From Kitasatospora arboriphila (GTDB taxonomy: Bacteria > Actinomycetota > Actinomycetes > Mycobacteriales > Mycobacteriaceae): a stretch of DNA of 64,000 bases. The position numbers and the translations under genes were made by a program. Each line of letters opens with the position of its first letter. Positions within the stretch are counted from its first letter, which is position 1. Location: contig NZ_JNYV01000010.1 of the NCBI RefSeq assembly GCF_000717275.1, forward strand, positions 62,001 through 126,000, read 5' to 3'. Below the pieces are notes generated by a model. It saw nothing but the letters and a program-made list of their open reading frames with translations. It ran no database searches and was not told where the DNA came from. Shown here piece after piece: positions 1 through 64,000 of this stretch.

Positions 1-386
1 AACCGCTTCTGGCCTACCCTGTGGGGGTCAGTGCGCCGCACCAGTTTGTTCTGGCGGCAAATAAAATCGGCCGTGCCTGGGACGGTAAAGGCCACGACCC
101 CGCGTTCAGGCGCCCTCAGATGAGGCCTTTCTTGATACCGGCGTCGCGGTGCGGTGCGCCGACTGCATGCATGGAGCGCCCGGCGATCGCGGAAGACGCG
201 GTTTATCGGTGCCACGGGCATTGGAGGGAATAACGCTCGCCTCTATACATGGGTCAAATAACCCATGCCACGATATCGCCTCGGCCCTCGCGCGCGCGGA
301 CGCCGCCAGCACCCCGTCTCCATGGGAAGTGAACCATGGGAACGCTGGCCCAGCCTGGTGACTCTTCCAGCGGCTTAAACGTTAGG
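1..386. other. Left-edge stretch without a supported gene
   Basis: No open frame here has a convincing family match or ribosome binding site; the short frames overlap one another on both strands. The only structure seen is a 7-bp inverted repeat, CATGGGT at 248-254 and ACCCATG at 261-267, separated by six bases. Its role is unknown. The adjacent copC-like gene ends at 387 reading leftward, so this is the region downstream of that gene. Confidence 0.5.
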
Positions 387-986
387 TTAGCGGTTCTTTC
401 GAGCGCTGATTACTCGATACATCCCTATGCCCGTTGCCAACACGACGATGGCAAAGGCCATGGAGCCCCAGAGCCATGCACATTTTAAACCGTCAGAGCC
501 GATGTGAGTCGGTGTCGACACATCTGCCAGTACCAAGTCAGAGGCAGACGGATCGCCGGTACGGCGCTGCCCCTCAACGGGTTGGCTCGTACCTTCTGAC
601 CCCAACTCCGCCACACTAAAGGTGAACTCCCCTGCTACAGACTCTCCAGCGGCTGAGTCGACACCATAGGTGACAGTGTATGCGCCGGGCTCGAGCTTTG
701 AACGTACTTGAACAGTGACGAACGACTTATTGACCGCAGGCACCGAGATCTCGAGATTGCGCCCGACGGAGTCACTCAGCGTGATAACCGGCAGCCAGTG
801 GCCTGATACTTCCTGGTCGAAGGCGAAATCAATCGATGACGGCGCCCGGTCAAGAACCGCGTTGGGTTGCGGATTAGTTGCCACGATCGAACTGTGCGCC
901 GAAGCCGAGCCTGCATTAACAATGCAAACCAGAAGCGCGACCGCAGTGACCACCACACTCCGCTTGACCACCCATGAGAAGATCAC
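387..986 (-). CDS. CopC-domain copper protein, degenerate metal site
   Basis: A 199-residue exported protein: signal peptide ending ASA, then a mature N-terminus HSSIVATNP, a single CopC beta-barrel domain to about residue 127, a polar linker, and a C-terminal membrane helix (about 170-190) followed by a basic tail. CopC proteins bind Cu(II) in the periplasm through the N-terminal His plus an Asp-x-His pair late in the domain. Here the N-terminal His is kept, but the usual SADGHP stretch reads SAAGES, so the Asp and the second His are missing. The second CopC in this window (20098-20883) keeps both. A TACTA-N7-TAGTA operator lies 10 bp upstream, the same spacing as for the second copy. The CopC fold assignment is firm; copper binding by this copy is doubtful. 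Confidence 0.85.
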   Translation of the reverse strand: MIFSWVVKRSVVVTAVALLVCIVNAGSASAHSSIVATNPQPNAVLDRAPSSIDFAFDQEVSGHWLPVITLSDSVGRNLEISVPAVNKSFVTVQVRSKLEPGAYTVTYGVDSAAGESVAGEFTFSVAELGSEGTSQPVEGQRRTGDPSASDLVLADVSTPTHIGSDGLKCAWLWGSMAFAIVVLATGIGMYRVISARKNR

Positions 987-996
987 GAACTCAAAA

Positions 997-1013
997 TACT
1001 ACGCCTGATAGTA
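997..1013. promoter_or_regulatory. BlaI-type operator upstream of copC-like gene
   Basis: TACTA-CGCCTGA-TAGTA, extended to AAATACTA and TAGTATTT arms. It is 10 bp from the start of the copC-like gene. This is one of ten copies of the same 17-bp palindrome in the first 21 kb. Confidence 0.8.
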
Positions 1014-1179
1014 TTTGCGACAATCGGTGACCCTTCTCACTCAAAGATTCGTGAGACCGATGACCACCTCCGCAACTGCTGGCTTTGCATGACTGAATTG
1101 TCGCTCGCCTGCGACCAAGGGAGGCCACCATTGGGGTAGGTCGAGGGCGCGGCCTTGCAGTTTGAATGCTGAAGGCTGT

Positions 1180-2856
1180 CTAGGTGGGCAGTTGGTTCGG
1201 TAGTGCCTTGTCGGCTGGTCCGTCGACAAGAGCGTCCACCATCCGGGTGAAGTTTTCGCCCCATCCGGCTTGGTCGGTTCGGGCCAGCCCGGCCATTTCG
1301 ACGGTGCATCGAGGATGCTCGGGTCCGGGTGTGGGTGTGATTCGAGCCCAGATCCGTCGGCGTTTGATCAGCAGGGAGATCAGCAGGCCGCCGAGCATGG
1401 CAATCGAGGACGCCAGCACCCATTTCTGGGCGGGATCGTGCGATACCTGCAGCGATACCCAGCGTTGGTAGCCGTCGAATTGGACGACTGTTCCGTCCGG
1501 CAGGCGGGTGTCTTGGCCGGCGAGGAGGTTGACGCGTTCTATTTTGAGGAGCCGGCCTTGGTTGATCATGTCGACGTTGAGGCTGTAAACATTTTGCGGT
1601 CGGCCTGTATCGAGTCCGGTGTCGCCCTGATAGATGTCGATGGCCACAGCCGGGTTGTCCGGGATCGGCCACGCCGAGGTCATCAAGCCGCCGTTGAAGA
1701 CTGCGGTGGGTGCGAACAGTCCTTCCACGGCGATCTGTTTTGTCCGCCGCTCGTCCTCGTCGGGATACAGGCCAGCTGGCGTGTCGAAACGTGCTGCTCC
1801 ACTAGACATCATTGTTTGCAGTTCGTCGGGCTGAAACGGGACGGTCTGGGTGCGGGTGCGGCCGTCAGGGAAAGTGACGGTGAACGTGGGCGCGAAGCCG
1901 TGGCCTAACAGGTAGACCCGATCGCCGGCCACGCGCAGTGGGTCGTTGACCTGGAGCGCTCGCTCGTTCCATTCATTCTTCGAGATCTCGTTGCCGCTCT
2001 GATATTTCAGGGTGGCGGTGTACATGTCGGGTTGTCCGGTCTCGAGGTAGCTGGCTTCAAACGCCTGCACCTGAATGCAGAACTCGTTGAGGCTGGTGCC
2101 GTCGACGAGATTGCCGGCTCGGAACGAGTCGTACACGGCAGTGGAGGTGTTGCACAAGCCTTCTTGCCCGTCGGCAACCAAGATGCGGGTGCCCTCGTAG
2201 CCGAACATCTTGCCCGCGGCGATCGCCACGAGCAGGGCGAGCAACGAAAAGTGAAAGACGAGGTTGCCGAACTCCCGCAGGTACCCTTTCTCGGCCGACA
2301 CTTCCACTACAGTGACCGAACCACGCTCTGAGCCAGGCCCGTGCACCGTGCGCACCGTTGTGCGCCACCCTTTTAGCCGTTGTTGGATTAGGGCTGCGGT
2401 CTGCTCGGGTGTGCCATCGGTGTCGCGAACTTCGTGCCGTGGCATCCGTGCAAGGTTGCGAGGTGCGGCGACCGGCCGAGCCCGTAGCGACTTGGCATGT
2501 TCGGCGATGCGGGGGGTCAGGCATCCCACCAGTGAGATGAACAGCAAAGCGTAGATGGAGGTGAACCAGATGCTGGAGAAGACATCGAACATCTGAAGTC
2601 TGTCTAGAACGTCACCCACGGCGCCGTTGTCGGCGATGTACTGGGTGGTCTTCGTAGCGTTGAGGTCTCGCTGCGGCAGCAGGGCCCCGGGTACAGCAGC
2701 AATAGCGAGCAAGAACAGCAGTGCTAGGGCGGTGCGCATGGAGGTCAGTGACCGCCACAGGTTCCGGGCGGGCCAGAACAGGTAACGCTGCAAGTGCCGG
2801 GTCGCACGCTGGCGATCTGGCCGAGGCTTAATCAGTGTCGGCGTTGTCGTACTCAC
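1180..2856 (-). CDS. resB: ResB-family cytochrome c maturation protein
   Basis: A 558-residue ResB (Ccs1) protein. Membrane helices lie near residues 40-60, 95-115, 200-220 and 480-500, with a large extracytoplasmic region between the third and fourth. The family works with CcsA/CcsB to deliver haem and attach it to reduced apocytochrome c outside the membrane. No ccsA-like gene is next to it, so it must use a chromosomal partner or work differently. The GTG start overlaps the stop of the upstream TlpA-like gene (GTGA), and the operon order is ctaD, tlpA-like, resB. The start is set by that overlap. Confidence 0.88.
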   Translation of the reverse strand: MSTTTPTLIKPRPDRQRATRHLQRYLFWPARNLWRSLTSMRTALALLFLLAIAAVPGALLPQRDLNATKTTQYIADNGAVGDVLDRLQMFDVFSSIWFTSIYALLFISLVGCLTPRIAEHAKSLRARPVAAPRNLARMPRHEVRDTDGTPEQTAALIQQRLKGWRTTVRTVHGPGSERGSVTVVEVSAEKGYLREFGNLVFHFSLLALLVAIAAGKMFGYEGTRILVADGQEGLCNTSTAVYDSFRAGNLVDGTSLNEFCIQVQAFEASYLETGQPDMYTATLKYQSGNEISKNEWNERALQVNDPLRVAGDRVYLLGHGFAPTFTVTFPDGRTRTQTVPFQPDELQTMMSSGAARFDTPAGLYPDEDERRTKQIAVEGLFAPTAVFNGGLMTSAWPIPDNPAVAIDIYQGDTGLDTGRPQNVYSLNVDMINQGRLLKIERVNLLAGQDTRLPDGTVVQFDGYQRWVSLQVSHDPAQKWVLASSIAMLGGLLISLLIKRRRIWARITPTPGPEHPRCTVEMAGLARTDQAGWGENFTRMVDALVDGPADKALPNQLPT

Positions 2857-3542
2857 AGCGTGAGTCCGAGATGGGTATTGACTGCTTGGATCAACTCGTC
2901 CGTGGAGGCGAAGACCTGGGGCAGAACGGCAGCGACCGAACCATCAGCGCGCACAAGGACCGTCGAAGGATAGACGCGGGGAACACCCAGTGCGGCGGCC
3001 ATCGCTGCGTCGGTGTCCACCACGGTGGGTAGATCCACACCAATGTCAATCAGCAAGTTCAGTGAAAGAAACGGATTCTGCGCGCCGTCGCTGCCTTGCA
3101 CAGTTAGAACGTTGACGCGATCACCAGCAACGCGATCGAATTCGGCGAAGATCGGCAGCTCCTTGCGGCAGGGCGCGCACCAGTAGGCCCAAAAATTGAT
3201 CACCCACATGGCGCCCGCGGTCGCGTTTCCGAGATCAACGTCCGAACCGTCCGACAAGCAGGGCACCCTCACACCTGCCAAGACCGAACTCGGGCGGGGT
3301 GTCTCGGTGCCCGATGGGCACGGGCTAAGGGCGGCCTTTTCTCGAGCGGCAGCCAGCTCTTCTGTGGGCACCTCAGCCTGCTCGCCGGGGAAAGCCTCCA
3401 AGGATTTAGTGCTGCCCGGGTTCGCCGCCGGACCCGGGTCTGTTGCATCACGCGGCCAAATCGCTGCTATCAATGCGAGCACCACAATTAGAGCGGCAAC
3501 TGTCCACCGAGTTGATGAAGACGTTGCGAGCCTTTGTCGCAT
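2853..3542 (-). CDS. Membrane-anchored TlpA-like thioredoxin
   Basis: A 229-residue protein with an N-terminal anchor (about residues 12-30) and a thioredoxin fold carrying W-C-A-P-C at residues 121-125. TlpA/ResA-type thioredoxins reduce apocytochrome c or copper-site cysteines of oxidase assembly factors outside the membrane. Its ATG lies 5 bp after the ctaD stop, and its end overlaps the resB start, so the three are translated as one unit. Extra cysteines at about 75 and 95 may form a structural disulfide. This suits the supply of reduced CXXCH or copper-site thiols to the oxidase encoded upstream. Confidence 0.85.
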   Translation of the reverse strand: MRQRLATSSSTRWTVAALIVVLALIAAIWPRDATDPGPAANPGSTKSLEAFPGEQAEVPTEELAAAREKAALSPCPSGTETPRPSSVLAGVRVPCLSDGSDVDLGNATAGAMWVINFWAYWCAPCRKELPIFAEFDRVAGDRVNVLTVQGSDGAQNPFLSLNLLIDIGVDLPTVVDTDAAMAAALGVPRVYPSTVLVRADGSVAAVLPQVFASTDELIQAVNTHLGLTL

Positions 3543-3547
3543 TACTT

Positions 3548-5317
3548 TTACGTATTCGGGTCGGTTGACGATTCGTGAGTGCCAACCGTGAGCGGTTCGC
3601 GGCGAGCCTCTTCTGTCTTCTTGCTGCCGTGTCCCTTACCGACGTGGGCTTCAGCGCGCATACGGTCGACCATGTGCGGGTAGTGCAGCTCGAATGCGGG
3701 ACGCTCGGAACGGATTCGGGGCAGTTCGGTGAAGTTGTGGCGTGGCGGTGGGCAGCTGGTCGCCCACTCTAGCGAGTTACCGAATCCCCAGGGGTCATCG
3801 ACGGTAACGACCTCACCATATCGGTAGCTACGAAACACATTCCACAGGAATGGCAGCGTCGATGCGCCGAGAATAAATGCACCGACGGAGGAGACTATAT
3901 TCAGTGCGGTGAATCCGTCCGAGGCCAGGTAGTCGGCGTAGCGGCGTGGCATGCCTTCGTTGCCGAGCCAGTGCTGCACGAGGAATGTGGTATGGAACCC
4001 GATGAAGGTGAGCCAGAAATGGATCTTTCCAAGCTTTTCATCGAGCATGCGTCCGGTGATCTTGGGGAACCAGAAGTATATACCTGCGTAAGTAGCGAAC
4101 ACGATGGTGCCGAATAGGACGTAGTGGAAGTGCGCGACCACGAAGTAACTGTCCGAGAGCTGAAAGTCCAATGGTGGGCTGGCTAGCAGCACGCCGGTCA
4201 AGCCGCCGAACAGGAAGGTGACCAGGAACCCGATCGAGAACAGCATGGGGGCTTCGAAGGTGAGGTTTCCTTTCCACAGGGTGCCGATCCAGTTGAAGAA
4301 CTTCACCCCGGTGGGTACTGCGATGAGGAAGGTCATGAACGAGAAGAACGGCAGCAATACCGCTCCCGTGGCGTACATGTGGTGGGCCCACACCGCCACT
4401 GACAGTGCCGCGATCGCCAGGGTGGCGTAGATCAATCCGGTGTACCCGAAGATCGGTTTGCGGGCGAAGACGGGGAAGATCTCTGAGACGATTCCGAAAA
4501 ATGGCAGGGCGATGATGTACACCTCGGGGTGGCCGAAGAACCAGAACAAGTGCTGCCACAGAAGCGCGCCGCCGTTGGCGGGATCGAAGATGTTGCCGTC
4601 GAATTGCCGATCGAACTCCAGGGCCAGCAATGCCGCTGTCAACAGCGGAAACGCCAGCAAGATCAGCACACTGGTCACCAAGATGTTCCAGGTGAAGATC
4701 GGCATCCGGAACATCGTCATACCCGGCGCTCGTAGACACACCACCGTGGTGATCATGTTGACTGCCCCCAGGATGGTGCCCAACCCCGAAACCACAAGCC
4801 CCAAGATCCACATATCAGCACCAGGGCCCGGCGAGTGCACAGCGTCGGTCAACGGGGTGTAAGCGGTCCAGCCGAAGTCCGCAGCGCCGCCCGGGGTCAT
4901 AAAGCCGGCCAACGCGACACTCGATCCGAACACGAAAAGCCAGAAGCTCATCGCGTTGAGGCGCGGAAACGCAACATCAGGGGCGCCGATTTGCAACGGC
5001 AGCACGACGTTCGCGAAGCCGATGACGATCGGGGTCGCATACATCAAGAGCATCACGGTGCCGTGCATGGTGAACATCTGGTTGTACTGCTCAGTGGACA
5101 GGAACTGCAACCCCGGTGCAGCTAGTTCGGTCCGAATCAACAGAGCCATCAATCCGCCGATGAGGAAGAACGCGAAGCACACCACCAGGTACATCACGCC
5201 TAGCGTCTTGTGATCGGTGGTGGTGAGCATCTTGTAGATGAACGACCCTTTCGGGCCGGTACGAGCCGGGAACGGCCGCGCCGGTTCCACTTTCGCTGGT
5301 TCGTCCAAAAGACTCAT
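3548..5317 (-). CDS. ctaD: Cytochrome c oxidase subunit I (aa3 type)
   Basis: Haem-copper oxidase catalytic subunit of about 589 residues with twelve predicted helices. The redox-site ligands are all visible: the haem a His in TMHGTVMLL, the CuB His and cross-linked Tyr in GHPEVY, the HH pair in WAHHMYATG, and HFHYV for the haem a3/a ligands. It therefore looks catalytically intact. It reduces oxygen at the membrane; subunits II and III are not encoded here. ATG at 5317 was chosen over an upstream TTG at 5344 because of the GGTGA just before it. An operator lies 43 bp upstream. It is an accessory copy in an operon with tlpA-like and resB genes. Confidence 0.92.
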
Positions 5318-5360
5318 ATGATCACCCAACTCACCGAGAACCAATCAACCGTCACACAGA

Positions 5361-5377
5361 TACTATGCAGCATAGTA
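5361..5377. promoter_or_regulatory. BlaI-type operator upstream of ctaD
   Basis: TACTA-TGCAGCA-TAGTA, with the spacer itself near-palindromic (TGCAGCA). It lies 43 bp from the chosen ctaD start and should control the ctaD-tlpA-resB operon. Confidence 0.8.
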
Positions 5378-5437
5378 GTTAGGTGTACCAGCTCGGGGCA
5401 GGATCCAGACTGCATGGCCATCCCTAGTGAGGCTAAC

Positions 5438-5465
5438 TACTAGCCCGGATAGTATCCGGGCTAGT
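5438..5465. promoter_or_regulatory. Operator-like palindrome overlapping a strong hairpin
   Basis: TACTA-GCCCGGA-TAGTA occupies 5438-5454. Overlapping it is a 12-bp perfect inverted repeat, ACTAGCCCGGAT (5439-5450) and ATCCGGGCTAGT (5454-5465), with a 3-nt loop. It sits about 60 bp upstream of the ctaD operator and could be a second operator, a terminator for leftward transcription from the DUF4229 gene, or both. Confidence 0.55.
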
Positions 5466-5576
5466 CCACCCAGTACCACGTTCGCGGACGGCACCGAACA
5501 GCTGGACCGCATTGTTGCTCTGTGCGTGACCTGAAGGCGACTGCTGTGGATGTAGGGAGAACCACATTGAAGGTCA

Positions 5577-5855
5577 CTACTGGAGGAAGGAGTCGCGCAC
5601 GTTGCGTTCGGCGTCCACCGCAGCTATACCGTCATTGACCCGCTTGCGTAGGGGACGCAGAACGGATGCTGAAGCAGCAAGTGCGACGCCGAGTCCGCAC
5701 ATCATAGAAACGAAGAGGGGCACATCCACTCCCACCAGACGGCCACCGAAATAGACTATGGCCACCGTTAGGGCAACTGCACCCAACCGGGCACCGTTAA
5801 GAACGATGACGTCGCGGATCAGCCGACTAGAGGCAAAGTCATACACGCCGCACAT
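5577..5855 (-). CDS. DUF4229 small membrane protein
   Basis: A 92-residue protein with two membrane helices (LGAVALTVAIVYFGGRL and MMCGLGVALAASASVLRPL) followed by a basic R-K-R-V-N-x-x-I segment, the layout of actinobacterial DUF4229 proteins, whose function is unknown. A longer frame opens at 5933, but that would place the operator inside the coding sequence. The ATG at 5855 is only 2 bp from the operator, so the message may be leaderless. It stands alone between ctaD and the acyltransferase. Confidence 0.65.
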   Translation of the reverse strand: MCGVYDFASSRLIRDVIVLNGARLGAVALTVAIVYFGGRLVGVDVPLFVSMMCGLGVALAASASVLRPLRKRVNDGIAAVDAERNVRDSFLQ

Positions 5856-5857
5856 AC

Positions 5858-5874
5858 TACTATCTACTATAGTA
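5858..5874. promoter_or_regulatory. BlaI-type operator at the DUF4229 start
   Basis: TACTA-TCTACTA-TAGTA, containing the 12-bp perfect palindrome CTACTATAGTAG (5864-5875). A third TACTA begins at 5855. It abuts the start codon of the DUF4229 gene. Confidence 0.75.
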
Positions 5875-6153
5875 GCAACGTGCCAGCCCAGGCCCAGCAG
5901 GTGCCGGGCGCGCCACCACGACGCGAAAGGCACTTTCCCTCACTGGTATGGGTCTTGAAACCGAAGCTACCCGAGGGTGTCGGTGTTCGAGTTGCAACCC
6001 AGTTCTGGCCGTCTGATACACCTCTTCAGACCTGAAGCACGAGTTAACAGTGCCTGTTGATCTACCGCCAGCCGAAGTAGCAGTCTCGTCTGACATCGAT
6101 TAGCGGCCTTGACGTCGGCCGAGGCGTCCCACACAACCACTACGGCCTGTAAT

Positions 6154-6170
6154 TACTATGCGAAATAGTA
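6154..6170. promoter_or_regulatory. BlaI-type operator upstream of acyltransferase
   Basis: TACTA-TGCGAAA-TAGTA, flanked by AAT and TTATT. It is 75 bp upstream of the acyltransferase GTG and also upstream of nothing on the other strand, so it is assigned to the acyltransferase. Confidence 0.8.
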
Positions 6171-6245
6171 TTATTCCGCGTTGCGATCGCGTCGAACTAC
6201 CACGGCCAGCGCAGACGAGCAGCACAACGGAGAGTAGGGCAGCTA

Positions 6246-8444
6246 GTGGCACAACCGGGGACGGGCACCGCGCCGGCTACAACCGTGAAGCAAGACCTGG
6301 CCGTTCCCGTCGAGTCTCACCGCCTCGATCTTGACGGGCTGCGCGGGGTTGCGATCATGCTGGTCGCGTGCTTTCACATCTGGTTAGGCCGTGTCTCAGG
6401 CGGTGTTGATGTCTTCTTGGTGTTGTCGGGCTACTTTTTTGTCGGATCACTCCTGCGGCATGTCACTGCCAGCCAGGCGCCCTCCGCCGGCTGGTGGTTC
6501 ACGATTTCGCCAATCCCACGTCTGATCCGGTTGGTCCGCCGGTTAGTGCCGGCCTTGGCTGTGGTCCTGATCGCGGTCGTCATCGGAACTGTAGTCGTCT
6601 TCCCTCAGACGCGATGGCTCACTACAGGGCGTGAGGTTGTGGCCAGTGCGCTGTACTACCAGAATTGGTATCTGGCCTTCAGGTCCCAGGACTACACCGC
6701 TGCAAGTTCGGTCAACAGCCCGTTGCAGCACGTGTGGTCCATGGCAGTGCAGGGCCAGTATTTTGTTGTCACATTGGTCACGGGACTTTGTATCGGCGCT
6801 CTGCTCAAGCTCGCCGCCCGTAAAGTCTCGGCTGCGGCACATCCAGCGGTTTTACGCGTAATGGTAGGCATTGCGATCACTGGTGTGGCGGCGGTGTCGC
6901 TGTATTGGGCGACGATGCGGATGGAGGTCAACCAGCCGTTCAACTACTACGACACCGTTGCCCGAACCTGGGAACCGCTGGCCGGCGGTCTCATGGCTGT
7001 CTGGGCTCCGACGATCAAGTCTTGCCGGCTGCGCAGCGCGATGGCATTCACCGGCCTAGGGCTAATTCTGACCAGCGGCTGGTGGATAGACGGACTGCGA
7101 AGCTATCCTGGGCCCTGGGCCCTGGTCCCGGTCTTGGCCACGATGGCGCTAATTCTGTCCGGGAGCGTGAGTCGCGCGGCCGCAGGCAGTACAGGTACTC
7201 CCGTTAACCGGCTACTGGCAACCGCTGTCCCAGTCTGGTTGGGATCGATCGCCTACGCGATGTACTTATGGCACTGGCCGCTGCTGATATTTTATTTGTC
7301 CTGGAGCAAGTCCAATCATGCCGGCGTTGTTGGCGGCCTATTCGTTCTGAGCACGTCGATCGCTCTGGCATGGGGAACCTGCCGGTTTATCGAGCAACCC
7401 CTACGCGCGGGCTCGCACACCGCGCTTTCGACTGCGTCGTGCGACGTCACTGAGCAGGGTGGCCAGCTACGTCGTCGCAGACCCATGACGTACACGAGCG
7501 TCACCGTAAGTCTGCTGCTCGTCGGAGTGCTGGCCTGCGGCGTTGCTATCAAAGTTTGGGACCATCATGTCAGTAGCCTTCGCGTCGACACTGCAAATCT
7601 CGACCCGACAATTTACCCTGGAGCTCGCGCCCTGCTCGACGGCATGCCAGTGGCACCCGTCGATCCGCAACCGTCGCCGCTCGAAGTGGTCAAAGACCTC
7701 CCCATCACATCGCTGCGGGGAGAAATTAGCGATTTCGCCGACCCGGAGGTCCGCGTGGGCACTTACGGAGATACCACCGCCAGCCGCACGATCGCGCTGG
7801 CCGGCGGGTCGCACTCCGAATTTTGGATTACTGCACTCGATGAGTTGGGAAAGAGAAACAATTTTAAGGTCACCACTTATCTCAAAATGGGATGCCCACT
7901 GTCAACCGACCCTATGCCCACCCAGCGGGGCGTTCCCTACCCCGGCTGTTTCGATTGGGTTCAACGAGCCATGCAACAGATCATCGCGGATCGTCCAGAC
8001 GCTGTCTTCACCACCACGACCCGACCTCGCGACACTGCTCCGGGAGACTGGGTTCCCCCGACCTATTTGCCAATCTTCGCCCGATTCGCCGCTGCGGGCA
8101 TCCCCGTACTCGGCATGCGCGATACTGTCTGGCCGCACAACGACGACGGTCTCATCGATACCCCAACGTGTTTGGCCGAAGGCGGCAGCGCAAACGACTG
8201 CGGCACCCCACGATCGCTCGCGCTCGAACCGACCAATCCAACATTGGCGATCCTCGCCTCCAACCCCAACGTGTTGCCGCTAGACCTATCTGAAGGTTTA
8301 TGCAATAAGAGCATGTGCCCCGCTGTGATCGGCAACATTGTCGTATACCACGACTGGCACCATCTCAGCGCAACCTTCGTGCGGAGTCTGACACCAGAGT
8401 TGTGGCGACAGATGCGTACATCCGTGCCGTGGCTTACGCCGTGA
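6246..8444 (+). CDS. Acyltransferase-3 / SGNH fusion, cell-envelope O-acylation
   Basis: A 732-residue protein in two parts. Residues about 25-420 form an acyltransferase-3 membrane domain with about ten to eleven helices, opening with the typical RLDLDGLRGVAIMLVACFH and carrying the GGVDVFLVLSGYF loop. Residues about 450-730 form an extracytoplasmic SGNH-like domain with the block IALAGGSHSEFW and a late HDWHHLS. Such OafB/OatA-type fusions transfer acetyl groups to envelope sugars, for example peptidoglycan or surface glycans. The GTG start follows GGAGAGTAGGG. The operator 75 bp upstream ties it to the BlaI regulon rather than to routine wall synthesis. Codon use is visibly more A/T-rich than in genes after 12 kb. 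The acceptor is unknown. Confidence 0.85.
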   Translation: MAQPGTGTAPATTVKQDLAVPVESHRLDLDGLRGVAIMLVACFHIWLGRVSGGVDVFLVLSGYFFVGSLLRHVTASQAPSAGWWFTISPIPRLIRLVRRLVPALAVVLIAVVIGTVVVFPQTRWLTTGREVVASALYYQNWYLAFRSQDYTAASSVNSPLQHVWSMAVQGQYFVVTLVTGLCIGALLKLAARKVSAAAHPAVLRVMVGIAITGVAAVSLYWATMRMEVNQPFNYYDTVARTWEPLAGGLMAVWAPTIKSCRLRSAMAFTGLGLILTSGWWIDGLRSYPGPWALVPVLATMALILSGSVSRAAAGSTGTPVNRLLATAVPVWLGSIAYAMYLWHWPLLIFYLSWSKSNHAGVVGGLFVLSTSIALAWGTCRFIEQPLRAGSHTALSTASCDVTEQGGQLRRRRPMTYTSVTVSLLLVGVLACGVAIKVWDHHVSSLRVDTANLDPTIYPGARALLDGMPVAPVDPQPSPLEVVKDLPITSLRGEISDFADPEVRVGTYGDTTASRTIALAGGSHSEFWITALDELGKRNNFKVTTYLKMGCPLSTDPMPTQRGVPYPGCFDWVQRAMQQIIADRPDAVFTTTTRPRDTAPGDWVPPTYLPIFARFAAAGIPVLGMRDTVWPHNDDGLIDTPTCLAEGGSANDCGTPRSLALEPTNPTLAILASNPNVLPLDLSEGLCNKSMCPAVIGNIVVYHDWHHLSATFVRSLTPELWRQMRTSVPWLTP

Positions 8445-8720
8445 AAGGGCGGATGAGGCATCGAAGAAAGAAGCCTGGCGGGCCCAGCGGTGGTGCTCTA
8501 AACACGGCCCTCGGGCGAGTCGAGTGGACGACATGGCTGTTGACCGTCTTCGTCATCACGACTCATCAGGAGGTAAACCCGGGCAACGTCCTTCGCTGGG
8601 CGGTCACCACCATTCTCGCATGGCCCGGCAACACCCGACGCCCATGATCGATCGCGCCACTTGCCTCTGACCTGCCCAGAACAAACGACACGGTTCCCCG
8701 TTCCGACACCGCCGCTGAAC
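8445..8720. other. Intergenic stretch before M23 peptidase
   Basis: No supported gene, terminator or repeat was found. The frames present are shadows without ribosome binding sites. It ends in the operator for the M23 gene. Confidence 0.4.
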
Positions 8721-8737
8721 AACTAGCCAGGATAGTA
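8721..8737. promoter_or_regulatory. BlaI-type operator upstream of M23 peptidase
   Basis: AACTA-GCCAGGA-TAGTA: one mismatch (A for T at the first base) from the TACTA-N7-TAGTA pattern. It is 72 bp upstream of the TTG start of the M23 gene. Confidence 0.65.
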
Positions 8738-8809
8738 GTAACCTGTCCGTGCTCTCCTCGATATCAAACCGTTTCCATCCTGCCCGCCGTTGGACTGAAG
8801 GACATTTCC

Positions 8810-9991
8810 TTGGCACGACACCGCAGAACCGATCCGACACTGCCCGTTCCTGGCATGCTTGATCTTCGACCCGCCCGTGTGGTGGCCGCGCCGGCCCCCC
8901 TCGCCACCAGATCGAGGCGGTCACAGCAGACAGTCGCGCTGGTCCAACCTGGACGGCATCGACTGCCGGGCCCTTCCGAGCCACTTGCGCCCACTCAGAT
9001 TAAAACTGTCATGCCACCACACGCGTTGCGCTCTCGATCGACGAAAGCGCCCTCTGCGTTGACCTTTGCGACCCCGCCCGCCCGTCGCCATGCTGCCAGC
9101 CCTGACTATCAAGACTTCGCGCCGAGGCCTCGCCCACAGCACCCGATCATCGCCAATTATGGTTCAACCGCCCTGACACCCCTTGCCCCCTGGGAGCGGT
9201 CGCTGTGTGACGAGGCTGCTAGAGGCTGCGAGCTCGCGACAGCTAGTTTTTTGGAGCGGCTTGACAACAAGGACCTGCCGGGCACGTCGGCTCGATCGAC
9301 CACTGCTGCCGGCATCAGCGGCTCCCTCGTTGCCGCTGTGGTTTTGCTCGCGGCTGGGGGCACGGCGGCTACTGCACTCGCTGATCGACCCGATCTCGCA
9401 ATCACCCCGGTGGCCCAGACCATCAGCGAGCCCGTCACCGGCCAGCCCGTCACCTCGCCGCAGCCTTTCGCTGCCGCAAACACCCAAGAAGGCTCCCCCA
9501 CGTCGCCGCCGATACCGCCGCTCGATGAGCTGACCACAGCCATGCGGGACCTAGTCGAGCCAAAACAAGGGCTACCTCCCGAGCCGCCCGCGCCGCCGCG
9601 GCCGCGCTCAGCCGCACCCACCTACGGAACCTTGACATCGAGCTATGGGTCGCGCTGGAACACTACACACTACGGTCTTGACATAGCCAATACCATTGGC
9701 ACACCGGTGGTTTCGACCAGCGACGGTGAAATTATCGATTCAGGGCCCGCCGATGGCTTTGGGTTATGGATTCGCGTCCTCCAGGACGACGGAACGATCG
9801 GCGTGTATGGGCACATCAACGAGACATTGGTGAGTGTTGGACAACGGGTCTTGGCTGGCGAACAGATAGCGACGGTGGGAAACCGTGGCAATTCCACCGG
9901 TCCGCACCTGCACTTTGAGGTTTGGCAGCAAGACGGACTCAAACTCGACCCCGCACAGTGGCTAAGCAACCGGGGAATCGTAATCGAGTAG
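8810..9991 (+). CDS. Membrane-anchored M23 (LytM) peptidoglycan endopeptidase
   Basis: A 393-residue protein: a long basic, proline-rich cytoplasmic N-terminus, one membrane helix near residues 165-190, a proline-rich linker, and a C-terminal M23 domain (about 270-390). The zinc and catalytic motifs are intact: HYGLDIA (H-x3-D), GVYGH and PHLHFEV. The enzyme class cuts peptide stems or cross-bridges in peptidoglycan outside the membrane. The TTG start follows AAGGACATTTCC. The gene lies just upstream of the first BlaI/M56 pair and has its own operator. Its catalytic domain resembles that of the second M23 gene at 25479-26687, but the N-terminal halves differ. Confidence 0.85.
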   Translation: MARHRRTDPTLPVPGMLDLRPARVVAAPAPLATRSRRSQQTVALVQPGRHRLPGPSEPLAPTQIKTVMPPHALRSRSTKAPSALTFATPPARRHAASPDYQDFAPRPRPQHPIIANYGSTALTPLAPWERSLCDEAARGCELATASFLERLDNKDLPGTSARSTTAAGISGSLVAAVVLLAAGGTAATALADRPDLAITPVAQTISEPVTGQPVTSPQPFAAANTQEGSPTSPPIPPLDELTTAMRDLVEPKQGLPPEPPAPPRPRSAAPTYGTLTSSYGSRWNTTHYGLDIANTIGTPVVSTSDGEIIDSGPADGFGLWIRVLQDDGTIGVYGHINETLVSVGQRVLAGEQIATVGNRGNSTGPHLHFEVWQQDGLKLDPAQWLSNRGIVIE

Positions 9992-10033
9992 TCCACTAAG
10001 CGGGACTACACACGATTGTGGGGCTTTAGTGGT

Positions 10034-10396
10034 ATGAAGCAATTGGGCACCCTGGAGGGTGACGTCATGAACGCCGTCTGGAATGGCGCTCCTGAAGCGC
10101 TGTCAGTGCACGACATCCTAGCCGTCTTGACCGACCGACAACTGGCGTACACCACCGTCTCGACCGTTATGACCAATCTCTACGGCAAGGGCTTCCTGAC
10201 CCGCAAAAAATTCGGCCGGGCATATCGATACTGCGCGACGTACAGCCGTGAAGAGGTGACCGCGCAAATCTTGCGCGGCATACTCCATTCCAGCGACGAC
10301 CCCACAGCAGTCCTAGTTCACTTCGCACAAACCGCCTCCTCCGAAGAGACCGAGGCGCTACGCGATGGTCTGCCTGGAAAACGGCTCCGCCAATGA
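10034..10396 (+). CDS. BlaI/MecI/CopY-family repressor (copy 1)
   Basis: A 120-residue winged-helix repressor starting MKQLGTLEGDVM and containing the recognition-helix region RQLAYTTVSTVMTNLY. Family members are dimers that bind palindromes and are inactivated by proteolysis (BlaR1/MecR1 pathway) or by metal (CopY). No CopY-like CxC metal hook is present, which favours protease control. ATG at 10034 is preferred over the upstream TTG at 10016. Its stop overlaps the start of the M56 gene (ATGA), so repressor and protease are translationally coupled. It is the likely reader of the TACTA-N7-TAGTA sites. A weak TAGTCC/GGACTA inverted repeat (about 9989-10008) precedes it. Confidence 0.88.
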   Translation: MKQLGTLEGDVMNAVWNGAPEALSVHDILAVLTDRQLAYTTVSTVMTNLYGKGFLTRKKFGRAYRYCATYSREEVTAQILRGILHSSDDPTAVLVHFAQTASSEETEALRDGLPGKRLRQ

Positions 10397-11370
10397 CCCT
10401 TGCAGTGACGCTGGCCCTGGCGGCGGCCCTCATCGGGGTGACTATGCCCCGACTCCTAACATTTCACCAAACCACCGCGTCGCCGCGTCTCATGATTATC
10501 TGCTGGCTAGCTAGTATCGCCGCATTTGTGTTTTTGGCACTGTCGGCGGTGGTGGTGGCCGCCTGGCCCGACCACGCTCCCGCCGAGAACGTCACCGATA
10601 TTTGGATCCGATGCCTAAGCTCGGCGCAACATACAATGTCGCCTTGGGTATCCGAGATCGCGTTAGGCGCAGCCTCTTTCGTCGCAGTGTTTTTGTCGGG
10701 CAAGTTCACTGCTGCCGGGCGACGGCTACACCGTTCCCGAATGAAAGTCCGCAATTACCACGACGATGTACTTACAGTCATCGCCCGCATCAAACCCGAT
10801 CCCGACAGTCGATACCCGGTTTTGTGGCTCGACCATCCCCTACCATTTGCCTACAGTATTGCCGGTAGCCCCGGGCTGGTCATAGCGACTGAGGGCCTAA
10901 ATACGTTCTTGACGCCCACAGAAGCGGCCGCCGTCCTCGAACATGAGCGCGCCCATCTACACAGTCGCCATCACGACATCCTGGCGATCTGTGCTGTGCT
11001 GGCACGTACGGCACCTATCGTCCCTTTGTTCAGCCGCGCTCCGGCGGCGATATCCATACTCGTCGAACTCGACGCCGACCGCGTCGCCGCGCGTAAGACC
11101 AGCCCTGCCAACGTTCACTCAGCCCTATGTCGAGTCCTTGAGGTTCAAGGTGGCGAACCCTCTGTTGAGGCCATGGGCTACACATCTACCGCACCTGACC
11201 TCAAAACCACCAACGACCGACGATTACACGTTCTGAGCGCCGCCACCTTACCGACCCCACACCACCTCATCTACGCCGCTGCGGCACTCCTGCCCCTGGC
11301 GACAGCGGCCATCTCCGCGATCGTAGCGATGGCCACCCTGTCGGCGGCGTACTGTTTCTTCGCTTCCTAG
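10393..11370 (+). CDS. M56-family membrane metalloprotease (BlaR1-like, no sensor domain; copy 1)
   Basis: A 325-residue protein with helices near residues 1-20, 35-55, 85-105 and 290-320 and a cytoplasmic-facing zinc protease segment containing HERAH (HExxH, near residue 184) and a later ELDAD. M56 proteases such as BlaR1 cleave the BlaI repressor after sensing a signal. This one ends soon after the last helices and lacks the C-terminal penicillin-binding sensor of BlaR1, as in the short mycobacterial form, so the input signal is not a bound beta-lactam in the usual way. ATGA overlap with the repressor. The paralogue at 19156-20127 has the same layout. Confidence 0.85.
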   Translation: MTLAVTLALAAALIGVTMPRLLTFHQTTASPRLMIICWLASIAAFVFLALSAVVVAAWPDHAPAENVTDIWIRCLSSAQHTMSPWVSEIALGAASFVAVFLSGKFTAAGRRLHRSRMKVRNYHDDVLTVIARIKPDPDSRYPVLWLDHPLPFAYSIAGSPGLVIATEGLNTFLTPTEAAAVLEHERAHLHSRHHDILAICAVLARTAPIVPLFSRAPAAISILVELDADRVAARKTSPANVHSALCRVLEVQGGEPSVEAMGYTSTAPDLKTTNDRRLHVLSAATLPTPHHLIYAAAALLPLATAAISAIVAMATLSAAYCFFAS

Positions 11371-11430
11371 CCTGCTACGCCACTCTTTGCGTAACTCGGC
11401 ACTCGAACGTCCTATCGTCTGAACTTTTTT

Positions 11431-11631
11431 GTGCAAGCGAACCACCTGTCGCAGGTCATGTTGTCGTTTGGAATACCGTTTGCGCTGATTCCTCTGGTGC
11501 GGTTAACCAGCGATCGCACGCTAATGGGACGGGACACCAATCATCGCGTCACAAGTGCCATGGCGTGGCTAACCGCGGTGGTCATCATCGTTTTGAATGT
11601 GGCGTTGATCTATCCCACCGTAGTCGGCTAG
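11431..11631 (+). pseudogene. 3' remnant of an Nramp-type metal transporter
   Basis: A 66-residue frame reading LSFGIPFALIPLVRLTSD followed by a last hydrophobic helix, which matches the C-terminal end of Nramp/MntH divalent-metal transporters as known from the family (final helix pair and the TSDR-x-LMG loop). No upstream transporter sequence is present. It is probably a leftover of a gene cut by an insertion or deletion, lying exactly where base composition changes. Expression is not expected to give a working transporter. Confidence 0.6.
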
Positions 11632-11907
11632 GTCTGCTTCGACAGTCCGTCGGAAATCGCTTGCAAGACAGTGGTCCTGCTGCGAGCACGCGGCGGGTTG
11701 GTACGCTTCCGCTGATCCGAATCCCGGACCGACGAGCCGGAGCGTCGGCTATCGCCAATCGGCTTCGTCGACGGCGCATAGCTTTGATGCCTCCACCCCG
11801 TTGGCTGTCTAAGTTGAGACCGCCCACACTACGAACATGTCTTGCGAGCCGACCCGCAACCAGGCCATACTTGCACGCATGCGCATACGACTACGTAACG
11901 AGTTTTG
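11632..11907. other. Intergenic stretch before CDF exporter
   Basis: No gene, palindrome of either regulon or terminator was recognised here. Confidence 0.35.
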
Positions 11908-12831
11908 ATGGGGGCCGGACACTCGCACAGTGGCATTGAGCCCGGGGGTGCGGCCAGTGCATCTGGACGCCATGTTCGTCGCCTGTGGATGGCGTTGGGG
12001 CTGGGTCTCATTACCCTGCTGGCTCAGGTGATTGTGGGTTTGGCGACGTCGTCGCTGGCGTTGCTTTCTGATTCGGCGCATGTGTTCACCGACGTGCTCG
12101 GGGTGTCGATGGCGTTGGTGGCGGTGATGGTGGCTCAGCGGGCCGCTGCTCGAGCTGATCGCACGTTCGGGTTGTACCGGGCCGAGGTGTTCGCAGCGTT
12201 GTTCAATGCGGTGCTGTTGTTTGCGGTCGCCGCCTGGATCTTGTACGAGGCATCCCAGCGGCTCTCCGATCCGCCCGAAGTTCCGGGAGTCCCGGTCATC
12301 GCGGTCGCGGTGGTGGGGCTGGTGATGAACGTAACCGCGTTCGCGCTGTTGCGATCTGGCGCCAAAGAGAGTCTCAATGTTCGGGGTGCTTACCTCGAGG
12401 TGATGGCCGACATGATCGGGTCGTTCGGCGTGCTGGTCAGTGGGGTGCTCACGGTGCTGTTTGGGTGGCGGTACGCCGATCCGCTCATCGGGGTCGGTAT
12501 TGCCCTGTTCGTGTTGCCGCGAGCATTCACCCTCGCTCGTGGGGCGCTGCGTATCTTGCTTCAGCATGCCCCGGCAGGCATCGATGTCGACGCGGTGCGC
12601 GCGGATGTGGTCGCCGTGGAAGGAGTGGTGCAGGTACACGATCTGCATGTGTGGACGCTGACCTCGGGCATGGAGGTGGCCTCGGCTCATGTGGTGATCA
12701 CACCCGATGCCGACTCTGCTGTGGTGCTCGCTGCTGTCCAGCACATGTTGGCTGCCCGGCACGGTCTCGAGCACGCCACCGTGCAGGTCGAACCCGCGCA
12801 GGGGTCGGGCTGCCACGACTTGTCGTGGTGA
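11908..12831 (+). CDS. CDF-family divalent metal exporter (CzcD/ZitB-like)
   Basis: A 307-residue cation diffusion facilitator with six membrane helices and a cytoplasmic C-terminal domain (about 215-305). The helix II metal site reads DSAHVFTDV, and helix V carries a second metal-site Asp in EVMADMIGS. The N-terminus has a short HSH motif, and the C-terminal domain has HDLHVW and ASAHVVI. The family exports Zn, Cd or Co in exchange for protons. ATG at 11908 is preferred over TTG at 11905. It stands alone, with no TACTA-type or GGGGTA-type operator seen upstream, so its regulation may be separate from the copper units. Confidence 0.88.
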   Translation: MGAGHSHSGIEPGGAASASGRHVRRLWMALGLGLITLLAQVIVGLATSSLALLSDSAHVFTDVLGVSMALVAVMVAQRAAARADRTFGLYRAEVFAALFNAVLLFAVAAWILYEASQRLSDPPEVPGVPVIAVAVVGLVMNVTAFALLRSGAKESLNVRGAYLEVMADMIGSFGVLVSGVLTVLFGWRYADPLIGVGIALFVLPRAFTLARGALRILLQHAPAGIDVDAVRADVVAVEGVVQVHDLHVWTLTSGMEVASAHVVITPDADSAVVLAAVQHMLAARHGLEHATVQVEPAQGSGCHDLSW

Positions 12832-12904
12832 GTGAGCAGCCCTCTGCCCCACCGGGCGCCGGCGGACTTTGCATACACCTGCACGGGTGGCCGCCCGCAC
12901 GGGG

Positions 12905-13201
12905 TCAGCTGATGTCGGGGACTCCGAGTGCGACCAGCATGGTCATGAGCAGCAGCCAGCCGATGCCTTGCCAAATCGGCCAGGTGCCGCCGCGCTTCCA
13001 GACGCGGTAGGTCTGGGCCAATGCGCCCAGCCCGCCGAGGAAGAAGATGGCCGGCGCCCCGAAACCCCAGATGGGCCAGCCGGTCTTGTTGTACAAGATC
13101 ACCGCGGCCAGACCTGCGGCCATGACGGTCGCGAGGTAGGCGCCGCCTGTGCGTAGGGCGGTGGGATCATTCCACGACTTGCTGACGTCGTCATCGTTCA
13201 C
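12905..13201 (-). CDS. Small three-helix membrane protein of unknown function
   Basis: A 98-residue protein with a short acidic N-terminus and three predicted helices (about 18-37, 45-65, 75-95). I do not recognise the family. It is the last gene of the ctaG - TlpA-like - this-gene operon, starting 23 bp after the TlpA-like stop, so a role in oxidase assembly or copper delivery is plausible by position only. Confidence 0.65.
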   Translation of the reverse strand: MNDDDVSKSWNDPTALRTGGAYLATVMAAGLAAVILYNKTGWPIWGFGAPAIFFLGGLGALAQTYRVWKRGGTWPIWQGIGWLLLMTMLVALGVPDIS

Positions 13202-13224
13202 AGCAGAGGGCCTTTCACAGTGGG

Positions 13225-13839
13225 TCAGGTTTCGTCGGCCAGGCGTTGCACGACGGGCAAGAGATCCGCGGCGGTGACCGCCCGCAAAAACACCGCCGCC
13301 GCTCGGTGCTGGCGGTCCAAGACAACGGTGGTGGGTACCACTGACGTTGGGGTTCCCAGCGCGGCGAGGGTGCGTCCGTCGTAGTCGTAGATCGACGGGT
13401 AGGTCACCGCGCGGTCGACCACGAAATCGCGGGCTGTTTCTTTGCGGTCTCGAAAGTCGATCCCCAAGAACGCAACTCCGCGTTCTTTGGTTTGGGCGTA
13501 GACCTCTTCGAGTACCGGGGCCTCAGCGCGGCAGGGTCCGCACCATGAGCCCCACACGTTGATCACGACCACTTGCCCGGTGTAGTCGTCCAGGCGAATG
13601 GTCTTCTGATCAGCGAACAGATCGGGGCCACGCAGCGCGGCAACCTTCTGGCGACTGGCGGGCGGATCGTAGAAGATGACAGTTTGCCCGTTCGGGGAAA
13701 CGAACTCGAACGAATCGCCTTGGCGGACCGCATCATCGCCGGTACCGCACCCAGCGAGGGCCAGTGTGAGGGCCGCCACCACCGCGATGGCCCATCGCCA
13801 CCTGGGGCGCGACGGTGGTGACGATGTCGTGGTGGTCAT
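13225..13839 (-). CDS. TlpA-like thioredoxin lipoprotein
   Basis: A 204-residue lipoprotein: signal peptide with lipobox LALAGC (Cys at 31), then a thioredoxin fold with W-C-G-P-C at about 99-103 and a later cis-Pro (TSVVPTT). It should act on thiols at the outer face of the membrane. It overlaps the ctaG stop (ATGA), suggesting it reduces the copper-site or CtaG-associated cysteines during oxidase assembly. It is distinct in sequence from the TlpA-like protein at 2853-3542, which is membrane-anchored rather than lipidated. Confidence 0.87.
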   Translation of the reverse strand: MTTTTSSPPSRPRWRWAIAVVAALTLALAGCGTGDDAVRQGDSFEFVSPNGQTVIFYDPPASRQKVAALRGPDLFADQKTIRLDDYTGQVVVINVWGSWCGPCRAEAPVLEEVYAQTKERGVAFLGIDFRDRKETARDFVVDRAVTYPSIYDYDGRTLAALGTPTSVVPTTVVLDRQHRAAAVFLRAVTAADLLPVVQRLADET

Positions 13840-14780
13840 CGGCTGCTTCCCAACTGACGAAGAAAACGGTTGTAGGACTCGAGCTCGTCGTCGTGCTGCG
13901 CGGTCTGGGCCGCGGTGGCAGCAGAGGACATCTTTTCTTCATCGCGGCGCCACCGGGAGGCGAAGACCAGCACGATCAGCAACGCCACTGGCTCGCCGTA
14001 GGACCACGCCAGCGCTCCGGCGATGGACTGGTCCTCGACCGGATCGATGCCCCACTGCGGCGGTGGGTCAGCGAAGCTGGCTACCAGGACGGTCGGCGAC
14101 ATCATGAACACCACTCCGAAGAACACGTGTAGCGGCATCTCCAAGAAGATGTCGAGGAGCCGTCCGATGTTCGATTGTCGTCGCGGCAGCGGACCGATCG
14201 AGAGAATCGGGATGATGAACAGCAGACCGCTGACGAGGAAGAACACTTCCATGGCGGTGTGGCCGACCCAGGTGGTGTTGAGGGCATCGAAGATCGGTGA
14301 CAGATACAGACCGTAGAAACTGAACAAGAACACCGGGATCGCGAAACCCGGGTGCAGCAGCACCCGGCTCGGCAGTGACCTGGCCGCGCGGAGGATGGCT
14401 CGCCGGATACTTCTGCCCGTGCCCTGGTTCGGTACCACGGCAAAGAGCAGCAACCCGGGTGAGCCCAGGACCAGTAGCGGGGGGACCAGGGTGGATAGGG
14501 TCATGTGCTGGAACATGAAGGCGCTGAACAGTCCGAGACCATAGCTTTCGATGGCCAGCCCGGTGACCGCGATCAGGATGAGGCACCCGGCCAGAAAACT
14601 CACCGAACGATGCCACGGCCATCGTCGACCCTGCCGGCGTAGCCGCAGCAAGGCCGCACAGTAAGCAGCTCCAAGCACAGCGCCCACCGCGGGCAACAGC
14701 GGAATCGCGGGCAGGTCCCATCCGACCATCGCCAGGAGGTTCGGCGGCGCCTGGGGCAAGTCCATCAACGCAACGCCCAT
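13836..14780 (-). CDS. ctaG: CtaG (caa3-type) cytochrome oxidase assembly protein
   Basis: A 314-residue polytopic protein with about seven helices, matching the caa3-type CtaG family: FMFQHMTLSTLVPPLLVLGSP, conserved HTAMEVFFLVSG, and EMPLHVFFGVVFMMSP. These proteins are needed for copper insertion or assembly of haem-copper oxidases in Gram-positive bacteria. The conserved His residues in the helices are potential copper ligands. The C-terminal tail is cytoplasmic and polar. ATG at 14780 was used; a second ATG at 14765 is possible. The shared operator at 14856 faces the divergent DsbA gene. Confidence 0.88.
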   Translation of the reverse strand: MGVALMDLPQAPPNLLAMVGWDLPAIPLLPAVGAVLGAAYCAALLRLRRQGRRWPWHRSVSFLAGCLILIAVTGLAIESYGLGLFSAFMFQHMTLSTLVPPLLVLGSPGLLLFAVVPNQGTGRSIRRAILRAARSLPSRVLLHPGFAIPVFLFSFYGLYLSPIFDALNTTWVGHTAMEVFFLVSGLLFIIPILSIGPLPRRQSNIGRLLDIFLEMPLHVFFGVVFMMSPTVLVASFADPPPQWGIDPVEDQSIAGALAWSYGEPVALLIVLVFASRWRRDEEKMSSAATAAQTAQHDDELESYNRFLRQLGSSR

Positions 14781-14855
14781 CGCTTTATACCGCCATCCTT
14801 TCGCTTACTCGCCATCGACTACCGGCCGCTGACCCGGCGGCCACACCACGTAAAC

Positions 14856-14872
14856 TACTAAGCATCGTAGTA
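14856..14872. promoter_or_regulatory. BlaI-type operator between ctaG and dsbA-like genes
   Basis: TACTA-AGCATCG-TAGTA, extended to CTACTA and TAGTAG. It lies 75 bp from the ctaG start and 66 bp from the DsbA start, so one site may govern both directions. Confidence 0.8.
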
Positions 14873-14894
14873 GCACGAAGTGAGGAGCGATGAC

Positions 14895-14939
14895 TTGACT
14901 GTGTACCGCGGTGGTGTTGCTGTGACCGGGGCCTGCTGA
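14895..14939 (+). CDS. Possible 14-residue leader peptide ending in Cys
   Basis: A TTG-started frame preceded by GAGGAG at 14882-14887 (7-bp spacing) encodes fM-T-V-Y-R-G-G-V-A-V-T-G-A-C and stops in TGATG overlapping the DsbA start. Alternatively, ATG at 14890 with the same ribosome binding site gives only Met-Thr-stop. A translated leader ending in Cys immediately before a disulfide enzyme would allow coupling or cysteine-dependent control. This is inference from sequence layout only. Confidence 0.3.
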   Translation: MTVYRGGVAVTGAC

Positions 14940-15577
14940 TGAGCCGTAGCGTTAAGGTCACCTTGGGGGTGGTGTTTGCATTCTGCCTGGCTTTGACCGC
15001 AGTGTTCGTGGTGACCCGGGCCGGTGACACCGCTACCGAGTCCGACGGCGCGGTGGTGCGTTCGGACTCGCAACGGTTGACCTCGCCGGCGGACTCTGAG
15101 GCCACGTTCGTCGAGTTCCTAGACTTTGAATGTGAGGCGTGTGGGGCCATGTACCCCGCCGTGGAGCAACTGCGCCAAACGTACGGTGACAGGGTCACGT
15201 TCGTGGTTCGATACTTTCCGTTGCCGGGCCATTTCAACGCCGACCGGGCGGCGCGGGCGGTGGTCGCGGCTGCGAACCAGGGCCGGTTTGAGGCGATGTA
15301 CCGGAAGATGTTCGACAGCCAAAAACAGTGGGGTGAACAGCAGGTGCCGTTGGATGATTTGTTCGCGTCCTACGCCGCCGACCTCGGCCTGGACATGACT
15401 CAGTTCCAGGCCGACTACACATCGTCGGCCACACGTGCGCGCATCGATGCCGACCTGCGCGACGGCGCCGAACTGGGGGTCCGCGGCACCCCAACTTTCT
15501 TCATCAACGATGCCGAGGTGCAGGCCGGCAGCTACGACGACCTCAAGACCGCCCTGAACGACGCTCTGGCACAGTGA
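14939..15577 (+). CDS. DsbA-like membrane-anchored thiol oxidase
   Basis: A 212-residue protein with an N-terminal anchor (about 7-26) and a DsbA-type fold: DFECEACG gives the C65-x-x-C68 active site, and RGTPTFFIN supplies the cis-proline loop. DsbA proteins form disulfides in exported proteins and are re-oxidised by DsbB or VKOR. The next gene is a VKOR homologue starting in a 4-bp GTGA overlap, so the pair is a complete oxidative folding system. It shares its control region with ctaG. Placement in the BlaI regulon suggests a need for disulfide repair when copper or oxidant stress affects exported thiols. Confidence 0.9.
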   Translation: MSRSVKVTLGVVFAFCLALTAVFVVTRAGDTATESDGAVVRSDSQRLTSPADSEATFVEFLDFECEACGAMYPAVEQLRQTYGDRVTFVVRYFPLPGHFNADRAARAVVAAANQGRFEAMYRKMFDSQKQWGEQQVPLDDLFASYAADLGLDMTQFQADYTSSATRARIDADLRDGAELGVRGTPTFFINDAEVQAGSYDDLKTALNDALAQ

Positions 15578-16224
15578 CTTCGATGTCGTCGCACCTGTCC
15601 GGCACCGCTGATGATCCAGGTGTGCGGGACAATCCTGGGGAACGCGCTGTGCTGTTTCCGCGGTTGCTTCGGTGGGTGCTGGGTGTGTGCGGGGTCATCG
15701 GCCTGATCGCAGCGTTCACGCTGACGGTGGAAAAGTTCGAGCTGGCCACCGACCCGGACTACACCCCCACCTGCAGCCTCAACCCCATCGTGAACTGCGG
15801 GTCGATCATGGATACCCCGCAGGCTGCGGTGTTCGGTTTTCCCAATTCTCTGCTGGGTATCGCCGGGTTCACCGCTGTGCTCGCGATCGCAGTGCTGCTC
15901 ACCCCCGCCACTCCCGCCTGGATATGGATCAGCACCCAGGTGGGGTTGAGCGCGGCAGTGGTGTTCGTCCATTGGCTGATCGTGCAGAGCTTGTACGAGA
16001 TCGGGGCGCTGTGCCCGTATTGCATGGCGGTATGGATCGTGGTGGTGGTGGCGTTCTGGTACGTCACCCTGCGCAACCTTGACCAGATGATCGTCAGGGG
16101 CCGGGCACGACGTCTAGTCGATGCAGCAATCAGTGTGCACTCGGTGGTCCCGGTCGTGTGGGTGCTGACCATCCTCACGCTCATCATCATCGAGTTCTGG
16201 TGGTACTGGTCCACTCTGGGCTGA
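15574..16224 (+). CDS. VKOR-family quinone-linked disulfide generator
   Basis: A 216-residue vitamin K epoxide reductase homologue with four to five helices. The loop cysteines sit in PTCSLNPIVNCGS, and the quinone-site CXXC is ALCPYCMAVW. In actinobacteria VKOR replaces DsbB, passing electrons from DsbA to menaquinone. The GTG at 15574 overlaps the DsbA stop; ATG at 15583 is an alternative. It is the functional partner of the preceding DsbA. Confidence 0.9.
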   Translation: MTSMSSHLSGTADDPGVRDNPGERAVLFPRLLRWVLGVCGVIGLIAAFTLTVEKFELATDPDYTPTCSLNPIVNCGSIMDTPQAAVFGFPNSLLGIAGFTAVLAIAVLLTPATPAWIWISTQVGLSAAVVFVHWLIVQSLYEIGALCPYCMAVWIVVVVAFWYVTLRNLDQMIVRGRARRLVDAAISVHSVVPVVWVLTILTLIIIEFWWYWSTLG

Positions 16225-16264
16225 CCTCGTACTCCTCCCCGACGCACGCGCGCCTGGGGCGCAG

Positions 16265-17071
16265 TTAGATCGGCAGGGTGGTGTCGGTGATGAACATGTC
16301 CCGGACCCACACCACAAAGTGGTCCCAGATGCCGGTGATCAGCGCGATACCCACTGCCACCATCAGCAGCCCGCCCACTACCTGGATGCGCCGCGAATTG
16401 CGCCGCAACACGCCCACAGCGCGCACCGCCCACGCCGAGCCAAACGCCATCGCCACGAACGGCAGCCCCAAACCCAGGCAGTACGCCACGATCATCGCCA
16501 CCCCCCGAGCCGCGGTGGTGTCAGCGGTACCGCTGGCAGTGGCGATGATCGCCGCCAGCGTCGGCCCCAGACACGGGGTCCACCCCAAAGCGAACACCCC
16601 GCCCAACAGCGGGGCACCCACCAGGTGCGATACCTGACGAGGATGAAACCGCACCTCCCGTTGCAGGACAGGAAAAGCACCGATAAACACCAGCCCCATC
16701 ACAATGGTGATGACGCCACCGACGCGCTGAAGAATCTCGCGATTGACGATCAACGTCGAGGTGACACCAAAAATGGTGGCGGTGGCCAACACGAACACCA
16801 CAGTGAACCCGGCGACAAACAATAGTGCAGCACCGGCCACCCGGAACCGCCGAATACCCTGCAGCGCAGAATCGTTCGACGCTGGGGAGTTCTCACCCGC
16901 GGAAATGCCGACGAGATAGGACACATACCCGGGCACGAGCGGGATGACACAGGGTGAAGCGAACGAGATGAGTCCGGCCGCCAGGCATGCACCCAGCGCC
17001 AGAAGCAGTGGCCCACCGGCCGCTGCGGTCGAGAACGCCTCGCCTACCCCGGCCACCGCAAAGTCGGACAC
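16265..17071 (-). CDS. ccdA: CcdA-family thiol-electron transporter
   Basis: A 268-residue membrane protein with six helices matching CcdA/DsbD-beta. The first conserved cysteine is in [13 protein letters not shown] and the second in [13 protein letters not shown], both with flanking prolines. CcdA carries reducing equivalents from cytoplasmic thioredoxin to outer-face thioredoxins such as TlpA/ResA. It would therefore power the two TlpA-like proteins of this regulon. GTG at 17071 was chosen because AGGGGG sits 6 bp upstream; an upstream GTG at 17098 has no such site. It has its own operator 50 bp upstream and is convergent with the VKOR gene. Confidence 0.9.
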
Positions 17072-17121
17072 CTGCGTCCCCCTCGCTGTTTCGTGCACAC
17101 ACCGGACACAGCCACCCTAAC

Positions 17122-17138
17122 TACTACGCACAATAGTA
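17122..17138. promoter_or_regulatory. BlaI-type operator upstream of ccdA
   Basis: TACTA-CGCACAA-TAGTA within longer arms AACTACTA and TAGTAGTT (17119-17141), the most symmetrical site together with the one at 20894. It lies 50 bp upstream of the ccdA start. Confidence 0.82.
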
Positions 17139-17199
17139 GTTGAATTCGGGGTGCCCTCGTGGCCCCACGGACAGACTGCGTATCCCCGGGGGGACCAGG

Positions 17200-18462
17200 T
17201 TAGAGCGCGCTGCCGGCTACCCAGGTGTCCCAGGGCACGCTCCAGTCGCCGTTTTGCCACAGTTCCAAGGCAGGCCCGCCGGTGTTGCGTACTTCGACGA
17301 CGTCGCCGGTGACCGAGAAGTCGTAGAACCACCGGGCGTTGTCGGGGTTGAGGTTGAGGCAGCCGGCGGACATGTTGGTATTGCCTTGCTGGGCAATGGT
17401 ATCGACGAGCTCGTGCAAGTAGATACCGTCGTTGCTGATGCGGGTGGCGTAGTTGATCGATTGGCGATATCCGAGTCGAGAGTTCACCGGTAGCCCGTAG
17501 GTGGAGGAGTCCATGATGACCGGATTGGCCTTGTCCAGGACGGTGTAGATGCCCGGCTGAGTCCAAAAGTGGATGGTGCGGCCGTTCACCGTTTCGGTGC
17601 CGCCGCGGCCCATCGAGGTCGGCATGGTGCGCACCAGTTCCCCGTTGGCGTACACCGATACCTGCTTGGTGGTGTCATCGGCAATCGAGACGTGGGCATC
17701 GCCGATCGTGAAGGACACGCGCACGTCTTCTTGGCCGTATAGTCCGTTGCCCAGGTCCACTCCGTAGACGTCGGCTGCCACGGTGACCGCGGTGCCCGGT
17801 GCGTAGTAGTCGCGGGGCCGGTAGTGCGCGGTCTGATCATCGATCCAGTTCCATTGCCCTTCGACCGCCGGCTCGGTCTGCACTGACAGCGCTCGTTGGG
17901 CCGCGGCCCGGTCGGTGATCGGCTCATCGAACCGTACGGCCACCACCAGCCCTACCCCGTAGGCGCGTCCGGAACTGAGCGTGCCGCCGCCAGTCGTCAA
18001 CAGCGACGGTTGCGTCAGGTTGTTCGGTGCGACCGTGGTGAACGCACTGGTGTGGTCGGCGGTCCGGCCTTGGGCGTCGGTACTTGTTGCGACCAGCTCA
18101 TAGGTTTTGTTGTAGCCCAACGGCGTATCGGGTTTCCATGTCAGCCGGTCGGGGGTCATGATCCCTGGGATGAGGCGACCGTCGTCGTTGGTCATCACCA
18201 CCTCCGCCAGGGTGCCGCCGGTGACGGTCACCATCACCGCGGTGAGCGGGTCGACATCGCGGGCACCGGGCGCGGGAGCAAATGTCACGGCGGGCGCGTC
18301 CACCGATGCCGACGCCCCCGAACGCGACGGCGGTGAGGAGGATCCCCCGTTACTGGAAGAGCACGCTGCTGCCACGCCAGTGATCAGCGCGCCGGCCCCG
18401 GCCACGAGCACACTCCGGCGATTGAGCTGCACCCCATTCCACCCAGACCGCTGCGTCGGCAC
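17200..18462 (-). CDS. L,D-transpeptidase-like lipoprotein, variant active site (copy 1)
   Basis: A 420-residue protein with an N-terminal RRSVLVAGAGAL signal and a lipobox-like VAAAC, then two Ig-like domains (about 60-270) and a C-terminal YkuD catalytic domain, the LdtMt2 layout. These enzymes make 3-3 cross-links in peptidoglycan. The catalytic Cys is present, but the usual [ST]HGC-x-N motif reads SAGCLN, so the His before Gly is Ala. The upstream HS of LdtMt2-type enzymes reads HE. Both duplicated-island copies (28498 and 50565) share these changes. GTG at 18462 was chosen: GGAGGA lies 9 bp upstream, against none for GTG at 18471. The operator is 23 bp upstream. Confidence 0.88.
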   Translation of the reverse strand: MPTQRSGWNGVQLNRRSVLVAGAGALITGVAAACSSSNGGSSSPPSRSGASASVDAPAVTFAPAPGARDVDPLTAVMVTVTGGTLAEVVMTNDDGRLIPGIMTPDRLTWKPDTPLGYNKTYELVATSTDAQGRTADHTSAFTTVAPNNLTQPSLLTTGGGTLSSGRAYGVGLVVAVRFDEPITDRAAAQRALSVQTEPAVEGQWNWIDDQTAHYRPRDYYAPGTAVTVAADVYGVDLGNGLYGQEDVRVSFTIGDAHVSIADDTTKQVSVYANGELVRTMPTSMGRGGTETVNGRTIHFWTQPGIYTVLDKANPVIMDSSTYGLPVNSRLGYRQSINYATRISNDGIYLHELVDTIAQQGNTNMSAGCLNLNPDNARWFYDFSVTGDVVEVRNTGGPALELWQNGDWSVPWDTWVAGSAL

Positions 18463-18485
18463 TAAGAACACTCCTCCGTCGTGAC

Positions 18486-18502
18486 TACTAGGACGATTAG
18501 TA
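18486..18502. promoter_or_regulatory. BlaI-type operator upstream of L,D-transpeptidase
   Basis: TACTA-GGACGAT-TAGTA, with outer GAC and GTTT. It is 23 bp upstream of the chosen GTG start, so repression would block the promoter directly. Confidence 0.8.
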
Positions 18503-18796
18503 GTTTACGGAACCAGAGCGGACATACCGGACACCGACGAAAACATTCGACAGGCCACGTTACGGGATCTCAACCCTGATTGAACCAAGGTCGGGAATTG
18601 CCGGCTATCCACTTGCGGTAACGAGACGGTGCGCCACCGCACCACGCGGTGGTGGGAGTTTGCCGTCGGGTGCGGCAGTGGAACCGATGGAGGGCGGCAC
18701 AGAAAACTCGATCCGGTGCAATGGTTAGGCAGCTGCGGCGTCGAGGTCGGATGAGCCTCGGTGGACGGGCCCCGACGTGGCAGAGACAATAAAGGT
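18503..18796. other. Intergenic stretch before second BlaI gene
   Basis: About 290 bp with no supported gene. No TACTA-N7-TAGTA site was found before the repressor gene, unlike its neighbours, so this repressor may not control itself through the same sequence. Confidence 0.4.
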
Positions 18797-19159
18797 ATGA
18801 AACGGCTGGGAGCACTCGAAGCGGACGTCATGGACGTCCTGTGGAGCGCCGGACCGCAACCGCAGTCGGTGCACGATATCCTCGATGCTCTTGCGGATCG
18901 GCAGTTGGCGTACACCACCATCTTGACCGTCGTGACGAACCTGCACACCAAGGGTTTCCTCAACCGCGTCAAGGTGAGCCGTGCGTACCTGTACTCACCG
19001 GTGCAGACCAGGGAAGAAGCCACCTCCCAGGCCCTGCGAGACATCCTCGATCGCAGTGACGATTCGGCGGCGGTGCTGATGCATTTCGCCCAAACCGCCA
19101 CCCCCGCAGAACAAGACGCTCTACGGAAAAGTCTTCGCACCAAGCAGGCTCGGCGGTGA
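18797..19159 (+). CDS. BlaI/MecI/CopY-family repressor (copy 2)
   Basis: A 120-residue winged-helix repressor, MKRLGALEADVM, with the segment RQLAYTTILTVVTNLH almost matching that of copy 1 (10034-10396), so both may read the same operator. ATG at 18797 follows AAAGG. Its stop overlaps the GTG of the following M56 gene (GTGA). It has no CopY-type metal hook. The near-identical recognition helix suggests redundancy or cross-talk between the two pairs. Confidence 0.88.
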   Translation: MKRLGALEADVMDVLWSAGPQPQSVHDILDALADRQLAYTTILTVVTNLHTKGFLNRVKVSRAYLYSPVQTREEATSQALRDILDRSDDSAAVLMHFAQTATPAEQDALRKSLRTKQARR

Positions 19160-20127
19160 CCCTGGCCCTCACCCTGGGACTGGCCGCGGCACTGATCGCA
19201 GTGCTGATGCCGCGGCTGTTGCTGCGTCCCCTGGCGACCACCGCGCCCAGGTCGATGGTCGCGCTCTGGCTGGGCAGTATCGCCGCGTTCTTCCTCCTCG
19301 CCGTCTCGGCGGTGGTCGTGGCCGCCTGGCCCCGCCACGCTCCCGGAGAAAGCCTCACCGACGTGTGGATCCGCTGTTTGAGCTCAGCGCAACACACCAT
19401 GCGTCCCTGGGTCACCGAGATCATCATCTCGGTCGCAGTGGCCGTGGCTTCCTATATCGCGGTTCGGGTCGCGATCGTCAGCAGTCGCCACCGTCGCTCG
19501 CGCCTTCAACTATTGGACTATCACCACGACATCGTGACCGTGCTGGCGCGCACCGGCCAGCAGGACGGGCCGTACCCGATCCTGTGGCTCGATCATCCAT
19601 TGCCCTTCGCCTACAGCATCGCCGGCAACCCCGGATTCGTCGTCGCCACCGAAGGCCTGAAAAAGTGTTTGACCTCCTCAGAGGCTCAAGCCGTACTCGA
19701 CCACGAAAGGGCCCACCTCAACGGCCGCCACCACCGCATCCTCGCAGTCTGCGAAGTGCTGGCCAGCGCGCTGCCGTTCGTGCCGTTGATGACCCAAGCG
19801 CCGACCGCGATCGCGGCCCTGGTCGAACTCGACGCCGATCAGACCGCCGCCACCGCCAGTGGCGCCGCAGTCCTACGGTCAGCGTTGAGCCGGGTTATCG
19901 AACAACAACAAAGCACAATCACCCCCCGCCCCAGCCAGGGCTGCGCCACGCACAGAGCCCACACCACCACCGACCGCCGACTACGCACCCTGGGTGCTCC
20001 CCTCACCCCACACCCGACCGCGCTGACCTACACCGCGTACGCCGTGATGCCCGCGGCCATCGCGGCCACCGCCGCAGTGGCGACCATGGCCGCGCTCTCA
20101 GCCCTCTTCTGCACCATCGTGTCCTGA
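19156..20127 (+). CDS. M56-family membrane metalloprotease (BlaR1-like, no sensor domain; copy 2)
   Basis: A 323-residue paralogue of the protein at 10393-11370: the same helix layout, HERAH zinc motif in AVLDHERAHLNGRHH and ELDAD downstream, and no extracellular penicillin-binding domain. It presumably cleaves the coupled repressor. It is richer in histidines near residues 115-125 and at the protease helix, but no clear copper site is visible. Its 3' end overlaps the end of the convergent copC gene by 30 bp. Confidence 0.85.
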   Translation: MTLALTLGLAAALIAVLMPRLLLRPLATTAPRSMVALWLGSIAAFFLLAVSAVVVAAWPRHAPGESLTDVWIRCLSSAQHTMRPWVTEIIISVAVAVASYIAVRVAIVSSRHRRSRLQLLDYHHDIVTVLARTGQQDGPYPILWLDHPLPFAYSIAGNPGFVVATEGLKKCLTSSEAQAVLDHERAHLNGRHHRILAVCEVLASALPFVPLMTQAPTAIAALVELDADQTAATASGAAVLRSALSRVIEQQQSTITPRPSQGCATHRAHTTTDRRLRTLGAPLTPHPTALTYTAYAVMPAAIAATAAVATMAALSALFCTIVS

Positions 20128-20883
20128 CCTATCGCCCTTCGGAGGCTGATCAGAGTCAGGAGTTGGCGATGCCGGGGGTTGCGGCGTCGTCGCTGAAGGC
20201 TCCGCCGGCGGCGGCACTGCCTTGTTGTGGTCATCCTTGTCGTGGTCATCGCGGGAGTGCAGCACCAACAGCAGCGCAATCGCGCCCAACCCCGCCACGA
20301 CCAGAACGATCACCACCATCACCACCCAGTTATCTGCCAGCTTGCCCTCGGGATCATCGCCGGGATGCAAACCTGTTGACGGACTTGTCGACGCCGGCAC
20401 ACCCGTCACCGTGCCCGCTGGCGGTGGCGGTTCAACACCTGTCGCCGAGGGCACCGACGCGGTCGGCGCTGACGACGACGGGGCCACCGAAAAAGCGACC
20501 TGGCCCGTGATCGGATGTCCGTCCGCAGAGACCACCCGGTAATTCACGGTGTAGGCACCCGAACCCAGAGCGGTTTGCACCTTGACACTGACCTGCGCTC
20601 CGGTGACCGCCGGGGCAGATACCTGCACCGGCTCGCCCTCAGTGCTCAGGACCGCTACCTCGGCAAAATTTTTGGAGATGGACTGGTTGAACACCAAATC
20701 AATCGTTGCCGGAGCCTGTTCCAGGACCGCCCCATCGGTCGGGGTCGACGATGTCAGCGCACTATGCGCCGACGCCTGCCCCACACCCAGCAGCAACGTG
20801 CCCACTGCGGCGAGCGCGGCAATCGCGACCAGCCTTCCTACAGTCACCAGCCATGACGCGCGTCCAGATTCGTGTTGTCCCAC
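20098..20883 (-). CDS. copC: CopC-domain copper-binding protein (intact site)
   Basis: A 261-residue exported protein: signal peptide ending ASA, mature start HSALTSSTP, a CopC domain whose late loop reads SADGHPITG, a proline-rich linker, a membrane helix near 192-212, then a charged His/Asp-rich C-terminus (RDDHDKDDHNK). The N-terminal His plus D-G-H give the Cu(II) site expected for CopC. It probably holds copper at the outer membrane face or hands it on. GTG start; the operator lies 10 bp upstream. The cytoplasmic acidic His tail could also bind metal. Confidence 0.9.
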   Translation of the reverse strand: MGQHESGRASWLVTVGRLVAIAALAAVGTLLLGVGQASAHSALTSSTPTDGAVLEQAPATIDLVFNQSISKNFAEVAVLSTEGEPVQVSAPAVTGAQVSVKVQTALGSGAYTVNYRVVSADGHPITGQVAFSVAPSSSAPTASVPSATGVEPPPPAGTVTGVPASTSPSTGLHPGDDPEGKLADNWVVMVVIVLVVAGLGAIALLLVLHSRDDHDKDDHNKAVPPPAEPSATTPQPPASPTPDSDQPPKGDRSGHDGAEEG

Positions 20884-20893
20884 GCCGCGAAAC

Positions 20894-20910
20894 TACTATA
20901 CGAAGTAGTA
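20894..20910. promoter_or_regulatory. BlaI-type operator upstream of copC
   Basis: TACTA-TACGAAG-TAGTA with arms AACTACTA and TAGTAGTT, 10 bp upstream of the copC GTG. The arrangement is identical in spacing to the site at 997-1013. Confidence 0.82.
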
Positions 20911-21067
20911 GTTAGCCGAAGGCGGTACACCCTCAGGCCTCGCTGCGGTGGGGGTCTGCGCATAGCTCAGTGACGCTCTCTGATCTGATGAACTCCCCTG
21001 TTTCCGGTAGGTCACCGCCCACGTCGCCCGTGGGGCGCACACTGAAGCGGGCGAGGAGTTCTCTTCG

Positions 21068-21289
21068 TTGGCTATCAACGGACAGGACCCCATGGACGGC
21101 GATGAGGTTCGCGCGGCCCTCGAGGTCAGTTGCACGATCGCAGTCGCCGTCGGCATGCTGATGGAATACAACAACGCGTCCTCCACCGAAGGCCTCGAGC
21201 TGCTGCACGCCATGGCGATTAGTTCGAAGATCAGCGTGCCCGACGCAGCGTGGGTGGTCATGACCACGGCCCCGATGGGCCGCCCCTGA
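21068..21289 (+). CDS. Small ANTAR-like protein or fragment
   Basis: A 73-residue frame from TTG, preceded by GAGGAG at 9-bp spacing. The segment IAVAVGMLMEYNNASSTE followed by AxxLLHAMAISSKISVPDAAW resembles an ANTAR RNA-binding domain (A-x-G-x-LM at its start, Ala-rich helices after), but there is no attached GAF or receiver domain. It could be a free-standing ANTAR protein or the end of a broken gene. Function not assignable. Confidence 0.4.
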   Translation: MAINGQDPMDGDEVRAALEVSCTIAVAVGMLMEYNNASSTEGLELLHAMAISSKISVPDAAWVVMTTAPMGRP

Positions 21290-21471
21290 CGTGAGCAATA
21301 CTGGGCTTTACCTATGCCGCTCCGATCACTTTCACCACCACCGTCATGCCACTGGTCCAACGCGGTTCTGCGCCAACATGATGCCGAGGAGGCGAACGGG
21401 CATGCCGGGTCAACAGAACGTGACTGCGCTCGTAGGTACTCCTCAGATCGCGGACTGCTAGATGTGTTTGC
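21290..21471. other. Intergenic stretch
   Basis: Nothing recognised between the ANTAR-like frame and the end of the convergent DUF302 gene. Confidence 0.35.
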
Positions 21472-21882
21472 TCACGCGGAGGCTATGGCTTCCAATGCGG
21501 CGATAGTGGCCGAGAGTTTGGCGGACGCATCGGTGGCCACCGGCGCAAGTTCGGCGACCCCGGAGACCTCGACCATCAGGTCGGGATTCATCGCTTCGAC
21601 GACCGAGTTCGATGGATTGGTGGGGTCGGTGCGGACCACGACGTTGCAGGGCAACAGCAGGCCGATCTGCCGGCTGACCCCCAGTGCGCGATGGGCCAAA
21701 GATGGATTACAGGCGCCCAGGATCAGGTAATTTTCCATGTCCGCATCGATCTTTGTTTTCAGAGTGTCTTTGACGTTGATCTCGGTGAGGATCCCAAAAC
21801 CTTGGTCGGACAGTGCGGCGCGGGTTCGTGCGACTGCCTCGTCGAACGGGAGGTTGAGGACGGTGGAGATGGCCAGTGCCAT
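21472..21882 (-). CDS. DUF302 protein
   Basis: A 136-residue protein matching DUF302: N-terminal LPFDEAVARTRAALSDQGFGI, then ILGACNPSLAHRAL and IGLLLPCNVVV, with the two conserved cysteines of the family. DUF302 proteins are often found with sulfur-handling and thiosulfate/persulfide genes; the biochemical role is unproven. ATG at 21882 follows GGAAGG; a longer frame upstream lacks support. It is the last gene of the MMPL - DUF2892 - DUF302 operon. Confidence 0.85.
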   Translation of the reverse strand: MALAISTVLNLPFDEAVARTRAALSDQGFGILTEINVKDTLKTKIDADMENYLILGACNPSLAHRALGVSRQIGLLLPCNVVVRTDPTNPSNSVVEAMNPDLMVEVSGVAELAPVATDASAKLSATIAALEAIASA

Positions 21883-21920
21883 AATAGTTTTCCTTCCGGG
21901 CGGGGTGTACGTGTTCGGAT

Positions 21921-22151
21921 TCAGCGGAGTTCGGTGCGGCGTGGTAGTCCCAGGCGGTGCATCAGCAGGCTGGCCGGGCACCAGCCAACAGCGGCGAAGA
22001 GCAGCAGGTTCACTGCTACGAAGGCGGTCAGCAGCAGCCACCAGGTCGACAGGCCAGTAGCCAGGGCCAGGCTCACGAGAATCATGAATCCTGCCAGAAG
22101 TGGCACTGCTCGGTCGACCGTCCACCTAGCGGAAGTTGTTCGGGTGTTCAT
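21921..22151 (-). CDS. DUF2892 (YgaP-like) small membrane protein
   Basis: A 76-residue protein, basic N-terminus MNTRTTSARWTVDR followed by two helices and GWCPASLLMHRLG, matching DUF2892, the membrane part of YgaP-like rhodaneses. No rhodanese domain is attached. In YgaP the pair handles sulfane sulfur at the membrane, which suits the neighbouring DUF302 and the CstR-like regulator. ATG at 22151, 26 bp after the MMPL stop. Confidence 0.8.
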   Translation of the reverse strand: MNTRTTSARWTVDRAVPLLAGFMILVSLALATGLSTWWLLLTAFVAVNLLLFAAVGWCPASLLMHRLGLPRRTELR

Positions 22152-22177
22152 CGGGTAGAGGCCTTTCTGGTGGGTGC

Positions 22178-24331
22178 TTAGTGGGAAAACGAGATCGCGG
22201 GCAAGACCTTTCGAAGCCAGATCGGTGACCACCATGCTGCCCGTCCGGTGATTCGGAGCAGTGCTGGTAGGAGCATGAGCCTGATCAGGACTGCGTCGAG
22301 CAGAACGGCAACACCGAGGATGATGCCCATCTCTTTGGGCGGCAACGGGTCTGCCAGTGCGAAGGTGAAGAACACCGCGACCATCACCGCTGCCGCGGCG
22401 AAGATGATGCGTCCCGAATGCGCCATGCCGTCGATCTGCGCAGTATCGGCATCGCCGGTGCGTTCAAAGTGTTCTTTGGCCGTGGCGAGCAGGAAGACGG
22501 TGTAGTCCATGGCAATCGCGAAAATCATGGCGAAGAAGAACACCGGCCCCCAACCGTCGAGGAAACCTTGCGGAGTGAATCCGAGCAGTCCGGACAAGTG
22601 TCCGTCCTGAAAGATCAGCTTGGCGACACCGAACGCTGCTCCGGTCGACAGGAGGCTGACGACGGTGCCGATCAGCGCAATCAGCGGGGCTTGCAGTGAG
22701 ACCAACAGCAAGGTGAACCCGAGAACCAGGATGATGCCGACAATCAGCGGGAAGTAGTCGTTGAGGGCCTGTTGCAAATCAACGTTCTCGGCCGGCGCAC
22801 CGCCGACCAGCGCATCAGCGGGCAGAACGTTGCGGAGGTCATCGACGATGGTGCCGAGCTCGGCATCGGAGGGATCAACCGCAGGCAGTGCTTGCATCAA
22901 CACGTAGTTGGTGCCGTCGAGCGCCGGTAGCGGAGGGGTGATCATGCTGATGCCAGGGGTTTGTGCCGCCGTCGTGGCAGCCTGCTGCGCCTGTGCCGAG
23001 GGGGTCACGATCTGGAGCATGCCAGGAGCACCGTCCCCCATCTGCTGCTGAACCAGTTCATAACCCTGACGCACTGGTGCCTCCTCGGGGACCACCGAGA
23101 TCGACGGCATAGCCACTTTGAGGCCGATGACCGGAATAGCCAGCGCGATCAACACCGCCAGCGAGCCGATCGCGAACGGCCACGGGTGGTTGTGCAAGAT
23201 CGTGCCCCACCGTTCGAACAACGGCGAACGATGTTGCTGGCGTTGGGCGTACGGGAGCGAAGCAGCGTTCACCTTCGGACCCAGTGCGCCTAGGGTGGCC
23301 GGGAGCAACGTCAACGTAGCCGCGAGAACAAAGGTCACCGCGAGCATGATGCCCACAGCCATCGTCCGCACCGCCGGAGCCGGCACCAACAACACCGCCG
23401 ATAAACTCACCAACACGGTCAAGCCCGACAGCACCACAGCTTTACCGGCGGTATCCATCGTTTCGGCGACCGCATGGGCCTTGCTGGTGTGATGTCTGAG
23501 AGCGTCCCGGAATCGGGAGACGATGAACAGTGCATAATCGATGCCCAACGCGAGGGCGAACATCATCGCAAAGTTCATGGCCCACACCGAGATCGGCGTC
23601 ACCTGATTGAGCACAACGAGGCCACCGGCCGACGCGATCAGACCCGCGATGGTGAGCAGCAACGGCAGCCCCGCGGCCACAAGCGAACCGAAAGCCAAGA
23701 CCATGATCGCCAGAGTGACCGGCCACGAGAACAATTCGGCCTTGATCATCGCGTCATGGTTGGCCTTATTGAAATCGCTCCACAAGGCCGAGGCCCCTGT
23801 GGGATACACATCGACACCATCGCCGGACAGTCCGGTGAGCTCCGCCTTGACCTCGTCGACAGCCCGCACCATGTCGTCGGTGTTCGCATTCGCGCCGGCG
23901 ATCAAGATGCCGGTGTGCTGATCCGGACTGATCGTCATCCCCGGTTGTGGGGGCACCACCGCTCCGAAGCGGGAGTCACCGCCGAACACCGCTGTCGCAT
24001 CCGAGATCGTTTCTTGCATCACCGGGCTGTTGATGGTGTCGCGGTCAGAATGGATGACGACCTGCACCGCAGCCGACGAGTTCCCGCCGAAGTGCTGCTG
24101 CGCCAGCTCCCGCACCTGCACGGACTCAGACCCGTTGGCCTGCCATCCGGCACCGGCCAAGGAAGAAAACACCGACGGCGCGGCCGCCCCGAGACCGACG
24201 AGCACCAACAACCAGACACCGAAGACCCAGCGCGATCGCCCAGCCATCGCCGCACCCCACCGGCCCAGCAGACCAGGCGCTGAGCTCGGTGGCGAACTGG
24301 GCTCTTGTTCGGTGGTCGAGATGCCGGGCAT
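22178..24331 (-). CDS. MMPL/RND-family transporter
   Basis: A 717-residue membrane transporter with the twofold RND-like pattern: helix 1 near 30-50, an extracellular loop to about 185, five to six helices to about 370, a second loop, and six helices to the end. Motifs include FALGIDYALFIVSRFRD and FAIAMDYTVFLLATAKEHF, the paired GxDY-type signatures of MmpL proteins. Substrate unknown: lipids, small toxic compounds or sulfur species are possible. ATG at 24331 follows AAGGA. It is the first gene of a three-gene operon divergent from a DUF156 regulator, with three palindromes between them. Confidence 0.88.
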   Translation of the reverse strand: MPGISTTEQEPSSPPSSAPGLLGRWGAAMAGRSRWVFGVWLLVLVGLGAAAPSVFSSLAGAGWQANGSESVQVRELAQQHFGGNSSAAVQVVIHSDRDTINSPVMQETISDATAVFGGDSRFGAVVPPQPGMTISPDQHTGILIAGANANTDDMVRAVDEVKAELTGLSGDGVDVYPTGASALWSDFNKANHDAMIKAELFSWPVTLAIMVLAFGSLVAAGLPLLLTIAGLIASAGGLVVLNQVTPISVWAMNFAMMFALALGIDYALFIVSRFRDALRHHTSKAHAVAETMDTAGKAVVLSGLTVLVSLSAVLLVPAPAVRTMAVGIMLAVTFVLAATLTLLPATLGALGPKVNAASLPYAQRQQHRSPLFERWGTILHNHPWPFAIGSLAVLIALAIPVIGLKVAMPSISVVPEEAPVRQGYELVQQQMGDGAPGMLQIVTPSAQAQQAATTAAQTPGISMITPPLPALDGTNYVLMQALPAVDPSDAELGTIVDDLRNVLPADALVGGAPAENVDLQQALNDYFPLIVGIILVLGFTLLLVSLQAPLIALIGTVVSLLSTGAAFGVAKLIFQDGHLSGLLGFTPQGFLDGWGPVFFFAMIFAIAMDYTVFLLATAKEHFERTGDADTAQIDGMAHSGRIIFAAAAVMVAVFFTFALADPLPPKEMGIILGVAVLLDAVLIRLMLLPALLRITGRAAWWSPIWLRKVLPAISFSH

Positions 24332-24363
24332 GGAGACGATCCTTCTTTCTAGGTGAAGACTTA

Positions 24364-24379
24364 ATACCCCCTGGGGTAT
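24364..24379. promoter_or_regulatory. DUF156-type operator 1
   Basis: ATACCCCCTGGGGTAT, a perfect inverted repeat with G/C-tract core typical of CsoR/CstR-family operators. It is 32 bp upstream of the MMPL start. Confidence 0.75.
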
Positions 24380-24396
24380 GTACGCCAGCCCGACGG

Positions 24397-24410
24397 TACC
24401 CCCCGGGGTA
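24397..24410. promoter_or_regulatory. DUF156-type operator 2
   Basis: TACCCCCCGGGGTA, the middle one of three palindromes between the divergent MMPL and regulator genes. Confidence 0.72.
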
Positions 24411-24444
24411 TCATTGGGTCAACCCTCGATCGGACCGCGTTCCC

Positions 24445-24460
24445 ATACCCCCTGGGGTAC
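24445..24460. promoter_or_regulatory. DUF156-type operator 3
   Basis: ATACCCCCTGGGGTAC, 36 bp upstream of the regulator GTG. It probably gives autoregulation. Confidence 0.72.
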
Positions 24461-24493
24461 CCTGACAGTTGTTACACAGACAGAGAGGCATGA

Positions 24494-24763
<270 letters not shown>

Positions 24764-24959
24764 CACCCTTACCAAACATCAGAGCTGTTGTGCGGACCAA
24801 GATACGAAGTCCTCGGACGGACTCACCTATCGACAGCGGGCCGCAAGAAGGCAATAGTCAGCAGTACGATCACCGCATCCGCCTATGCGCGATCCACACA
24901 ATCGCCAACCGCTGCGGCCTCAACACACTACCCGTGGCGCAGAACGCATTTCAGCACCG

Positions 24960-25140
24960 ACCAGGCCCGTTCGGCGTGGACGATGACCGGTTACACGCTC
25001 GCCCTGGCCGCGCGGTCATCCCGCTGTCGAGCTGGCCGCCGCACGTTTCGGCACCAAGAAGGTTTAGTTTCGGCACCAAGAAGGTCTATCTGACATCGCT
25101 GGTGCTGTTCGTCCTGGGCTCGGTCACCAACCGAGAGCTG
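24960..25140 (+). pseudogene. Decayed fragment of a DHA2/EmrB-type MFS transporter
   Basis: In successive frames the stretch reads WTMTGYTLALAA, then VIPLSSW, then AARFGTKKV, and after a 22-bp tandem duplication FGTKKVYLTSLVLFVLGSV. Together these match helices 2-3 and the intervening loop of EmrB/QacA-type drug transporters. At least three reading-frame breaks are visible, and no start or later helices remain. It is a relic; nothing else was found in 24764-24959. Confidence 0.7.
25045..25085 (+). repeat. 22-bp-period tandem duplication in MFS relic
   Basis: GTTTCGGCACCAAGAAGGT occurs at 25045-25063 and again at 25067-25085. The 22-bp period breaks the frame and brings in a TAG. It is typical of replication slippage in a gene no longer under selection. 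Confidence 0.85.
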
Positions 25141-25478
25141 ACCTGAAACACGCACACGTGTCCGTTGCAGTAGAGACCGTGCGACCGTTCCTTTCACCAC
25201 TACGCCGACAGTGACGTCGTACTGGGTTTCGGGACCAGCCCCGACAGAGAGCGCGGCGACCTGCCCGGTGAAGATTTGGGCGCCACGGCCCCAAGTACCA
25301 CCTGCGTTGCGTAAGAGTCTGTCTAAGCGATTTAAGCACCCTCGTTAGAGCCAGCCAACCGGACGGGGTACAACCAATCTGGTACTTGGCGGGTAGTTCC
25401 GTCGGGGAGCCTTCGCTCGTCTATTGCGAGCAACTGTGTTGCTCGCGCACCTCGTGCGCTCACGGGAGAGCATTGTTC
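25141..25478. other. Intergenic stretch without recognised features
   Basis: About 340 bp between the MFS relic and the end of the M23 gene. No supported gene, operator or clear hairpin was seen. Confidence 0.35.
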
Positions 25479-26687
25479 TCACAGGATTGATGCGTCACGC
25501 TCGGCGAGCCACGCCACTGGGTCCACGTTCTGTCCTGAGGGGTCCTGCACCTCGAAGTGCAAGTGGGGTCCTGTGGATTGTCCGCGGTTACCGACGGTGG
25601 CGATCTCCTGGCCGGCGGTGACGAATTGTCCCACCGTGACGGTGTTTTCGTTGTTGTGTCCGTAGGTAGTGATGGTCCCGTCGTTGTGCTGGATGCGAAC
25701 CCACAGCCCGAATCCCTGTGCCGGGCCCGAGCTGATGACCACCCCGTCGGCGACGGCAACGATGGGTGTTCCTGTCGAGTTGGCGATGTCGATGCCTTGG
25801 TGGTTGCGGCCGTCACCGAACGGGGAAGTGATTGTCCCCGAGGTCGGCGCGACGTACTGCCGGCCGACGGTCGAAATCTCAGTTGGAGTTTCGATTGGTG
25901 CCGGCGGGCTGGAGGTGTCCGGAGGCAGTGGTGGCGTGGTCGACGGGACGGGCGCCGACGGAGTTGCCGGTGCGGCGCTGGGTACGGGGGGCGTGGATCC
26001 GATAGATGCCGTCGATTCGATGGCCTGTGTGGTGGTTGTCGATGGCGGCGGCGGCGGCAATCCAGGGGTTGCAGGCGCGGTGGCGCTGAGCTGCCCGGTG
26101 TGTGTGGGTGATGCGGGCGCAGGTGCAGGTGCAGGTGCGAAAGAGGATGCCAGAGTGTGGACGATGGTCGGGCTGTGCGGAGTCCCGGCGGCGGTGAGAG
26201 TGGCAACGATGTCACCGAAGTGCAGCGCTCTCATTGCTTCGGTGGTCTCGCTGGGATCGAGATTGGCTAGGGGGCTCAGGCATTGGGCGAGGGCCTGGGC
26301 ATCTGCGTTGGGGGCACCGAGGGTGGCGAGTGACCACTGGGCAACGCATGTGCCCACCTCGCGGCCCACTCCCGCCAGGGCAGCAACGCCGTTGTCGGTG
26401 ACCATCGCCTGGGCGTTCATTACCGCCAGCTGCAGCAATTCTCGTCGGATGTGGGTGCTGTCGGCGACGGATTGATCTCCCGACGCCACGTCGGCGACCT
26501 CGTCGGACACGAGCTGATGGGCGTTCATTAGAGAGAGCTCGGGTGCTGAGGCCGGCTGCTGTTCTTGCTGTGGGTGGACAAGAACTAACGCCCCGGCTGC
26601 GGCGACCACACAGCCTGTGGAGGTTGCCGCTGTCCAACGGCGGCGTGTTCGCGGTCTGCGGGAACGAACAAATACTTCAAAGCGCAC
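25479..26687 (-). CDS. M23 (LytM) peptidoglycan endopeptidase, second copy
   Basis: A 402-residue protein: basic N-terminus, one anchor helix near 22-38, an Ala-rich helical region with two cysteines (CVAQWS, ALAQCLSP), a long Pro/Ser/Thr linker (about 185-285) and a C-terminal M23 domain. Catalytic motifs are intact: HQGIDIA, TTYGH, PHLHFEV. GTG at 26687 was chosen because AAGGAG lies about 8 bp upstream; the longer frame to 26768 has no such site. The catalytic domain is close to that of the gene at 8810-9991. No operator of either regulon was found at its promoter. Confidence 0.85.
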   Translation of the reverse strand: MRFEVFVRSRRPRTRRRWTAATSTGCVVAAAGALVLVHPQQEQQPASAPELSLMNAHQLVSDEVADVASGDQSVADSTHIRRELLQLAVMNAQAMVTDNGVAALAGVGREVGTCVAQWSLATLGAPNADAQALAQCLSPLANLDPSETTEAMRALHFGDIVATLTAAGTPHSPTIVHTLASSFAPAPAPAPASPTHTGQLSATAPATPGLPPPPPSTTTTQAIESTASIGSTPPVPSAAPATPSAPVPSTTPPLPPDTSSPPAPIETPTEISTVGRQYVAPTSGTITSPFGDGRNHQGIDIANSTGTPIVAVADGVVISSGPAQGFGLWVRIQHNDGTITTYGHNNENTVTVGQFVTAGQEIATVGNRGQSTGPHLHFEVQDPSGQNVDPVAWLAERDASIL

Positions 26688-27019
26688 GGCAACGCTCCTT
26701 TTGGAGGTGTCGGGAAGGGGCGGACCGCACGAGTTTTGACAGGGTCCACCACCGGGCGTAGACCCCACTATTGCACTCCTTTCCCAGATGCACCATAGGA
26801 AACAGCAGCCTCATCTGAATCACAAACATGTGATTACAGGAGTCGGCTCAGCGCGTGAGATCGATTGTGTGCCCGTAAATTTGGTCCACACTCACTGTTC
26901 GACGCAAGTTTCTGGCGAGGTGCACTTAGTGCGGCTGCGACGAGCGACCCCGCGTAGGCACTGGGCAGCAGACACAAGTTTCTGTCATCGGCGGGACTGT
27001 CCACTACGATGAGGGTCAA

Positions 27020-27034
27020 TACCTCCCAGGGGTA
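27020..27034. promoter_or_regulatory. CsoR-type operator, unit 1 of island A
   Basis: TACCTCCCAGGGGTA, 45 bp upstream of the DUF6153 gene. The identical 15 bases occur at 49092-49106 in island B and mark the left limit of homology between the two copies. Confidence 0.75.
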
Positions 27035-27078
27035 AACCCAGAAAACGACAGCGAGCGCAGACACAAAGGGGGTGGGCG

Positions 27079-27573
27079 ATGTCAGGGTTTGTAGGCGGTC
27101 ATGGCAGCACTGATGTTGTCCTGCGTCATCGGCCGGGCCGCGGTCGCTGGTTGACCGCGGCGGCGATGGCGTGCGCCGCTTTCGCTGTACTTGTGGGTGT
27201 GTTGTTGATGCATTCGGTGCCTATGGTGCATCCTCCGGCCGGGCACGGTGTGGCCGGTGTTTCCACCGCTACGGTCACGCACCCGGCTAGCCATGACCAC
27301 ACCGCCCTCGCCGATCTGACCGCCCTTGGGATGCACGGCGCGGGCGTGGTGATGGATATGGGTTGCGGCGACGGCTGTACGCCGCACACCGGGATGGCGA
27401 TGTGCATGGCGGTGGTCAGTGTGGTGGCTGCCCTGCTGATGACACGTCGGCTAGTGGCGCATCTGCCCACCGTCGGTGGGGCTCACCAGATGCGGTGGAC
27501 GGGCAGGTACACCTCGCGTGCACCGCCGTGGGCGACACCCTCGTTGGAGAAGTTGTCGGTGTTGCGGATCTGA
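27079..27573 (+). CDS. DUF6153 Cys/His/Met-rich membrane protein (island A)
   Basis: A 164-residue protein with two helices (about 25-50 and 108-128). The loop between them carries several His and a Met/Cys/His-rich patch, VVMDMGCGDGCTPHTGMAMC, well suited to bind Cu(I). The C-terminal PSLEKLSVLRI is conserved in copy B. It belongs to DUF6153, whose function is unknown. First gene of the DUF6153-DUF305-L,D-transpeptidase-BNR unit behind a CsoR-type operator. A role in outer-face copper binding or sensing is inferred. Confidence 0.82.
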   Translation: MSGFVGGHGSTDVVLRHRPGRGRWLTAAAMACAAFAVLVGVLLMHSVPMVHPPAGHGVAGVSTATVTHPASHDHTALADLTALGMHGAGVVMDMGCGDGCTPHTGMAMCMAVVSVVAALLMTRRLVAHLPTVGGAHQMRWTGRYTSRAPPWATPSLEKLSVLRI

Positions 27574-27576
27574 CAG

Positions 27577-27600
27577 ACGAAGTGCCCTGGGCACTTTCGT
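27577..27600 (+). terminator. Hairpin after DUF6153 gene (island A)
   Basis: GAAGTGCC and GGCACTTTC form a near-perfect stem just after the stop codon, without a long T-run. A related hairpin follows the copy-B gene (49646-49672), so it may tune read-through into the DUF305 gene or protect the message end. Confidence 0.5.
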
Positions 27601-27679
27601 TGTGACGTTGTACGTGCTTATCGGCGCGTCGCGATCCCTGATCCCCACACATCCACATTTCTTTTCCAAGGAGACGATT

Positions 27680-28336
27680 ATGTTCTTGACCCGTTCTGCC
27701 CGACTCAAAGTTGTTGTATCCGGTGCTGGTGTCGCTGCGGCCGTGGTGTTGGCCGGCTGTGGCGGTGACGGTGGCCACGACATGGATTCGATGGGTGGCG
27801 ACTCGATGTCGGCGCCTGCATCTACCAGCACGACCGCTCCCTCGACTTCGACGGGGGCCACCGCCCAATTCAACGACGCCGATGTGATGTTCGCCCAGAT
27901 GATGTACCCCCACCACGCCCAGGCTGTCGAGATGGCCGAGCTGGTACAGGGACGCACCACCAATCCTCAGGTCATCGAGCTGGCCGCGGCGATCAAAGCC
28001 GCTCAAGGCCCGGAAATGGCGCAATTACAGCAGTGGCTGCAGCAGTGGGGTAAACCTGCTCCGAGCGCCGATATGGGCAGCATGGACCACGGCAGCGACG
28101 GCATGAGCGGCATGATGTCTGAGCAAGATATGACCGAGCTCAAAGCCAAAAACGGCGCCGAGTTCGATCAGGCGTGGCTGACAATGATGATCGAGCACCA
28201 CACCGGTGCGATCGAGATGGCCAACACCGAAATCGCGGACGGCTCTAACGAGCAGGCCAAAGAGATGGCTCGCACAATCGTGCAAACCCAGCAGGCCGAA
28301 ATCGACACCATGAAGTCGCTACAAGCCCAGTCCTAA
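27680..28336 (+). CDS. DUF305 lipoprotein, copper-responsive (island A)
   Basis: A 218-residue lipoprotein (lipobox VLAGC) with a low-complexity Met/His/Asp linker and a DUF305 domain: MMYPHHAQAVEMA and MMIEHHTGAIEMA, the two ferritin-like four-helix half-motifs of the family. Methionines and histidines cluster again in the middle (DMGSMDHGSDGMSGMM), consistent with Cu(I)/Cu(II) or Ag binding outside the membrane. ATG at 27680 follows AAGGAG with 6-bp spacing. The paralogue is at 49747-50406. Confidence 0.88.
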   Translation: MFLTRSARLKVVVSGAGVAAAVVLAGCGGDGGHDMDSMGGDSMSAPASTSTTAPSTSTGATAQFNDADVMFAQMMYPHHAQAVEMAELVQGRTTNPQVIELAAAIKAAQGPEMAQLQQWLQQWGKPAPSADMGSMDHGSDGMSGMMSEQDMTELKAKNGAEFDQAWLTMMIEHHTGAIEMANTEIADGSNEQAKEMARTIVQTQQAEIDTMKSLQAQS

Positions 28337-28360
28337 CCCCTCACCAGCTGTCGTCGGGCC

Positions 28361-28389
28361 GGAACCTACTGATGCGGTCAGTAGGTTCC
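28361..28389 (+). terminator. Strong hairpin between DUF305 and L,D-transpeptidase genes (island A)
   Basis: GGAACCTACTGA and TCAGTAGGTTCC pair in a perfect 12-bp stem with a 5-nt loop. There is no T-run, so it may be an intrinsic terminator of the actinobacterial type or an mRNA stabiliser. Island B has an unrelated sequence forming a hairpin at the same place. Confidence 0.6.
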
Positions 28390-28497
28390 GCCCTCGACCA
28401 GTTGCCCCCTCACCCTTCTTCACCTCAGGAACGGCTCCCTCCCCCGGCCCTCTCGCCGGGGGCGCGGGGCCGCTGAGCTTTGACTTACGGAGATTTC

Positions 28498-29724
28498 ATG
28501 CGCACCCCTCATCACCGAGGGCTCCTGGTGCTGGTGCTCGTCATGGCGACACTGGCCGCCTGTAGTTCCTCCCCCTCACCGTCGACGTTGAGTTCATCCT
28601 CACCGGCAGCAACCTCGGCGGTCGACGCGCCGCAACTGACCATCACCCCCGGCGACGGCACCACCACGGTCAAGCCCACCGACCGGGTTGAGGTTCAAAC
28701 ATCTATGGGCACCTTGGAATCGGTGGTGCTGACCAACGAGACCGGAGCCCAGATCGCCGGGTTCTACACCCCGGACCGAATAGATTGGAAACCCGCTGTT
28801 CCCTTGGGGTATGGCCGTACTTACACGCTGACCGCCACTGCTGTTCAAGAGGATCAACGCACCGAACGCACCATCTCGTTCTCGACGGTCACACCGGGTA
28901 ACCAGACCAAACCGACCTTTGTCAGCACCGGCGGAAACCTGCTCACCGACGGCGCCACCTACGGGGTAGGGATGGTGGTGGTCGCCCAGTTCGACGAGCC
29001 GATCGGCGACCGGGCCGCCGCCGAACGTTCACTCGAGGTGCGGACCGATCCCCCAGTCACCGGTTCGTGGAACTGGGTCGACGAGCGAAACGTGCACTGG
29101 CGTCCTCGCGAGTACTACGCCCCCGGGATCACCGTGACCGTAAGCGCGAACATCTACGGGGTTCAGTTGGGAGAGAACCTATTTGGGCAAGAGGACGTAT
29201 CGACCTCGTTCACCATTGGTGATGCGCACGTCTCGATCGCCGATGACACCACCAAACAAGTCTCGGTGTTCAGCAACGGTGAGCTGGTGCGCACCATGCC
29301 TACCTCGATGGGTCGCGGCGGCACCGAAACGGTCAATGGCCGCACCATCCATTTCTGGACTCAATCGGGCCCGTACACCGTCCTGGACAAGGCCAACCCG
29401 GTCATCATGGATTCCTCCACCTACGGACTCCCGGTGAACTCTCGCCTGGGCTATCGCCAGTCGATCAACTACGCCACCCGCATCAGCAACGACGGCATCT
29501 ACCTGCACGAGCTTGTTGACACCATCGCCCAGCAGGGCAACACCAACATGTCCGCCGGATGCCTCAATCTCAACCCGGACAATGCGCGCTGGTTTTGCGA
29601 CTTCTCGGTACCAGGCGACATCGTCGAGGTCCGCAATACCGGAGGCCCCCCACTGGAGCTCTGGCAGAACGGTGACTGGAGTGTGCCGTGGGACCAGTGG
29701 CTCGATGGAAGTGCGCTGCAATGA
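28498..29724 (+). CDS. L,D-transpeptidase-like lipoprotein, variant active site (island A)
   Basis: A 408-residue lipoprotein (lipobox TLAAC) with two Ig-like domains and a YkuD catalytic domain, the LdtMt2 layout. The catalytic region reads YLHELVD, then fifteen residues on SAGCLNLNPDNARW: the Cys and Asn are kept, but the canonical His before Gly-Cys is Ala, and the residue after the first His is Glu instead of Ser. The active domain is nearly identical to those at 17200 and 50565, whereas the N-terminal domains are more diverged. ATG at 28498 follows ACGGAG. It sits in a copper-responsive unit; copper is known to inhibit ordinary L,D-transpeptidases through their thiol. Confidence 0.88.
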   Translation: MRTPHHRGLLVLVLVMATLAACSSSPSPSTLSSSSPAATSAVDAPQLTITPGDGTTTVKPTDRVEVQTSMGTLESVVLTNETGAQIAGFYTPDRIDWKPAVPLGYGRTYTLTATAVQEDQRTERTISFSTVTPGNQTKPTFVSTGGNLLTDGATYGVGMVVVAQFDEPIGDRAAAERSLEVRTDPPVTGSWNWVDERNVHWRPREYYAPGITVTVSANIYGVQLGENLFGQEDVSTSFTIGDAHVSIADDTTKQVSVFSNGELVRTMPTSMGRGGTETVNGRTIHFWTQSGPYTVLDKANPVIMDSSTYGLPVNSRLGYRQSINYATRISNDGIYLHELVDTIAQQGNTNMSAGCLNLNPDNARWFCDFSVPGDIVEVRNTGGPPLELWQNGDWSVPWDQWLDGSALQ

Positions 29725-30572
29725 TATTCACTGCCCAACGACGCAGGGCCGCAGCAGTGGTGTTCCTGGTGGGCGTGGTGGCGGTAGCGGCTGGGTGCAC
29801 CTCCGCCGCCCCTGCCCCCCGCCAGAATCCCTCAGCTGGTGTCGGCGACGTCACCGAGGCGATCACACTGTCTCCGGAGCTGACGCATCTGCATGGGCTG
29901 CAGCTGTCCGCCGATCGCACGCTACTGGCCGGAACCCACACCGGGCTGGCTGCGATCACCCCCGCCGGCGCCACCACCGCCGTGGGCACCTCCGATGACG
30001 ACCTGATGGGTCTGAGCGGGATACCGGGCACTGATGTGGTCTTTGCCTCGGGGCATCCCGGCCGGTCCAGTTCGGCCCCCAATCCCTTGGGGCTGCGGGC
30101 CAGTACCGACGGTGGACGCACCTGGCAGGATCGCTCGCTAGTGGGCGAGGTCGACTTTCATGTGCTTGCCGCCGACGAGGGCCTCCTGATCGGCTCTGAT
30201 GGGGGTGCACGCCTGCTGATCTCCACTGACGCCGGCCACACCTGGAGTGCTGGAGCGCAGTTGGTGCCACGAACGCTGGCGATCAGCGCCGACGGTATCT
30301 GGGCAGCCACCGAGGACGGGATCGTGTGGCGTAGCACCGACGGCGGGCGCTCGTTTGCCCGCATCGCCGCGCCGACCATCGCGCTTCTGGCAGGCAGCGG
30401 CAGCGCGCTGTGGGCGATCGATGCCGACGGGTACGCCTGGCAACACTTCGAAAACCGGCCGTGGCTCAAGCATTCGTGGATCGGTGCTCCGCACGCACTC
30501 ACCGTCGCGCCCGACGGCCTTGCCTATGCGGCGTCGACCACCCAGTTGTGGGTTCTCCAACCCCTCACTTGA
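29721..30572 (+). CDS. BNR-repeat (F510_1955-like) lipoprotein (island A)
   Basis: A 283-residue lipoprotein (signal ending VAAGC) built of short beta-propeller-like repeats with Asp-box motifs such as STDGGRTW, STDAGHTW and STDGGRSF. It resembles actinobacterial F510_1955-type glycosyl-hydrolase-like proteins of unproven activity. An early THLHGLQ may bind metal. The ATG overlaps the L,D-transpeptidase stop (ATGA), so the pair is co-translated, pointing to a shared envelope role. Same arrangement in island B. Confidence 0.75.
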   Translation: MIFTAQRRRAAAVVFLVGVVAVAAGCTSAAPAPRQNPSAGVGDVTEAITLSPELTHLHGLQLSADRTLLAGTHTGLAAITPAGATTAVGTSDDDLMGLSGIPGTDVVFASGHPGRSSSAPNPLGLRASTDGGRTWQDRSLVGEVDFHVLAADEGLLIGSDGGARLLISTDAGHTWSAGAQLVPRTLAISADGIWAATEDGIVWRSTDGGRSFARIAAPTIALLAGSGSALWAIDADGYAWQHFENRPWLKHSWIGAPHALTVAPDGLAYAASTTQLWVLQPLT

Positions 30573-30589
30573 ATACCCTAGGGGGGTAT
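30573..30589. promoter_or_regulatory. CsoR-type operator, unit 2 of island A
   Basis: ATACCCTAGGGGGGTAT upstream of copZ. The identical sequence occurs at 52628-52644 in island B. Confidence 0.8.
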
Positions 30590-30670
30590 GGTAGACATGG
30601 GGTGGGCCTTGATTGAGGGTCTCCGCGCAGGGCATGACCCGTGCGGCACTGAAGAAGAAATGGGGTTGTC

Positions 30671-30877
30671 ATGAGTACGTCCACTGTCACTGTCACCGGA
30701 ATGACCTGCGGACATTGCGCTTCGTCGGTCCGGGAAGAGGTCGGCGCCCTGGCGGGTGTGAGCGAGGTCGATGTTGACCTGAGCACCGGCAAAGTGACCA
30801 TCACCAGCACCGACACCATCGAGCCGTCGGCGGTCAGGGCTGCGGTGGCTGAGGCGGGGTACCAGGTCGCCGAGTGA
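30671..30877 (+). CDS. copZ: CopZ-type copper chaperone (island A)
   Basis: A 68-residue single HMA domain with the Cu(I)-binding motif GMTCGHCAS (Cys13, Cys16) and the beta-alpha-beta-beta-alpha-beta pattern (VDVDLSTGKVTI, AGYQVAE). It carries Cu(I) in the cytoplasm to CopA and to CsoR. Start ATG follows GGGGTTGTC. It is the first gene of the second unit of the island and very similar to the copy at 52727. Confidence 0.92.
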   Translation: MSTSTVTVTGMTCGHCASSVREEVGALAGVSEVDVDLSTGKVTITSTDTIEPSAVRAAVAEAGYQVAE

Positions 30878-30889
30878 CAACGGCAGGCC

Positions 30890-30923
30890 CCCGGCGCCGG
30901 ACGAATGTCGGTGCGGCGCCGGG
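30890..30923 (+). promoter_or_regulatory. Conserved hairpin between copZ and His-rich protein gene (island A)
   Basis: CCCGGCGCCG at 30890-30899 pairs with CGGCGCCGGG at 30914-30923 around a 14-nt loop. The same arms, extended by TA on each side, occur in island B (52943-52980), while the loop sequence differs. This suggests a kept RNA structure that sets the copZ to copA ratio. Confidence 0.6.
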
Positions 30924-30965
30924 TATCTGCCCTTCCCACCCGTTACATGAGCGAGGAGAACGATT

Positions 30966-31943
30966 GTGAACACCGCGACCCGGTTAGCTCTGTACGGTGC
31001 GGGTCTGGTGGCCGTCTTTGTCGCCGCCTTCATCGCGGCCGGTGCTGTGGTGCCTGATCGGGTCGCGAGCGACTGGACCACTTCAGCCGACCACACCGCC
31101 CATACCCCCACCACGGACGCCGCTACTGCCCCTGCACCCGAGGCCGCACCGGTACGCGGGGTGTCGATCGCCGCTGACGGCTTTGCCTTGACCGGCCTAG
31201 CAGCCCCCACCCGCGTCGGTGAGAGCGGCGAGCTGGCATTCACCATCGCCGGCCCGGACGGTCGCTCCGTCACCTCGTTTGCCACGTCCCACGACAAACA
31301 GCTGCATGCGATCATCGTCGCCACAGATGGCAGCCACTATCGGCACGTGCACCCCACGATGGACGCCGGTGGGCGGTGGGCGTTGCCGTGGCAATGGCCC
31401 GCTGCCGGCAGCTATCGCGTCTTCGCTGATTTCGTGCCCGCGGCCACCGGAACCGCCCTCACGCTGACCAGCACTGTGACCGTGGCCGGCGAGGTAGCAC
31501 CATCGTTGCCGCGGCCAGTAAGCGCGACCGATGACGTGGCTGGCTTTCAGGTCAGCCTCCAGGGAAGCCTCAGTACCGCCGGCACCTCGATGGTCACGGC
31601 CCGCATCAGCCGAGACGGCAACCCTGTGACGACCTTGCAGCCTTACCTGGGCGCCTACGGACACCTCGTTGCCCTCCGTGAGGGCGATCTGGCCTACCTG
31701 CATGTGCACCCCGAAGGCGCGTCCCCCAGTGGCCCGGACCAGCTTTCCGGTCCGCACGTGCAGTTCGCGACGGGCGCACCCACCCCGGGCCGGTATCTGC
31801 TGTATTTCGATTTTCAGGTGGACGGCCAAGTCCACACCGCCGAGTTCGTCCTGCAGACCACCGGGGCGCAACCCACGGCGCCACCGGCAGGACAACCCGC
31901 CCCGAACCCGTCTGCGCCCACCGATGCCCATGGTGGCCATTAA
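30966..31943 (+). CDS. Secreted His-rich protein of unknown function (island A)
   Basis: A 325-residue protein with an N-terminal anchor or signal (about 5-28) and two Ig/cupredoxin-like beta-domains. Each has a related metal-friendly motif: DKQLHAIIV with YRHVHPTM in the first, and AYLHVHPEG in the second. The proline-rich tail ends DAHGGH. I do not recognise a named family beyond similar genes linked to actinobacterial copper ATPases. The position between copZ and copA, and histidines spaced as H-x-H, suggest it accepts or buffers exported copper. GTG start. Confidence 0.7.
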   Translation: MNTATRLALYGAGLVAVFVAAFIAAGAVVPDRVASDWTTSADHTAHTPTTDAATAPAPEAAPVRGVSIAADGFALTGLAAPTRVGESGELAFTIAGPDGRSVTSFATSHDKQLHAIIVATDGSHYRHVHPTMDAGGRWALPWQWPAAGSYRVFADFVPAATGTALTLTSTVTVAGEVAPSLPRPVSATDDVAGFQVSLQGSLSTAGTSMVTARISRDGNPVTTLQPYLGAYGHLVALREGDLAYLHVHPEGASPSGPDQLSGPHVQFATGAPTPGRYLLYFDFQVDGQVHTAEFVLQTTGAQPTAPPAGQPAPNPSAPTDAHGGH

Positions 31944-31997
31944 TCCACCGCCGTTCGGCGCCCACACGCCAACGCTAACCATTCCCGAGGAGCATCC

Positions 31998-34313
31998 ATG
32001 GTCACCGCACCTGCATCCCAGCCCGAGGCTGCGATCGAACTCGAGATCGGCGGCATGACCTGCGCGTCATGCGCCAACCGGATCGAACGCAAACTCAACA
32101 AGCTGCCCGGGGTGACCGCGACAGTGAACTACGCGACCGAAAAGGCGAAGGTCACCGCAGCCTCCCCGGACCTGGATCCACACACCCTGATTGCCGCCGT
32201 CGAGGACGCTGGCTACACCGCAGCACTTCCTACCTCCGGCCCCGCCGATGGCAGTGGCGCCGACGACGAGCAGGCGCGCCCTGATCGCGAGCTCGTCGCG
32301 TTACGTCAGCGTCTATGGGTGTCGGTGGCCCTCACCGTTCCAGTCATCGCACTGGCGATGATTCCGGCGTTGCAATTCACCTATTGGCAATGGGCCTCAC
32401 TCACCCTGGCCGCACCGGTAATCGTATGGGGGGCTTGGCCGTTTCACACAGCGGCATGGACGAACCTGCGCCACGGAGCGGCCACCATGGACACCCTGGT
32501 GTCGGTCGGCACCCTGGCAGCCTTGGCCTGGTCGATTTACGCGCTGTTCTGGGGTACTGCCGGGCAACCGGGGATGACCCACGGTTTTGAGCTGACCGTT
32601 TCTCCGTCCGACGGCGCAGGCAACATCTACCTGGAAGTAGCCGCGGGAGTCACCATGTTCGTCTTGGCCGGCCGCTACTTCGAAAAGCAATCCAAACGCC
32701 AAGCAGGCGCGGCACTGCGGGCCTTGCTTGAACTCGGCGCCAAAGAGGTGGCCGTGCTGCGCAACGGCACCGAAACGCAAATCCCGATCGCCGAGTTGCA
32801 GGTGGGCGACAGCTTTGTGGTGCGACCCGGAGAAAAGATCGCCACCGACGGGGTCATCATCACAGGAAACTCCGCGGTCGATGCAAGCATGCTGACCGGT
32901 GAATCACTGCCGGTGGAAGTCAGCGAAGGTGATGCGGTCACCGGTGCCACCGTCAACGCCGGCGGCCGGCTCATCGTGCGGGCCACCCGTGTGGGCTCCG
33001 ATACCCAGTTGGCGCGAATGGCCCAACTCGTCGAAGACGCCCAATCAGGCAAAGCCCAAGTCCAGCGACTCGCTGATCGCATTTCCGGGATCTTCGTCCC
33101 CATCGTCATCGCTATCGCAGTCGCCGTTCTAGGAGGCTGGATCGGTGCCGGGTTCCCGCTCAGCGCCGCCTTCACCGCCGCCGTAGCGGTGCTGATCATC
33201 GCCTGCCCCTGTGCGCTGGGGTTAGCCACTCCGACCGCATTGCTGGTGGGCACCGGCCGCGGCGCGCAACTGGGAATCCTCATCAAAGGGCCCGAAGTAC
33301 TCGAATCGATCCGCGCTGTGGACACCATCGTCCTGGACAAAACCGGCACGGTGACCACTGGAACGATGACCCTGCACGACATCGTCACCGCCCCCGATGT
33401 CTCTTCCGACGATGTCTTGCGTCTGGCCGGCGCGCTCGAGCACGCCTCCGAACACCCGATCGCCCGGGCCATCGCCGCCGCGGCCGACCAAGCCGGACCG
33501 CTGCCGTCGGTGGAGTCGTTCACCAGCGTGGACGGCAAAGGCGTGCACGGTGTCATCGACGGTCACGCTGTACTGGTGGGCCGTGAGAGCTTGCTTGCCG
33601 ACTGGTCCCTTCATCTCGACGACACCCTGTCCGCAGCCAAGTCTGCCGCCGAGCAGACCGGCCAAACTGCGGTGGTCGTCGCCTGGGATGGGCACGTGCA
33701 AGGTGTGCTGGTGGTCGCCGACACGGTGAAGCCGACCAGCGCCGCCGCGATCGCGCAGTTCACTGCCCTGGGCCTGACCCCGATCCTGCTGACCGGGGAC
33801 AACCGCGCCGCCGCCGATCATGTCGCCGCCCAGGTCGGTATCACCGAGGTCATCGCCGAGGTCCTGCCCCAGGACAAACTCACCGTCATCGCCGACCTGC
33901 AGAAAAAGGGCAAAACAGTGGCCATGGTGGGCGATGGGGTCAATGACGCTGCCGCCCTTGCCCAGGCCGATCTGGGCCTAGCGATGGGTACCGGCACAGA
34001 CGTGGCCATCGAAGCCGCCGACATCACCTTGGTACGTGGCGATCTGCGCTCGGCCGCAGACGCCATCCGGTTGGCCCGCAGAACCCTACGGACCATCAAG
34101 ATGAACTTGTTCTGGGCATTCGCCTACAACATTGCCGCAATACCCCTGGCCGCTCTTGGGTTGCTCAACCCCATGCTTGCCGGTGCCGCGATGGCCTTTT
34201 CCAGTGTGTTCGTGGTCAGCAATAGCTTGCGACTACGCACGTTCACCTCCCAGGCCACCTCGACCCCCTCGCTCACGCCCGACGCACCGGCCCGGTCGCT
34301 GCAGCACGCCTGA
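31998..34313 (+). CDS. copA: CopA-type Cu(I)-exporting P1B ATPase (island A)
   Basis: A 771-residue P-type ATPase: N-terminal HMA domain with GMTCASC (Cys22/25), eight helices, TGES actuator motif, the transmembrane CPC of P1B-1 pumps in [22 protein letters not shown] phosphorylation site, SEHPIARA nucleotide-site HP, and [10 protein letters not shown] hinge. The last helices carry the YN and MxxSS metal-site motifs. It exports Cu(I) from the cytoplasm. Start ATG follows GAGGAG. Closely similar to the copy at 54027, differing mainly in the linker after the HMA domain and the tail. Confidence 0.95.
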
Positions 34314-34346
34314 CCACCCACCCACCAACAGCTTCACCCTCGACTA

Positions 34347-34363
34347 ATACCCCTGGGGGGTAT
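34347..34363. promoter_or_regulatory. CsoR-type operator overlapping a -10-like element, unit 3 of island A
   Basis: ATACCCCTGGGGGGTAT ends inside TATAGGAT, a possible -10 box, and the ATG at 34376 lies about one turn downstream. Repressor binding would cover the promoter directly. Confidence 0.75.
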
Positions 34364-34375
34364 AGGATGGTAGTT

Positions 34376-36568
34376 ATGAACGCTTCTCATCACCACCACC
34401 AGGGCCAGTCGATGCCCACACCGGCATCGACCGGGGCACACCCGCCCGTATCGAGCCCCGGCCATGCCGAGGACGCCGAAGCTCGTGGGATGCACGGTCA
34501 TACCGACCATGAGCACCCTGGCCATAACGCGGGTGACCATCAGGGCCACACTGATGACCACAGCGGCCATCAGGGCCACGCCGGGCATGGTGACCATGTG
34601 GGCCAGTTCCGGCGCCTGTTCTGGATCATGCTGCTGCTGGCCATCCCTGTCGTCGGTTTTTCGAGCATGTTCGCCATGCTGGTGGGCTACGACGTGCCCG
34701 ACTCTGGAGCAGTGTCGTGGATCTCGCCGATTCTGGGTACGGTGATGTTCGCCTGGGGCGGCCGCCCCTTCCTGGTCGGCGCAGCCAGCGAGGTGCGATC
34801 ACGGACTCCAGGCATGATGCTCCTCATCGGACTGGCGATCACGGTGGCGTTCGTGGCGTCGTGGGGCGCAAGCATTGGACTGCTCGACCACCAACTCGAT
34901 TTCTGGTGGGAACTGGCCCTGCTGATCGTGATCATGTTGTTGGGGCACTGGATCGAAATGCGGTCGCTGGCCCAAACCACTTCCGCGCTGGACTCGCTGG
35001 CCGCTCTGTTGCCCGATGAGGCCGAGCGTATCGACGGCGACAACATAGTCACCGTCTCACCTGCACAGCTACAGGTCGGCGACGTGGTCATCGTCCGTCC
35101 AGGGGCAAGTGTGCCCGCAGACGGAAAGATCGTCGAGGGCACTGCCGAGATGGATGAGTCGATGGTGACCGGTGAATCAAAAACGGTGCGCCGCAACGTC
35201 AACGACATGGTCGTTGCTGGCACTGTCGCTACCGACTCGGGTGTGCGCGTGCAGGTTACCGCCACCGGTGACGACACCGCACTGGCCGGTATCCAACGGT
35301 TGGTCTCTGAAGCTCAGAACTCGTCGTCTCGGGCCCAACGGCTCGCCGACACCGCCGCTGCCTGGCTGTTTTGGTTCGCCCTGGGTGCAGCGGTACTGAC
35401 CGCCATTGTTTGGACAGTACTTGGCTATCCGGATGACGCGGTCGTGCGCACCATCACCGTCCTGGTCATCGCTTGCCCTCACGCACTGGGATTGGCGATC
35501 CCGCTGGTGGTGGCCATCGCGACCGAGCGCGCTGCCCGCGGTGGTGTGTTGATCAAAGACCGCCTCGCGCTGGAGAGTATGCGCACCGTGGACACCGTGT
35601 TGTTCGACAAGACCGGCACCCTCACCAAAGGTGAACCCACCGTGACTGCCGTGCACACCACAGCAGGCCACACCGAAGATGAGGTGCTTGCGGCCGCGGC
35701 CGCGGCCGAAGCCGACAGTGAACACCCGCTGGGTAGAGCGATCGTGCACGCAGCCCGCACGCGTGCTCTATCTCTGAGCAGGGCCCGCGAGTTCAGTTCG
35801 TCACCGGCAGTGGGTGTATCGGCACTCGTGGACGGACGCCGCATTCAAGTCGGTGGCCCACGGCTGCTGGAGCAGTACCACCTTGCTGAACTCGACATCG
35901 CCGACACCTGGCGAACCGACGGTGCCATCATCCTTCATGTGTTGGCCGACGGAAACCCGATCGGAGCACTGAAATTAGCCGATGAAATACGCAGCGAATC
36001 GCGTGAAGCCGTCGCCGCGCTCCACAAACTCGGCGTGCAAGTGGTCATGATCACCGGTGACGCGCACGCTGTGGCCCAGTCGGTGGCCGCCGAACTCGGT
36101 ATTGACCGCGTGTTCGCCGGCGTCCGCCCAGAAGACAAGGCCTCCAAAGTCAAAGCGCTCCAAAGCGAGGGACGAAAGACAGCCATGGTCGGTGACGGCG
36201 TCAACGACGCCCCCGCACTCGCCCAAGCCGACGTCGGCATCGCCATCGGCGCCGGCACCGACGTCGCAATCGGCTCAGCCGGCGTCATCTTGGCCAGCGA
36301 CGACCCCAGGTCGGTACTATCGGTCATCGAGCTGTCGCGGGCGAGCTACCGAAAAATGAAGCAGAACCTCTGGTGGGCCGCCGGTTACAACCTGATTTCG
36401 GTTCCCCTTGCTGCCGGGGTACTTGCCAGTATCGGTTTCGTCTTGCCCATGTCCGTCGGCGCAATCTTGATGTCGGCGTCCACGGTGGTCGTGGCGCTCA
36501 ACGCCCAGCTGTTGCGGCGACTGGACCTGCGACCGGAGATCAGCGCGACCACCGCAGGCAGCCGGTAG
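34376..36568 (+). CDS. copB: CopB-type P1B ATPase with His-rich N-terminus (island A)
   Basis: A 730-residue P-type ATPase without an HMA domain; instead the first 75 residues are very rich in His (SHHHHQ, HTDHEHPGH and similar). The membrane metal site reads CPH in IACPHALGLAIP, which marks the P1B-3 (CopB) subgroup associated with Cu(II) and/or Cu(I) export. DKTGTLTKGE, SEHPLGRA and GDGVNDAPALAQ are intact. ATG at 34376 is preferred to 34367 because MNA is the shared start of both copies and it fits a leaderless message. The CsoR gene follows closely. Confidence 0.93.
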   Translation: MNASHHHHQGQSMPTPASTGAHPPVSSPGHAEDAEARGMHGHTDHEHPGHNAGDHQGHTDDHSGHQGHAGHGDHVGQFRRLFWIMLLLAIPVVGFSSMFAMLVGYDVPDSGAVSWISPILGTVMFAWGGRPFLVGAASEVRSRTPGMMLLIGLAITVAFVASWGASIGLLDHQLDFWWELALLIVIMLLGHWIEMRSLAQTTSALDSLAALLPDEAERIDGDNIVTVSPAQLQVGDVVIVRPGASVPADGKIVEGTAEMDESMVTGESKTVRRNVNDMVVAGTVATDSGVRVQVTATGDDTALAGIQRLVSEAQNSSSRAQRLADTAAAWLFWFALGAAVLTAIVWTVLGYPDDAVVRTITVLVIACPHALGLAIPLVVAIATERAARGGVLIKDRLALESMRTVDTVLFDKTGTLTKGEPTVTAVHTTAGHTEDEVLAAAAAAEADSEHPLGRAIVHAARTRALSLSRAREFSSSPAVGVSALVDGRRIQVGGPRLLEQYHLAELDIADTWRTDGAIILHVLADGNPIGALKLADEIRSESREAVAALHKLGVQVVMITGDAHAVAQSVAAELGIDRVFAGVRPEDKASKVKALQSEGRKTAMVGDGVNDAPALAQADVGIAIGAGTDVAIGSAGVILASDDPRSVLSVIELSRASYRKMKQNLWWAAGYNLISVPLAAGVLASIGFVLPMSVGAILMSASTVVVALNAQLLRRLDLRPEISATTAGSR

Positions 36569-36606
36569 CCACCTACAATGCACACGCCCGACAACGAAGG
36601 ACTCAC

Positions 36607-36930
36607 ATGGCTGCCAAAACCCCCACCCACGACGGGGATCACCCTGCCCCCCACGGATACATTGACGACAAGAAGAAGTACCTCGCTCGCCTCAAACGCA
36701 TCGAGGGCCAAGCCCGAGGGCTGCACCGCATGGTCGATGAAGAGCAATACTGCATCGACATCCTCACCCAGATCTCCGCGCTGACCAAAGCGCTCGAAGG
36801 CGTCGCCATCGGCCTGCTCGACGACCACCTCAAACACTGCGTCGTCGACGCCGCTAAGACAGGTGGTGCGCAGGCCGACCTCAAACTCAAAGAAGCCTCC
36901 GATGCAATCGCCCGGCTAGTGCGCTCCTAA
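36607..36930 (+). CDS. csoR: CsoR copper-sensing repressor (island A)
   Basis: A 107-residue DUF156 regulator with the full Cu(I) site: Cys in EEQYCIDI and H-x3-C in DDHLKHC, plus the KRIEGQARGLHRMV signature of helix 1. An N-terminal His-containing tail (HDGDHPAPHGY) precedes it. It should release the TACCCC/GGGGTA operators on Cu(I) binding. ATG follows GAAGGAC. Nearly the same protein is encoded at 58607-58930. Confidence 0.93.
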   Translation: MAAKTPTHDGDHPAPHGYIDDKKKYLARLKRIEGQARGLHRMVDEEQYCIDILTQISALTKALEGVAIGLLDDHLKHCVVDAAKTGGAQADLKLKEASDAIARLVRS

Positions 36931-37011
36931 ACAAGTCTCGCTTTCCTCACCCTTGGAAAGCAGCCTCGGCAATTCGCGTTCGCTCCACGACCAAAGGCCT
37001 GCCCACCCGTC

Positions 37012-37266
37012 ATGGCTCACACCACACGCCTGCCCCACTGGTTTTCCGTACTCGTCGTCGCCTCCGGGGCAACAATCGCGTTTACCTTGGGTCTGGTTCT
37101 CTCCGCCCCGTACGCCACCGACGTCGTCCACACCCGCCAGCCACACCCACCCAACATCACCGACCCCGGCTGGCCACACCTACACAACTGGGCCTGGGCA
37201 GCGACTGTAGGTGCCGTCATACTCACCATCTTGCTGCTCGGTATCCGTCGCATAGGCCGCGACTAG
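37012..37266 (+). CDS. Small two-helix membrane protein, unknown
   Basis: An 84-residue protein with helices near 12-32 and 60-78 and a loop rich in His and Pro (VVHTRQPHPP, WPHLHNW). No family recognised. It follows csoR by 81 bp in island A and has no counterpart in island B. The His-rich outer loop may bind metal; this is a guess from composition. Confidence 0.6.
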   Translation: MAHTTRLPHWFSVLVVASGATIAFTLGLVLSAPYATDVVHTRQPHPPNITDPGWPHLHNWAWAATVGAVILTILLLGIRRIGRD

Positions 37267-37714
37267 CGCTGGTCACCAGACGTGCAATAAGTGGTGAAAC
37301 GTTCTCCCTGTCCTACACTTATGCAACTGGTGAATTGTCACCGAACCCTTGCGGGACACGGCAAAAGTACCAGGCACACTCTCCAGGCATAGTCTGCGCA
37401 AACTCGCCGATCATTTCCTCAAGGGCATCTAGCGAGGAAGGAAAGTGGGACTGCAACTCTCGGATCAACGCGGTGATCTGTTGCGTCGTCTGCACTCAAA
37501 ACGCCCCTCGTCCCACTCGACGGCCCCTGTCTAAGTCACCTAACCAGCACTTAGTCATTGCGCAGCCTCAACAGCAAACAGTGCTCACGCGAAATCAGCG
37601 GGGTTTCCGGGCCAATCCGGTTACGCAACATCCCGGCGGCAACCTCGACAGCGACTGCCTGCGGAACCTGACCTCGACCGACCAGGCCCGCAACTCTTTA
37701 AATACCGACACGCA
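37267..37714. other. Intergenic stretch without recognised genes
   Basis: About 450 bp; the long frame crossing it lacks a ribosome binding site and family match and runs antisense through the HhH gene. No operator found. Confidence 0.4.
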
Positions 37715-37749
37715 GAAAGCCGCGACCCTGGTGGAGGGTCGCGGCTTTC
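37715..37749 (-). terminator. Terminator of the HhH-type gene
   Basis: A perfect 15-bp stem, GAAAGCCGCGACCCT and AGGGTCGCGGCTTTC, with a 5-nt loop, lying 15 bp after the end of the minus-strand gene at 37764. Confidence 0.8.
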
Positions 37750-37763
37750 GCTGTCGGGGTTGG

Positions 37764-37970
37764 CTAGTCGGCGAGTTTGGCGACTGCCTGGGCCCAGAGG
37801 AAGTACTTGTTGGTGCCCAGATCGCGCACGGTCTTGATGTTGAACGCCTCTTTGAGGTGCTGGGCATCGCCCGGGCTCACACCCTGCAGTGCCTCAACGG
37901 GGGCGTCAGCGAGCTCACTGATCGGCTTTTCCTCGTACGCATTGTCGAACTTGTCGGCAATTCCACCCAT
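37764..37970 (-). CDS. Small helix-hairpin-helix-like protein
   Basis: A 68-residue protein: MGGIADKFDNAYEEKP, then ISELADAPVEALQGVSPGDA and a segment on to VRDLGTNKYFLWAQAV. The ALQGVSPGDAQHLKEAF part resembles a helix-hairpin-helix DNA-binding turn. Similar short proteins occur in actinobacteria without known function. ATG at 37970 follows AGGAG. It has its own terminator, so it is a single-gene unit unrelated to the copper genes around it. Confidence 0.65.
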   Translation of the reverse strand: MGGIADKFDNAYEEKPISELADAPVEALQGVSPGDAQHLKEAFNIKTVRDLGTNKYFLWAQAVAKLAD

Positions 37971-38229
37971 GAAAATGAACTCCTGTGCTCGGCTCGGTGT
38001 ACCCGGTTCGGCACACCGTCACCATCGTAGGAGCGTTCGACGACCGGATCCTGTCATCAACCACTGATTTGCACCCCTATGGCGTCGTGCCCAGCACTGA
38101 TTCGAAGGCAAGGCACCCGGCGTGTTTGCGAGTGTCGCGCCAGCACCTGTCATTGCGCACTTCCCCGCCGGCGGCGACATCGTGACCGCAGTACGTGTGA
38201 CGTGAATGCCGCGTGGGCATCCTGAACGG

Positions 38230-39190
38230 GTGCCGCCTGTTCCGGATCCGATGCTCGCCACCCTGGGCGAAGCCCCATCTGGCGAGGGATGGGCGTTCGA
38301 GTTCAAGTGGGGATGGGGCTCGCGCGCTGGTCGAAACCGGTTCTGCGAGAACGTATGTGTGGAGTAGGTAGGCACCGCAACAACTTTTCTTCCCACTTCC
38401 CCGAGATCGTTGCTGGTGTGCCCGCCGGCGTTGGGCGGCCGGCAGGCGATTCTCGATGGCGAGATCGTCGTACTCAATGCGGCCGGGCGGCCCTCGTTCA
38501 GCCGACTACAGCGACGGCTGCGGATTCCCAAACCCAGCCGATAGGCCCTGCGGATGGTCCCGGCGACGTTCTACGCCTTCGACATCCTCGCCCTAGACGG
38601 CCAGGACAACACTGCCCTGCCCTATCTCGAGCGCCGCGCCCTTCTCGACGGGCTGGCGTTGGCGGACACGTCGGTGCAAGCCCCACCGTACTGGATTGAT
38701 GTTGACGATCAGGTGATGCTCGACATCGCCCGCGAGCACGGCCTAGAAGGCATTGTCGCCAAACGCCTTACCTCGACCTACCACACTGGTAGGCGCTCTT
38801 CGTCTTGGATCAAATCGCCGTTGCGGAGGACAACATCGGTGGTGGTGTGCGGTTGGGATCCCGGTCCACGCGGTGGGCTCCGGGCGCTGGTTCTCGGCGC
38901 CCGCAACCCTGCCGGCGACCTGTGCCACATCGGGCATGTGGGTACCGGGTTCAGCGCCAAAGACCGGCGCATTCTGCGCGTGCAGCTCGAGGCGATCGAG
39001 CAACCGACCCCACCATTCACCCAGCCGCTCACGGCCGATGCCGGCTCGTCGATGCGGTGGGTCAGGGCCGTCTACGTCGGCGATATCGAGTACCGCGAGT
39101 TCACCGGCCACCTGCGCGCCATCCCAGCTGGAAAGGACTGCGGGACATACCCGCATCCTCAGTCGGGTGGCCCGGCGATCATTAAGGGAG
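38230..39190 (+). pseudogene. Degraded ATP-dependent DNA ligase gene
   Basis: From a GTG at 38230 the translation gives VPPVPDPMLATLGEAPSGE and EGWAFEFKW, the start of actinobacterial ATP-dependent ligases, but the K-x-D-G adenylation motif is lost (FKWGWG). Frames then change repeatedly: FSSHFPEIVAGVPA, then AILDGEIVVLNAAGRPS, a long intact part from 38554 (FYAFDILALDGQD, GLEGIVAKRL, SWIKSPLRRT), then HLRHPSWKGLR. At least four breaks are visible. It is non-functional. Confidence 0.8.
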
Positions 39191-39583
39191 GTTGTGGCCC
39201 TGTCTGCGGGCCCGATCCTGGATCCCCTGCGTCTGCTCTTCCGCTGCCGACCGTTGGGGCTGGCGGTCGGCGCCCGGCGGGAGCGGGCGGAACAAGTGGC
39301 CGGCGCAGGCCGATGCTTCCGACTTGGATTGAAGTACGTCGTGGTGTTCGAACCGGCGGGTTCGTAGCCTGGCGCAGGAGAGCGCAGGGGGTGGCTCGGA
39401 TGCTTCGTGCCGCCCTGCCGGCGTGTCATTGAGGGGCTGGCTTGGCCTGGGTGTGCCTTCCTCTGCGTTCTCCGTCTTTGGTCTGGCTCAACAGAGGCAT
39501 GAACGCATCACGCCACGGGTGCGCTAAAAGTCGGAGTGCCGACCGGGGATTCCCATCTCAATACCGCTCACCGAAAGGAACCC
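39191..39583. other. Intergenic stretch before IS110 gene
   Basis: No supported gene. The left end of the IS110-family element must lie here, but this family lacks clear terminal repeats, so the boundary could not be placed. Confidence 0.4.
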
Positions 39584-40641
39584 ATGATCGTCATCGGTAT
39601 CGATCCGCACAAGTCCTCCCACACCGCCACCGCCGTCGACCCCGCCACCAACGTCGACCTCGGGTCGTTGCGCATCCAGTCCACTCTCTCGGACTACCAA
39701 AACCTGATTGAGTGGGCGGGTCGGTGGCCTGAGCGTCGGTGGGCGGTGGAGAACGGCAAAGGCCTCGGCCATCATTTGTCGTTGTGGTTGCTTGAACAGG
39801 GTGAGTCGGTCGTCGATGTCCCGTCCACCGCGACCGCCCGTGTCCGACAGCTCTCCAGGGGCGGTCGCCGCAAGAACGATCGCATTGACGCCGCGGCCGC
39901 GGCCTGTGTCGCGGTCCTGCAGGGTGAGGGCCGGCCGATCTATGCCGAGGACTACACCAGCGTGTTACGGGTCTCGATGAACGCCGCCGCAACCTGCTGC
40001 ACACCAAGAATCGGCTGATCAATCAACTTCACGCGATCCTGCGTCAGCTTTTACCTGGCGGCGCCGCAAAGAATCTCGACTCGGAGAAGGCGTTCCATCT
40101 TCTCCGGACGTTTGAGGCCCGCACCGCTGCTGACGGTGTGCGACGTGCGATCGGCCTCGAGCTGGTCGGGGATGCCCGGCGGTGCACGGTCCAGATCTCC
40201 GACATCACCGAACGTACCGAGCATGCGCTAGCCGACTGCGGATCAACCCTGACCACCATCTTCGGCTGCGGTCCCGTCACCGCTGGCCGCATCATCGCCC
40301 GCACTGGCAACCCATTCCGGTTTCAGTCCGAATCGGCGTTCGCCACCTACACCGGTACCGCCCCCGTTCAGGTCGCCTCCGCCGACACCAGCCGCCACCG
40401 CCTCTCCCGTGACGGCGACCGCACACTGAACTCAGCGATCCACATCATCGCCGTGTGCCAGAGCATCAACGCCAACAGTCCCGGCTACACCTACCTGCAC
40501 TCCAAAATGGACGCCGGGATGACCCGCCGGTCAGCCATGCGCTGCCTCAAACGCCAAGTCGCAAAGAAACTCTGGCGCACCATGTGCGACGACCACCGAC
40601 GATGGCAAGCACTCCAGCAACTCGAAAGCCCAGCGATGTAA
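39584..40641 (+). mobile_element. IS110-family transposase gene, frameshifted
   Basis: The N-terminal DEDD domain reads GIDPHKSSHTATAVD, VENGKGLG and RKNDRIDAAAAA. Near 39975 the frame shifts by one base: the first frame ends at 40018, and the continuation DERRRNLLHTKNRLINQL runs through GCGPVTAGRII and GTAPVQVASAD (the Transposase_20 domain with its conserved Ser) to 40641. Joined, the two parts give a full-length transposase of about 350 residues. A single deletion most simply explains it, so the element is probably inactive unless frameshifting occurs. ATG at 39584 follows GAAAGGAA. Confidence 0.85.
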
Positions 40642-40713
40642 ACCTCGACAGATCCCCGGTCGTCGCGGCGCAACACCCGCCTGCGACGGCTATTCCGGTG
40701 TGGCGGCGAAGGG

Positions 40714-40768
40714 GCGGGGACCTGCTTCCCGCGTACCCCGAATCGATGTGAGTGCGCCAGGTCCCCGC
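40714..40768. repeat. Inverted repeat downstream of IS110 gene
   Basis: GCGGGGACCTG at 40714-40724 and CAGGTCCCCGC at 40758-40768, 33 nt apart. It could be a terminator or part of the element's right end. Confidence 0.45.
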
Positions 40769-40861
40769 TCGCCTAGAGCGTACTAGGCGTTCGAACATGG
40801 GTTCGCTAGCTGGGGTGTGCGCATGAATAAGAACCCGTGGCGACCTATTTTGGGCATGAAA

Positions 40862-40899
40862 AAGCCCCGTGCGTCGAATTGGGTTCGACCACGGGGCTT
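40862..40899. terminator. Bidirectional-type terminator hairpin
   Basis: AAGCCCCGTG pairs with CACGGGGCTT, with an inner GTCGAA/TTCGAC stem and one bulged base. An A-run precedes it, giving a T-run for leftward transcription from the small gene at 40992-41171. Confidence 0.7.
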
Positions 40900-40991
40900 G
40901 CAAGAACGCCCAGGGGGTTGGAGGGCGCGCAACCAGTGGGTGCGCGGCGCCTTACGGCGACATCAGCGTCTCCATGGCAGGGATATAGGTG

Positions 40992-41171
40992 TTACTTCCG
41001 GCGCCAGGCCCGCACCGGCACAGCGAGGGCTTTGAGCAAGCGCTCGACGCGTCGCACCGGTGCTTCGCGGCCACCGAGGACCACGAGGTAGAGCAGCGGA
41101 AGAACACCCACCCCGAGCAGAGTGAGAGCGATCAGTCCCAGGACGCAGAACGCAGAGACGTCTCCGAACAT
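40992..41171 (-). CDS. Small single-helix membrane protein, unknown
   Basis: A 59-residue protein: MFGDVSAFCVLGLIALTLLG continues as one helix, then a basic amphipathic tail (VRRVERLLKALAVPVRAWRRK overall charge strongly positive). ATG at 41171 follows AAGGGG; the longer frame from 41225 lacks a site. No family recognised. It is followed by the terminator at 40862-40899. Confidence 0.5.
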   Translation of the reverse strand: MFGDVSAFCVLGLIALTLLGVGVLPLLYLVVLGGREAPVRRVERLLKALAVPVRAWRRK

Positions 41172-41293
41172 TTGGTTACCCCTTAGGTGAGGTGCGCCGC
41201 GCACGCCGACGAGACCAGCCACCACGAGGGCGTGCCGGTCGGCGATGCGTGACAGGGTGATGGCCCGATGCTGGCCAGACGGTCAGCGGGCAC

Positions 41294-41317
41294 AAAAAAA
41301 CCGGCCAGTGGCCGGTT
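41294..41317 (-). terminator. Orphan intrinsic terminator
   Basis: AACCGGCC and GGCCGGTT with a 3-nt loop, next to a seven-base A-run, so on the minus strand it is a hairpin plus T-run. No minus-strand gene ends here, so the gene it served has been lost or it blocks antisense transcription from the ars side. Confidence 0.65.
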
Positions 41318-41478
41318 GTGCGCATAGTTCTAGCGCGTCATCAGTGTTGCACAGTTTCTGTGGATAACTTGTCGCTGCGGCTGGGCGAGTCTGCACCTGC
41401 GGCTTCCTCCGAGGGCGATGCCCGCCCGTGCCCGGGCAGCTCGCTGCAGCGTTCACCTGTTGTTGGTTTGCAGCGTAT

Positions 41479-41511
41479 ATCGACACCTGTCAATATTGAA
41501 GTATGTCGATA
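41479..41511. promoter_or_regulatory. Likely ArsR operator of the ars operon
   Basis: Arms TATCGACA (41479-41486) and TGTCGATA (41504-41511) flank an inner CAATATTG palindrome (41491-41498), overlapping the arsR start codon at 41503. The placement fits autorepression by ArsR. Confidence 0.55.
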
Positions 41512-41889
41512 CAAGAGGGATCTGAGGGCGGTGCGTGCTGTTCTCCGCTGGTGCGTGAGCCGTTGACCGAGGATTGGGCCGCTGATCTGGCGCGGATGTT
41601 CAAATCGTTGGCCGATCCGGTCCGGTTGCGGATGCTGAGCCTGATCGCCAGTCACGCGGGCGGTGAGGCGTGCGTCTGCGATCTCTCCGACTCGTTCGAC
41701 CTGTCCCAGCCCACGATCTCCCATCACCTCAAGGTGCTGCGCTCGGCCGGTCTGCTCGACTGCGAACGCCGAGGCACGTGGGTTTATTACTGGGTGATCC
41801 CCTCGGCGCTGCAGCAACTGTCGGCGGTGCTCCTGGTGGAGAGCACCATGACGGTGCCGGCCGAGACCCAGGCGGAGGTCGACGCATGA
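41503..41889 (+). CDS. arsR: ArsR-family arsenic repressor (operon copy)
   Basis: A 128-residue winged-helix repressor with candidate As(III) ligands: the CxC in EACVCDLSD on the recognition-side helix and an N-terminal CC (GGACCSP). The DNA-binding helix is LSQPTISHHLKVLRSAG. It releases the operon on arsenite. Its stop overlaps the acr3 start (ATGA). Confidence 0.92.
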   Translation: MSIQEGSEGGACCSPLVREPLTEDWAADLARMFKSLADPVRLRMLSLIASHAGGEACVCDLSDSFDLSQPTISHHLKVLRSAGLLDCERRGTWVYYWVIPSALQQLSAVLLVESTMTVPAETQAEVDA

Positions 41890-42983
41890 GCCAGAGCACC
41901 GCCGAGCACCCGGCCGTGGTCGGCAAACTGTCGACCCTGGATCGGTTCCTGCCGGTATGGATCGGAGTGGCGATGGTCGCCGGCCTACTGTTGGGCCGAA
42001 TGATTCCGGGCCTGGACGATGTGGTGAGCGCGGTCGAGATCGATGGCATCTCCCTGCCCATCGCGATCGGACTGCTGATCATGATGTACCCGGTCTTGGC
42101 GAAAGTGCGGTACGACCGCCTCGACACCGTCACCGGTGACCGCAAGCTGCTGATCGGCTCGCTGGTGTTGAACTGGGTGCTGGGACCGGCACTGATGTTC
42201 GCATTGGCCTGGCTCATGTTGCCCGACCTACCCGAGTACCGGACCGGCCTGATCATCGTCGGCCTGGCCCGCTGCATCGCGATGGTCATCATCTGGAACG
42301 ACCTGGCCTGCGGTGACCGCGAAGCCGCGGCAGTGCTGGTCGCGATCAACTCGGTATTCCAGGTGATCATGTTCGCGATCTTGGGCTGGTTCTACCTGTC
42401 GGTGCTACCCGGCTGGCTCGGCCTGGAACAAACCACCATCGACGCCTCCCCCTGGCAGATCGCCAAATCAGTATTGATCTTCCTCGGTATCCCGTTGCTC
42501 GCCGGGTTCTTGACCCGCCGCTACGGCGAAAAAGCCAAGGGCCGCACCTGGTATGAGGACAAGTTCTTGCCGAAGATCGGCCCGTGGGCGCTGTACGGGT
42601 TGCTGTTCACCATCGTCATCCTCTTCGCCTTGCAAGGCGACCAGATCACCTCCAAGCCGTGGGACGTGGTGCGGATCGCGCTCCCGCTGCTGGCCTACTT
42701 CGCCATCATGTGGGGCGGCGGCTACGCCCTGGGCGCGGCATTGGGGTTGGGCTACGAACGCACCACCACCCTCGCGTTCACCGCCGCAGGCAACAACTTT
42801 GAACTCGCGATCGCTGTGGCTATCGCCACCTACGGCGTCACCTCCGGACAAGCATTAGCCGGGGTGGTCGGCCCGTTGATCGAGGTCCCGGTGCTCGTTG
42901 GCCTGGTGTACGTCTCACTCGCCCTGCGTAAACGCTTCACCCCCGCCCCCACCGCCGTCTCGTCTGTGACCAAGGAGTCCTGA
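41886..42983 (+). CDS. acr3: Acr3 arsenite efflux permease
   Basis: A 365-residue permease with ten helices of the Acr3/BASS fold. The catalytic Cys lies in LVGLARCIAMVIIWNDLACGD, and the FTAAGNNFELAIAVAI signature is present. It expels As(III), driven by proton motive force or helped by ArsA. ATG at 41886 was chosen for its overlap with arsR; a much longer frame upstream only reads arsR out of frame. Its TGA overlaps the next ATG. Confidence 0.95.
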   Translation: MSQSTAEHPAVVGKLSTLDRFLPVWIGVAMVAGLLLGRMIPGLDDVVSAVEIDGISLPIAIGLLIMMYPVLAKVRYDRLDTVTGDRKLLIGSLVLNWVLGPALMFALAWLMLPDLPEYRTGLIIVGLARCIAMVIIWNDLACGDREAAAVLVAINSVFQVIMFAILGWFYLSVLPGWLGLEQTTIDASPWQIAKSVLIFLGIPLLAGFLTRRYGEKAKGRTWYEDKFLPKIGPWALYGLLFTIVILFALQGDQITSKPWDVVRIALPLLAYFAIMWGGGYALGAALGLGYERTTTLAFTAAGNNFELAIAVAIATYGVTSGQALAGVVGPLIEVPVLVGLVYVSLALRKRFTPAPTAVSSVTKES

Positions 42984-43636
42984 TGTCTGAACACCGCGCT
43001 CAACCCGAACTGTTGATGCCCCAAGCGCTGCTGTCGCGCACTGCTGCGGTTCTGTCTGAGAAGTACGAGGGTGTGTTCTCCCCGCAAACGGTGGAGCGCT
43101 ACGTGTTCGAGTCCTACACTGCGCTGCGGCGCACTTCCACGATCCACAACCACCTGCCGACCTTGGCCGGCCGGTTTGCCGCCGACCGGCTCACCGCGCT
43201 GGCCCAATCCCAGGGTGAGGCGCCCAAAGATGTGCCTGAGGTGTTGTTCATCTGCGTGCACAACGCCGGCCGATCACAAATGGCCGCAGCACTTCTCAAC
43301 CATTACGGCCAGGGCCGGGTGCATGTGCGCTCAGCCGGGTCGGCACCGGTCAATGCCATCAACCCGATGGTCATCGAAGCGATGGCCGAGAGCGGTTTGG
43401 ATTTGGGAGCTGAGTACCCCAAACCGCTGACCGACGATGTTGTGGCCGCCGCCGATGTGGTCGTGTCGATGGGCTGCGGCGATGCCTGCGCGATCTACCC
43501 AGGCAAACGCTACCTCGACTGGACCCTGGACGACCCGCAAGGCCAATCCCTCGATGTGGTGCGCGCTATTCGTGACGACCTCGACACCCGAGTCCAGGAG
43601 TTGTTGCGCGAGTTGACCACTCCCGTGCCCGCCTAA
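42983..43636 (+). CDS. arsC: Arsenate reductase with N-terminal helical extension
   Basis: A 217-residue protein: an N-terminal three-helix region (about 1-80, VERYVFESYTALRRT) common in actinobacterial ArsC proteins, then a low-molecular-weight phosphatase fold with CVHNAGRSQMAA (P-loop, first Cys) and MGCGDACAIYPG (second cysteines). In this phylum such enzymes usually make arseno-mycothiol or use thioredoxin to turn arsenate into arsenite for Acr3. TGATG overlap with acr3. Confidence 0.9.
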   Translation: MSEHRAQPELLMPQALLSRTAAVLSEKYEGVFSPQTVERYVFESYTALRRTSTIHNHLPTLAGRFAADRLTALAQSQGEAPKDVPEVLFICVHNAGRSQMAAALLNHYGQGRVHVRSAGSAPVNAINPMVIEAMAESGLDLGAEYPKPLTDDVVAAADVVVSMGCGDACAIYPGKRYLDWTLDDPQGQSLDVVRAIRDDLDTRVQELLRELTTPVPA

Positions 43637-43684
43637 CCTCCCCCACTACCGTCTTCTCGCTTTGATGAAAGGATCTCGACTCCC

Positions 43685-44101
43685 ATGACCACCACTCCCA
43701 GCGTGTTGTTCGTCTGTGTCCACAACGCCGGCCGCTCGCAGATGGCCGCCGGTTTCCTGTCCCACCTGGCTGGCGATGCGATCGAGGTCCGCTCCGCGGG
43801 CAGCGCCCCCGCCGACACCATCAACCCGGCCGCTGTCGAGGCGATGGCCGAGGTGGGTATCGACATCACCGCCCAAACACCGAAGATCCTCACCACCGAC
43901 GCGGTGCAGGCCTCTGATGTAGTGATCACCATGGGATGCGGGGACAGCTGCCCAATCTTCCCCGGCAAAAGCTACCGGGACTGGGTCCTCGACGACCCCG
44001 CCGGTCAAGGCGTGGAAGCGGTTCGGCCGATTCGCGACGAAATCAAAGTCCGCGTGCAAGCGCTCGTCGACGAACTCACCTCCGCGTCCGCCGCCCACTG
44101 A
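43685..44101 (+). CDS. arsC: Arsenate reductase, single-domain
   Basis: A 138-residue low-molecular-weight phosphatase-type ArsC: CVHNAGRSQMAAGFL P-loop, MGCGDSCPIFPGKSY with further cysteines, and DDPAGQGVEAVRPIRDEI near the end holding the Asp general acid. It lacks the helical extension of the preceding gene. ATG follows GAAAGG. The two enzymes probably share the job with different reductants. Confidence 0.92.
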   Translation: MTTTPSVLFVCVHNAGRSQMAAGFLSHLAGDAIEVRSAGSAPADTINPAAVEAMAEVGIDITAQTPKILTTDAVQASDVVITMGCGDSCPIFPGKSYRDWVLDDPAGQGVEAVRPIRDEIKVRVQALVDELTSASAAH

Positions 44102-44128
44102 TCTGCTCGTTGTTAGACCAGGAGAGCT

Positions 44129-45112
44129 ATGACCGACACCGTGCACGAACTGATCATCGTGGGTTCTGGGCCCGCCGGCTACACCGCCGGTATCTACGCC
44201 GCCCGCGCCGAACTGGCACCGCTGCTGTTCGAGGGCAGCCAGTTCGGCGGCGCTTTGATGACCACCACCGAGGTAGAGAACTTCCCCGGGTTCCGCAGTG
44301 GCATCACGGGCCCGGAGTTGATGGATGAGATGCGCGAGCAGGCAACACGTTTCGGTGCCGACATCCGCACCGAAGACGTCGACCAGCTCGAGCTCGCTGG
44401 GCCGATCAAAACAGTGCACGTCGGCGGGATGGCCTACCACGCTCATGCGGTGATCCTGGCGATGGGCGCCGCAGCGCGCTACCTGAACATTCCTGGGGAA
44501 CAGGAACTCCTCGGCCGTGGGGTGAGCGCGTGTGCGACCTGTGATGGGTTCTTCTTCCGGGACCAGGACATCGTGGTCGTCGGCGGCGGTGATTCGGCGA
44601 TGGAAGAGGCCACTTTCTTGACCCGGTTCGCCCGCAGCGTCACTCTGGTCCACCGCCGTACCGAGTTCCGGGCGTCGCGGATCATGCTCGAACGCGCCAG
44701 AGCCAACCCCAAGATCCGGTTTGTCACCAACGCCGCACCCATCGAGGTCCTCGGCGAGGGCAGTGTCACCGGACTCGTTGTCCGCGACACCATCACCGGT
44801 GAACACACCACCCTCGCGGCGACCGGGATGTTCGTGGCCATCGGGCACGACCCGCGCAGCGCCCTGGTCACCGGACAGGTTGACCTCGATGACGCCGGCT
44901 ACGTGAAAGTGCAGTCCCCCACCACCGCCACCTCGAGCGATGGGGTGTTCGCCGCCGGCGATCTGGTCGATCACACCTACCGGCAAGCAATCACCGCCGC
45001 CGGGACCGGTTGTGCGGCAGCCATCGACGCCGAACGCTGGCTCGCCGACCGCGGCGACATCACCACCAACACCCTCGCTGCTGCCGACCAGCCCGTCGCC
45101 ACCACCGCCTGA
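44129..45112 (+). CDS. trxB: Thioredoxin reductase-like flavoprotein
   Basis: A 327-residue FAD/NADPH enzyme: [13 protein letters not shown] motif, redox CATCDG at about 134-139, [17 protein letters not shown] motif, and [16 protein letters not shown] at the end. It should reduce a thioredoxin that recycles an ArsC or CadI-linked protein. No thioredoxin gene accompanies it. ATG follows GGAGAG. Confidence 0.92.
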
Positions 45113-45137
45113 TCAACCTGTAGAAAGCGTGCACTAC

Positions 45138-45551
45138 ATGACAATTGAGATCTTCGAACCGGCACTGTGCTGTGCCACCGGTGTGTGCGGCGACGACGTC
45201 GATCAAGCCCTGATCACCTTCACCGCCGACCTGGACTGGCTCCGCACCCAGGGCGCCGACATCGCCCGATTCAATCTGGCCAGCGAACCCATGGCCTTCG
45301 CCGAACGCGAACCGGTCACCGCATTTTTGCAGTTGTCCGGATCCCAAGGCCTGCCGCTGGTGCTGGTGGACGGTGTCACCGCGATGACCGGCCGCTACCC
45401 CACCCGCGATCAGCTGGCCTCCTGGGCCGGGCTCACCGCCCCTGTCGACACTCCCGCGACCGCACCGGCCGCAGGTGCCGGACTGCTCACCCTCACCGAC
45501 ACCAGCGGAGGCTGCGCTCCCGGCGCCGCCGCTGCGAGCGGTTGCTGCTGA
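45138..45551 (+). CDS. arsD: ArsD arsenic metallochaperone
   Basis: A 137-residue ArsD: N-terminal IFEPALCCATGVCG with the three As(III)-binding cysteines (11, 12, 17) and a C-terminal GGCAPG and GCC. It passes As(III) to ArsA. ATG at 45138 follows AGAAAG; the longer upstream frame is a shadow of trxB. Confidence 0.93.
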   Translation: MTIEIFEPALCCATGVCGDDVDQALITFTADLDWLRTQGADIARFNLASEPMAFAEREPVTAFLQLSGSQGLPLVLVDGVTAMTGRYPTRDQLASWAGLTAPVDTPATAPAAGAGLLTLTDTSGGCAPGAAAASGCC

Positions 45552-45553
45552 CC

Positions 45554-47347
45554 GTGCCTTCCCCCACATTCCTCGACCAGGCACCCCGCTTTCTGTTCTT
45601 CACGGGCAAAGGCGGTGTCGGGAAAACCTCCATCGCGTGCGCTTCGGCGATCACCCTGGCCGCCGCCGGCCAGAATGTGTTGCTCGTGAGCACCGATCCG
45701 GCCTCCAACGTCGGCCAGGTGTTCGGACTCACGATCGGCAACACCATCACCACAATCCCTGCCGTGCCGGGCCTTTCGGCGCTGGAAATCGATCCCGAAC
45801 AAGCTGCCGCCGCCTACCGAGAACGCATCATCGGACCAGTCCGCGGCCTGCTCCCCGAGGCCGACCTCGCCACCATCACCGAACAGCTCTCCGGTTCGTG
45901 CACCACTGAAATCGCCTCGTTCAATGAGTTCACCACCCTGCTCACCGACGACGACAACACCTTGGCCGGGTTCGACCACGTGCTGTTCGACACCGCACCC
46001 ACCGGACACACCATCCGCCTGCTGCAACTACCCGGATCATGGACCGACTTCCTCACCGCCGGCAAAGGTAACCCCTCCTGCCTGGGACCACTGTCCGGGC
46101 TGGACAAACAACGCGCCATGTACGCAGGTGCGGTCGCCGCGTTGGCGGACCCGGCCCGCACCCGCCTCGTCCTCGTTGCCCGCGCCCAGCACTCCACTCT
46201 GGCCGAGATCGCCCGCACTCACACCGAACTCGCGGCCATCGGACTGACCACCCAACACGTCGTCATCAACGGCGTCCTGCCACGCCCGGACACCGATGAC
46301 CCACTCGCACAAGCCATCTACGACCGAGACCAACAAGCCATCGCCGATCTGCCCCGTGAGCTCCGGGCATTGCCGGTCGACCATATCGACCTCAAACCCA
46401 CCAACATCGTCGGCCTCGACGCGCTGGCAAGTCTGCTTGCTCCGACCGCCACTGATCGCCACATCGGTACAGAACCGGAAATCACTGCCGGCATCGATGA
46501 TGCCCCGCTAGCAGCGCTGATCGACGACCTCGAACCCCAGGGCCACGGGCTCATTATGTGCATGGGCAAAGGTGGTGTCGGCAAAACCACGATCGCCGCA
46601 GCGGTCGCAGTCGCTCTGGCCGGCCGCGGCCACCAGGTGCACCTGACGACCACCGACCCCGCCGCCCACCTCACCGACACCCTCACCGAGGATCTCGACA
46701 ACCTGACCGTCTCACGCATCGATCCCGCCGAGGCGACCGAGCAGTACCGCCAGCGGGTGCTGGCCACCAAAGGCGCCCACCTCGACGAGCAGGGCCGCGC
46801 CACCTTGGCCGAGGATCTGCGGTCACCGTGCACCGAGGAAGTCGCTGTCTTTCAAGCCTTCTCCCGGGTCATCAACCAATCGCGACGCACCTTCGTGGTC
46901 GTCGATACCGCACCCACCGGGCACACCCTGCTGCTGCTCGATGCGACCGGCTCCTACCACCGTGAGATCACCCGGCAGATGGGTGAGAACGCCTCGTTCA
47001 CCACCCCGATGATGCGGTTACAGAGTCCCGACAACACCAAAGTACTAGTCGTGACGCTCCCCGAGACCACCCCGCGCCTGGAAGCCGAAGGCCTGCAGCA
47101 GGACCTGCAACGCGCCGGCATCACCCCATGGGCCTGGGTCATCAACAACTCATTGGCCGCCGCACACCCCACCTCACCGCTCCTAGCCCGCAGGGCAGAC
47201 GCCGAACTCGACGAAATTACGGCCATCACCGACGCCCACCACCGTGTTGCCGTGATCCCCATGCTGCCCACCGAACCCGTCGGCGTCAGCGCCCTACAGG
47301 CCCTAGCAGCATCGACGGCGCGCACTCCAACACCAATTCGCTACTGA
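45554..47347 (+). CDS. arsA: ArsA arsenite-activated ATPase, tandem
   Basis: A 597-residue protein made of two homologous halves, each with GKGGVGKT (near residues 17 and 337) and DTAPTGHT switch motifs. It energises arsenite export with Acr3 and takes As(III) from ArsD. Cys in SGSCTTEIA and SPCTEEVA matches the ArsA metal site. GTG at 45554, 2 bp after the arsD stop; the much longer frame upstream only reads arsD out of frame. Confidence 0.93.
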   Translation: MPSPTFLDQAPRFLFFTGKGGVGKTSIACASAITLAAAGQNVLLVSTDPASNVGQVFGLTIGNTITTIPAVPGLSALEIDPEQAAAAYRERIIGPVRGLLPEADLATITEQLSGSCTTEIASFNEFTTLLTDDDNTLAGFDHVLFDTAPTGHTIRLLQLPGSWTDFLTAGKGNPSCLGPLSGLDKQRAMYAGAVAALADPARTRLVLVARAQHSTLAEIARTHTELAAIGLTTQHVVINGVLPRPDTDDPLAQAIYDRDQQAIADLPRELRALPVDHIDLKPTNIVGLDALASLLAPTATDRHIGTEPEITAGIDDAPLAALIDDLEPQGHGLIMCMGKGGVGKTTIAAAVAVALAGRGHQVHLTTTDPAAHLTDTLTEDLDNLTVSRIDPAEATEQYRQRVLATKGAHLDEQGRATLAEDLRSPCTEEVAVFQAFSRVINQSRRTFVVVDTAPTGHTLLLLDATGSYHREITRQMGENASFTTPMMRLQSPDNTKVLVVTLPETTPRLEAEGLQQDLQRAGITPWAWVINNSLAAAHPTSPLLARRADAELDEITAITDAHHRVAVIPMLPTEPVGVSALQALAASTARTPTPIRY

Positions 47348-47394
47348 CCACCAGACCCAAGCGCTCCACCGAACGAAAAGGATTGCCTGCCATC

Positions 47395-47805
47395 ATGAGT
47401 TCGACTCCTCGTGTTCTGTTTGTCTGCGTCAAGAACGGCGGCAAGTCGCAAATGGCGGCCGGCCTGATGAGCAAGGTCGCCGGCAACTCGGTCGACGTCT
47501 ATTCCGCGGGCACCGCTCCCGGGTCGGCCATCAACGCACTCTCGGCCCAATCGCTCCTCGAAGTCGGTGTAGACATCTCCGCCAACACACCCCGCGCCAT
47601 CGATGATGATCTGCTGGCACACATGGATGTCGTGGTCACTCTCGGCCGCGAAGCCAAACCCCCCGTCGTCGCCGGACCCCGCTACGAAAATTGGGACACC
47701 GACGAACCCTCCGAACGCGGCATCGACGGAATCGAACGGATGCGCCTGGTCCGCGATGACATCGCTGCACGAGTCGCCGACCTACACACCCGCCTCACCA
47801 CCTGA
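47395..47805 (+). CDS. ArsC-like low-molecular-weight phosphatase, variant
   Basis: A 136-residue protein with P-loop CVKNGGKSQMAAGLM and a DTDEPSERG Asp region. Unlike the two arsC genes upstream, its second motif reads VVVTLGREAK, without the MGCGDxC cysteines, so it cannot use the usual internal disulfide relay. It may rely on mycothiol for reduction or act on another substrate. Last gene of the ars operon. Confidence 0.8.
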   Translation: MSSTPRVLFVCVKNGGKSQMAAGLMSKVAGNSVDVYSAGTAPGSAINALSAQSLLEVGVDISANTPRAIDDDLLAHMDVVVTLGREAKPPVVAGPRYENWDTDEPSERGIDGIERMRLVRDDIAARVADLHTRLTT

Positions 47806-47888
47806 CTTCCAGACCCAGGCTGAGCACGAGTGGCGGGCAACCACACCGGTGCCCGCCACAGGTTGGTTGAACGCCAGCTGACAGTGCT

Positions 47889-48374
47889 CTAGTTGGAGGC
47901 GGCGCTGACCTGCGCAGTCTGGGAGGTACCGCAGCACGTAGACGGCGACTCGTCGCCGTCTACCTGAGTATTGTTGTCGGCCAGCAACTGTGGGCTGGTG
48001 CCGAAGGTCTCCGAGTCGGCTAGGACGGTGTAGACCTCCCACTTCTCTCCTGCCGGGCCGGTCACCCACACCTTGTCTTGGGTGGCGAAGCAACAGGTCG
48101 CGTTGATCTCTTCCTCGGTGAACAAACCCTCGCCACTCAGGCGCGCGATTTCGGCGTGCACCTTGTCGCTCGACTCCACCTCCACACCGAGATGGTTGAT
48201 CGTTCCACCCTTACCGGGGTTCTCCAACAGCACCAGCTTCAGCGGCGGCTCGGTCACCGCGAAGTTCGCATAGCCCGGCTTACGTTTGGCCGGAGCAACA
48301 TTGAACAGCTTCGAGTAAAACTCGACCGCTTGCTCCAGATCGTCGACGTTGAGTGCCAACTGCATACGGGACAT
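47889..48374 (-). CDS. ArsI/CadI-family metalloenzyme
   Basis: A 161-residue vicinal-oxygen-chelate protein: QLALNVDDLEQAVEFYSKLF, NHLGVEV (metal His) and CCFATQDKVWV, a pair of vicinal cysteines, plus a C-terminal STCCG. ArsI proteins cleave the C-As bond of trivalent methylarsenicals; CadI is the cadmium-induced mycobacterial member. ATG at 48374 follows GGAGGAAG. It is divergent from the second arsR, which should control it. Confidence 0.9.
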   Translation of the reverse strand: MSRMQLALNVDDLEQAVEFYSKLFNVAPAKRKPGYANFAVTEPPLKLVLLENPGKGGTINHLGVEVESSDKVHAEIARLSGEGLFTEEEINATCCFATQDKVWVTGPAGEKWEVYTVLADSETFGTSPQLLADNNTQVDGDESPSTCCGTSQTAQVSAASN

Positions 48375-48437
48375 AACTTCCTCCACCTGTGAGACATACA
48401 TCAAACTACCGTCGGGACCAAGAGTGCCGACCTCTTC

Positions 48438-48447
48438 GACATATGTC
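48438..48447. promoter_or_regulatory. Likely ArsR-family operator of cadI-arsR pair
   Basis: GACATATGTC, a perfect 10-bp palindrome within TTCGACATATGTCAATAG, between the divergent cadI-like and arsR genes. Confidence 0.5.
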
Positions 48448-48470
48448 AATAGCGTGGGTAGGATTGAGTT

Positions 48471-48830
48471 ATGCCCAAGACACTGCCGGTGATCGACATG
48501 ACCGCGCCCATCTGCTGTGCCCCAGTCTCGGCATCACCGATGGATGATGCCGCAGCCCTGGAAGTGGCGTTACGGCTCAAAGCCCTTGCCGATCCAGTGC
48601 GGATCAAACTGATGTCGATCCTGCTCACCGACGCCGCAGGAGAAGTGTGCACCTGCGACCTAGCGGTCGCCGTCGGCCTGTCCGAACCGACGGTCAGCCA
48701 CCACCTCGGCCAACTCAAAAAAGCCGGCATGGTCCACCCCGAACGCCGAGGCATGAACGTCTACTACAGCGCCCACACCGACGCTCTGCAAGCACTTCGC
48801 CAGGTCCTCGACCCCTCATGCTGCCACTAG
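48471..48830 (+). CDS. ArsR/CmtR-family metal repressor (second)
   Basis: A 119-residue winged-helix repressor with EVCTCDLAVAVGLSEPT and SEPTVSHHLGQLKKAG. The CTC pair, an N-terminal CC (APICCAP) and a C-terminal CC (DPSCCH) are possible As(III) or Cd(II) ligands. It is divergent from the cadI-like gene, which it probably controls. Confidence 0.9.
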   Translation: MPKTLPVIDMTAPICCAPVSASPMDDAAALEVALRLKALADPVRIKLMSILLTDAAGEVCTCDLAVAVGLSEPTVSHHLGQLKKAGMVHPERRGMNVYYSAHTDALQALRQVLDPSCCH

Positions 48831-49091
48831 CGCAGATGCCAACCAAACTGTTCGTACCAACAGAATTCGAACGCTTCATCGCTTGACAGACACAGAGGCA
48901 CCCAGGCTTTTCACACCTCATCGGCCCGCGCCTCCTGAGATAGTATCGAACCTATGTTCGACATGCGGGGGATGGCCCCCACCGTGCGAGTCTTCACTCC
49001 GCCGCGGCCCGTCATAGTCGACATGTTGTAGACGGGGTTTGTTCTATCCAGTGTCCAGCTGCCGATCTGATCGTGATCTACCATCGGGTGA
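48831..49091. other. Intergenic stretch with orphan SOS box
   Basis: No complete gene. It holds the LexA-type box at 48946-48961 and a 25-codon frame beginning MFDMRGMAPTVRVFTPP from the ATG at 48954 that ends at TAG 49031. Confidence 0.4.
48946..48961. promoter_or_regulatory. Mycobacterial-type LexA (SOS) box
   Basis: TCGAAC-CTAT-GTTCGA, a perfect match to the mycobacterial SOS pattern TCGAAC-N4-GTTCGA. It covers an ATG (48954) and follows TAGTAT, a possible -10. No SOS gene follows, so it looks like the surviving 5' end of a lost one. Confidence 0.75.
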
Positions 49092-49106
49092 TACCTCCCA
49101 GGGGTA
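49092..49106. promoter_or_regulatory. CsoR-type operator, unit 1 of island B
   Basis: TACCTCCCAGGGGTA, identical to 27020-27034, here 36 bp upstream of the DUF6153 start. It marks the left limit of island B homology. Confidence 0.75.
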
Positions 49107-49142
49107 AAGAGCTAGCGAGACAAAGAACGGACGGGGGTGCAT

Positions 49143-49640
49143 ATGCCAGTGTTGCCGCGCCTTGACGGCGGGTCCATCGCCGGGTTTTCTGCGCGCCCCC
49201 GCCAGGGCGGGTGGCTGACCGCGGCGGTGATGACGTGCGCCGCGTTCGGGGTGCTGCTGGGTGTGTTGCTGATGCATTCGGTACCGATGGTGCATCCCCC
49301 CAGCGGACATAGTGCCGCTGGTCCCACGGCGGTCTCCGCTTTACACCCCGACGTCGGTCACCACGCCGAGACCAACGAGCTGGCCGCCGCGGTGATGGCC
49401 GGGTCGGGTGTTGTGCTCGAGATGGGGTGCAGTGACGGCTGTTCGCCGCATGTTGGGATGGCGATGTGCATGGCCGTCATCACGATCGCGACCGCGTTGA
49501 TTGTGGTGCGCCGTCTTCTGGATCTACGAGAAAATGAGAGTTGCTCGGCCGCGTGGGCGCTGGTGATGGGCGGGTATGCCTCGCGTGCGCCGCCGTGGGC
49601 GGCGCCATCTTTGGAGAAATTGTCGGTGTTGCGGATCTGA
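49143..49640 (+). CDS. DUF6153 Cys/His/Met-rich membrane protein (island B)
   Basis: A 165-residue counterpart of the protein at 27079: two helices, LLMHSVPMVHPP, and the Met/Cys patch VLEMGCSDGCSPH with GMAMCMAV. The tail PSLEKLSVLRI is unchanged while much of the region between has diverged. ATG at 49143 is preferred to GTG at 49137. First gene of unit 1. Confidence 0.8.
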   Translation: MPVLPRLDGGSIAGFSARPRQGGWLTAAVMTCAAFGVLLGVLLMHSVPMVHPPSGHSAAGPTAVSALHPDVGHHAETNELAAAVMAGSGVVLEMGCSDGCSPHVGMAMCMAVITIATALIVVRRLLDLRENESCSAAWALVMGGYASRAPPWAAPSLEKLSVLRI

Positions 49641-49645
49641 CAGAC

Positions 49646-49672
49646 GAGGTGCCAACGGCACGTTCGTTTGAC
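49646..49672 (+). terminator. Hairpin after DUF6153 gene (island B)
   Basis: GGTGCC and GGCAC with flanking ACGA/TCGT pairing, at the same place as 27577-27600 in island A but imperfect. Probably attenuates or protects the transcript. Confidence 0.4.
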
Positions 49673-49746
49673 ACTCGCACGTGCCTACCTCGGCGCGTCG
49701 CGACTCTAGATTCCGCTCTGCCACTTTTGTTTTCAAGGAGACGATG

Positions 49747-50406
49747 ATGTTTTCGACCCGTACCACCCGACTCAAAGTTGTTGCATCCGCCGCCGGCGTC
49801 GCCGCGGCCGTGGTGCTAGCCGGCTGCAGCGACGACGGCGGCCACGATATGGATTCGATGGGCGGCGACTCGATGTCGTCGACGGCATCGGCCAGTGCCG
49901 CACCGTCGCCGTCGGCCGAGGCCGCCGCACAGTTCAACGATGCCGATGTGATGTTCGCGCAGATGATGTATCCCCATCACGCTCAGGCTGTGGAGATGGC
50001 CGATCTGGTGCAAGGGCGCACCACCAACCCGCAGATCATCGAGCTGGCCGCGGCAATCAAGTCCGCCCAGGGCCCGGAGATGACGCAGCTGCAGCAGTGG
50101 CTGGCGCAGTGGGGCAAACCCGCCCCGACCACCGGCGCCGACATGGGCGGTATGGACCACGGCGGCAGCGGCGGTATGAGCGGGATGATGTCTGAGCAGG
50201 ACATGACCGATCTGGCCGCCAAGAACGGCGCTGAGTTCGATCAGGCGTGGCTGACGATGATGATCGAACACCACACCGGTGCCATCGAGATGGCCAACAC
50301 CGAGATCGCGGACGGCTCGAATGAGCAGGCCAAGCAGTTGGCCCGCACCATCGTGCAAACCCAGCAGACTGAGATCGACACCATGAAGGCGCTGCAAACG
50401 CAGTAG
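49747..50406 (+). CDS. DUF305 lipoprotein, copper-responsive (island B)
   Basis: A 219-residue lipoprotein (VLAGC) with the same MMYPHHAQAVEMA and MMIEHHTGAIEMA half-motifs and Met/His-rich middle (GGMDHGGSGGMSGMM) as the gene at 27680. ATG at 49747 was chosen over 49744 because its 6-bp distance from AAGGAG matches island A. Confidence 0.88.
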   Translation: MFSTRTTRLKVVASAAGVAAAVVLAGCSDDGGHDMDSMGGDSMSSTASASAAPSPSAEAAAQFNDADVMFAQMMYPHHAQAVEMADLVQGRTTNPQIIELAAAIKSAQGPEMTQLQQWLAQWGKPAPTTGADMGGMDHGGSGGMSGMMSEQDMTDLAAKNGAEFDQAWLTMMIEHHTGAIEMANTEIADGSNEQAKQLARTIVQTQQTEIDTMKALQTQ

Positions 50407-50419
50407 GCCTGGCGCAGCG

Positions 50420-50452
50420 CCCCGGTCTGGCACCGCCGGTGCCAGATCGGGG
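50420..50452 (+). terminator. Strong hairpin between DUF305 and L,D-transpeptidase genes (island B)
   Basis: CCCCGGTCTGGCAC and GTGCCAGATCGGGG pair with one wobble and a 5-nt loop. The sequence is unrelated to the island A hairpin (28361-28389) at the same position. Confidence 0.6.
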
Positions 50453-50564
50453 TCTGGCGTTCCACGTGTCCCCTTTCTTGGCTTCAGCAGCACCGTCCTG
50501 GTCGCTACCAACCCGGGCGCAGCCGTTGCCTGGCTTCCCTTTCTCATCACTTTTCGGAGTTTTC

Positions 50565-51797
50565 ATGCGAACCCCTCCCCGGTGGGGGCTGGCGGTGGTG
50601 GCGCTCTGTGTGGCAGCACTGACCGCCTGCACCTCGTCCCCGTCCACACCATCCTCGAGCACGTCGGCAGCCGCCTCGGCCGACCGGCCGGGCGATGATG
50701 CCCCGCAACTGACCATCACGCCCGGCGACGGCGACGCCACCGTCACCCCCACTGATCGGGTGGAGGTGCAAACCTCTGCGGGCACATTGGAATCGGTGGT
50801 GCTGACCAACGAGACCGGCACCCAGATCGACGGTTTCTACACCCCGGATCGGGTGGACTGGAAGCCAGCTGTGCCACTGGGGTACGGCCGCACCTACACC
50901 CTGACCGCGGCTGCTGTGCACGAGGACCAGCGCACCGAACGCACCATCTCGTTCTCCACGGTCACCCCAGGCACGCAGACCAAACCGACCTTTGTCAGCA
51001 CCGGCGGGAACCTGCTCACCGACGGCGCCACCTACGGAGTCGGGATCGTGGTGGTGGCCCAGTTCGACGAGCCCATCGGCGACCGCGCCGCCGCCGAACG
51101 GTCGCTGGTGGTGCGCACCGACCCCCCGGTGACCGGGTCCTGGAACTGGGTCGACGAGCGAAGCGTGCACTGGCGTCCCCGCGAGTACTACACCCCCGGC
51201 ACCACGGTGTCGGTGAGCGCCAACATCTACGGAGTTCAGTTGGGAGAGAACTTATTCGGTCAAGAGGACGTGAGCACCTCGTTCACCATCGGTGATGCCC
51301 ATGTCTCGATCGCTGACGACACCACCAAACAGGTGTCGGTGTTCAACAACGGTGAGTTGGTACGCACTATGCCCACCTCGATGGGCCGCGGGGGCACCGA
51401 GACCGTCAACGGCCGCACCATCCACTTCTGGACCCAATCGGGCACCTATACCGTGCTCGACAAGGCCAACCCGGTCATCATGGACTCCTCCACCTACGGG
51501 CTACCGGTGAACTCGCGCTTGGGGTATCGCCAATCGATCAACTACGCCACCCGCATCAGCAACGACGGCATCTACTTGCACGAATTGACCGACACCATCG
51601 CCCAGCAAGGCAACACCAACATGTCCGCCGGGTGCTTGAACCTCAACCCCGACAACGCCCGCTGGTTCTACGACTTCTCGGTCCCCGGAGACATCGTGGA
51701 AGTCCGCAACACCGGCGGCCCGCCCCTGGAGCTCTGGCAAAACGGGGACTGGAGCGTGCCCTGGGAACAGTGGCTCGTCGGCAGCGCACTGCAATGA
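50565..51797 (+). CDS. L,D-transpeptidase-like lipoprotein, variant active site (island B)
   Basis: A 410-residue lipoprotein (lipobox ALTAC), two Ig-like domains, YkuD domain with YLHELTD and SAGCLNLNPDNARW. The His-to-Ala change of the [ST]HGC motif and HE for HS are as in the copies at 17200 and 28498. ATG at 50565 follows CGGAG. The catalytic half is nearly identical to copy A, the signal and linker differ. The BNR gene starts in an ATGA overlap. Confidence 0.88.
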   Translation: MRTPPRWGLAVVALCVAALTACTSSPSTPSSSTSAAASADRPGDDAPQLTITPGDGDATVTPTDRVEVQTSAGTLESVVLTNETGTQIDGFYTPDRVDWKPAVPLGYGRTYTLTAAAVHEDQRTERTISFSTVTPGTQTKPTFVSTGGNLLTDGATYGVGIVVVAQFDEPIGDRAAAERSLVVRTDPPVTGSWNWVDERSVHWRPREYYTPGTTVSVSANIYGVQLGENLFGQEDVSTSFTIGDAHVSIADDTTKQVSVFNNGELVRTMPTSMGRGGTETVNGRTIHFWTQSGTYTVLDKANPVIMDSSTYGLPVNSRLGYRQSINYATRISNDGIYLHELTDTIAQQGNTNMSAGCLNLNPDNARWFYDFSVPGDIVEVRNTGGPPLELWQNGDWSVPWEQWLVGSALQ

Positions 51798-52627
51798 GGG
51801 GTCCTCGCACGGTGGCCGCCGCGTGCGGCATCAGTGTGGTGATGCTGGTGCTGCCCGGGTGCACCTCGGCTGATCCTGCTCCCGAGCGGGCCCAGCCCAG
51901 CGCTGAGGTCACCGCGCGCATCGCCCTCTCACCCGGGGTGTCACACCTGCATGGGTTGCAGGTGTCCGCCGACCGAACGTTGTTGGCCGGAACCCACCAC
52001 GGGCTGGTCGCGATCGATCCCTCCGGGGCGACCACCGCGGTGGGCACTTCCGACGATGACCTGATGGGCCTGACCGGAATACCCGGCAGCGATGTGGTCT
52101 TCGCCTCGGGCCATCCCGGTAGGTCCAGCACCGCCCCCAACCCGCTGGGACTGCTGGCCAGTACTGACGGGGGCCGCAGCTGGCAAGACCGCTCCCTGTC
52201 TGGAGAGGTTGACTTTCACGTGCTGGCCGCCGCGGACGGACTGCTGATCGGCTCCGATGGCGGGCCCCTACGGGTCTCCCATGATGGCGGCGAAACATGG
52301 ACTGCTGGAGCACAACTGGTTCCACGCACCCTGGCGATCACCGACGACGGTATCTGGGCGGCCACCGACGAAGGCGCGGTGTGGCACAGCATCGATGACG
52401 GGCGCTCGTTCGCCGAGGTCGCCGCACCCACCATCGGGCTACTCGCCGGGAGCGGCAGCACACTGTGGGCAGTCGATGCCGAGGGGTACTCCTGGCAACG
52501 CTTCGAGGGCCGGGCCTGGCTGCAACATTCCTGGATCGGGGCTCCCGACGCGATCACCGTCGCACCCGACGGCACTGCCTACGCCGCCACCAACGCCGAC
52601 CTGTGGACCCTCACACCTCGCCCTTGA
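51794..52627 (+). CDS. BNR-repeat (F510_1955-like) lipoprotein (island B)
   Basis: A 277-residue lipoprotein (VLPGC) with Asp-box repeats STDGGRSW, SHDGGETW and SIDDGRSF, the counterpart of 29721-30572. It overlaps the L,D-transpeptidase stop by 4 bp. Role unknown; possibly binds or trims envelope glycan. Confidence 0.75.
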   Translation: MRGPRTVAAACGISVVMLVLPGCTSADPAPERAQPSAEVTARIALSPGVSHLHGLQVSADRTLLAGTHHGLVAIDPSGATTAVGTSDDDLMGLTGIPGSDVVFASGHPGRSSTAPNPLGLLASTDGGRSWQDRSLSGEVDFHVLAAADGLLIGSDGGPLRVSHDGGETWTAGAQLVPRTLAITDDGIWAATDEGAVWHSIDDGRSFAEVAAPTIGLLAGSGSTLWAVDAEGYSWQRFEGRAWLQHSWIGAPDAITVAPDGTAYAATNADLWTLTPRP

Positions 52628-52644
52628 ATACCCTAGGGGGGTAT
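52628..52644. promoter_or_regulatory. CsoR-type operator, unit 2 of island B
   Basis: ATACCCTAGGGGGGTAT, identical to 30573-30589, immediately after the BNR stop and upstream of copZ. Confidence 0.8.
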
Positions 52645-52726
52645 GGTAGACCGTAGGTAGGCCTTGATGAGGTCTCCGTGCGTCACCACCTGCACGGCAC
52701 TGCAGTTACAAGAGCAAGGGGTTGTC

Positions 52727-52933
52727 ATGAGTACGTCCACTGTCACCGTTACCGGAATGACCTGCGGCCATTGCGCGTCCTCGGTCCGAGAGGAGGTCGG
52801 CGCCTTGGCTGGGGTGTCCGATGTCGAGGTCGATCTGGGCACCGGTGCGGTCACCATCACCAGCACCGACACGATCGAGCCGGCTGCGGTCAAGGCGGCC
52901 GTGGCCGAGGCGGGGTACCAGGTCGCCGAGTGA
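52727..52933 (+). CDS. copZ: CopZ-type copper chaperone (island B)
   Basis: A 68-residue HMA protein with GMTCGHCAS, differing from the island A copy at only a handful of positions (for example DVEVDLGTGAVTI for EVDVDLSTGKVTI). ATG at 52727; the longer frame from 52664 lacks support. Confidence 0.92.
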   Translation: MSTSTVTVTGMTCGHCASSVREEVGALAGVSDVEVDLGTGAVTITSTDTIEPAAVKAAVAEAGYQVAE

Positions 52934-52942
52934 CCACAGCGG

Positions 52943-52980
52943 TACCCGGCGCCGGTGAGAAGTTTCTGCGGCGCCGGGTA
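52943..52980 (+). promoter_or_regulatory. Conserved hairpin between copZ and His-rich protein gene (island B)
   Basis: TACCCGGCGCCG (52943-52954) and CGGCGCCGGGTA (52969-52980), a perfect 12-bp stem with a 14-nt loop. The arms match those at 30890-30923. Confidence 0.65.
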
Positions 52981-53021
52981 TCTGCCCCCGCTCATCCGTT
53001 TCGTGAACAAGGAGAATGATG

Positions 53022-53993
53022 ATGAACACCGCGACCCGGTTAGCTCTCTACGGCGCAGCTCTGGTGGCAGTCTTTGGGGCCGCATTCGTCGTGGCCGCTG
53101 CTGTAGTACCTGATCGGGTCGCCCGCGACTGGACCACCTCCGCTGAGCACACCGCCCACGCCCCCACCACTACTGCTCCCGCAGGAGCCGCCGCACCGGT
53201 ACGCGGCGTGTCGATCGCTGCCGGTGGCTATGCCTTGACCGCTCTGGCCGCACCCAACCGTGTCGGCGAAAGCGGTGAGCTGGCGTTCACCATCATCGGC
53301 CCCGACGCTCGCCCGGTCACCGGATTTGCGACCTCCCACGACAAACAGCTCCATGCCATTGTCGTCGCCACCGATGGCTCCAACTACCGCCACGTGCATC
53401 CCACGATGGGCGCCGATGGGCGGTGGTCGCTGCCGTGGCAGTGGCCCGCGGCCGGCAGCTACCGCGTTTTCGCTGATTTCGTTCCTGCCGCCTCCGACAC
53501 GGACATCACCTTGACCAGCACAGTGACCGTGGCCGGCGAGGTTGCTCCGCCGGCGGCACGGCCGGTGAGCTCCACCGATGAGGTGGCCGGCTACCAGGTC
53601 ACCCTCACCGGGGACCTTACTTCCGCCAGCACCTCGACGGTGACGGCCCGCATCACCCGCGACGGTCAGCCAGTGACCACCCTGGAGCCTTACCTCGGCG
53701 CCTACGGACACCTGGTGGCCCTGCGCGAGGGGGATCTGGCCTACCTGCACGTGCATCCCGAAGGCGCAGCACCTGCTGGCCCAGAACAGCTCTCGGGTCC
53801 GCAGGTGCAGTTCGCGACCGCCGCACCCACCCCTGGCCGGTATTTGCTGTATTTCGATTTCAAAGTCGACGGGCAGGTGCACACCGCCGAGTTCGTCCTG
53901 AACGCCGCCGGTCCGGCGGCCTCCACCCCCTCGGCACCTACGGCCAGTCCGCCCCCGGCGCCGGCACCCACCGACGCCCACGGCGGCCACTGA
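53022..53993 (+). CDS. Secreted His-rich protein of unknown function (island B)
   Basis: A 323-residue counterpart of 30966-31943: signal or anchor helix, DKQLHAIVV with YRHVHPTM, AYLHVHPEG and the tail DAHGGH are all kept, while the linkers have diverged. Retention of the His motifs through this divergence argues that they matter. Three ATGs in a row precede; 53022 has the best distance from AAGGAG. Confidence 0.7.
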   Translation: MNTATRLALYGAALVAVFGAAFVVAAAVVPDRVARDWTTSAEHTAHAPTTTAPAGAAAPVRGVSIAAGGYALTALAAPNRVGESGELAFTIIGPDARPVTGFATSHDKQLHAIVVATDGSNYRHVHPTMGADGRWSLPWQWPAAGSYRVFADFVPAASDTDITLTSTVTVAGEVAPPAARPVSSTDEVAGYQVTLTGDLTSASTSTVTARITRDGQPVTTLEPYLGAYGHLVALREGDLAYLHVHPEGAAPAGPEQLSGPQVQFATAAPTPGRYLLYFDFKVDGQVHTAEFVLNAAGPAASTPSAPTASPPPAPAPTDAHGGH

Positions 53994-54026
53994 CCCACGC
54001 GCACAACCCCGTTCAGAAGGAACACC

Positions 54027-56357
54027 ATGGCTACTGCACCTGCACCTGCACCTCAGACTCCTGCTGCACTCGAACTCGAGATCGGCGGCATGACCTGCGC
54101 GTCGTGCGCCAACCGGATCGAACGCAAGCTCAACAAACTGCCCGGGGTGACCGCGACGGTGAACTACGCCACCGAAAAGGCGAAAGTCACCACCACCTCC
54201 GGCGATCTCGATCCCACGACACTCATCGCCACCGTCGAACAGGCCGGCTACACCGCTGCCCTGCCCACCGCGCGCACCAGCGATGGCGCCGAAGGCGGCG
54301 ATCAGCGCACCCGCCCCGACAGCGAGCTGGCCGCCTTGCGCCAGCGGCTCTGGGTCTCGGTCGTGTTGACGGTGCCGGTCATTGCCCTGGCGATGGTTCC
54401 AGCGTGGCAGTTCACCTACTGGCAGTGGGCCTCGCTCACCCTGGCTGCACCGGTCATCGTGTGGGGCGCCTGGCCCTTCCACAAAGCCGCGTGGACGAAC
54501 CTGCGGCACGGAACCGCCACCATGGACACCTTGGTGTCGGTCGGCACCCTCGCAGCCTTGGCCTGGTCGATCTACGCGCTGTTCTGGGGCACGGCGGGCC
54601 AACCCGGAATGACCCACGGTTTCGAGTTGACCGTCTCCCCCTCCGACGGCGCGGGCAACATCTACCTGGAAGTCGCCGCCGGAGTCACCATGTTCATCCT
54701 GGCCGGCCGCTACTTCGAAAAACGCTCCAAACGCCAAGCCGGAGCCGCACTCCGCGCCCTACTCGAACTCGGAGCCAAAGACGTCGCTGTCCTACGCGGC
54801 GGCACCGAAACCCGCATCCCCATCACCGAACTACACGTGGACGATGAGTTCGTGGTGCGGCCCGGAGAGAAGATCGCCACCGACGGCGTCATCACCACCG
54901 GACGCTCCGCCGTCGATGCGAGCATGCTGACCGGCGAATCCCTCCCGGTCGAAGTCAGCGAAGGCGACCCAGTCACCGGCGCCACCGTCAACGCCGGCGG
55001 CCGCCTCATCGTGCGGGCCACCCGCGTGGGAACCGACACCCAACTGGCGCGAATGGCTCAGCTCGTCGAAGACGCCCAATCAGGCAAAGCGCAAGTCCAG
55101 CGACTCGCAGACCGCATCTCCGGAATCTTCGTCCCCATCGTCATCGCCATCGCCGTCGCGGTCCTCGGCGGCTGGATCGGGGCCGGATTCCCCCTCAGCG
55201 CCGCATTCACCGCAGCGGTGGCCGTGCTGATCATCGCCTGCCCCTGCGCATTGGGCTTAGCCACCCCCACCGCACTGCTGGTGGGCACCGGCCGCGGAGC
55301 CCAGCTGGGGATTTTGATCAAAGGCCCCGAGGTACTCGAATCGACTCGCGCCGTGGACACCATCGTCCTGGACAAGACCGGCACCGTGACCACTGGAACG
55401 ATGACCCTGCACGAGATCATCACCACCGACGAGGTGTCCTCCGACGATGTGTTACGCCTGGCCGGCGCGCTCGAGCACGCCTCCGAACACCCCATTGCCC
55501 GGGCCATCGCGGCCGCCGCGGCCGAGCAGACCGGGCCGCTACCGTCGGTGGAGTCGTTCACCAGCGTGGACGGCAAAGGTGTACACGGCGTCATCGAGGA
55601 CCACGCGGTGCTGGTGGGCCGTGAAAGTATGCTCGCCGACTGGTCTCTGCCCCTCGAGGGCACGCTGGCCGCGGCCAAGACTGAGGCGGAGCAGATCGGG
55701 AAAACCGCTGTCGTGGTGGCCTGGGATGGCCGCGTCCGAGGCGTGCTCGTGGTCGCTGACACCATCAAACCGACCAGCGCCGCCGCGATCGCCCAGTTCA
55801 CTGCTCTGGGCCTGACCCCGATTCTGCTCACCGGGGACAATCAAGGCGCCGCCGACCACGTCGCCGCCCAGGTCGGTATCACCGACGTCATCGCCGAGGT
55901 CCTGCCCCAGGACAAACTCGCCGTCATTGCCGACCTGCAAAAGCAGGGCAAAACAGTGGCCATGGTCGGCGACGGTGTCAACGATGCCGCCGCCCTCGCT
56001 CAGGCCGATCTGGGGCTGGCCATGGGTACCGGGACCGACGTGGCCATCGAAGCCGCCGACATCACCCTGGTGCGCGGTGATCTGCGCTCGGCGGCCGACG
56101 CGATCCGGTTGGCGCGCAAAACATTGGGGACCATCAAGATGAATCTGTTCTGGGCGTTCGCCTACAACATCGCTGCTATCCCCCTGGCCGCGCTCGGGCT
56201 GCTCAACCCCATGCTCGCCGGGGCTGCCATGGCGTTGTCCAGTGTGTTCGTGGTCAGCAATAGCCTGCGCTTGCGCGGATTCACCTCCCGCGCCACCTCG
56301 GCGGCGCCGGCCACACCCGCATCGGCACCCACCCACCGGCCGCTGCAGCATGCCTAG
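54027..56357 (+). CDS. copA: CopA-type Cu(I)-exporting P1B ATPase (island B)
   Basis: A 776-residue P1B-1 pump with GMTCASC in the HMA domain, [30 protein letters not shown] and [10 protein letters not shown] all intact. It parallels the protein at 31998; the catalytic core is almost unchanged. Start ATG follows AAGGAA. Confidence 0.95.
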
Positions 56358-56394
56358 CCACTTCCCCACCCACCCGATCGTCACACCTCGACTA

Positions 56395-56411
56395 ATACCC
56401 CAGGGGGGTAT
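56395..56411. promoter_or_regulatory. CsoR-type operator overlapping a -10-like element, unit 3 of island B
   Basis: ATACCCCAGGGGGGTAT runs into TATACGAT, a possible -10, followed by ATG at 56424, matching the layout at 34347. Confidence 0.75.
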
Positions 56412-56423
56412 ACGATGGACGCC

Positions 56424-58568
56424 ATGAACGCTCCACAGCACAACCACTCGGCGCACTCACCCGCGACACCCACCGAGCACGCCCATGCTGGTGCGGTGCA
56501 GGAGCACACCTCGCATGAGCACGCCGGCCATGACGACAGCCACAGCGACCACGGTGCACACGGCGGGCATCAGGGTCACGCCGGACATGGTGACCACGTC
56601 GGACAGTTCCGGCGCCTGTTTTGGATCATGCTGGTGCTGGCCATTCCGGTGGTCGGATTCTCAAACATGTTCGCCATGCTCGTCGGATACGAGTTACCCG
56701 ACAGCGAAGCAGTGACATGGATTTCGCCGATTCTGGGCACCGTGATGTTCGCCTGGGGCGGCCGGCCGTTCCTGACCGGCGCGGTCAGTGAGGTGCGATC
56801 ACGGGCGCCGGGCATGATGCTGCTTATCGCGCTGGCGATCACGGTGGCGTTCGTGGCGTCGTGGGGTGCGAGCCTGGAACTGCTGGACCATCAGCTCGAT
56901 TTCTGGTGGGAACTGGCCCTGTTGATCGTGATCATGTTGTTGGGGCACTGGATTGAGATGCGGTCGCTGGCTCAGACGACGTCCGCGCTGGACTCGTTGG
57001 CGGCGCTGCTACCCGACGAAGCTGAACGCGTCGACGGCGACACCACGGTCACCGTGCCGCCCTCGCAACTGCAGGTCGGTGACGTCGTCATCGTGCGCCC
57101 CGGCGCCAGCGTGCCGGCGGACGGAAAGATTGTCGACGGCACCGCCGAGATAGACGAATCGATGGTGACCGGGGAATCGAAGACGGTGCGCCGCAGCGCC
57201 GGTGACGCCGTGGTCGCCGGGACCGTCGCTACCGACTCGGGGCTGCGGGTGCAGGTCACCGCCACCGGCGACGACACCGCCCTGGCCGGTATCGGACGAC
57301 TGGTCGCCGACGCCCAGAACTCGACGTCGCGAGCCCAACGGCTCGCCGATACCGCCGCAGGCTGGTTGTTCTGGTTCGCACTCGGCGCTGCGGTACTGAC
57401 CGCCATCGCCTGGACCGTGCTCGGCTATCCCGACGACGCGGTCGTACGCACCATCACCGTCCTGGTCATCGCCTGCCCGCACGCACTGGGCTTGGCCATC
57501 CCACTGGTGGTGGCCATCGCCACCGAACGCGCCGCCCGCGGCGGGGTATTGATCAAAGATCGGCTCGCGCTGGAAAGCATGCGCACCGTGGACACCGTGC
57601 TGTTCGACAAGACCGGCACCCTGACCAAAGGCGAACCCACCGTCACCGCAGTCCACACAATCGCCGGCCATTCCGAGGACGATGTATTGGCCTGGGCCGC
57701 AGCCGCGGAAACCGACAGCGAACATCCCCTGGGCAAAGCCATCGTGCACGCCGCACAGACTCAGCACCTCACCCGCGTTGCCGCTAGCGACTTCACCTCA
57801 TCGCCCGCCGTCGGTGTCTCGGCCACCGTCGACGGCCGCCATGTTCAGGTCGGCGGGCCCCGACTGCTCGAGCAGTACCAGCACAGCGAGCTCGACGTCG
57901 CCGAGCGCTGGCGGGCCGACGGCGCCATCATCTTGCACGTCCTCGCCGACGGGCAGGTCATCGGCGCCCTCAAACTGGCCGACGAGGTGCGCAGCGAATC
58001 ACGCCAGGCCGTCGACGCGCTGCACAAACTCGGTATCCAGGTCGTCATGATCACCGGCGACGCACACGCAGTGGCCCAATCTGTCGCCACTGAACTCGGC
58101 ATCGACCGCGTGTTCGCCGGCGTCCGCCCCGAACACAAAGCCTCCAAAGTCAAAGAACTTCAATCCGAGGGCCGCACGACGGCCATGGTCGGCGACGGTG
58201 TCAACGACGCCCCCGCACTCGCCCAAGCGGACGTCGGCATCGCCATCGGCGCCGGCACCGACGTCGCGATCGCCTCGGCCGGTGTCATCCTCGCCAGCGA
58301 CGACCCCCGATCGGTGCTGTCGGTGATCGAGCTGTCGCGAGCGAGCTACCGGAAAATGAAGCAGAACCTGTGGTGGGCCGCCGGTTACAACCTGATCTCC
58401 GTACCCTTGGCTGCCGGTGTGCTCGCTGGGATCGGGTTCGTTCTGCCCATGTCGGTTGGTGCGATCTTGATGTCGGCGTCCACGGTGGTTGTGGCGCTCA
58501 ATGCCCAGCTGTTGCGGCGACTGGACCTGCGCCCTGACGTCAGCGCCACTGCTGCACTGGGCAAGTAG
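56424..58568 (+). CDS. copB: CopB-type P1B ATPase with His-rich N-terminus (island B)
   Basis: A 714-residue CPH-type pump (IACPHALGLAIP) with an N-terminal His-rich stretch of about 60 residues, shorter than in island A. DKTGTLTKGE, SEHPLGKA and GDGVNDAPALAQ are present. ATG at 56424 (MNAPQHN) is preferred to 56415 because MNA is the start shared with island A and suits a leaderless message. Confidence 0.93.
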   Translation: MNAPQHNHSAHSPATPTEHAHAGAVQEHTSHEHAGHDDSHSDHGAHGGHQGHAGHGDHVGQFRRLFWIMLVLAIPVVGFSNMFAMLVGYELPDSEAVTWISPILGTVMFAWGGRPFLTGAVSEVRSRAPGMMLLIALAITVAFVASWGASLELLDHQLDFWWELALLIVIMLLGHWIEMRSLAQTTSALDSLAALLPDEAERVDGDTTVTVPPSQLQVGDVVIVRPGASVPADGKIVDGTAEIDESMVTGESKTVRRSAGDAVVAGTVATDSGLRVQVTATGDDTALAGIGRLVADAQNSTSRAQRLADTAAGWLFWFALGAAVLTAIAWTVLGYPDDAVVRTITVLVIACPHALGLAIPLVVAIATERAARGGVLIKDRLALESMRTVDTVLFDKTGTLTKGEPTVTAVHTIAGHSEDDVLAWAAAAETDSEHPLGKAIVHAAQTQHLTRVAASDFTSSPAVGVSATVDGRHVQVGGPRLLEQYQHSELDVAERWRADGAIILHVLADGQVIGALKLADEVRSESRQAVDALHKLGIQVVMITGDAHAVAQSVATELGIDRVFAGVRPEHKASKVKELQSEGRTTAMVGDGVNDAPALAQADVGIAIGAGTDVAIASAGVILASDDPRSVLSVIELSRASYRKMKQNLWWAAGYNLISVPLAAGVLAGIGFVLPMSVGAILMSASTVVVALNAQLLRRLDLRPDVSATAALGK

Positions 58569-58606
58569 CCACTTACACTGCAGACGCCCCACAACGAAGG
58601 ACTTTT

Positions 58607-58930
58607 ATGGCTGCCAGCACACCCACCCACGACGGGGAGCACGCTGCTCCGCACGGTTACATCGACGACAAAAAGAAGTACCTCGCTCGGCTCAAGCGGA
58701 TTGAGGGCCAGGCCCGCGGGCTGCACCGGATGGTTGATGAAGAGCAGTACTGCATCGACATCCTCACCCAGATCTCCGCGTTGACCAAAGCGCTTGAGGG
58801 TGTGGCGATCGGCCTACTCGATGATCACCTCAAGCACTGCGTCGTTGACGCCGCCAAAACCGGCGGGCCAGAAGCCGAAGCAAAGCTCAAAGAGGCTTCC
58901 GACGCCATCGCCCGCCTGGTCCGGTCCTAG
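58607..58930 (+). CDS. csoR: CsoR copper-sensing repressor (island B)
   Basis: A 107-residue CsoR with EEQYCIDI and DDHLKHC, nearly identical to the island A protein except in the N-terminal tail and after residue 90. The two repressors probably read each other's operators, which are identical in units 1 and 2. End of island B; the convergent recombinase cluster begins 46 bp later. Confidence 0.93.
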   Translation: MAASTPTHDGEHAAPHGYIDDKKKYLARLKRIEGQARGLHRMVDEEQYCIDILTQISALTKALEGVAIGLLDDHLKHCVVDAAKTGGPEAEAKLKEASDAIARLVRS

Positions 58931-58976
58931 CCCGCAGCTTCCCGCAAGGCGCTCGTACTACCCGGCGAGAGTCCCG

Positions 58977-59366
58977 TCACGGCCGCGGTGGTATCGCTAC
59001 GATCTTCGCTGACGCTTCGAGTTGGTTTCGCAGCGCATAGTTTTCGAGGGTGAGGCGTTGGATGCTGGCTACTGCGAGCTCAATATCGGACGACAGTGCT
59101 GCGTTATCACGCCGTAGGCGTGCATTGTCGGCGCGAAGTGCGGTGCGGTCGTCCGTCCGAGGGGCCGGGGGTGTGCTGGCGGTTGCGGACTTGAGTTCGG
59201 CGGCGATGCCGGGGAACTGTCGCCAGAAGGTGCCGTTGCTCAGGTTCAGTCGACGTGCCAGCCCGATGACGGTGGCACGGGTTCCCGCATCTCGAGCGTC
59301 GTCGATGTACTCGTGCATTGCTTGACGAACGTCATCGTCGGTCGGCATGTCTACGCGACGGCTCAT
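58977..59366 (-). CDS. DUF6262/TnpC-like accessory protein
   Basis: A 129-residue protein: a helix-turn-helix-like N-terminus (TVIGLARRLNLSNGTFWRQF) and a C-terminal coiled coil (TALRADNARLRRDNAALSSD and on). Proteins of this kind accompany Tn554-type recombinase clusters and probably help assemble the recombination complex. It overlaps the preceding recombinase (ATGA). Confidence 0.75.
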   Translation of the reverse strand: MSRRVDMPTDDDVRQAMHEYIDDARDAGTRATVIGLARRLNLSNGTFWRQFPGIAAELKSATASTPPAPRTDDRTALRADNARLRRDNAALSSDIELAVASIQRLTLENYALRNQLEASAKIVAIPPRP

Positions 59367-61468
59367 AGTTGATCCGTGGGGTCGTACCGTTCGGTGAACT
59401 GTACGATCTGCTCTCGGCGCTGGGTGAGCCTCGTGCGAAGTAGCGGCGGAAGTGCCGGTCGCTGTGTTAGTTCCGTATCGATGGTGGTGGTCTCAGCACG
59501 TAGGGCGGCAATGTTGCCGCTGGTGAGTGCGACGTTGCGGCAATGTAGCGGCTGACATTCGCCGAGCGTGGGTGCGAGTCGCCCGTCCCTGGTTGTGGTT
59601 CGGGTGCACAGGGCTTTGTCGGGATCGAATACGCATGTCGCATACCGGCCCGGGTAGATGGCCGGGTCGTGGCGGCGCAGCAGTCGGCATTGGCGGCGGC
59701 GGTCAGTGATGATGTGCCCTTGATAGCCGATGTTGACGCCGTACTCGGTGAGACGGCGGCGGGCTTCGTCTGATGCGGGTCCGCTTAACCCGTCGTGGTG
59801 GTGGGCGTCGGTCATGGCCATCAGGTGTTCGCCGCGGGCCAGGGCCTGTTCTGCTTCGACTTCTGCGCGAAACCCGCTGTCGGACGTGCCCGCGTAGCCC
59901 TCGAACATGTGAATGGCTTGGTGCCGGTACTGGATCGCCCCGGCGACGGATCCGCCTGGCTGGCGGGCGATGAACCACGCCAGGGTGCGCCGAAATTGTC
60001 GCGTGGTCAGCCGCCACCGTGTTCCGTGTACGTCCGGGAGGGCATCGTCGCGCCCATGGACTCGGCAGTAGTCGTTGATCCATTCGATCAAGTCGTTGAG
60101 GTGGGTGTTGGTGGTAGTGGTGAGGGTGACGTGGTCGGCGACCTGGCCTCGACGCACCGCAGGGCTTTGGATGGTGGGCGCGAACAGTCGTGGTTCGTCG
60201 TCGGGCTGTAGTTGCTCGAGGATGGCAACCGCGCGGGCGACGGGGGCACCGACCACCCAGGTTGCCTGTACTCCGGTGGGGTCGTGTTCGCCTTTGAACG
60301 CAAGGCTGGTGATGAGCCACCGGTAGGGCCTGTCGTGTCGATCTCGCTTGACGGTGACGCACCTACGACGTAGGTGTTTGATTTCGCTGTCCCGCATGCC
60401 GGATAGAAATGCGATGACCACGTAGCAGGCGGCTCGCAGAGCGGTCTGCAGATGGGTGCCGCCGGCGGCGCGGTCGGTGCGGTCAGTGGTGATTTCGTCG
60501 ATCCATGGTGCGCCGTCGAGGCGCCCGGTGATGGTGATGTTCAGAGCGATGGTGTCGCAGACCCCGACTTCGCGGGCTGTGTGGTCGATGAGTTCGCGGT
60601 AGGAGGGGCGGAGCAGAGTCGAGGCGTCGCACCCGAGGAGGTTCGCCAAATGCCTGCGGTTGGGTCGGCCGTTGCGGCCGGGGAGTGGTCTGCCGGTAGC
60701 GCGGTGTTGCACGAGGAGCTGTTCGAGTGCGGGCTGGACCCAGCGCCGCGTGTCGGGTTCTATTCTTCCTTCCCCTAGGCGGAGTCGGCACCACTCACGA
60801 TCGGCAGCCAGAATGTCGGGCGCGAAGTCGTCGATGAATCTCAGGCTCCACGCCACCAGTGGCCCCAGGACCGCTTCCGGGATCCTGGCGGTCATGTTTT
60901 CGGTGTTACTGCGAGCACCGGTCTCGCCCCATCCCTTGATACGCCGGGGATCGAAGGTCAGCTGATCGGAAACCAGTACCGTCCGATAGCGCCAGAAGTA
61001 GCGAATCGCGACGCGGTGGTTGTCGCGGACAGCGCGGTTAAGTTGTGTTGCCATCAAATGCTGTTGGTAGGTGAGCAAGTCGTCGGACGTGACCATTGAC
61101 AGTGGCAACGGTTCTTTGCCGTGTACGGCTTGGGTGTTGAGCCAGATGAGGAAGCTGCGGATGGAGGCGAACAGGGACACGATGGTGCCGACCTTCGGGA
61201 GTCCGAGTTCCCGGGTGGGCACCGGGCCGCTAAGCAGGGTGAGTGCCAGTTCTTTTGCGATGAGGCGGTAGGGCGTCGGCAGTGTTGTGAAGTCGAGGAT
61301 GATCCTGACGTGGTGCTGCTGGAATGATCCTGGTGCGAGGTCCCAGACGTCGTCGATAAAGCGCGCCGCCTGCTGGCGGTCCGTTTCTGTCCGCACCGGC
61401 CGGCCGTCGAAAATCAGTCTGTCGCGGAAGGGGTGCGCGCTTGCGGGTCGGTCGTGTTTGGCTGTCAT
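59363..61468 (-). CDS. Tyrosine recombinase, third of trio
   Basis: A 701-residue recombinase. The core-binding part lies near 90-190; the catalytic part shows FLSGMRDSEIKHLRRR (first Arg), TTRQFRRTLAWF (R-x-x-R-like second box) and HQAIHMFEGYAG (candidate Tyr). A Cys-rich stretch in the last quarter (CRLLRRHDP, CVFDPDKALC, GECQPLHCRN) may bind zinc. It starts within the stop of the preceding recombinase (ATGA). Confidence 0.82.
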   Translation of the reverse strand: MTAKHDRPASAHPFRDRLIFDGRPVRTETDRQQAARFIDDVWDLAPGSFQQHHVRIILDFTTLPTPYRLIAKELALTLLSGPVPTRELGLPKVGTIVSLFASIRSFLIWLNTQAVHGKEPLPLSMVTSDDLLTYQQHLMATQLNRAVRDNHRVAIRYFWRYRTVLVSDQLTFDPRRIKGWGETGARSNTENMTARIPEAVLGPLVAWSLRFIDDFAPDILAADREWCRLRLGEGRIEPDTRRWVQPALEQLLVQHRATGRPLPGRNGRPNRRHLANLLGCDASTLLRPSYRELIDHTAREVGVCDTIALNITITGRLDGAPWIDEITTDRTDRAAGGTHLQTALRAACYVVIAFLSGMRDSEIKHLRRRCVTVKRDRHDRPYRWLITSLAFKGEHDPTGVQATWVVGAPVARAVAILEQLQPDDEPRLFAPTIQSPAVRRGQVADHVTLTTTTNTHLNDLIEWINDYCRVHGRDDALPDVHGTRWRLTTRQFRRTLAWFIARQPGGSVAGAIQYRHQAIHMFEGYAGTSDSGFRAEVEAEQALARGEHLMAMTDAHHHDGLSGPASDEARRRLTEYGVNIGYQGHIITDRRRQCRLLRRHDPAIYPGRYATCVFDPDKALCTRTTTRDGRLAPTLGECQPLHCRNVALTSGNIAALRAETTTIDTELTQRPALPPLLRTRLTQRREQIVQFTERYDPTDQL

Positions 61469-63309
61469 GCTGTCTCCCAGGGTGTTTCAACGAGATCGAG
61501 AAGACTGTCGGTAGCTTTGTTACGGGCGGCGACGGTGATCTCGGATCGGCTGAACTTGGGTAGCACGTCATGGTGAATCGCCGCCCACGTCGGACCGTAC
61601 TTCCTCCACCAATCGGCCTCGGGGAGCTGTTGGCGGCGGGCGACCAGAGCGTCGAGGAGCCCGAGTAGCCCTGGGAGGTGATCGGGTGTGATGACACAGT
61701 TTCCGCAATGAAAGCAGTCCAGGAACGATGCTCGGCACGTGTTACCAGTCGCGGGATGGCTATCTGCGTCGATGCAGGTGGTCCATGCGGCCTCCGCGGC
61801 GGGGTGGGGCGCAGGCATGTCGTCGTCCTCGGGCCCCGATGCAGGTGAACGCACATGCAGTGCTCCCCCAGCGATTTGCAGGGCCCGCCGATGCGCCTGC
61901 AGGGCCTTCGACTCGGCCTCACTGACTGCAGTAGCGACGATGTCCTGCGCCCACTCAGCCACGGTGGGATCGCCGCGCAAATAGTTACCGAACAGCACGG
62001 GCACGGTGTTGCTCCGGGCCGACGAGGGCAGGTGCCCACCGAGTTGTTTGGTGCGGCGAACCTCCGTGCTGGTCTTGATCCTGTTGGTCGAGACCTCCAG
62101 TGGCTCGGGTTCTGCGCCCTCGAGCGCATCCGCCTCGAGGTGGTGCCGATCGCGCCACACTGTCCATCGAATCGCCAACGCCGACAGGTCCCGCGCGAAC
62201 GGATCGTAGTGCTCCTCTACACCCTGGAGCCCGCGCAGGTGTCCGTTGCGCCACAGCGACCACACGGAGGTGCTGTCGCTGAATGTCCTGCTGCGGCCGG
62301 TCAGTTCGTGAAGTAGCAGATATAGGCCACCGGGGTAGTCCAGTTCTTTCCCGGGCGGCCCAATGTCCCACGTGGCGGTATCAAACCATCGGCCGCGGCG
62401 GCGTCGTTTGACTAGGCGGACTTCGACCGCGCGGGATTCGAGGATCCTATGTTCGTGCGGGAGTTCTTTGATCGTTTCGACGTTGCGTCCGGTGACGGCG
62501 ACGAGCAGCGCCATCAATGGTGCGAGGTCCGGGATTGTCAGAAAGAGCTGACTTGCCAACGCGCGGCGCGTTACCCGGAACTCGCCGTCGATCCCTGGGG
62601 GACGGGGCACCACGCCGCTGCGCGCCATGTCGGCCAACGTCAAGGCCTCGTAGCGGCCATCTGCCAGTGAGCCCGATGCCTGTTCGTGCGCGCTAACCAA
62701 CGACTCGGCGGTTCGGATGCGATCACGGATTGCCGCCACGTCGGTTCTGGCGGCCGCGAGAAGTCGGGTCAGCTCGCCGTCGGAATAGCCTGGTCGGCCG
62801 CCTCGATACTGGATACCAACCCGGCGGCAGGTGTGGTCGATGACGTCCTGAGCCACCTGTTCCACGAGCGGGCTGACAGAGAGGAAGCGGCCGAACTCAG
62901 CTACACGGCTCCAGGCTCTCGATTCGTGCAGTCCCCGGCCGCGATGGTGGTCGTACATTGACTCCAGATGTGCAATCGTCAAAGACCTTGGGCTCGAAGG
63001 TGGATCAGTAAGGCCGGACAGCACTAGCAATGCCTGGCGGACTGAGCGAACGTACGACTTCGCCGATCCGAGCGTTCTGATCGAGCCCAACGGCCCCAAT
63101 ACTCGGCGTAGAGCATCTGCCACTGCCGGGTGCCAGCCCGGCAGCGGGAAGTCAGCGACCGCGAAGGTGGTCGAGCGTTCGTCTTCCCCGTCGAACAGCA
63201 CGTCGAGCCCGCCCAAAGCCCCGGGGGCAGCTTCGGCTGCTTCGTATCCCTGCGGCGGGAGAGATGCCCGGCGACCCAATCCTGTGCTGCCGCGGCCACG
63301 CTCAGTCAT
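61465..63309 (-). CDS. Tyrosine recombinase, second of trio (TnpB-like)
   Basis: A 614-residue protein related to large Tn554 TnpB-type integrases: an N-terminal SAM-like region (LGSAKSYVRSVRQALLVL), a central domain with VTGRNVETIKEL (the first catalytic Arg box, as GRN) and a Cys cluster CRASFLDCFHCGNC near the end that looks like a zinc site. ATG at 63309 overlaps the end of the first recombinase by 8 bp; the longer frame to 63336 would overlap more without a better site. Confidence 0.78.
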   Translation of the reverse strand: MTERGRGSTGLGRRASLPPQGYEAAEAAPGALGGLDVLFDGEDERSTTFAVADFPLPGWHPAVADALRRVLGPLGSIRTLGSAKSYVRSVRQALLVLSGLTDPPSSPRSLTIAHLESMYDHHRGRGLHESRAWSRVAEFGRFLSVSPLVEQVAQDVIDHTCRRVGIQYRGGRPGYSDGELTRLLAAARTDVAAIRDRIRTAESLVSAHEQASGSLADGRYEALTLADMARSGVVPRPPGIDGEFRVTRRALASQLFLTIPDLAPLMALLVAVTGRNVETIKELPHEHRILESRAVEVRLVKRRRRGRWFDTATWDIGPPGKELDYPGGLYLLLHELTGRSRTFSDSTSVWSLWRNGHLRGLQGVEEHYDPFARDLSALAIRWTVWRDRHHLEADALEGAEPEPLEVSTNRIKTSTEVRRTKQLGGHLPSSARSNTVPVLFGNYLRGDPTVAEWAQDIVATAVSEAESKALQAHRRALQIAGGALHVRSPASGPEDDDMPAPHPAAEAAWTTCIDADSHPATGNTCRASFLDCFHCGNCVITPDHLPGLLGLLDALVARRQQLPEADWWRKYGPTWAAIHHDVLPKFSRSEITVAARNKATDSLLDLVETPWETA

Positions 63310-64000
63310 CGACAGCACCACGCTCAAGAGGGGCATCGATCGCCTCTATTGGGATGTGACGCAGGTCCTCCCAATCTTGAGGCACCAACGCCATCCGCGT
63401 GTGCATCTCTAACTCCGACAACGCATGTAGATAGATCTGAGTCGTCACCACCGATCGATGCCCGAGACGTCGTCGCACCCAGTCCAGGGGGTCACCGAAA
63501 ATCTGGGTCCACTGTCCACGCTGGTGCACGTTCAGCTCCCCCAGTGCCGCGATGTGGCCTCGTTGTAGCTGTTCTAAGGTCACGACCGCGAACGTATGCC
63601 GCAGCAAGTGCGCGTGCGCGCTCAGCGACACCCCCGCTATCTGACATCGCTTGTTCGCCGTGGTGAACAGATCTTTCCACGTCGACACTGCGATCGGTGT
63701 GCCGAACTCTGACAACCAGAACGCGGCCGGCTCCAACCCGTTCGGTCCATCGACCAGCAGCGTGCGCCGCTCTTCTGCGGTCAGATCGTGCACCTTGATG
63801 CGCACGCGCGTGCCTGCGTCTGTTCGCACCGCTATTGGTTTCGACGGATCTGGAACTATTAGGGGCGCGGGCCACCGTTCATACCGGCCAGCTTCACGGG
63901 CCCGTTCGATCACCTCAGCGCGGTCCACCAGCATGTAGCTCATCAGATCGGCGATCACAGATTCCGGTACATAGACCCATCGGGCGGAAGCACCCTTCGC
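63302..64000 (-). CDS. Tyrosine recombinase, first of trio, cut by window edge (TnpA-like)
   Basis: The C-terminal 232 residues of a tyrosine recombinase. HAHLLRHTFAVVTL gives the H-x-x-R box, and RRLGHRSVVTTQIYLHAL gives the G-H box and the nucleophilic Tyr. The frame is open to the right edge, so the start and the first Arg box lie outside. Its stop overlaps the start of the second recombinase. Confidence 0.85.
   Translation of the reverse strand, partial: AKGASARWVYVPESVIADLMSYMLVDRAEVIERAREAGRYERWPAPLIVPDPSKPIAVRTDAGTRVRIKVHDLTAEERRTLLVDGPNGLEPAAFWLSEFGTPIAVSTWKDLFTTANKRCQIAGVSLSAHAHLLRHTFAVVTLEQLQRGHIAALGELNVHQRGQWTQIFGDPLDWVRRRLGHRSVVTTQIYLHALSELEMHTRMALVPQDWEDLRHIPIEAIDAPLERGAVDD

What the first reader, a model, noticed from the sequence alone, without database searches (positions are those of the whole stretch)
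997..20910. A ten-site BlaI-type regulon joins copper, respiration, disulfide and cell-wall genes
The sequence shows ten TACTA-N7-TAGTA palindromes (997, 5361, 5438, 5858, 6154, 8721 with one mismatch, 14856, 17122, 18486, 20894), nearly all 2-75 bp before a start codon, and none elsewhere that I noticed after 21 kb. Two BlaI/M56 pairs lie inside the same 20 kb. The controlled genes cover CopC, cytochrome oxidase subunit I, ResB, CtaG, two TlpA-like thioredoxins, CcdA, DsbA/VKOR, an O-acyltransferase, an M23 peptidase and an L,D-transpeptidase. BlaI-family repressors binding palindromes is established; that this set forms one copper or envelope stress response on a mobile region is inference and may be undescribed.
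Basis: partly seen in the sequence, partly recalled or inferred. Interest (0 to 1): 0.85.

Follow-up and report, generated by a model that had tools for sequence, protein, structure and literature searches.

The report
Plasmid BlaI regulon for envelope repair
A large bacterial plasmid carries about twenty genes for breathing, copper handling, disulfide bonds and cell wall that share one predicted on/off DNA switch, and the matching sensor has a predicted outward-facing cysteine that its core chromosomal cousins lack, giving a testable idea of what such sensors detect.

Summary
Nine exact TACTA-N7-TAGTA palindromes and one with a mismatch lie in 20 kb (under 0.001 exact copies expected), nearly all at gene starts. 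The genome (Williamsia sp.) holds 11 exact copies; the two outside the window lie before cydA and the ATP-synthase genes, promoters that M. tuberculosis BlaI is reported to bind, so the palindrome is very likely a BlaI operator. The window lies on a ~148-kb circular plasmid with conjugation genes, shared almost unchanged, over the stretches compared, with another Williamsia species. The same operator precedes the same gene families, in changing order, in many other actinobacterial loci, several on named plasmids. In other actinobacteria most reduced loci keep BlaI, a protease and an operator before dsbA. The paired M56-like protease has no penicillin sensor; its predicted outside loop has a cysteine and a histidine in 22 of 22 close relatives, and a cysteine in 0 of 7 core-type ones. 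Operator-bearing ctaD genes are not one clade, so ctaD was captured or exchanged repeatedly. Best reading: a mobile accessory branch of the BlaI regulon that answers extracytoplasmic thiol or copper damage with replacement parts. The regulon is well supported by sequence; the signal is inference. Nothing was tested at the bench.

The parts
997..1013 (.). operator before copC (387-986, minus)
   Evidence: exact match, profile score 30.2, 19 bp from start
387..986 (-). CopC-domain protein 1
   Evidence: PF04234 57 bits
1180..2856 (-). ResB, third gene of the ctaD-tlpA-resB run
   Evidence: PF05140 478.2 bits
2853..3542 (-). TlpA/redoxin-like protein
   Evidence: PF08534 45.2 bits
3548..5344 (-). 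CtaD, aa3-type cytochrome oxidase subunit I
   Evidence: PF00115 542.1 bits; NF050116 1012 bits over cut-off 880
5361..5377 (.). operator 1 before ctaD
   Evidence: exact, 35.4, 25 bp
5438..5454 (.). operator 2 before ctaD
   Evidence: exact, 24.0, 102 bp
5577..5933 (-). DUF4229 protein; real start probably the ATG 2 bp after operator 5858
   Evidence: PF14012 48.9 bits; sequence
5858..5874 (.). operator before DUF4229
   Evidence: exact, 27.5
6154..6170 (.). operator between DUF4229 and acyltransferase
   Evidence: exact, 31.7, 84 bp to acyltransferase
6246..8444 (+). AT3-SGNH acyltransferase, SucT-like
   Evidence: PF01757, PF19040; NF058601 728 bits, below cut-off 1275
8721..8737 (.). operator (one mismatch) before the M23-blaI1-M56 run
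   Evidence: 24.8, 81 bp
8810..9991 (+). M23 peptidase, first gene of regulator run 1
   Evidence: PF01551 97.2 bits
10016..10396 (+). BlaI1 repressor
   Evidence: PF03965 78.7 bits
10393..11370 (+). M56-like membrane protease 1 with HExxH and loop Cys/His
12905..13201 (-). small protein after tlpA2
   Evidence: open frame, GC3 0.87; only a sub-threshold Pfam match
13225..13839 (-). TlpA-like protein 2
   Evidence: PF00578 69 bits
13836..14780 (-). CtaG-type oxidase assembly protein
   Evidence: PF09678 249.6 bits
14856..14872 (.). operator between ctaG and dsbA
   Evidence: exact, 26.5, 84 and 75 bp
14939..15577 (+). DsbA-like thioredoxin
   Evidence: PF13462 78.3 bits
15574..16224 (+). VKOR
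   Evidence: PF07884 136.4 bits
16265..17098 (-). CcdA
   Evidence: PF02683 32.8 bits
17122..17138 (.). operator before ccdA
   Evidence: exact, 34.5, 32 bp
17200..18471 (-). Ig-domain L,D-transpeptidase
   Evidence: PF17964, PF03734
18486..18502 (.). operator between L,D-transpeptidase and blaI2
   Evidence: exact, 25.9, 23 and 267 bp
18761..19159 (+). BlaI2 repressor
   Evidence: PF03965 86.3 bits; best PDB hit 2g9w 5.1e-18
19156..20127 (+). M56-like membrane protease 2
20098..20883 (-). CopC-domain protein 2
   Evidence: PF04234 89.1 bits
20894..20910 (.). operator before copC2
   Evidence: exact, 30.5, 19 bp

Best explanation
A plasmid-borne accessory branch of the actinobacterial BlaI regulon. 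BlaI1/BlaI2 dimers sit on AACTACTATG-NNN-CATAGTAGTT-like operators at promoters and hold them off (inferred from family and operator). The paired M56-like membrane protease lacks a penicillin sensor; its predicted outside loop carries a conserved Cys and His. When extracytoplasmic thiols are damaged, most likely by copper or other thiol-loving metals or by oxidants, that loop changes state and the inner zinc site cuts BlaI at the conserved His-Phe/Asn-Phe site (inferred from S. aureus BlaR1). The released genes supply parts of the machinery outside the membrane: disulfide traffic (DsbA/VKOR/CcdA/TlpA), a second cytochrome oxidase subunit I with assembly factors (CtaD, CtaG, ResB), CopC, and wall/envelope enzymes (L,D-transpeptidase, M23, SucT-like acyltransferase). 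Shown by computation: operators, their recurring gene links, the plasmid, the loop residues, repeated ctaD capture or exchange. Inferred: binding, cleavage, signal.
For: 146 exact operators in 58 unthinned loci (1.10 Mb) around BlaI relatives, 0.007 expected; spacer 7 gives 146 hits, the next, spacer 10, gives 25. Three loci (L075-L077) were picked knowing pattern hits. Profile hits: 0 in 117.6 kb of control DNA. Operator within -40..250 bp of the start in a set thinned of 11 near-copies: CtaD 17 of 19, DsbA 19 of 25, DUF3105 8 of 9, CopD/CtaG fusion 13 of 17, CDF 12 of 17, CopC 11 of 16, L,D-transpeptidase 13 of 19, Lnt 7 of 11; against CopA-type ATPase 1 of 16, ArsR 0 of 15. Williamsia: 6 of 9 genomes have island-type BlaI and 8-12 sites, 3 of 9 lack it and have exactly 2. 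Sites at cydA/atp/core blaI in 17 of 20 chromosomal copies that I chose to examine, agreeing with reported M. tuberculosis BlaI binding at cyd and atp promoters (PMC5473688). Loop Cys74 and His80 in 22 of 22 close proteases; loop Cys in 46 of 51 accessory-like against 0 of 7 core-like. Reduced loci: operator before DsbA in 11 of 15. Operator-bearing ctaD not one clade (p-AU 9.1e-5; 7.6e-11 after dropping seven long or uncertain rows).
Against: No binding, cleavage or expression data for this element. Which repressor binds which site is unknown: the core BlaI and the two plasmid BlaIs share half-sites. Copper ATPases are outside the regulon. In the window the CDF transporter has no operator. 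At their own start CtaG and CcdA had an operator in only 8 of 19 each, M23 in 22 of 44, ResB 4 of 8, LspA 3 of 8, DUF305 2 of 21, VKOR 0 of 12, BlaI 5 of 40 (some are downstream in runs). Mycolicibacterium plasmids have BlaI beside ctaD but weak or no ctaD operators. Five of 51 accessory-like proteases lack the loop Cys, and 3 of 58 BlaI rows have an operator without it; loop His occurs in 4 of 7 core-like ones. The profile was trained on exact sites in the same loci. The loop's position rests on hydropathy and analogy to BlaR1; no structure was obtained.
Confidence: 0.6

Rival explanations
1. It is a beta-lactam/peptidoglycan-damage regulon like classical BlaI-BlaR: wall damage is sensed and the wall enzymes are the main output, respiration being adjusted as in M. 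tuberculosis.
For: Repressor family and closest solved relative (2g9w, M. tuberculosis BlaI); L,D-transpeptidase, M23 and acyltransferase under operators; M. tuberculosis BlaI reported at blaC, cyd and atp promoters (PMC5473688 passages).
Against: No penicillin-binding sensor in the 323-325-residue proteases. BlaC-like serine hydrolases in related loci carry no operator (0 of 6). Reduced loci mostly control DsbA, not wall genes.
Confidence: 0.17
2. It is a plain copper-resistance regulon, the actinobacterial counterpart of CopY operons.
For: Two CopC genes and CtaG here, and CopC and CopD/CtaG fusions elsewhere, under operators; metal ATPases, Nramp and an arsenite-type set nearby on the plasmid.
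Against: CopA-type ATPases 1 of 16 and ArsR 0 of 15 with operator; BlaI1/2 reach 34.7 and 38 bits against the CopY cut-off of 121.95; BlaI2 has no cysteine and BlaI1 one, so no CopY-like metal site (that motif is recalled).
Confidence: 0.18
3. The operators belong mainly to the chromosomal BlaI; the plasmid BlaIs act only as modulators or decoys.
For: Same TACTA/TAGTA half-sites at core targets.
Against: Core sites have C after TACTA in 31 of 34 half-sites against 31 of 268 on islands, and AA at -3,-2 in 2 of 34 against 148 of 268; recognition helices differ in step. The core sample was chosen by me, so the contrast may be inflated. Site clusters track island-type BlaI in Williamsia.
Confidence: 0.05

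Closest known systems
M. tuberculosis BlaI-BlaR (Rv1846c-Rv1845c) regulon
   Same: Repressor family and closest solved relative; protease partner without sensor domain and targets cyd and atp, as reported in PMC5473688 (passages), matching the two core sites here.
   Different: Chromosomal; operator flanks of the core type differ; core-type proteases here have no loop Cys (0 of 7); targets are core bioenergetics and blaC, not a mobile set of spare parts.
S. aureus BlaI-BlaR1 / MecI-MecR1
   Same: Repressor family, HExxH membrane protease, extracellular loop between helices 2 and 3, cleavage site N101-F102 aligned with H-F here (PMC9834060 passages).
   Different: No penicillin-binding sensor domain; no beta-lactamase or drug target seen among the operator-linked genes of the window.
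CopY/TcrY copper repressors
   Same: Same broad Pfam family PF03965; linked to copper genes.
   Different: Below the NCBIfam equivalog cut-off; lacks cysteines for direct metal sensing (the CopY cysteine motif is recalled).
Copper-induced mobile lit2/lgt2 operon of Listeria and Enterococcus
   Same: Mobile copper-induced element with a second copy of lipoprotein-processing enzymes (PMC8275575 passages); here LspA and Lnt on related islands carry the operator (3 of 8 and 7 of 11).
   Different: Its regulator was not named in the passages read; the set here is far wider, with cytochrome oxidase and disulfide genes.

Membership tests
BlaI/MecI/CopY repressor family (PF03965) | Penicillinase_R domain over the curated cut-off | tested here: met
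   78.7 and 86.3 bits against 22.6
BlaI/MecI/CopY repressor family (PF03965) | Dyad operator at target promoters | tested here: met
   binding itself not tested
BlaI/MecI/CopY repressor family (PF03965) | Cleavage site (N-F type) of the repressor | tested here: inconclusive
   H-F aligned with S. aureus N-F; cleavage not tested
CopY/TcrY (TIGR02698) | Equivalog score | tested here: not met
   34.7 and 38 bits against 121.95
BlaR1/MecR1 receptor | HExxH membrane protease | tested here: met
   HERAH in both; H183, E184, H187 invariant in 42 rows. Pfam gives M48, not M56; 'M56' is the name in the annotation of relatives
BlaR1/MecR1 receptor | C-terminal penicillin-binding sensor | tested here: not met
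   325 and 323 residues, no such domain found
BlaR1/MecR1 receptor | Extracellular loop between helices 2 and 3 | tested here: inconclusive
   hydropathy fits, charge only weakly for protease 2; no structure obtained
Core mycobacterial BlaI regulon | Operators at cydA and atp promoters | tested here: met
   met for the chromosome: both non-window sites of this genome and 16 of 20 chosen sites; the island is an added branch, not a member of that core set

The most novel reading that the evidence does not exclude
A conserved Cys-His pair in the outside loop turned the beta-lactamase-type repressor/protease pair into a sensor of extracytoplasmic thiol or metal damage. Plasmids then assembled an inducible kit of replacement envelope and respiratory parts under one operator, repeatedly drafting ctaD from host lineages. 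The ancestral output is the disulfide pair DsbA-CcdA.
Probability: 0.5. Interest if true: 0.88.

Novelty: new variant of a known kind. Interest (0 to 1): 0.78.

Why it matters
What BlaR-type proteases without a penicillin sensor detect is open: PMC5473688 says that, given the missing sensor domain, how M. tuberculosis responds to beta-lactams remains unknown (passages). This system gives a candidate sensing residue, a clean operator, a small disulfide-gene version and a large plasmid version, so the question can be tested in environmental actinobacteria. It also suggests that mobile metal-resistance elements carry inducible replacement parts for respiration and the envelope, not only pumps.

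Tried and rejected
Rejected: chance. Rejected: 6654 as an operator (coding, low profile score). Rejected: one origin of the operator-bearing ctaD; gene conversion between island and chromosome copies is not excluded. A first ctaD tree mislabelled L047 and L098 because long open frames hid their operators; one search corrects this and drops four edge rows. L103 is labelled 'no operator' there although one search found a weak one (18.0); one search drops L100, L102, L103 and the long rows L205, L206, L186, L057. Rejected: MobF relaxase (0 in G000); a MobA/VirD2-type relaxase is on the plasmid instead. The two non-window sites were first taken as background and proved to be core targets. Tsukamurella L099 has ctaD but no annotated BlaI and served as control DNA. 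No plasmid record covers 80% of window 1-21500 or of C10:1-20000. Led nowhere: paper searches for a description of this element (listings only). The original M. tuberculosis BlaI regulon paper (Sala 2009) was not read; it is known here through citing papers. The idea that copper inactivates L,D-transpeptidases was searched (listing only) and not read further.
Full report
Observation. The ten reported sites are present at the stated places, nine exact and one with a single mismatch. Shuffles expect 0.05 copies with up to one mismatch in 64 kb. A Markov expectation for the first 21 kb is 0.0006 exact copies, against 9. Operator centres lie 19-102 bp before the nearest gene start, and the 5858 site ends 2 bp before an ATG. 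A one-mismatch copy at 6654 is inside a coding region and is not counted.

Layout. With Pfam and the operator map, the runs are: copC1; ctaD-tlpA-resB with two operators; DUF4229; the acyltransferase; M23-blaI1-M56 behind 8721; ctaG-tlpA2-small protein and dsbA-vkor, divergent from 14856; ccdA; the L,D-transpeptidase divergent from blaI2-M56 at 18486; and copC2. Of the 20 genes that I annotated here, only the CDF transporter lacks an operator at itself or at the head of its run. That these runs are operons is inferred from spacing. Both repressor runs are thus probably self-regulated; the link of 18486 to blaI2 (267 bp) is the weaker one.

Genome-wide. The genome has 11 exact palindromes, nine in this window; the pattern read backwards, a control, occurs 6 times, so the clustering and position carry the signal, not the total. 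The other two lie before cydA and before the AtpI-AtpB genes. I examined 20 chromosomal copies, one from this genome and 19 from relatives, picked by hand from the capped listing, mostly from genomes with one or two sites: 11 precede cydA, 5 lie between wecA and the atp genes (in L108 and L112 the AtpB match is only 25-28%; in L123 only WecA matched), 1 precedes the core blaI, 3 were not assigned. PMC5473688 states, citing Sala 2009, that M. [quoted passage not shown] This agreement is the best evidence that the palindrome is a BlaI operator.

Core versus accessory. Among the 17 assigned core sites C follows TACTA in 31 of 34 half-sites, on islands in 31 of 268; AA at -3,-2 occurs in 2 of 34 and 148 of 268. 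Sites in related loci are not independent and the core sample was hand-picked, so the test values overstate certainty. Where the recognition helix could be read, repressors share AYTT (with few exceptions) and then mostly differ: [TD][NH]L in accessory ones.RL in core ones. The BlaI tree puts 47 mostly accessory rows apart from 11 mostly core rows (support 95/83; two loop-Cys rows fall on the core side); of 58 rows, 44 have loop Cys and an operator, 9 neither, 3 an operator only, 2 Cys only.

Spread. The three Penicillinase_R genes of this genome are the core one and the two here. In nine Williamsia genomes, six have island-type BlaI and 8-12 sites, three lack it and have exactly two sites. 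Named loci identify the genus: W. muralis NBRC 105860 carries a 99% identical BlaI2. BlaI2 relatives occur in 111 plasmid records, most often Rhodococcus (55). Across 58 loci (L038-L095, 1.10 Mb, near-copies included) there are 146 exact sites, 0.007 expected, 49 of 58 loci with at least one; L075-L077 were chosen knowing pattern hits and counts for some genomes were known, the rest were chosen by BlaI similarity. Spacer 7 gives 146 hits, spacer 10 gives 25, probably TACTACTA overlaps, and others at most 4. Three scrambled palindromes gave none.

Targets. A profile made from the non-redundant exact sites (134; the count used was not printed) was scanned at score 16; 117.6 kb of control DNA gave no hit. 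Genes were labelled by similarity to the annotated plasmid genes. In a set thinned of 11 near-identical loci, operators lie at CtaD 17 of 19, DsbA 19 of 25, DUF3105 8 of 9, CopD/CtaG fusion 13 of 17, CDF 12 of 17, CopC 11 of 16, L,D-transpeptidase (Ig type) 13 of 19, Lnt 7 of 11, TlpA 15 of 27, M23 22 of 44, CtaE 3 of 3, LspA 3 of 8, ResB 4 of 8, CtaG 8 of 19, CcdA 8 of 19; but CopA-type ATPase 1 of 16, ZntA-type 0 of 8, ArsR 0 of 15, CsoR 0 of 2, DUF305 2 of 21, MCO 1 of 10, VKOR 0 of 12, BlaI 5 of 40, M56 0 of 46. Named plasmids show the same gene families beside BlaI/M56 in different orders: Gordonia sp. 135, M. poriferae, R. fascians, M. gallinarum, M. vanbaalenii, R. opacus B4, R. ruber. 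The Mycolicibacterium plasmids are exceptions: their ctaD operators are weak or missing.

Minimal version. Of the 31 loci L146-L176 of the named scan, 15 have a clear operator (L146-L159, L164) and L170 a weak one; the others have none. In 11 of the 15 an operator lies before a DsbA-like gene, and in 8 of those 11 a CcdA-like gene was labelled beside it. Pfam confirmed DsbA in L150, L153, L159, L164 and L087 and CcdA in L159 and L087. This points to extracytoplasmic thiol handling as the shared output.

Sensor. The proteases have 323-325 residues, HERAH, and no penicillin-binding domain. Hydropathy of protease 2 gives segments at 1-28, 30-62 and 84-111, so the stretch 57-88 falls between the second and third; K+R counts in 57-88 and 105-125 are 1 and 6 in protease 1, 3 and 4 in protease 2. 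This matches the extracellular loop EL1 of S. aureus BlaR1 (PMC9834060 passages) but is not proof. In the 22 close proteins (BlaI identity at least 53%) Cys74, His80, Pro63 and Glu65 are invariant; loop Cys occurs in 46 of 51 accessory-like and 0 of 7 core-like proteins, loop His in 47 of 51 and 4 of 7. The accessory pair without Cys (L081, L082) has a single operator each; the gene after it in L082 is a large secreted-looking protein, not scanned against Pfam, and not an evident thiol gene; this is one small clade. The BlaR1 cleavage site N101-F102 aligns with H-F in BlaI1 and BlaI2.

Plasmid. Contig C10 (148,211 bp) and G006:C2 (151,946 bp) are circular permutations of each other: the aligned pieces of 500 bp or more in the end regions compared are 99.9-100% identical, with small gaps, and the first 76 bp of C10 repeat its last 76. 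It encodes a MobA/VirD2-type relaxase, a TraG/TraD-type coupling protein and a ParA-like protein. So the element is a circular plasmid, probably recently shared between Williamsia species.

ctaD. Other full-length ctaD copies in the Williamsia relatives are 86-90% identical to the window's, island copies 94-100%; in G008 no island-like copy was found. The own chromosomal copy is cut by a contig end. Operator-bearing ctaD (25 rows) against others (18 rows) cannot be held as one clade (p-AU 9.1e-5); with long and doubtful rows removed, 24 against 12, p-AU 7.6e-11 and at least three label changes forced. Repeated capture, or exchange with host copies, explains this.

Reading. The regulon, its BlaI assignment and its mobility are well supported by sequence. 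Repression, cleavage and the signal are inferred. Thiol or copper damage outside the membrane is favoured because the smallest loci mostly control DsbA(-CcdA), the sensor loop carries Cys and His, and the larger sets add parts that need thiols, copper or haem outside the cytoplasm, while pumps stay under other control.

Novelty. Ten answered searches of the paper library (top of each listing seen) showed no description of this element; the library holds open-licence papers only. Papers seen in passages: PMC8265638, PMC12565901, PMC4757040, PMC5874750, PMC9834060, PMC8275575, PMC8765290, PMC5473688.

Noticed in passing
L040:8529-9499 (G006): The second protease gene of the near-identical plasmid in G006 is split over two overlapping frames, so apparently broken by a frameshift; left as it is.
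   Followed up: no
upstream of ctaD in L183, L184, L185, L192, L194, L195, L202: Operator-free Williamsia ctaD genes have a different, more or less complete palindrome, CTACGA-N4-TCGTAG, before them; regulator unknown.
   Followed up: no
window 17200-18471, 28480-29724, 50439-51797: Three Ig-domain L,D-transpeptidases on one plasmid; only the first has the operator.
   Followed up: partly
window 41670-47347: Arsenic-type set: SBF carrier (ACR3-like), a pyridine nucleotide-disulfide oxidoreductase and an ArsA-type ATPase.
   Followed up: no
window 31998-36568 and 54027-58568: Two runs of large genes alike in size and order; three of the four are metal-type P-ATPases by Pfam, 56415-58568 was not scanned. 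Possibly a duplicated block.
   Followed up: no
window 59363-63336: Two adjacent large open frames (701 and 623 residues) without any Pfam match.
   Followed up: no
L108, L112: AtpB at the atp locus is only 25-28% identical to that of the window's genome in one Williamsia (G004) and one other genus (G016).
   Followed up: no
G000:C5:319433-319561: The chromosomal ctaD of this genome is cut by a contig end; in relatives G003, G004 and G006 two ctaD copies stand in tandem.
   Followed up: partly
L115, L118, L121: Three chromosomal palindromes without an assigned target gene.
   Followed up: no
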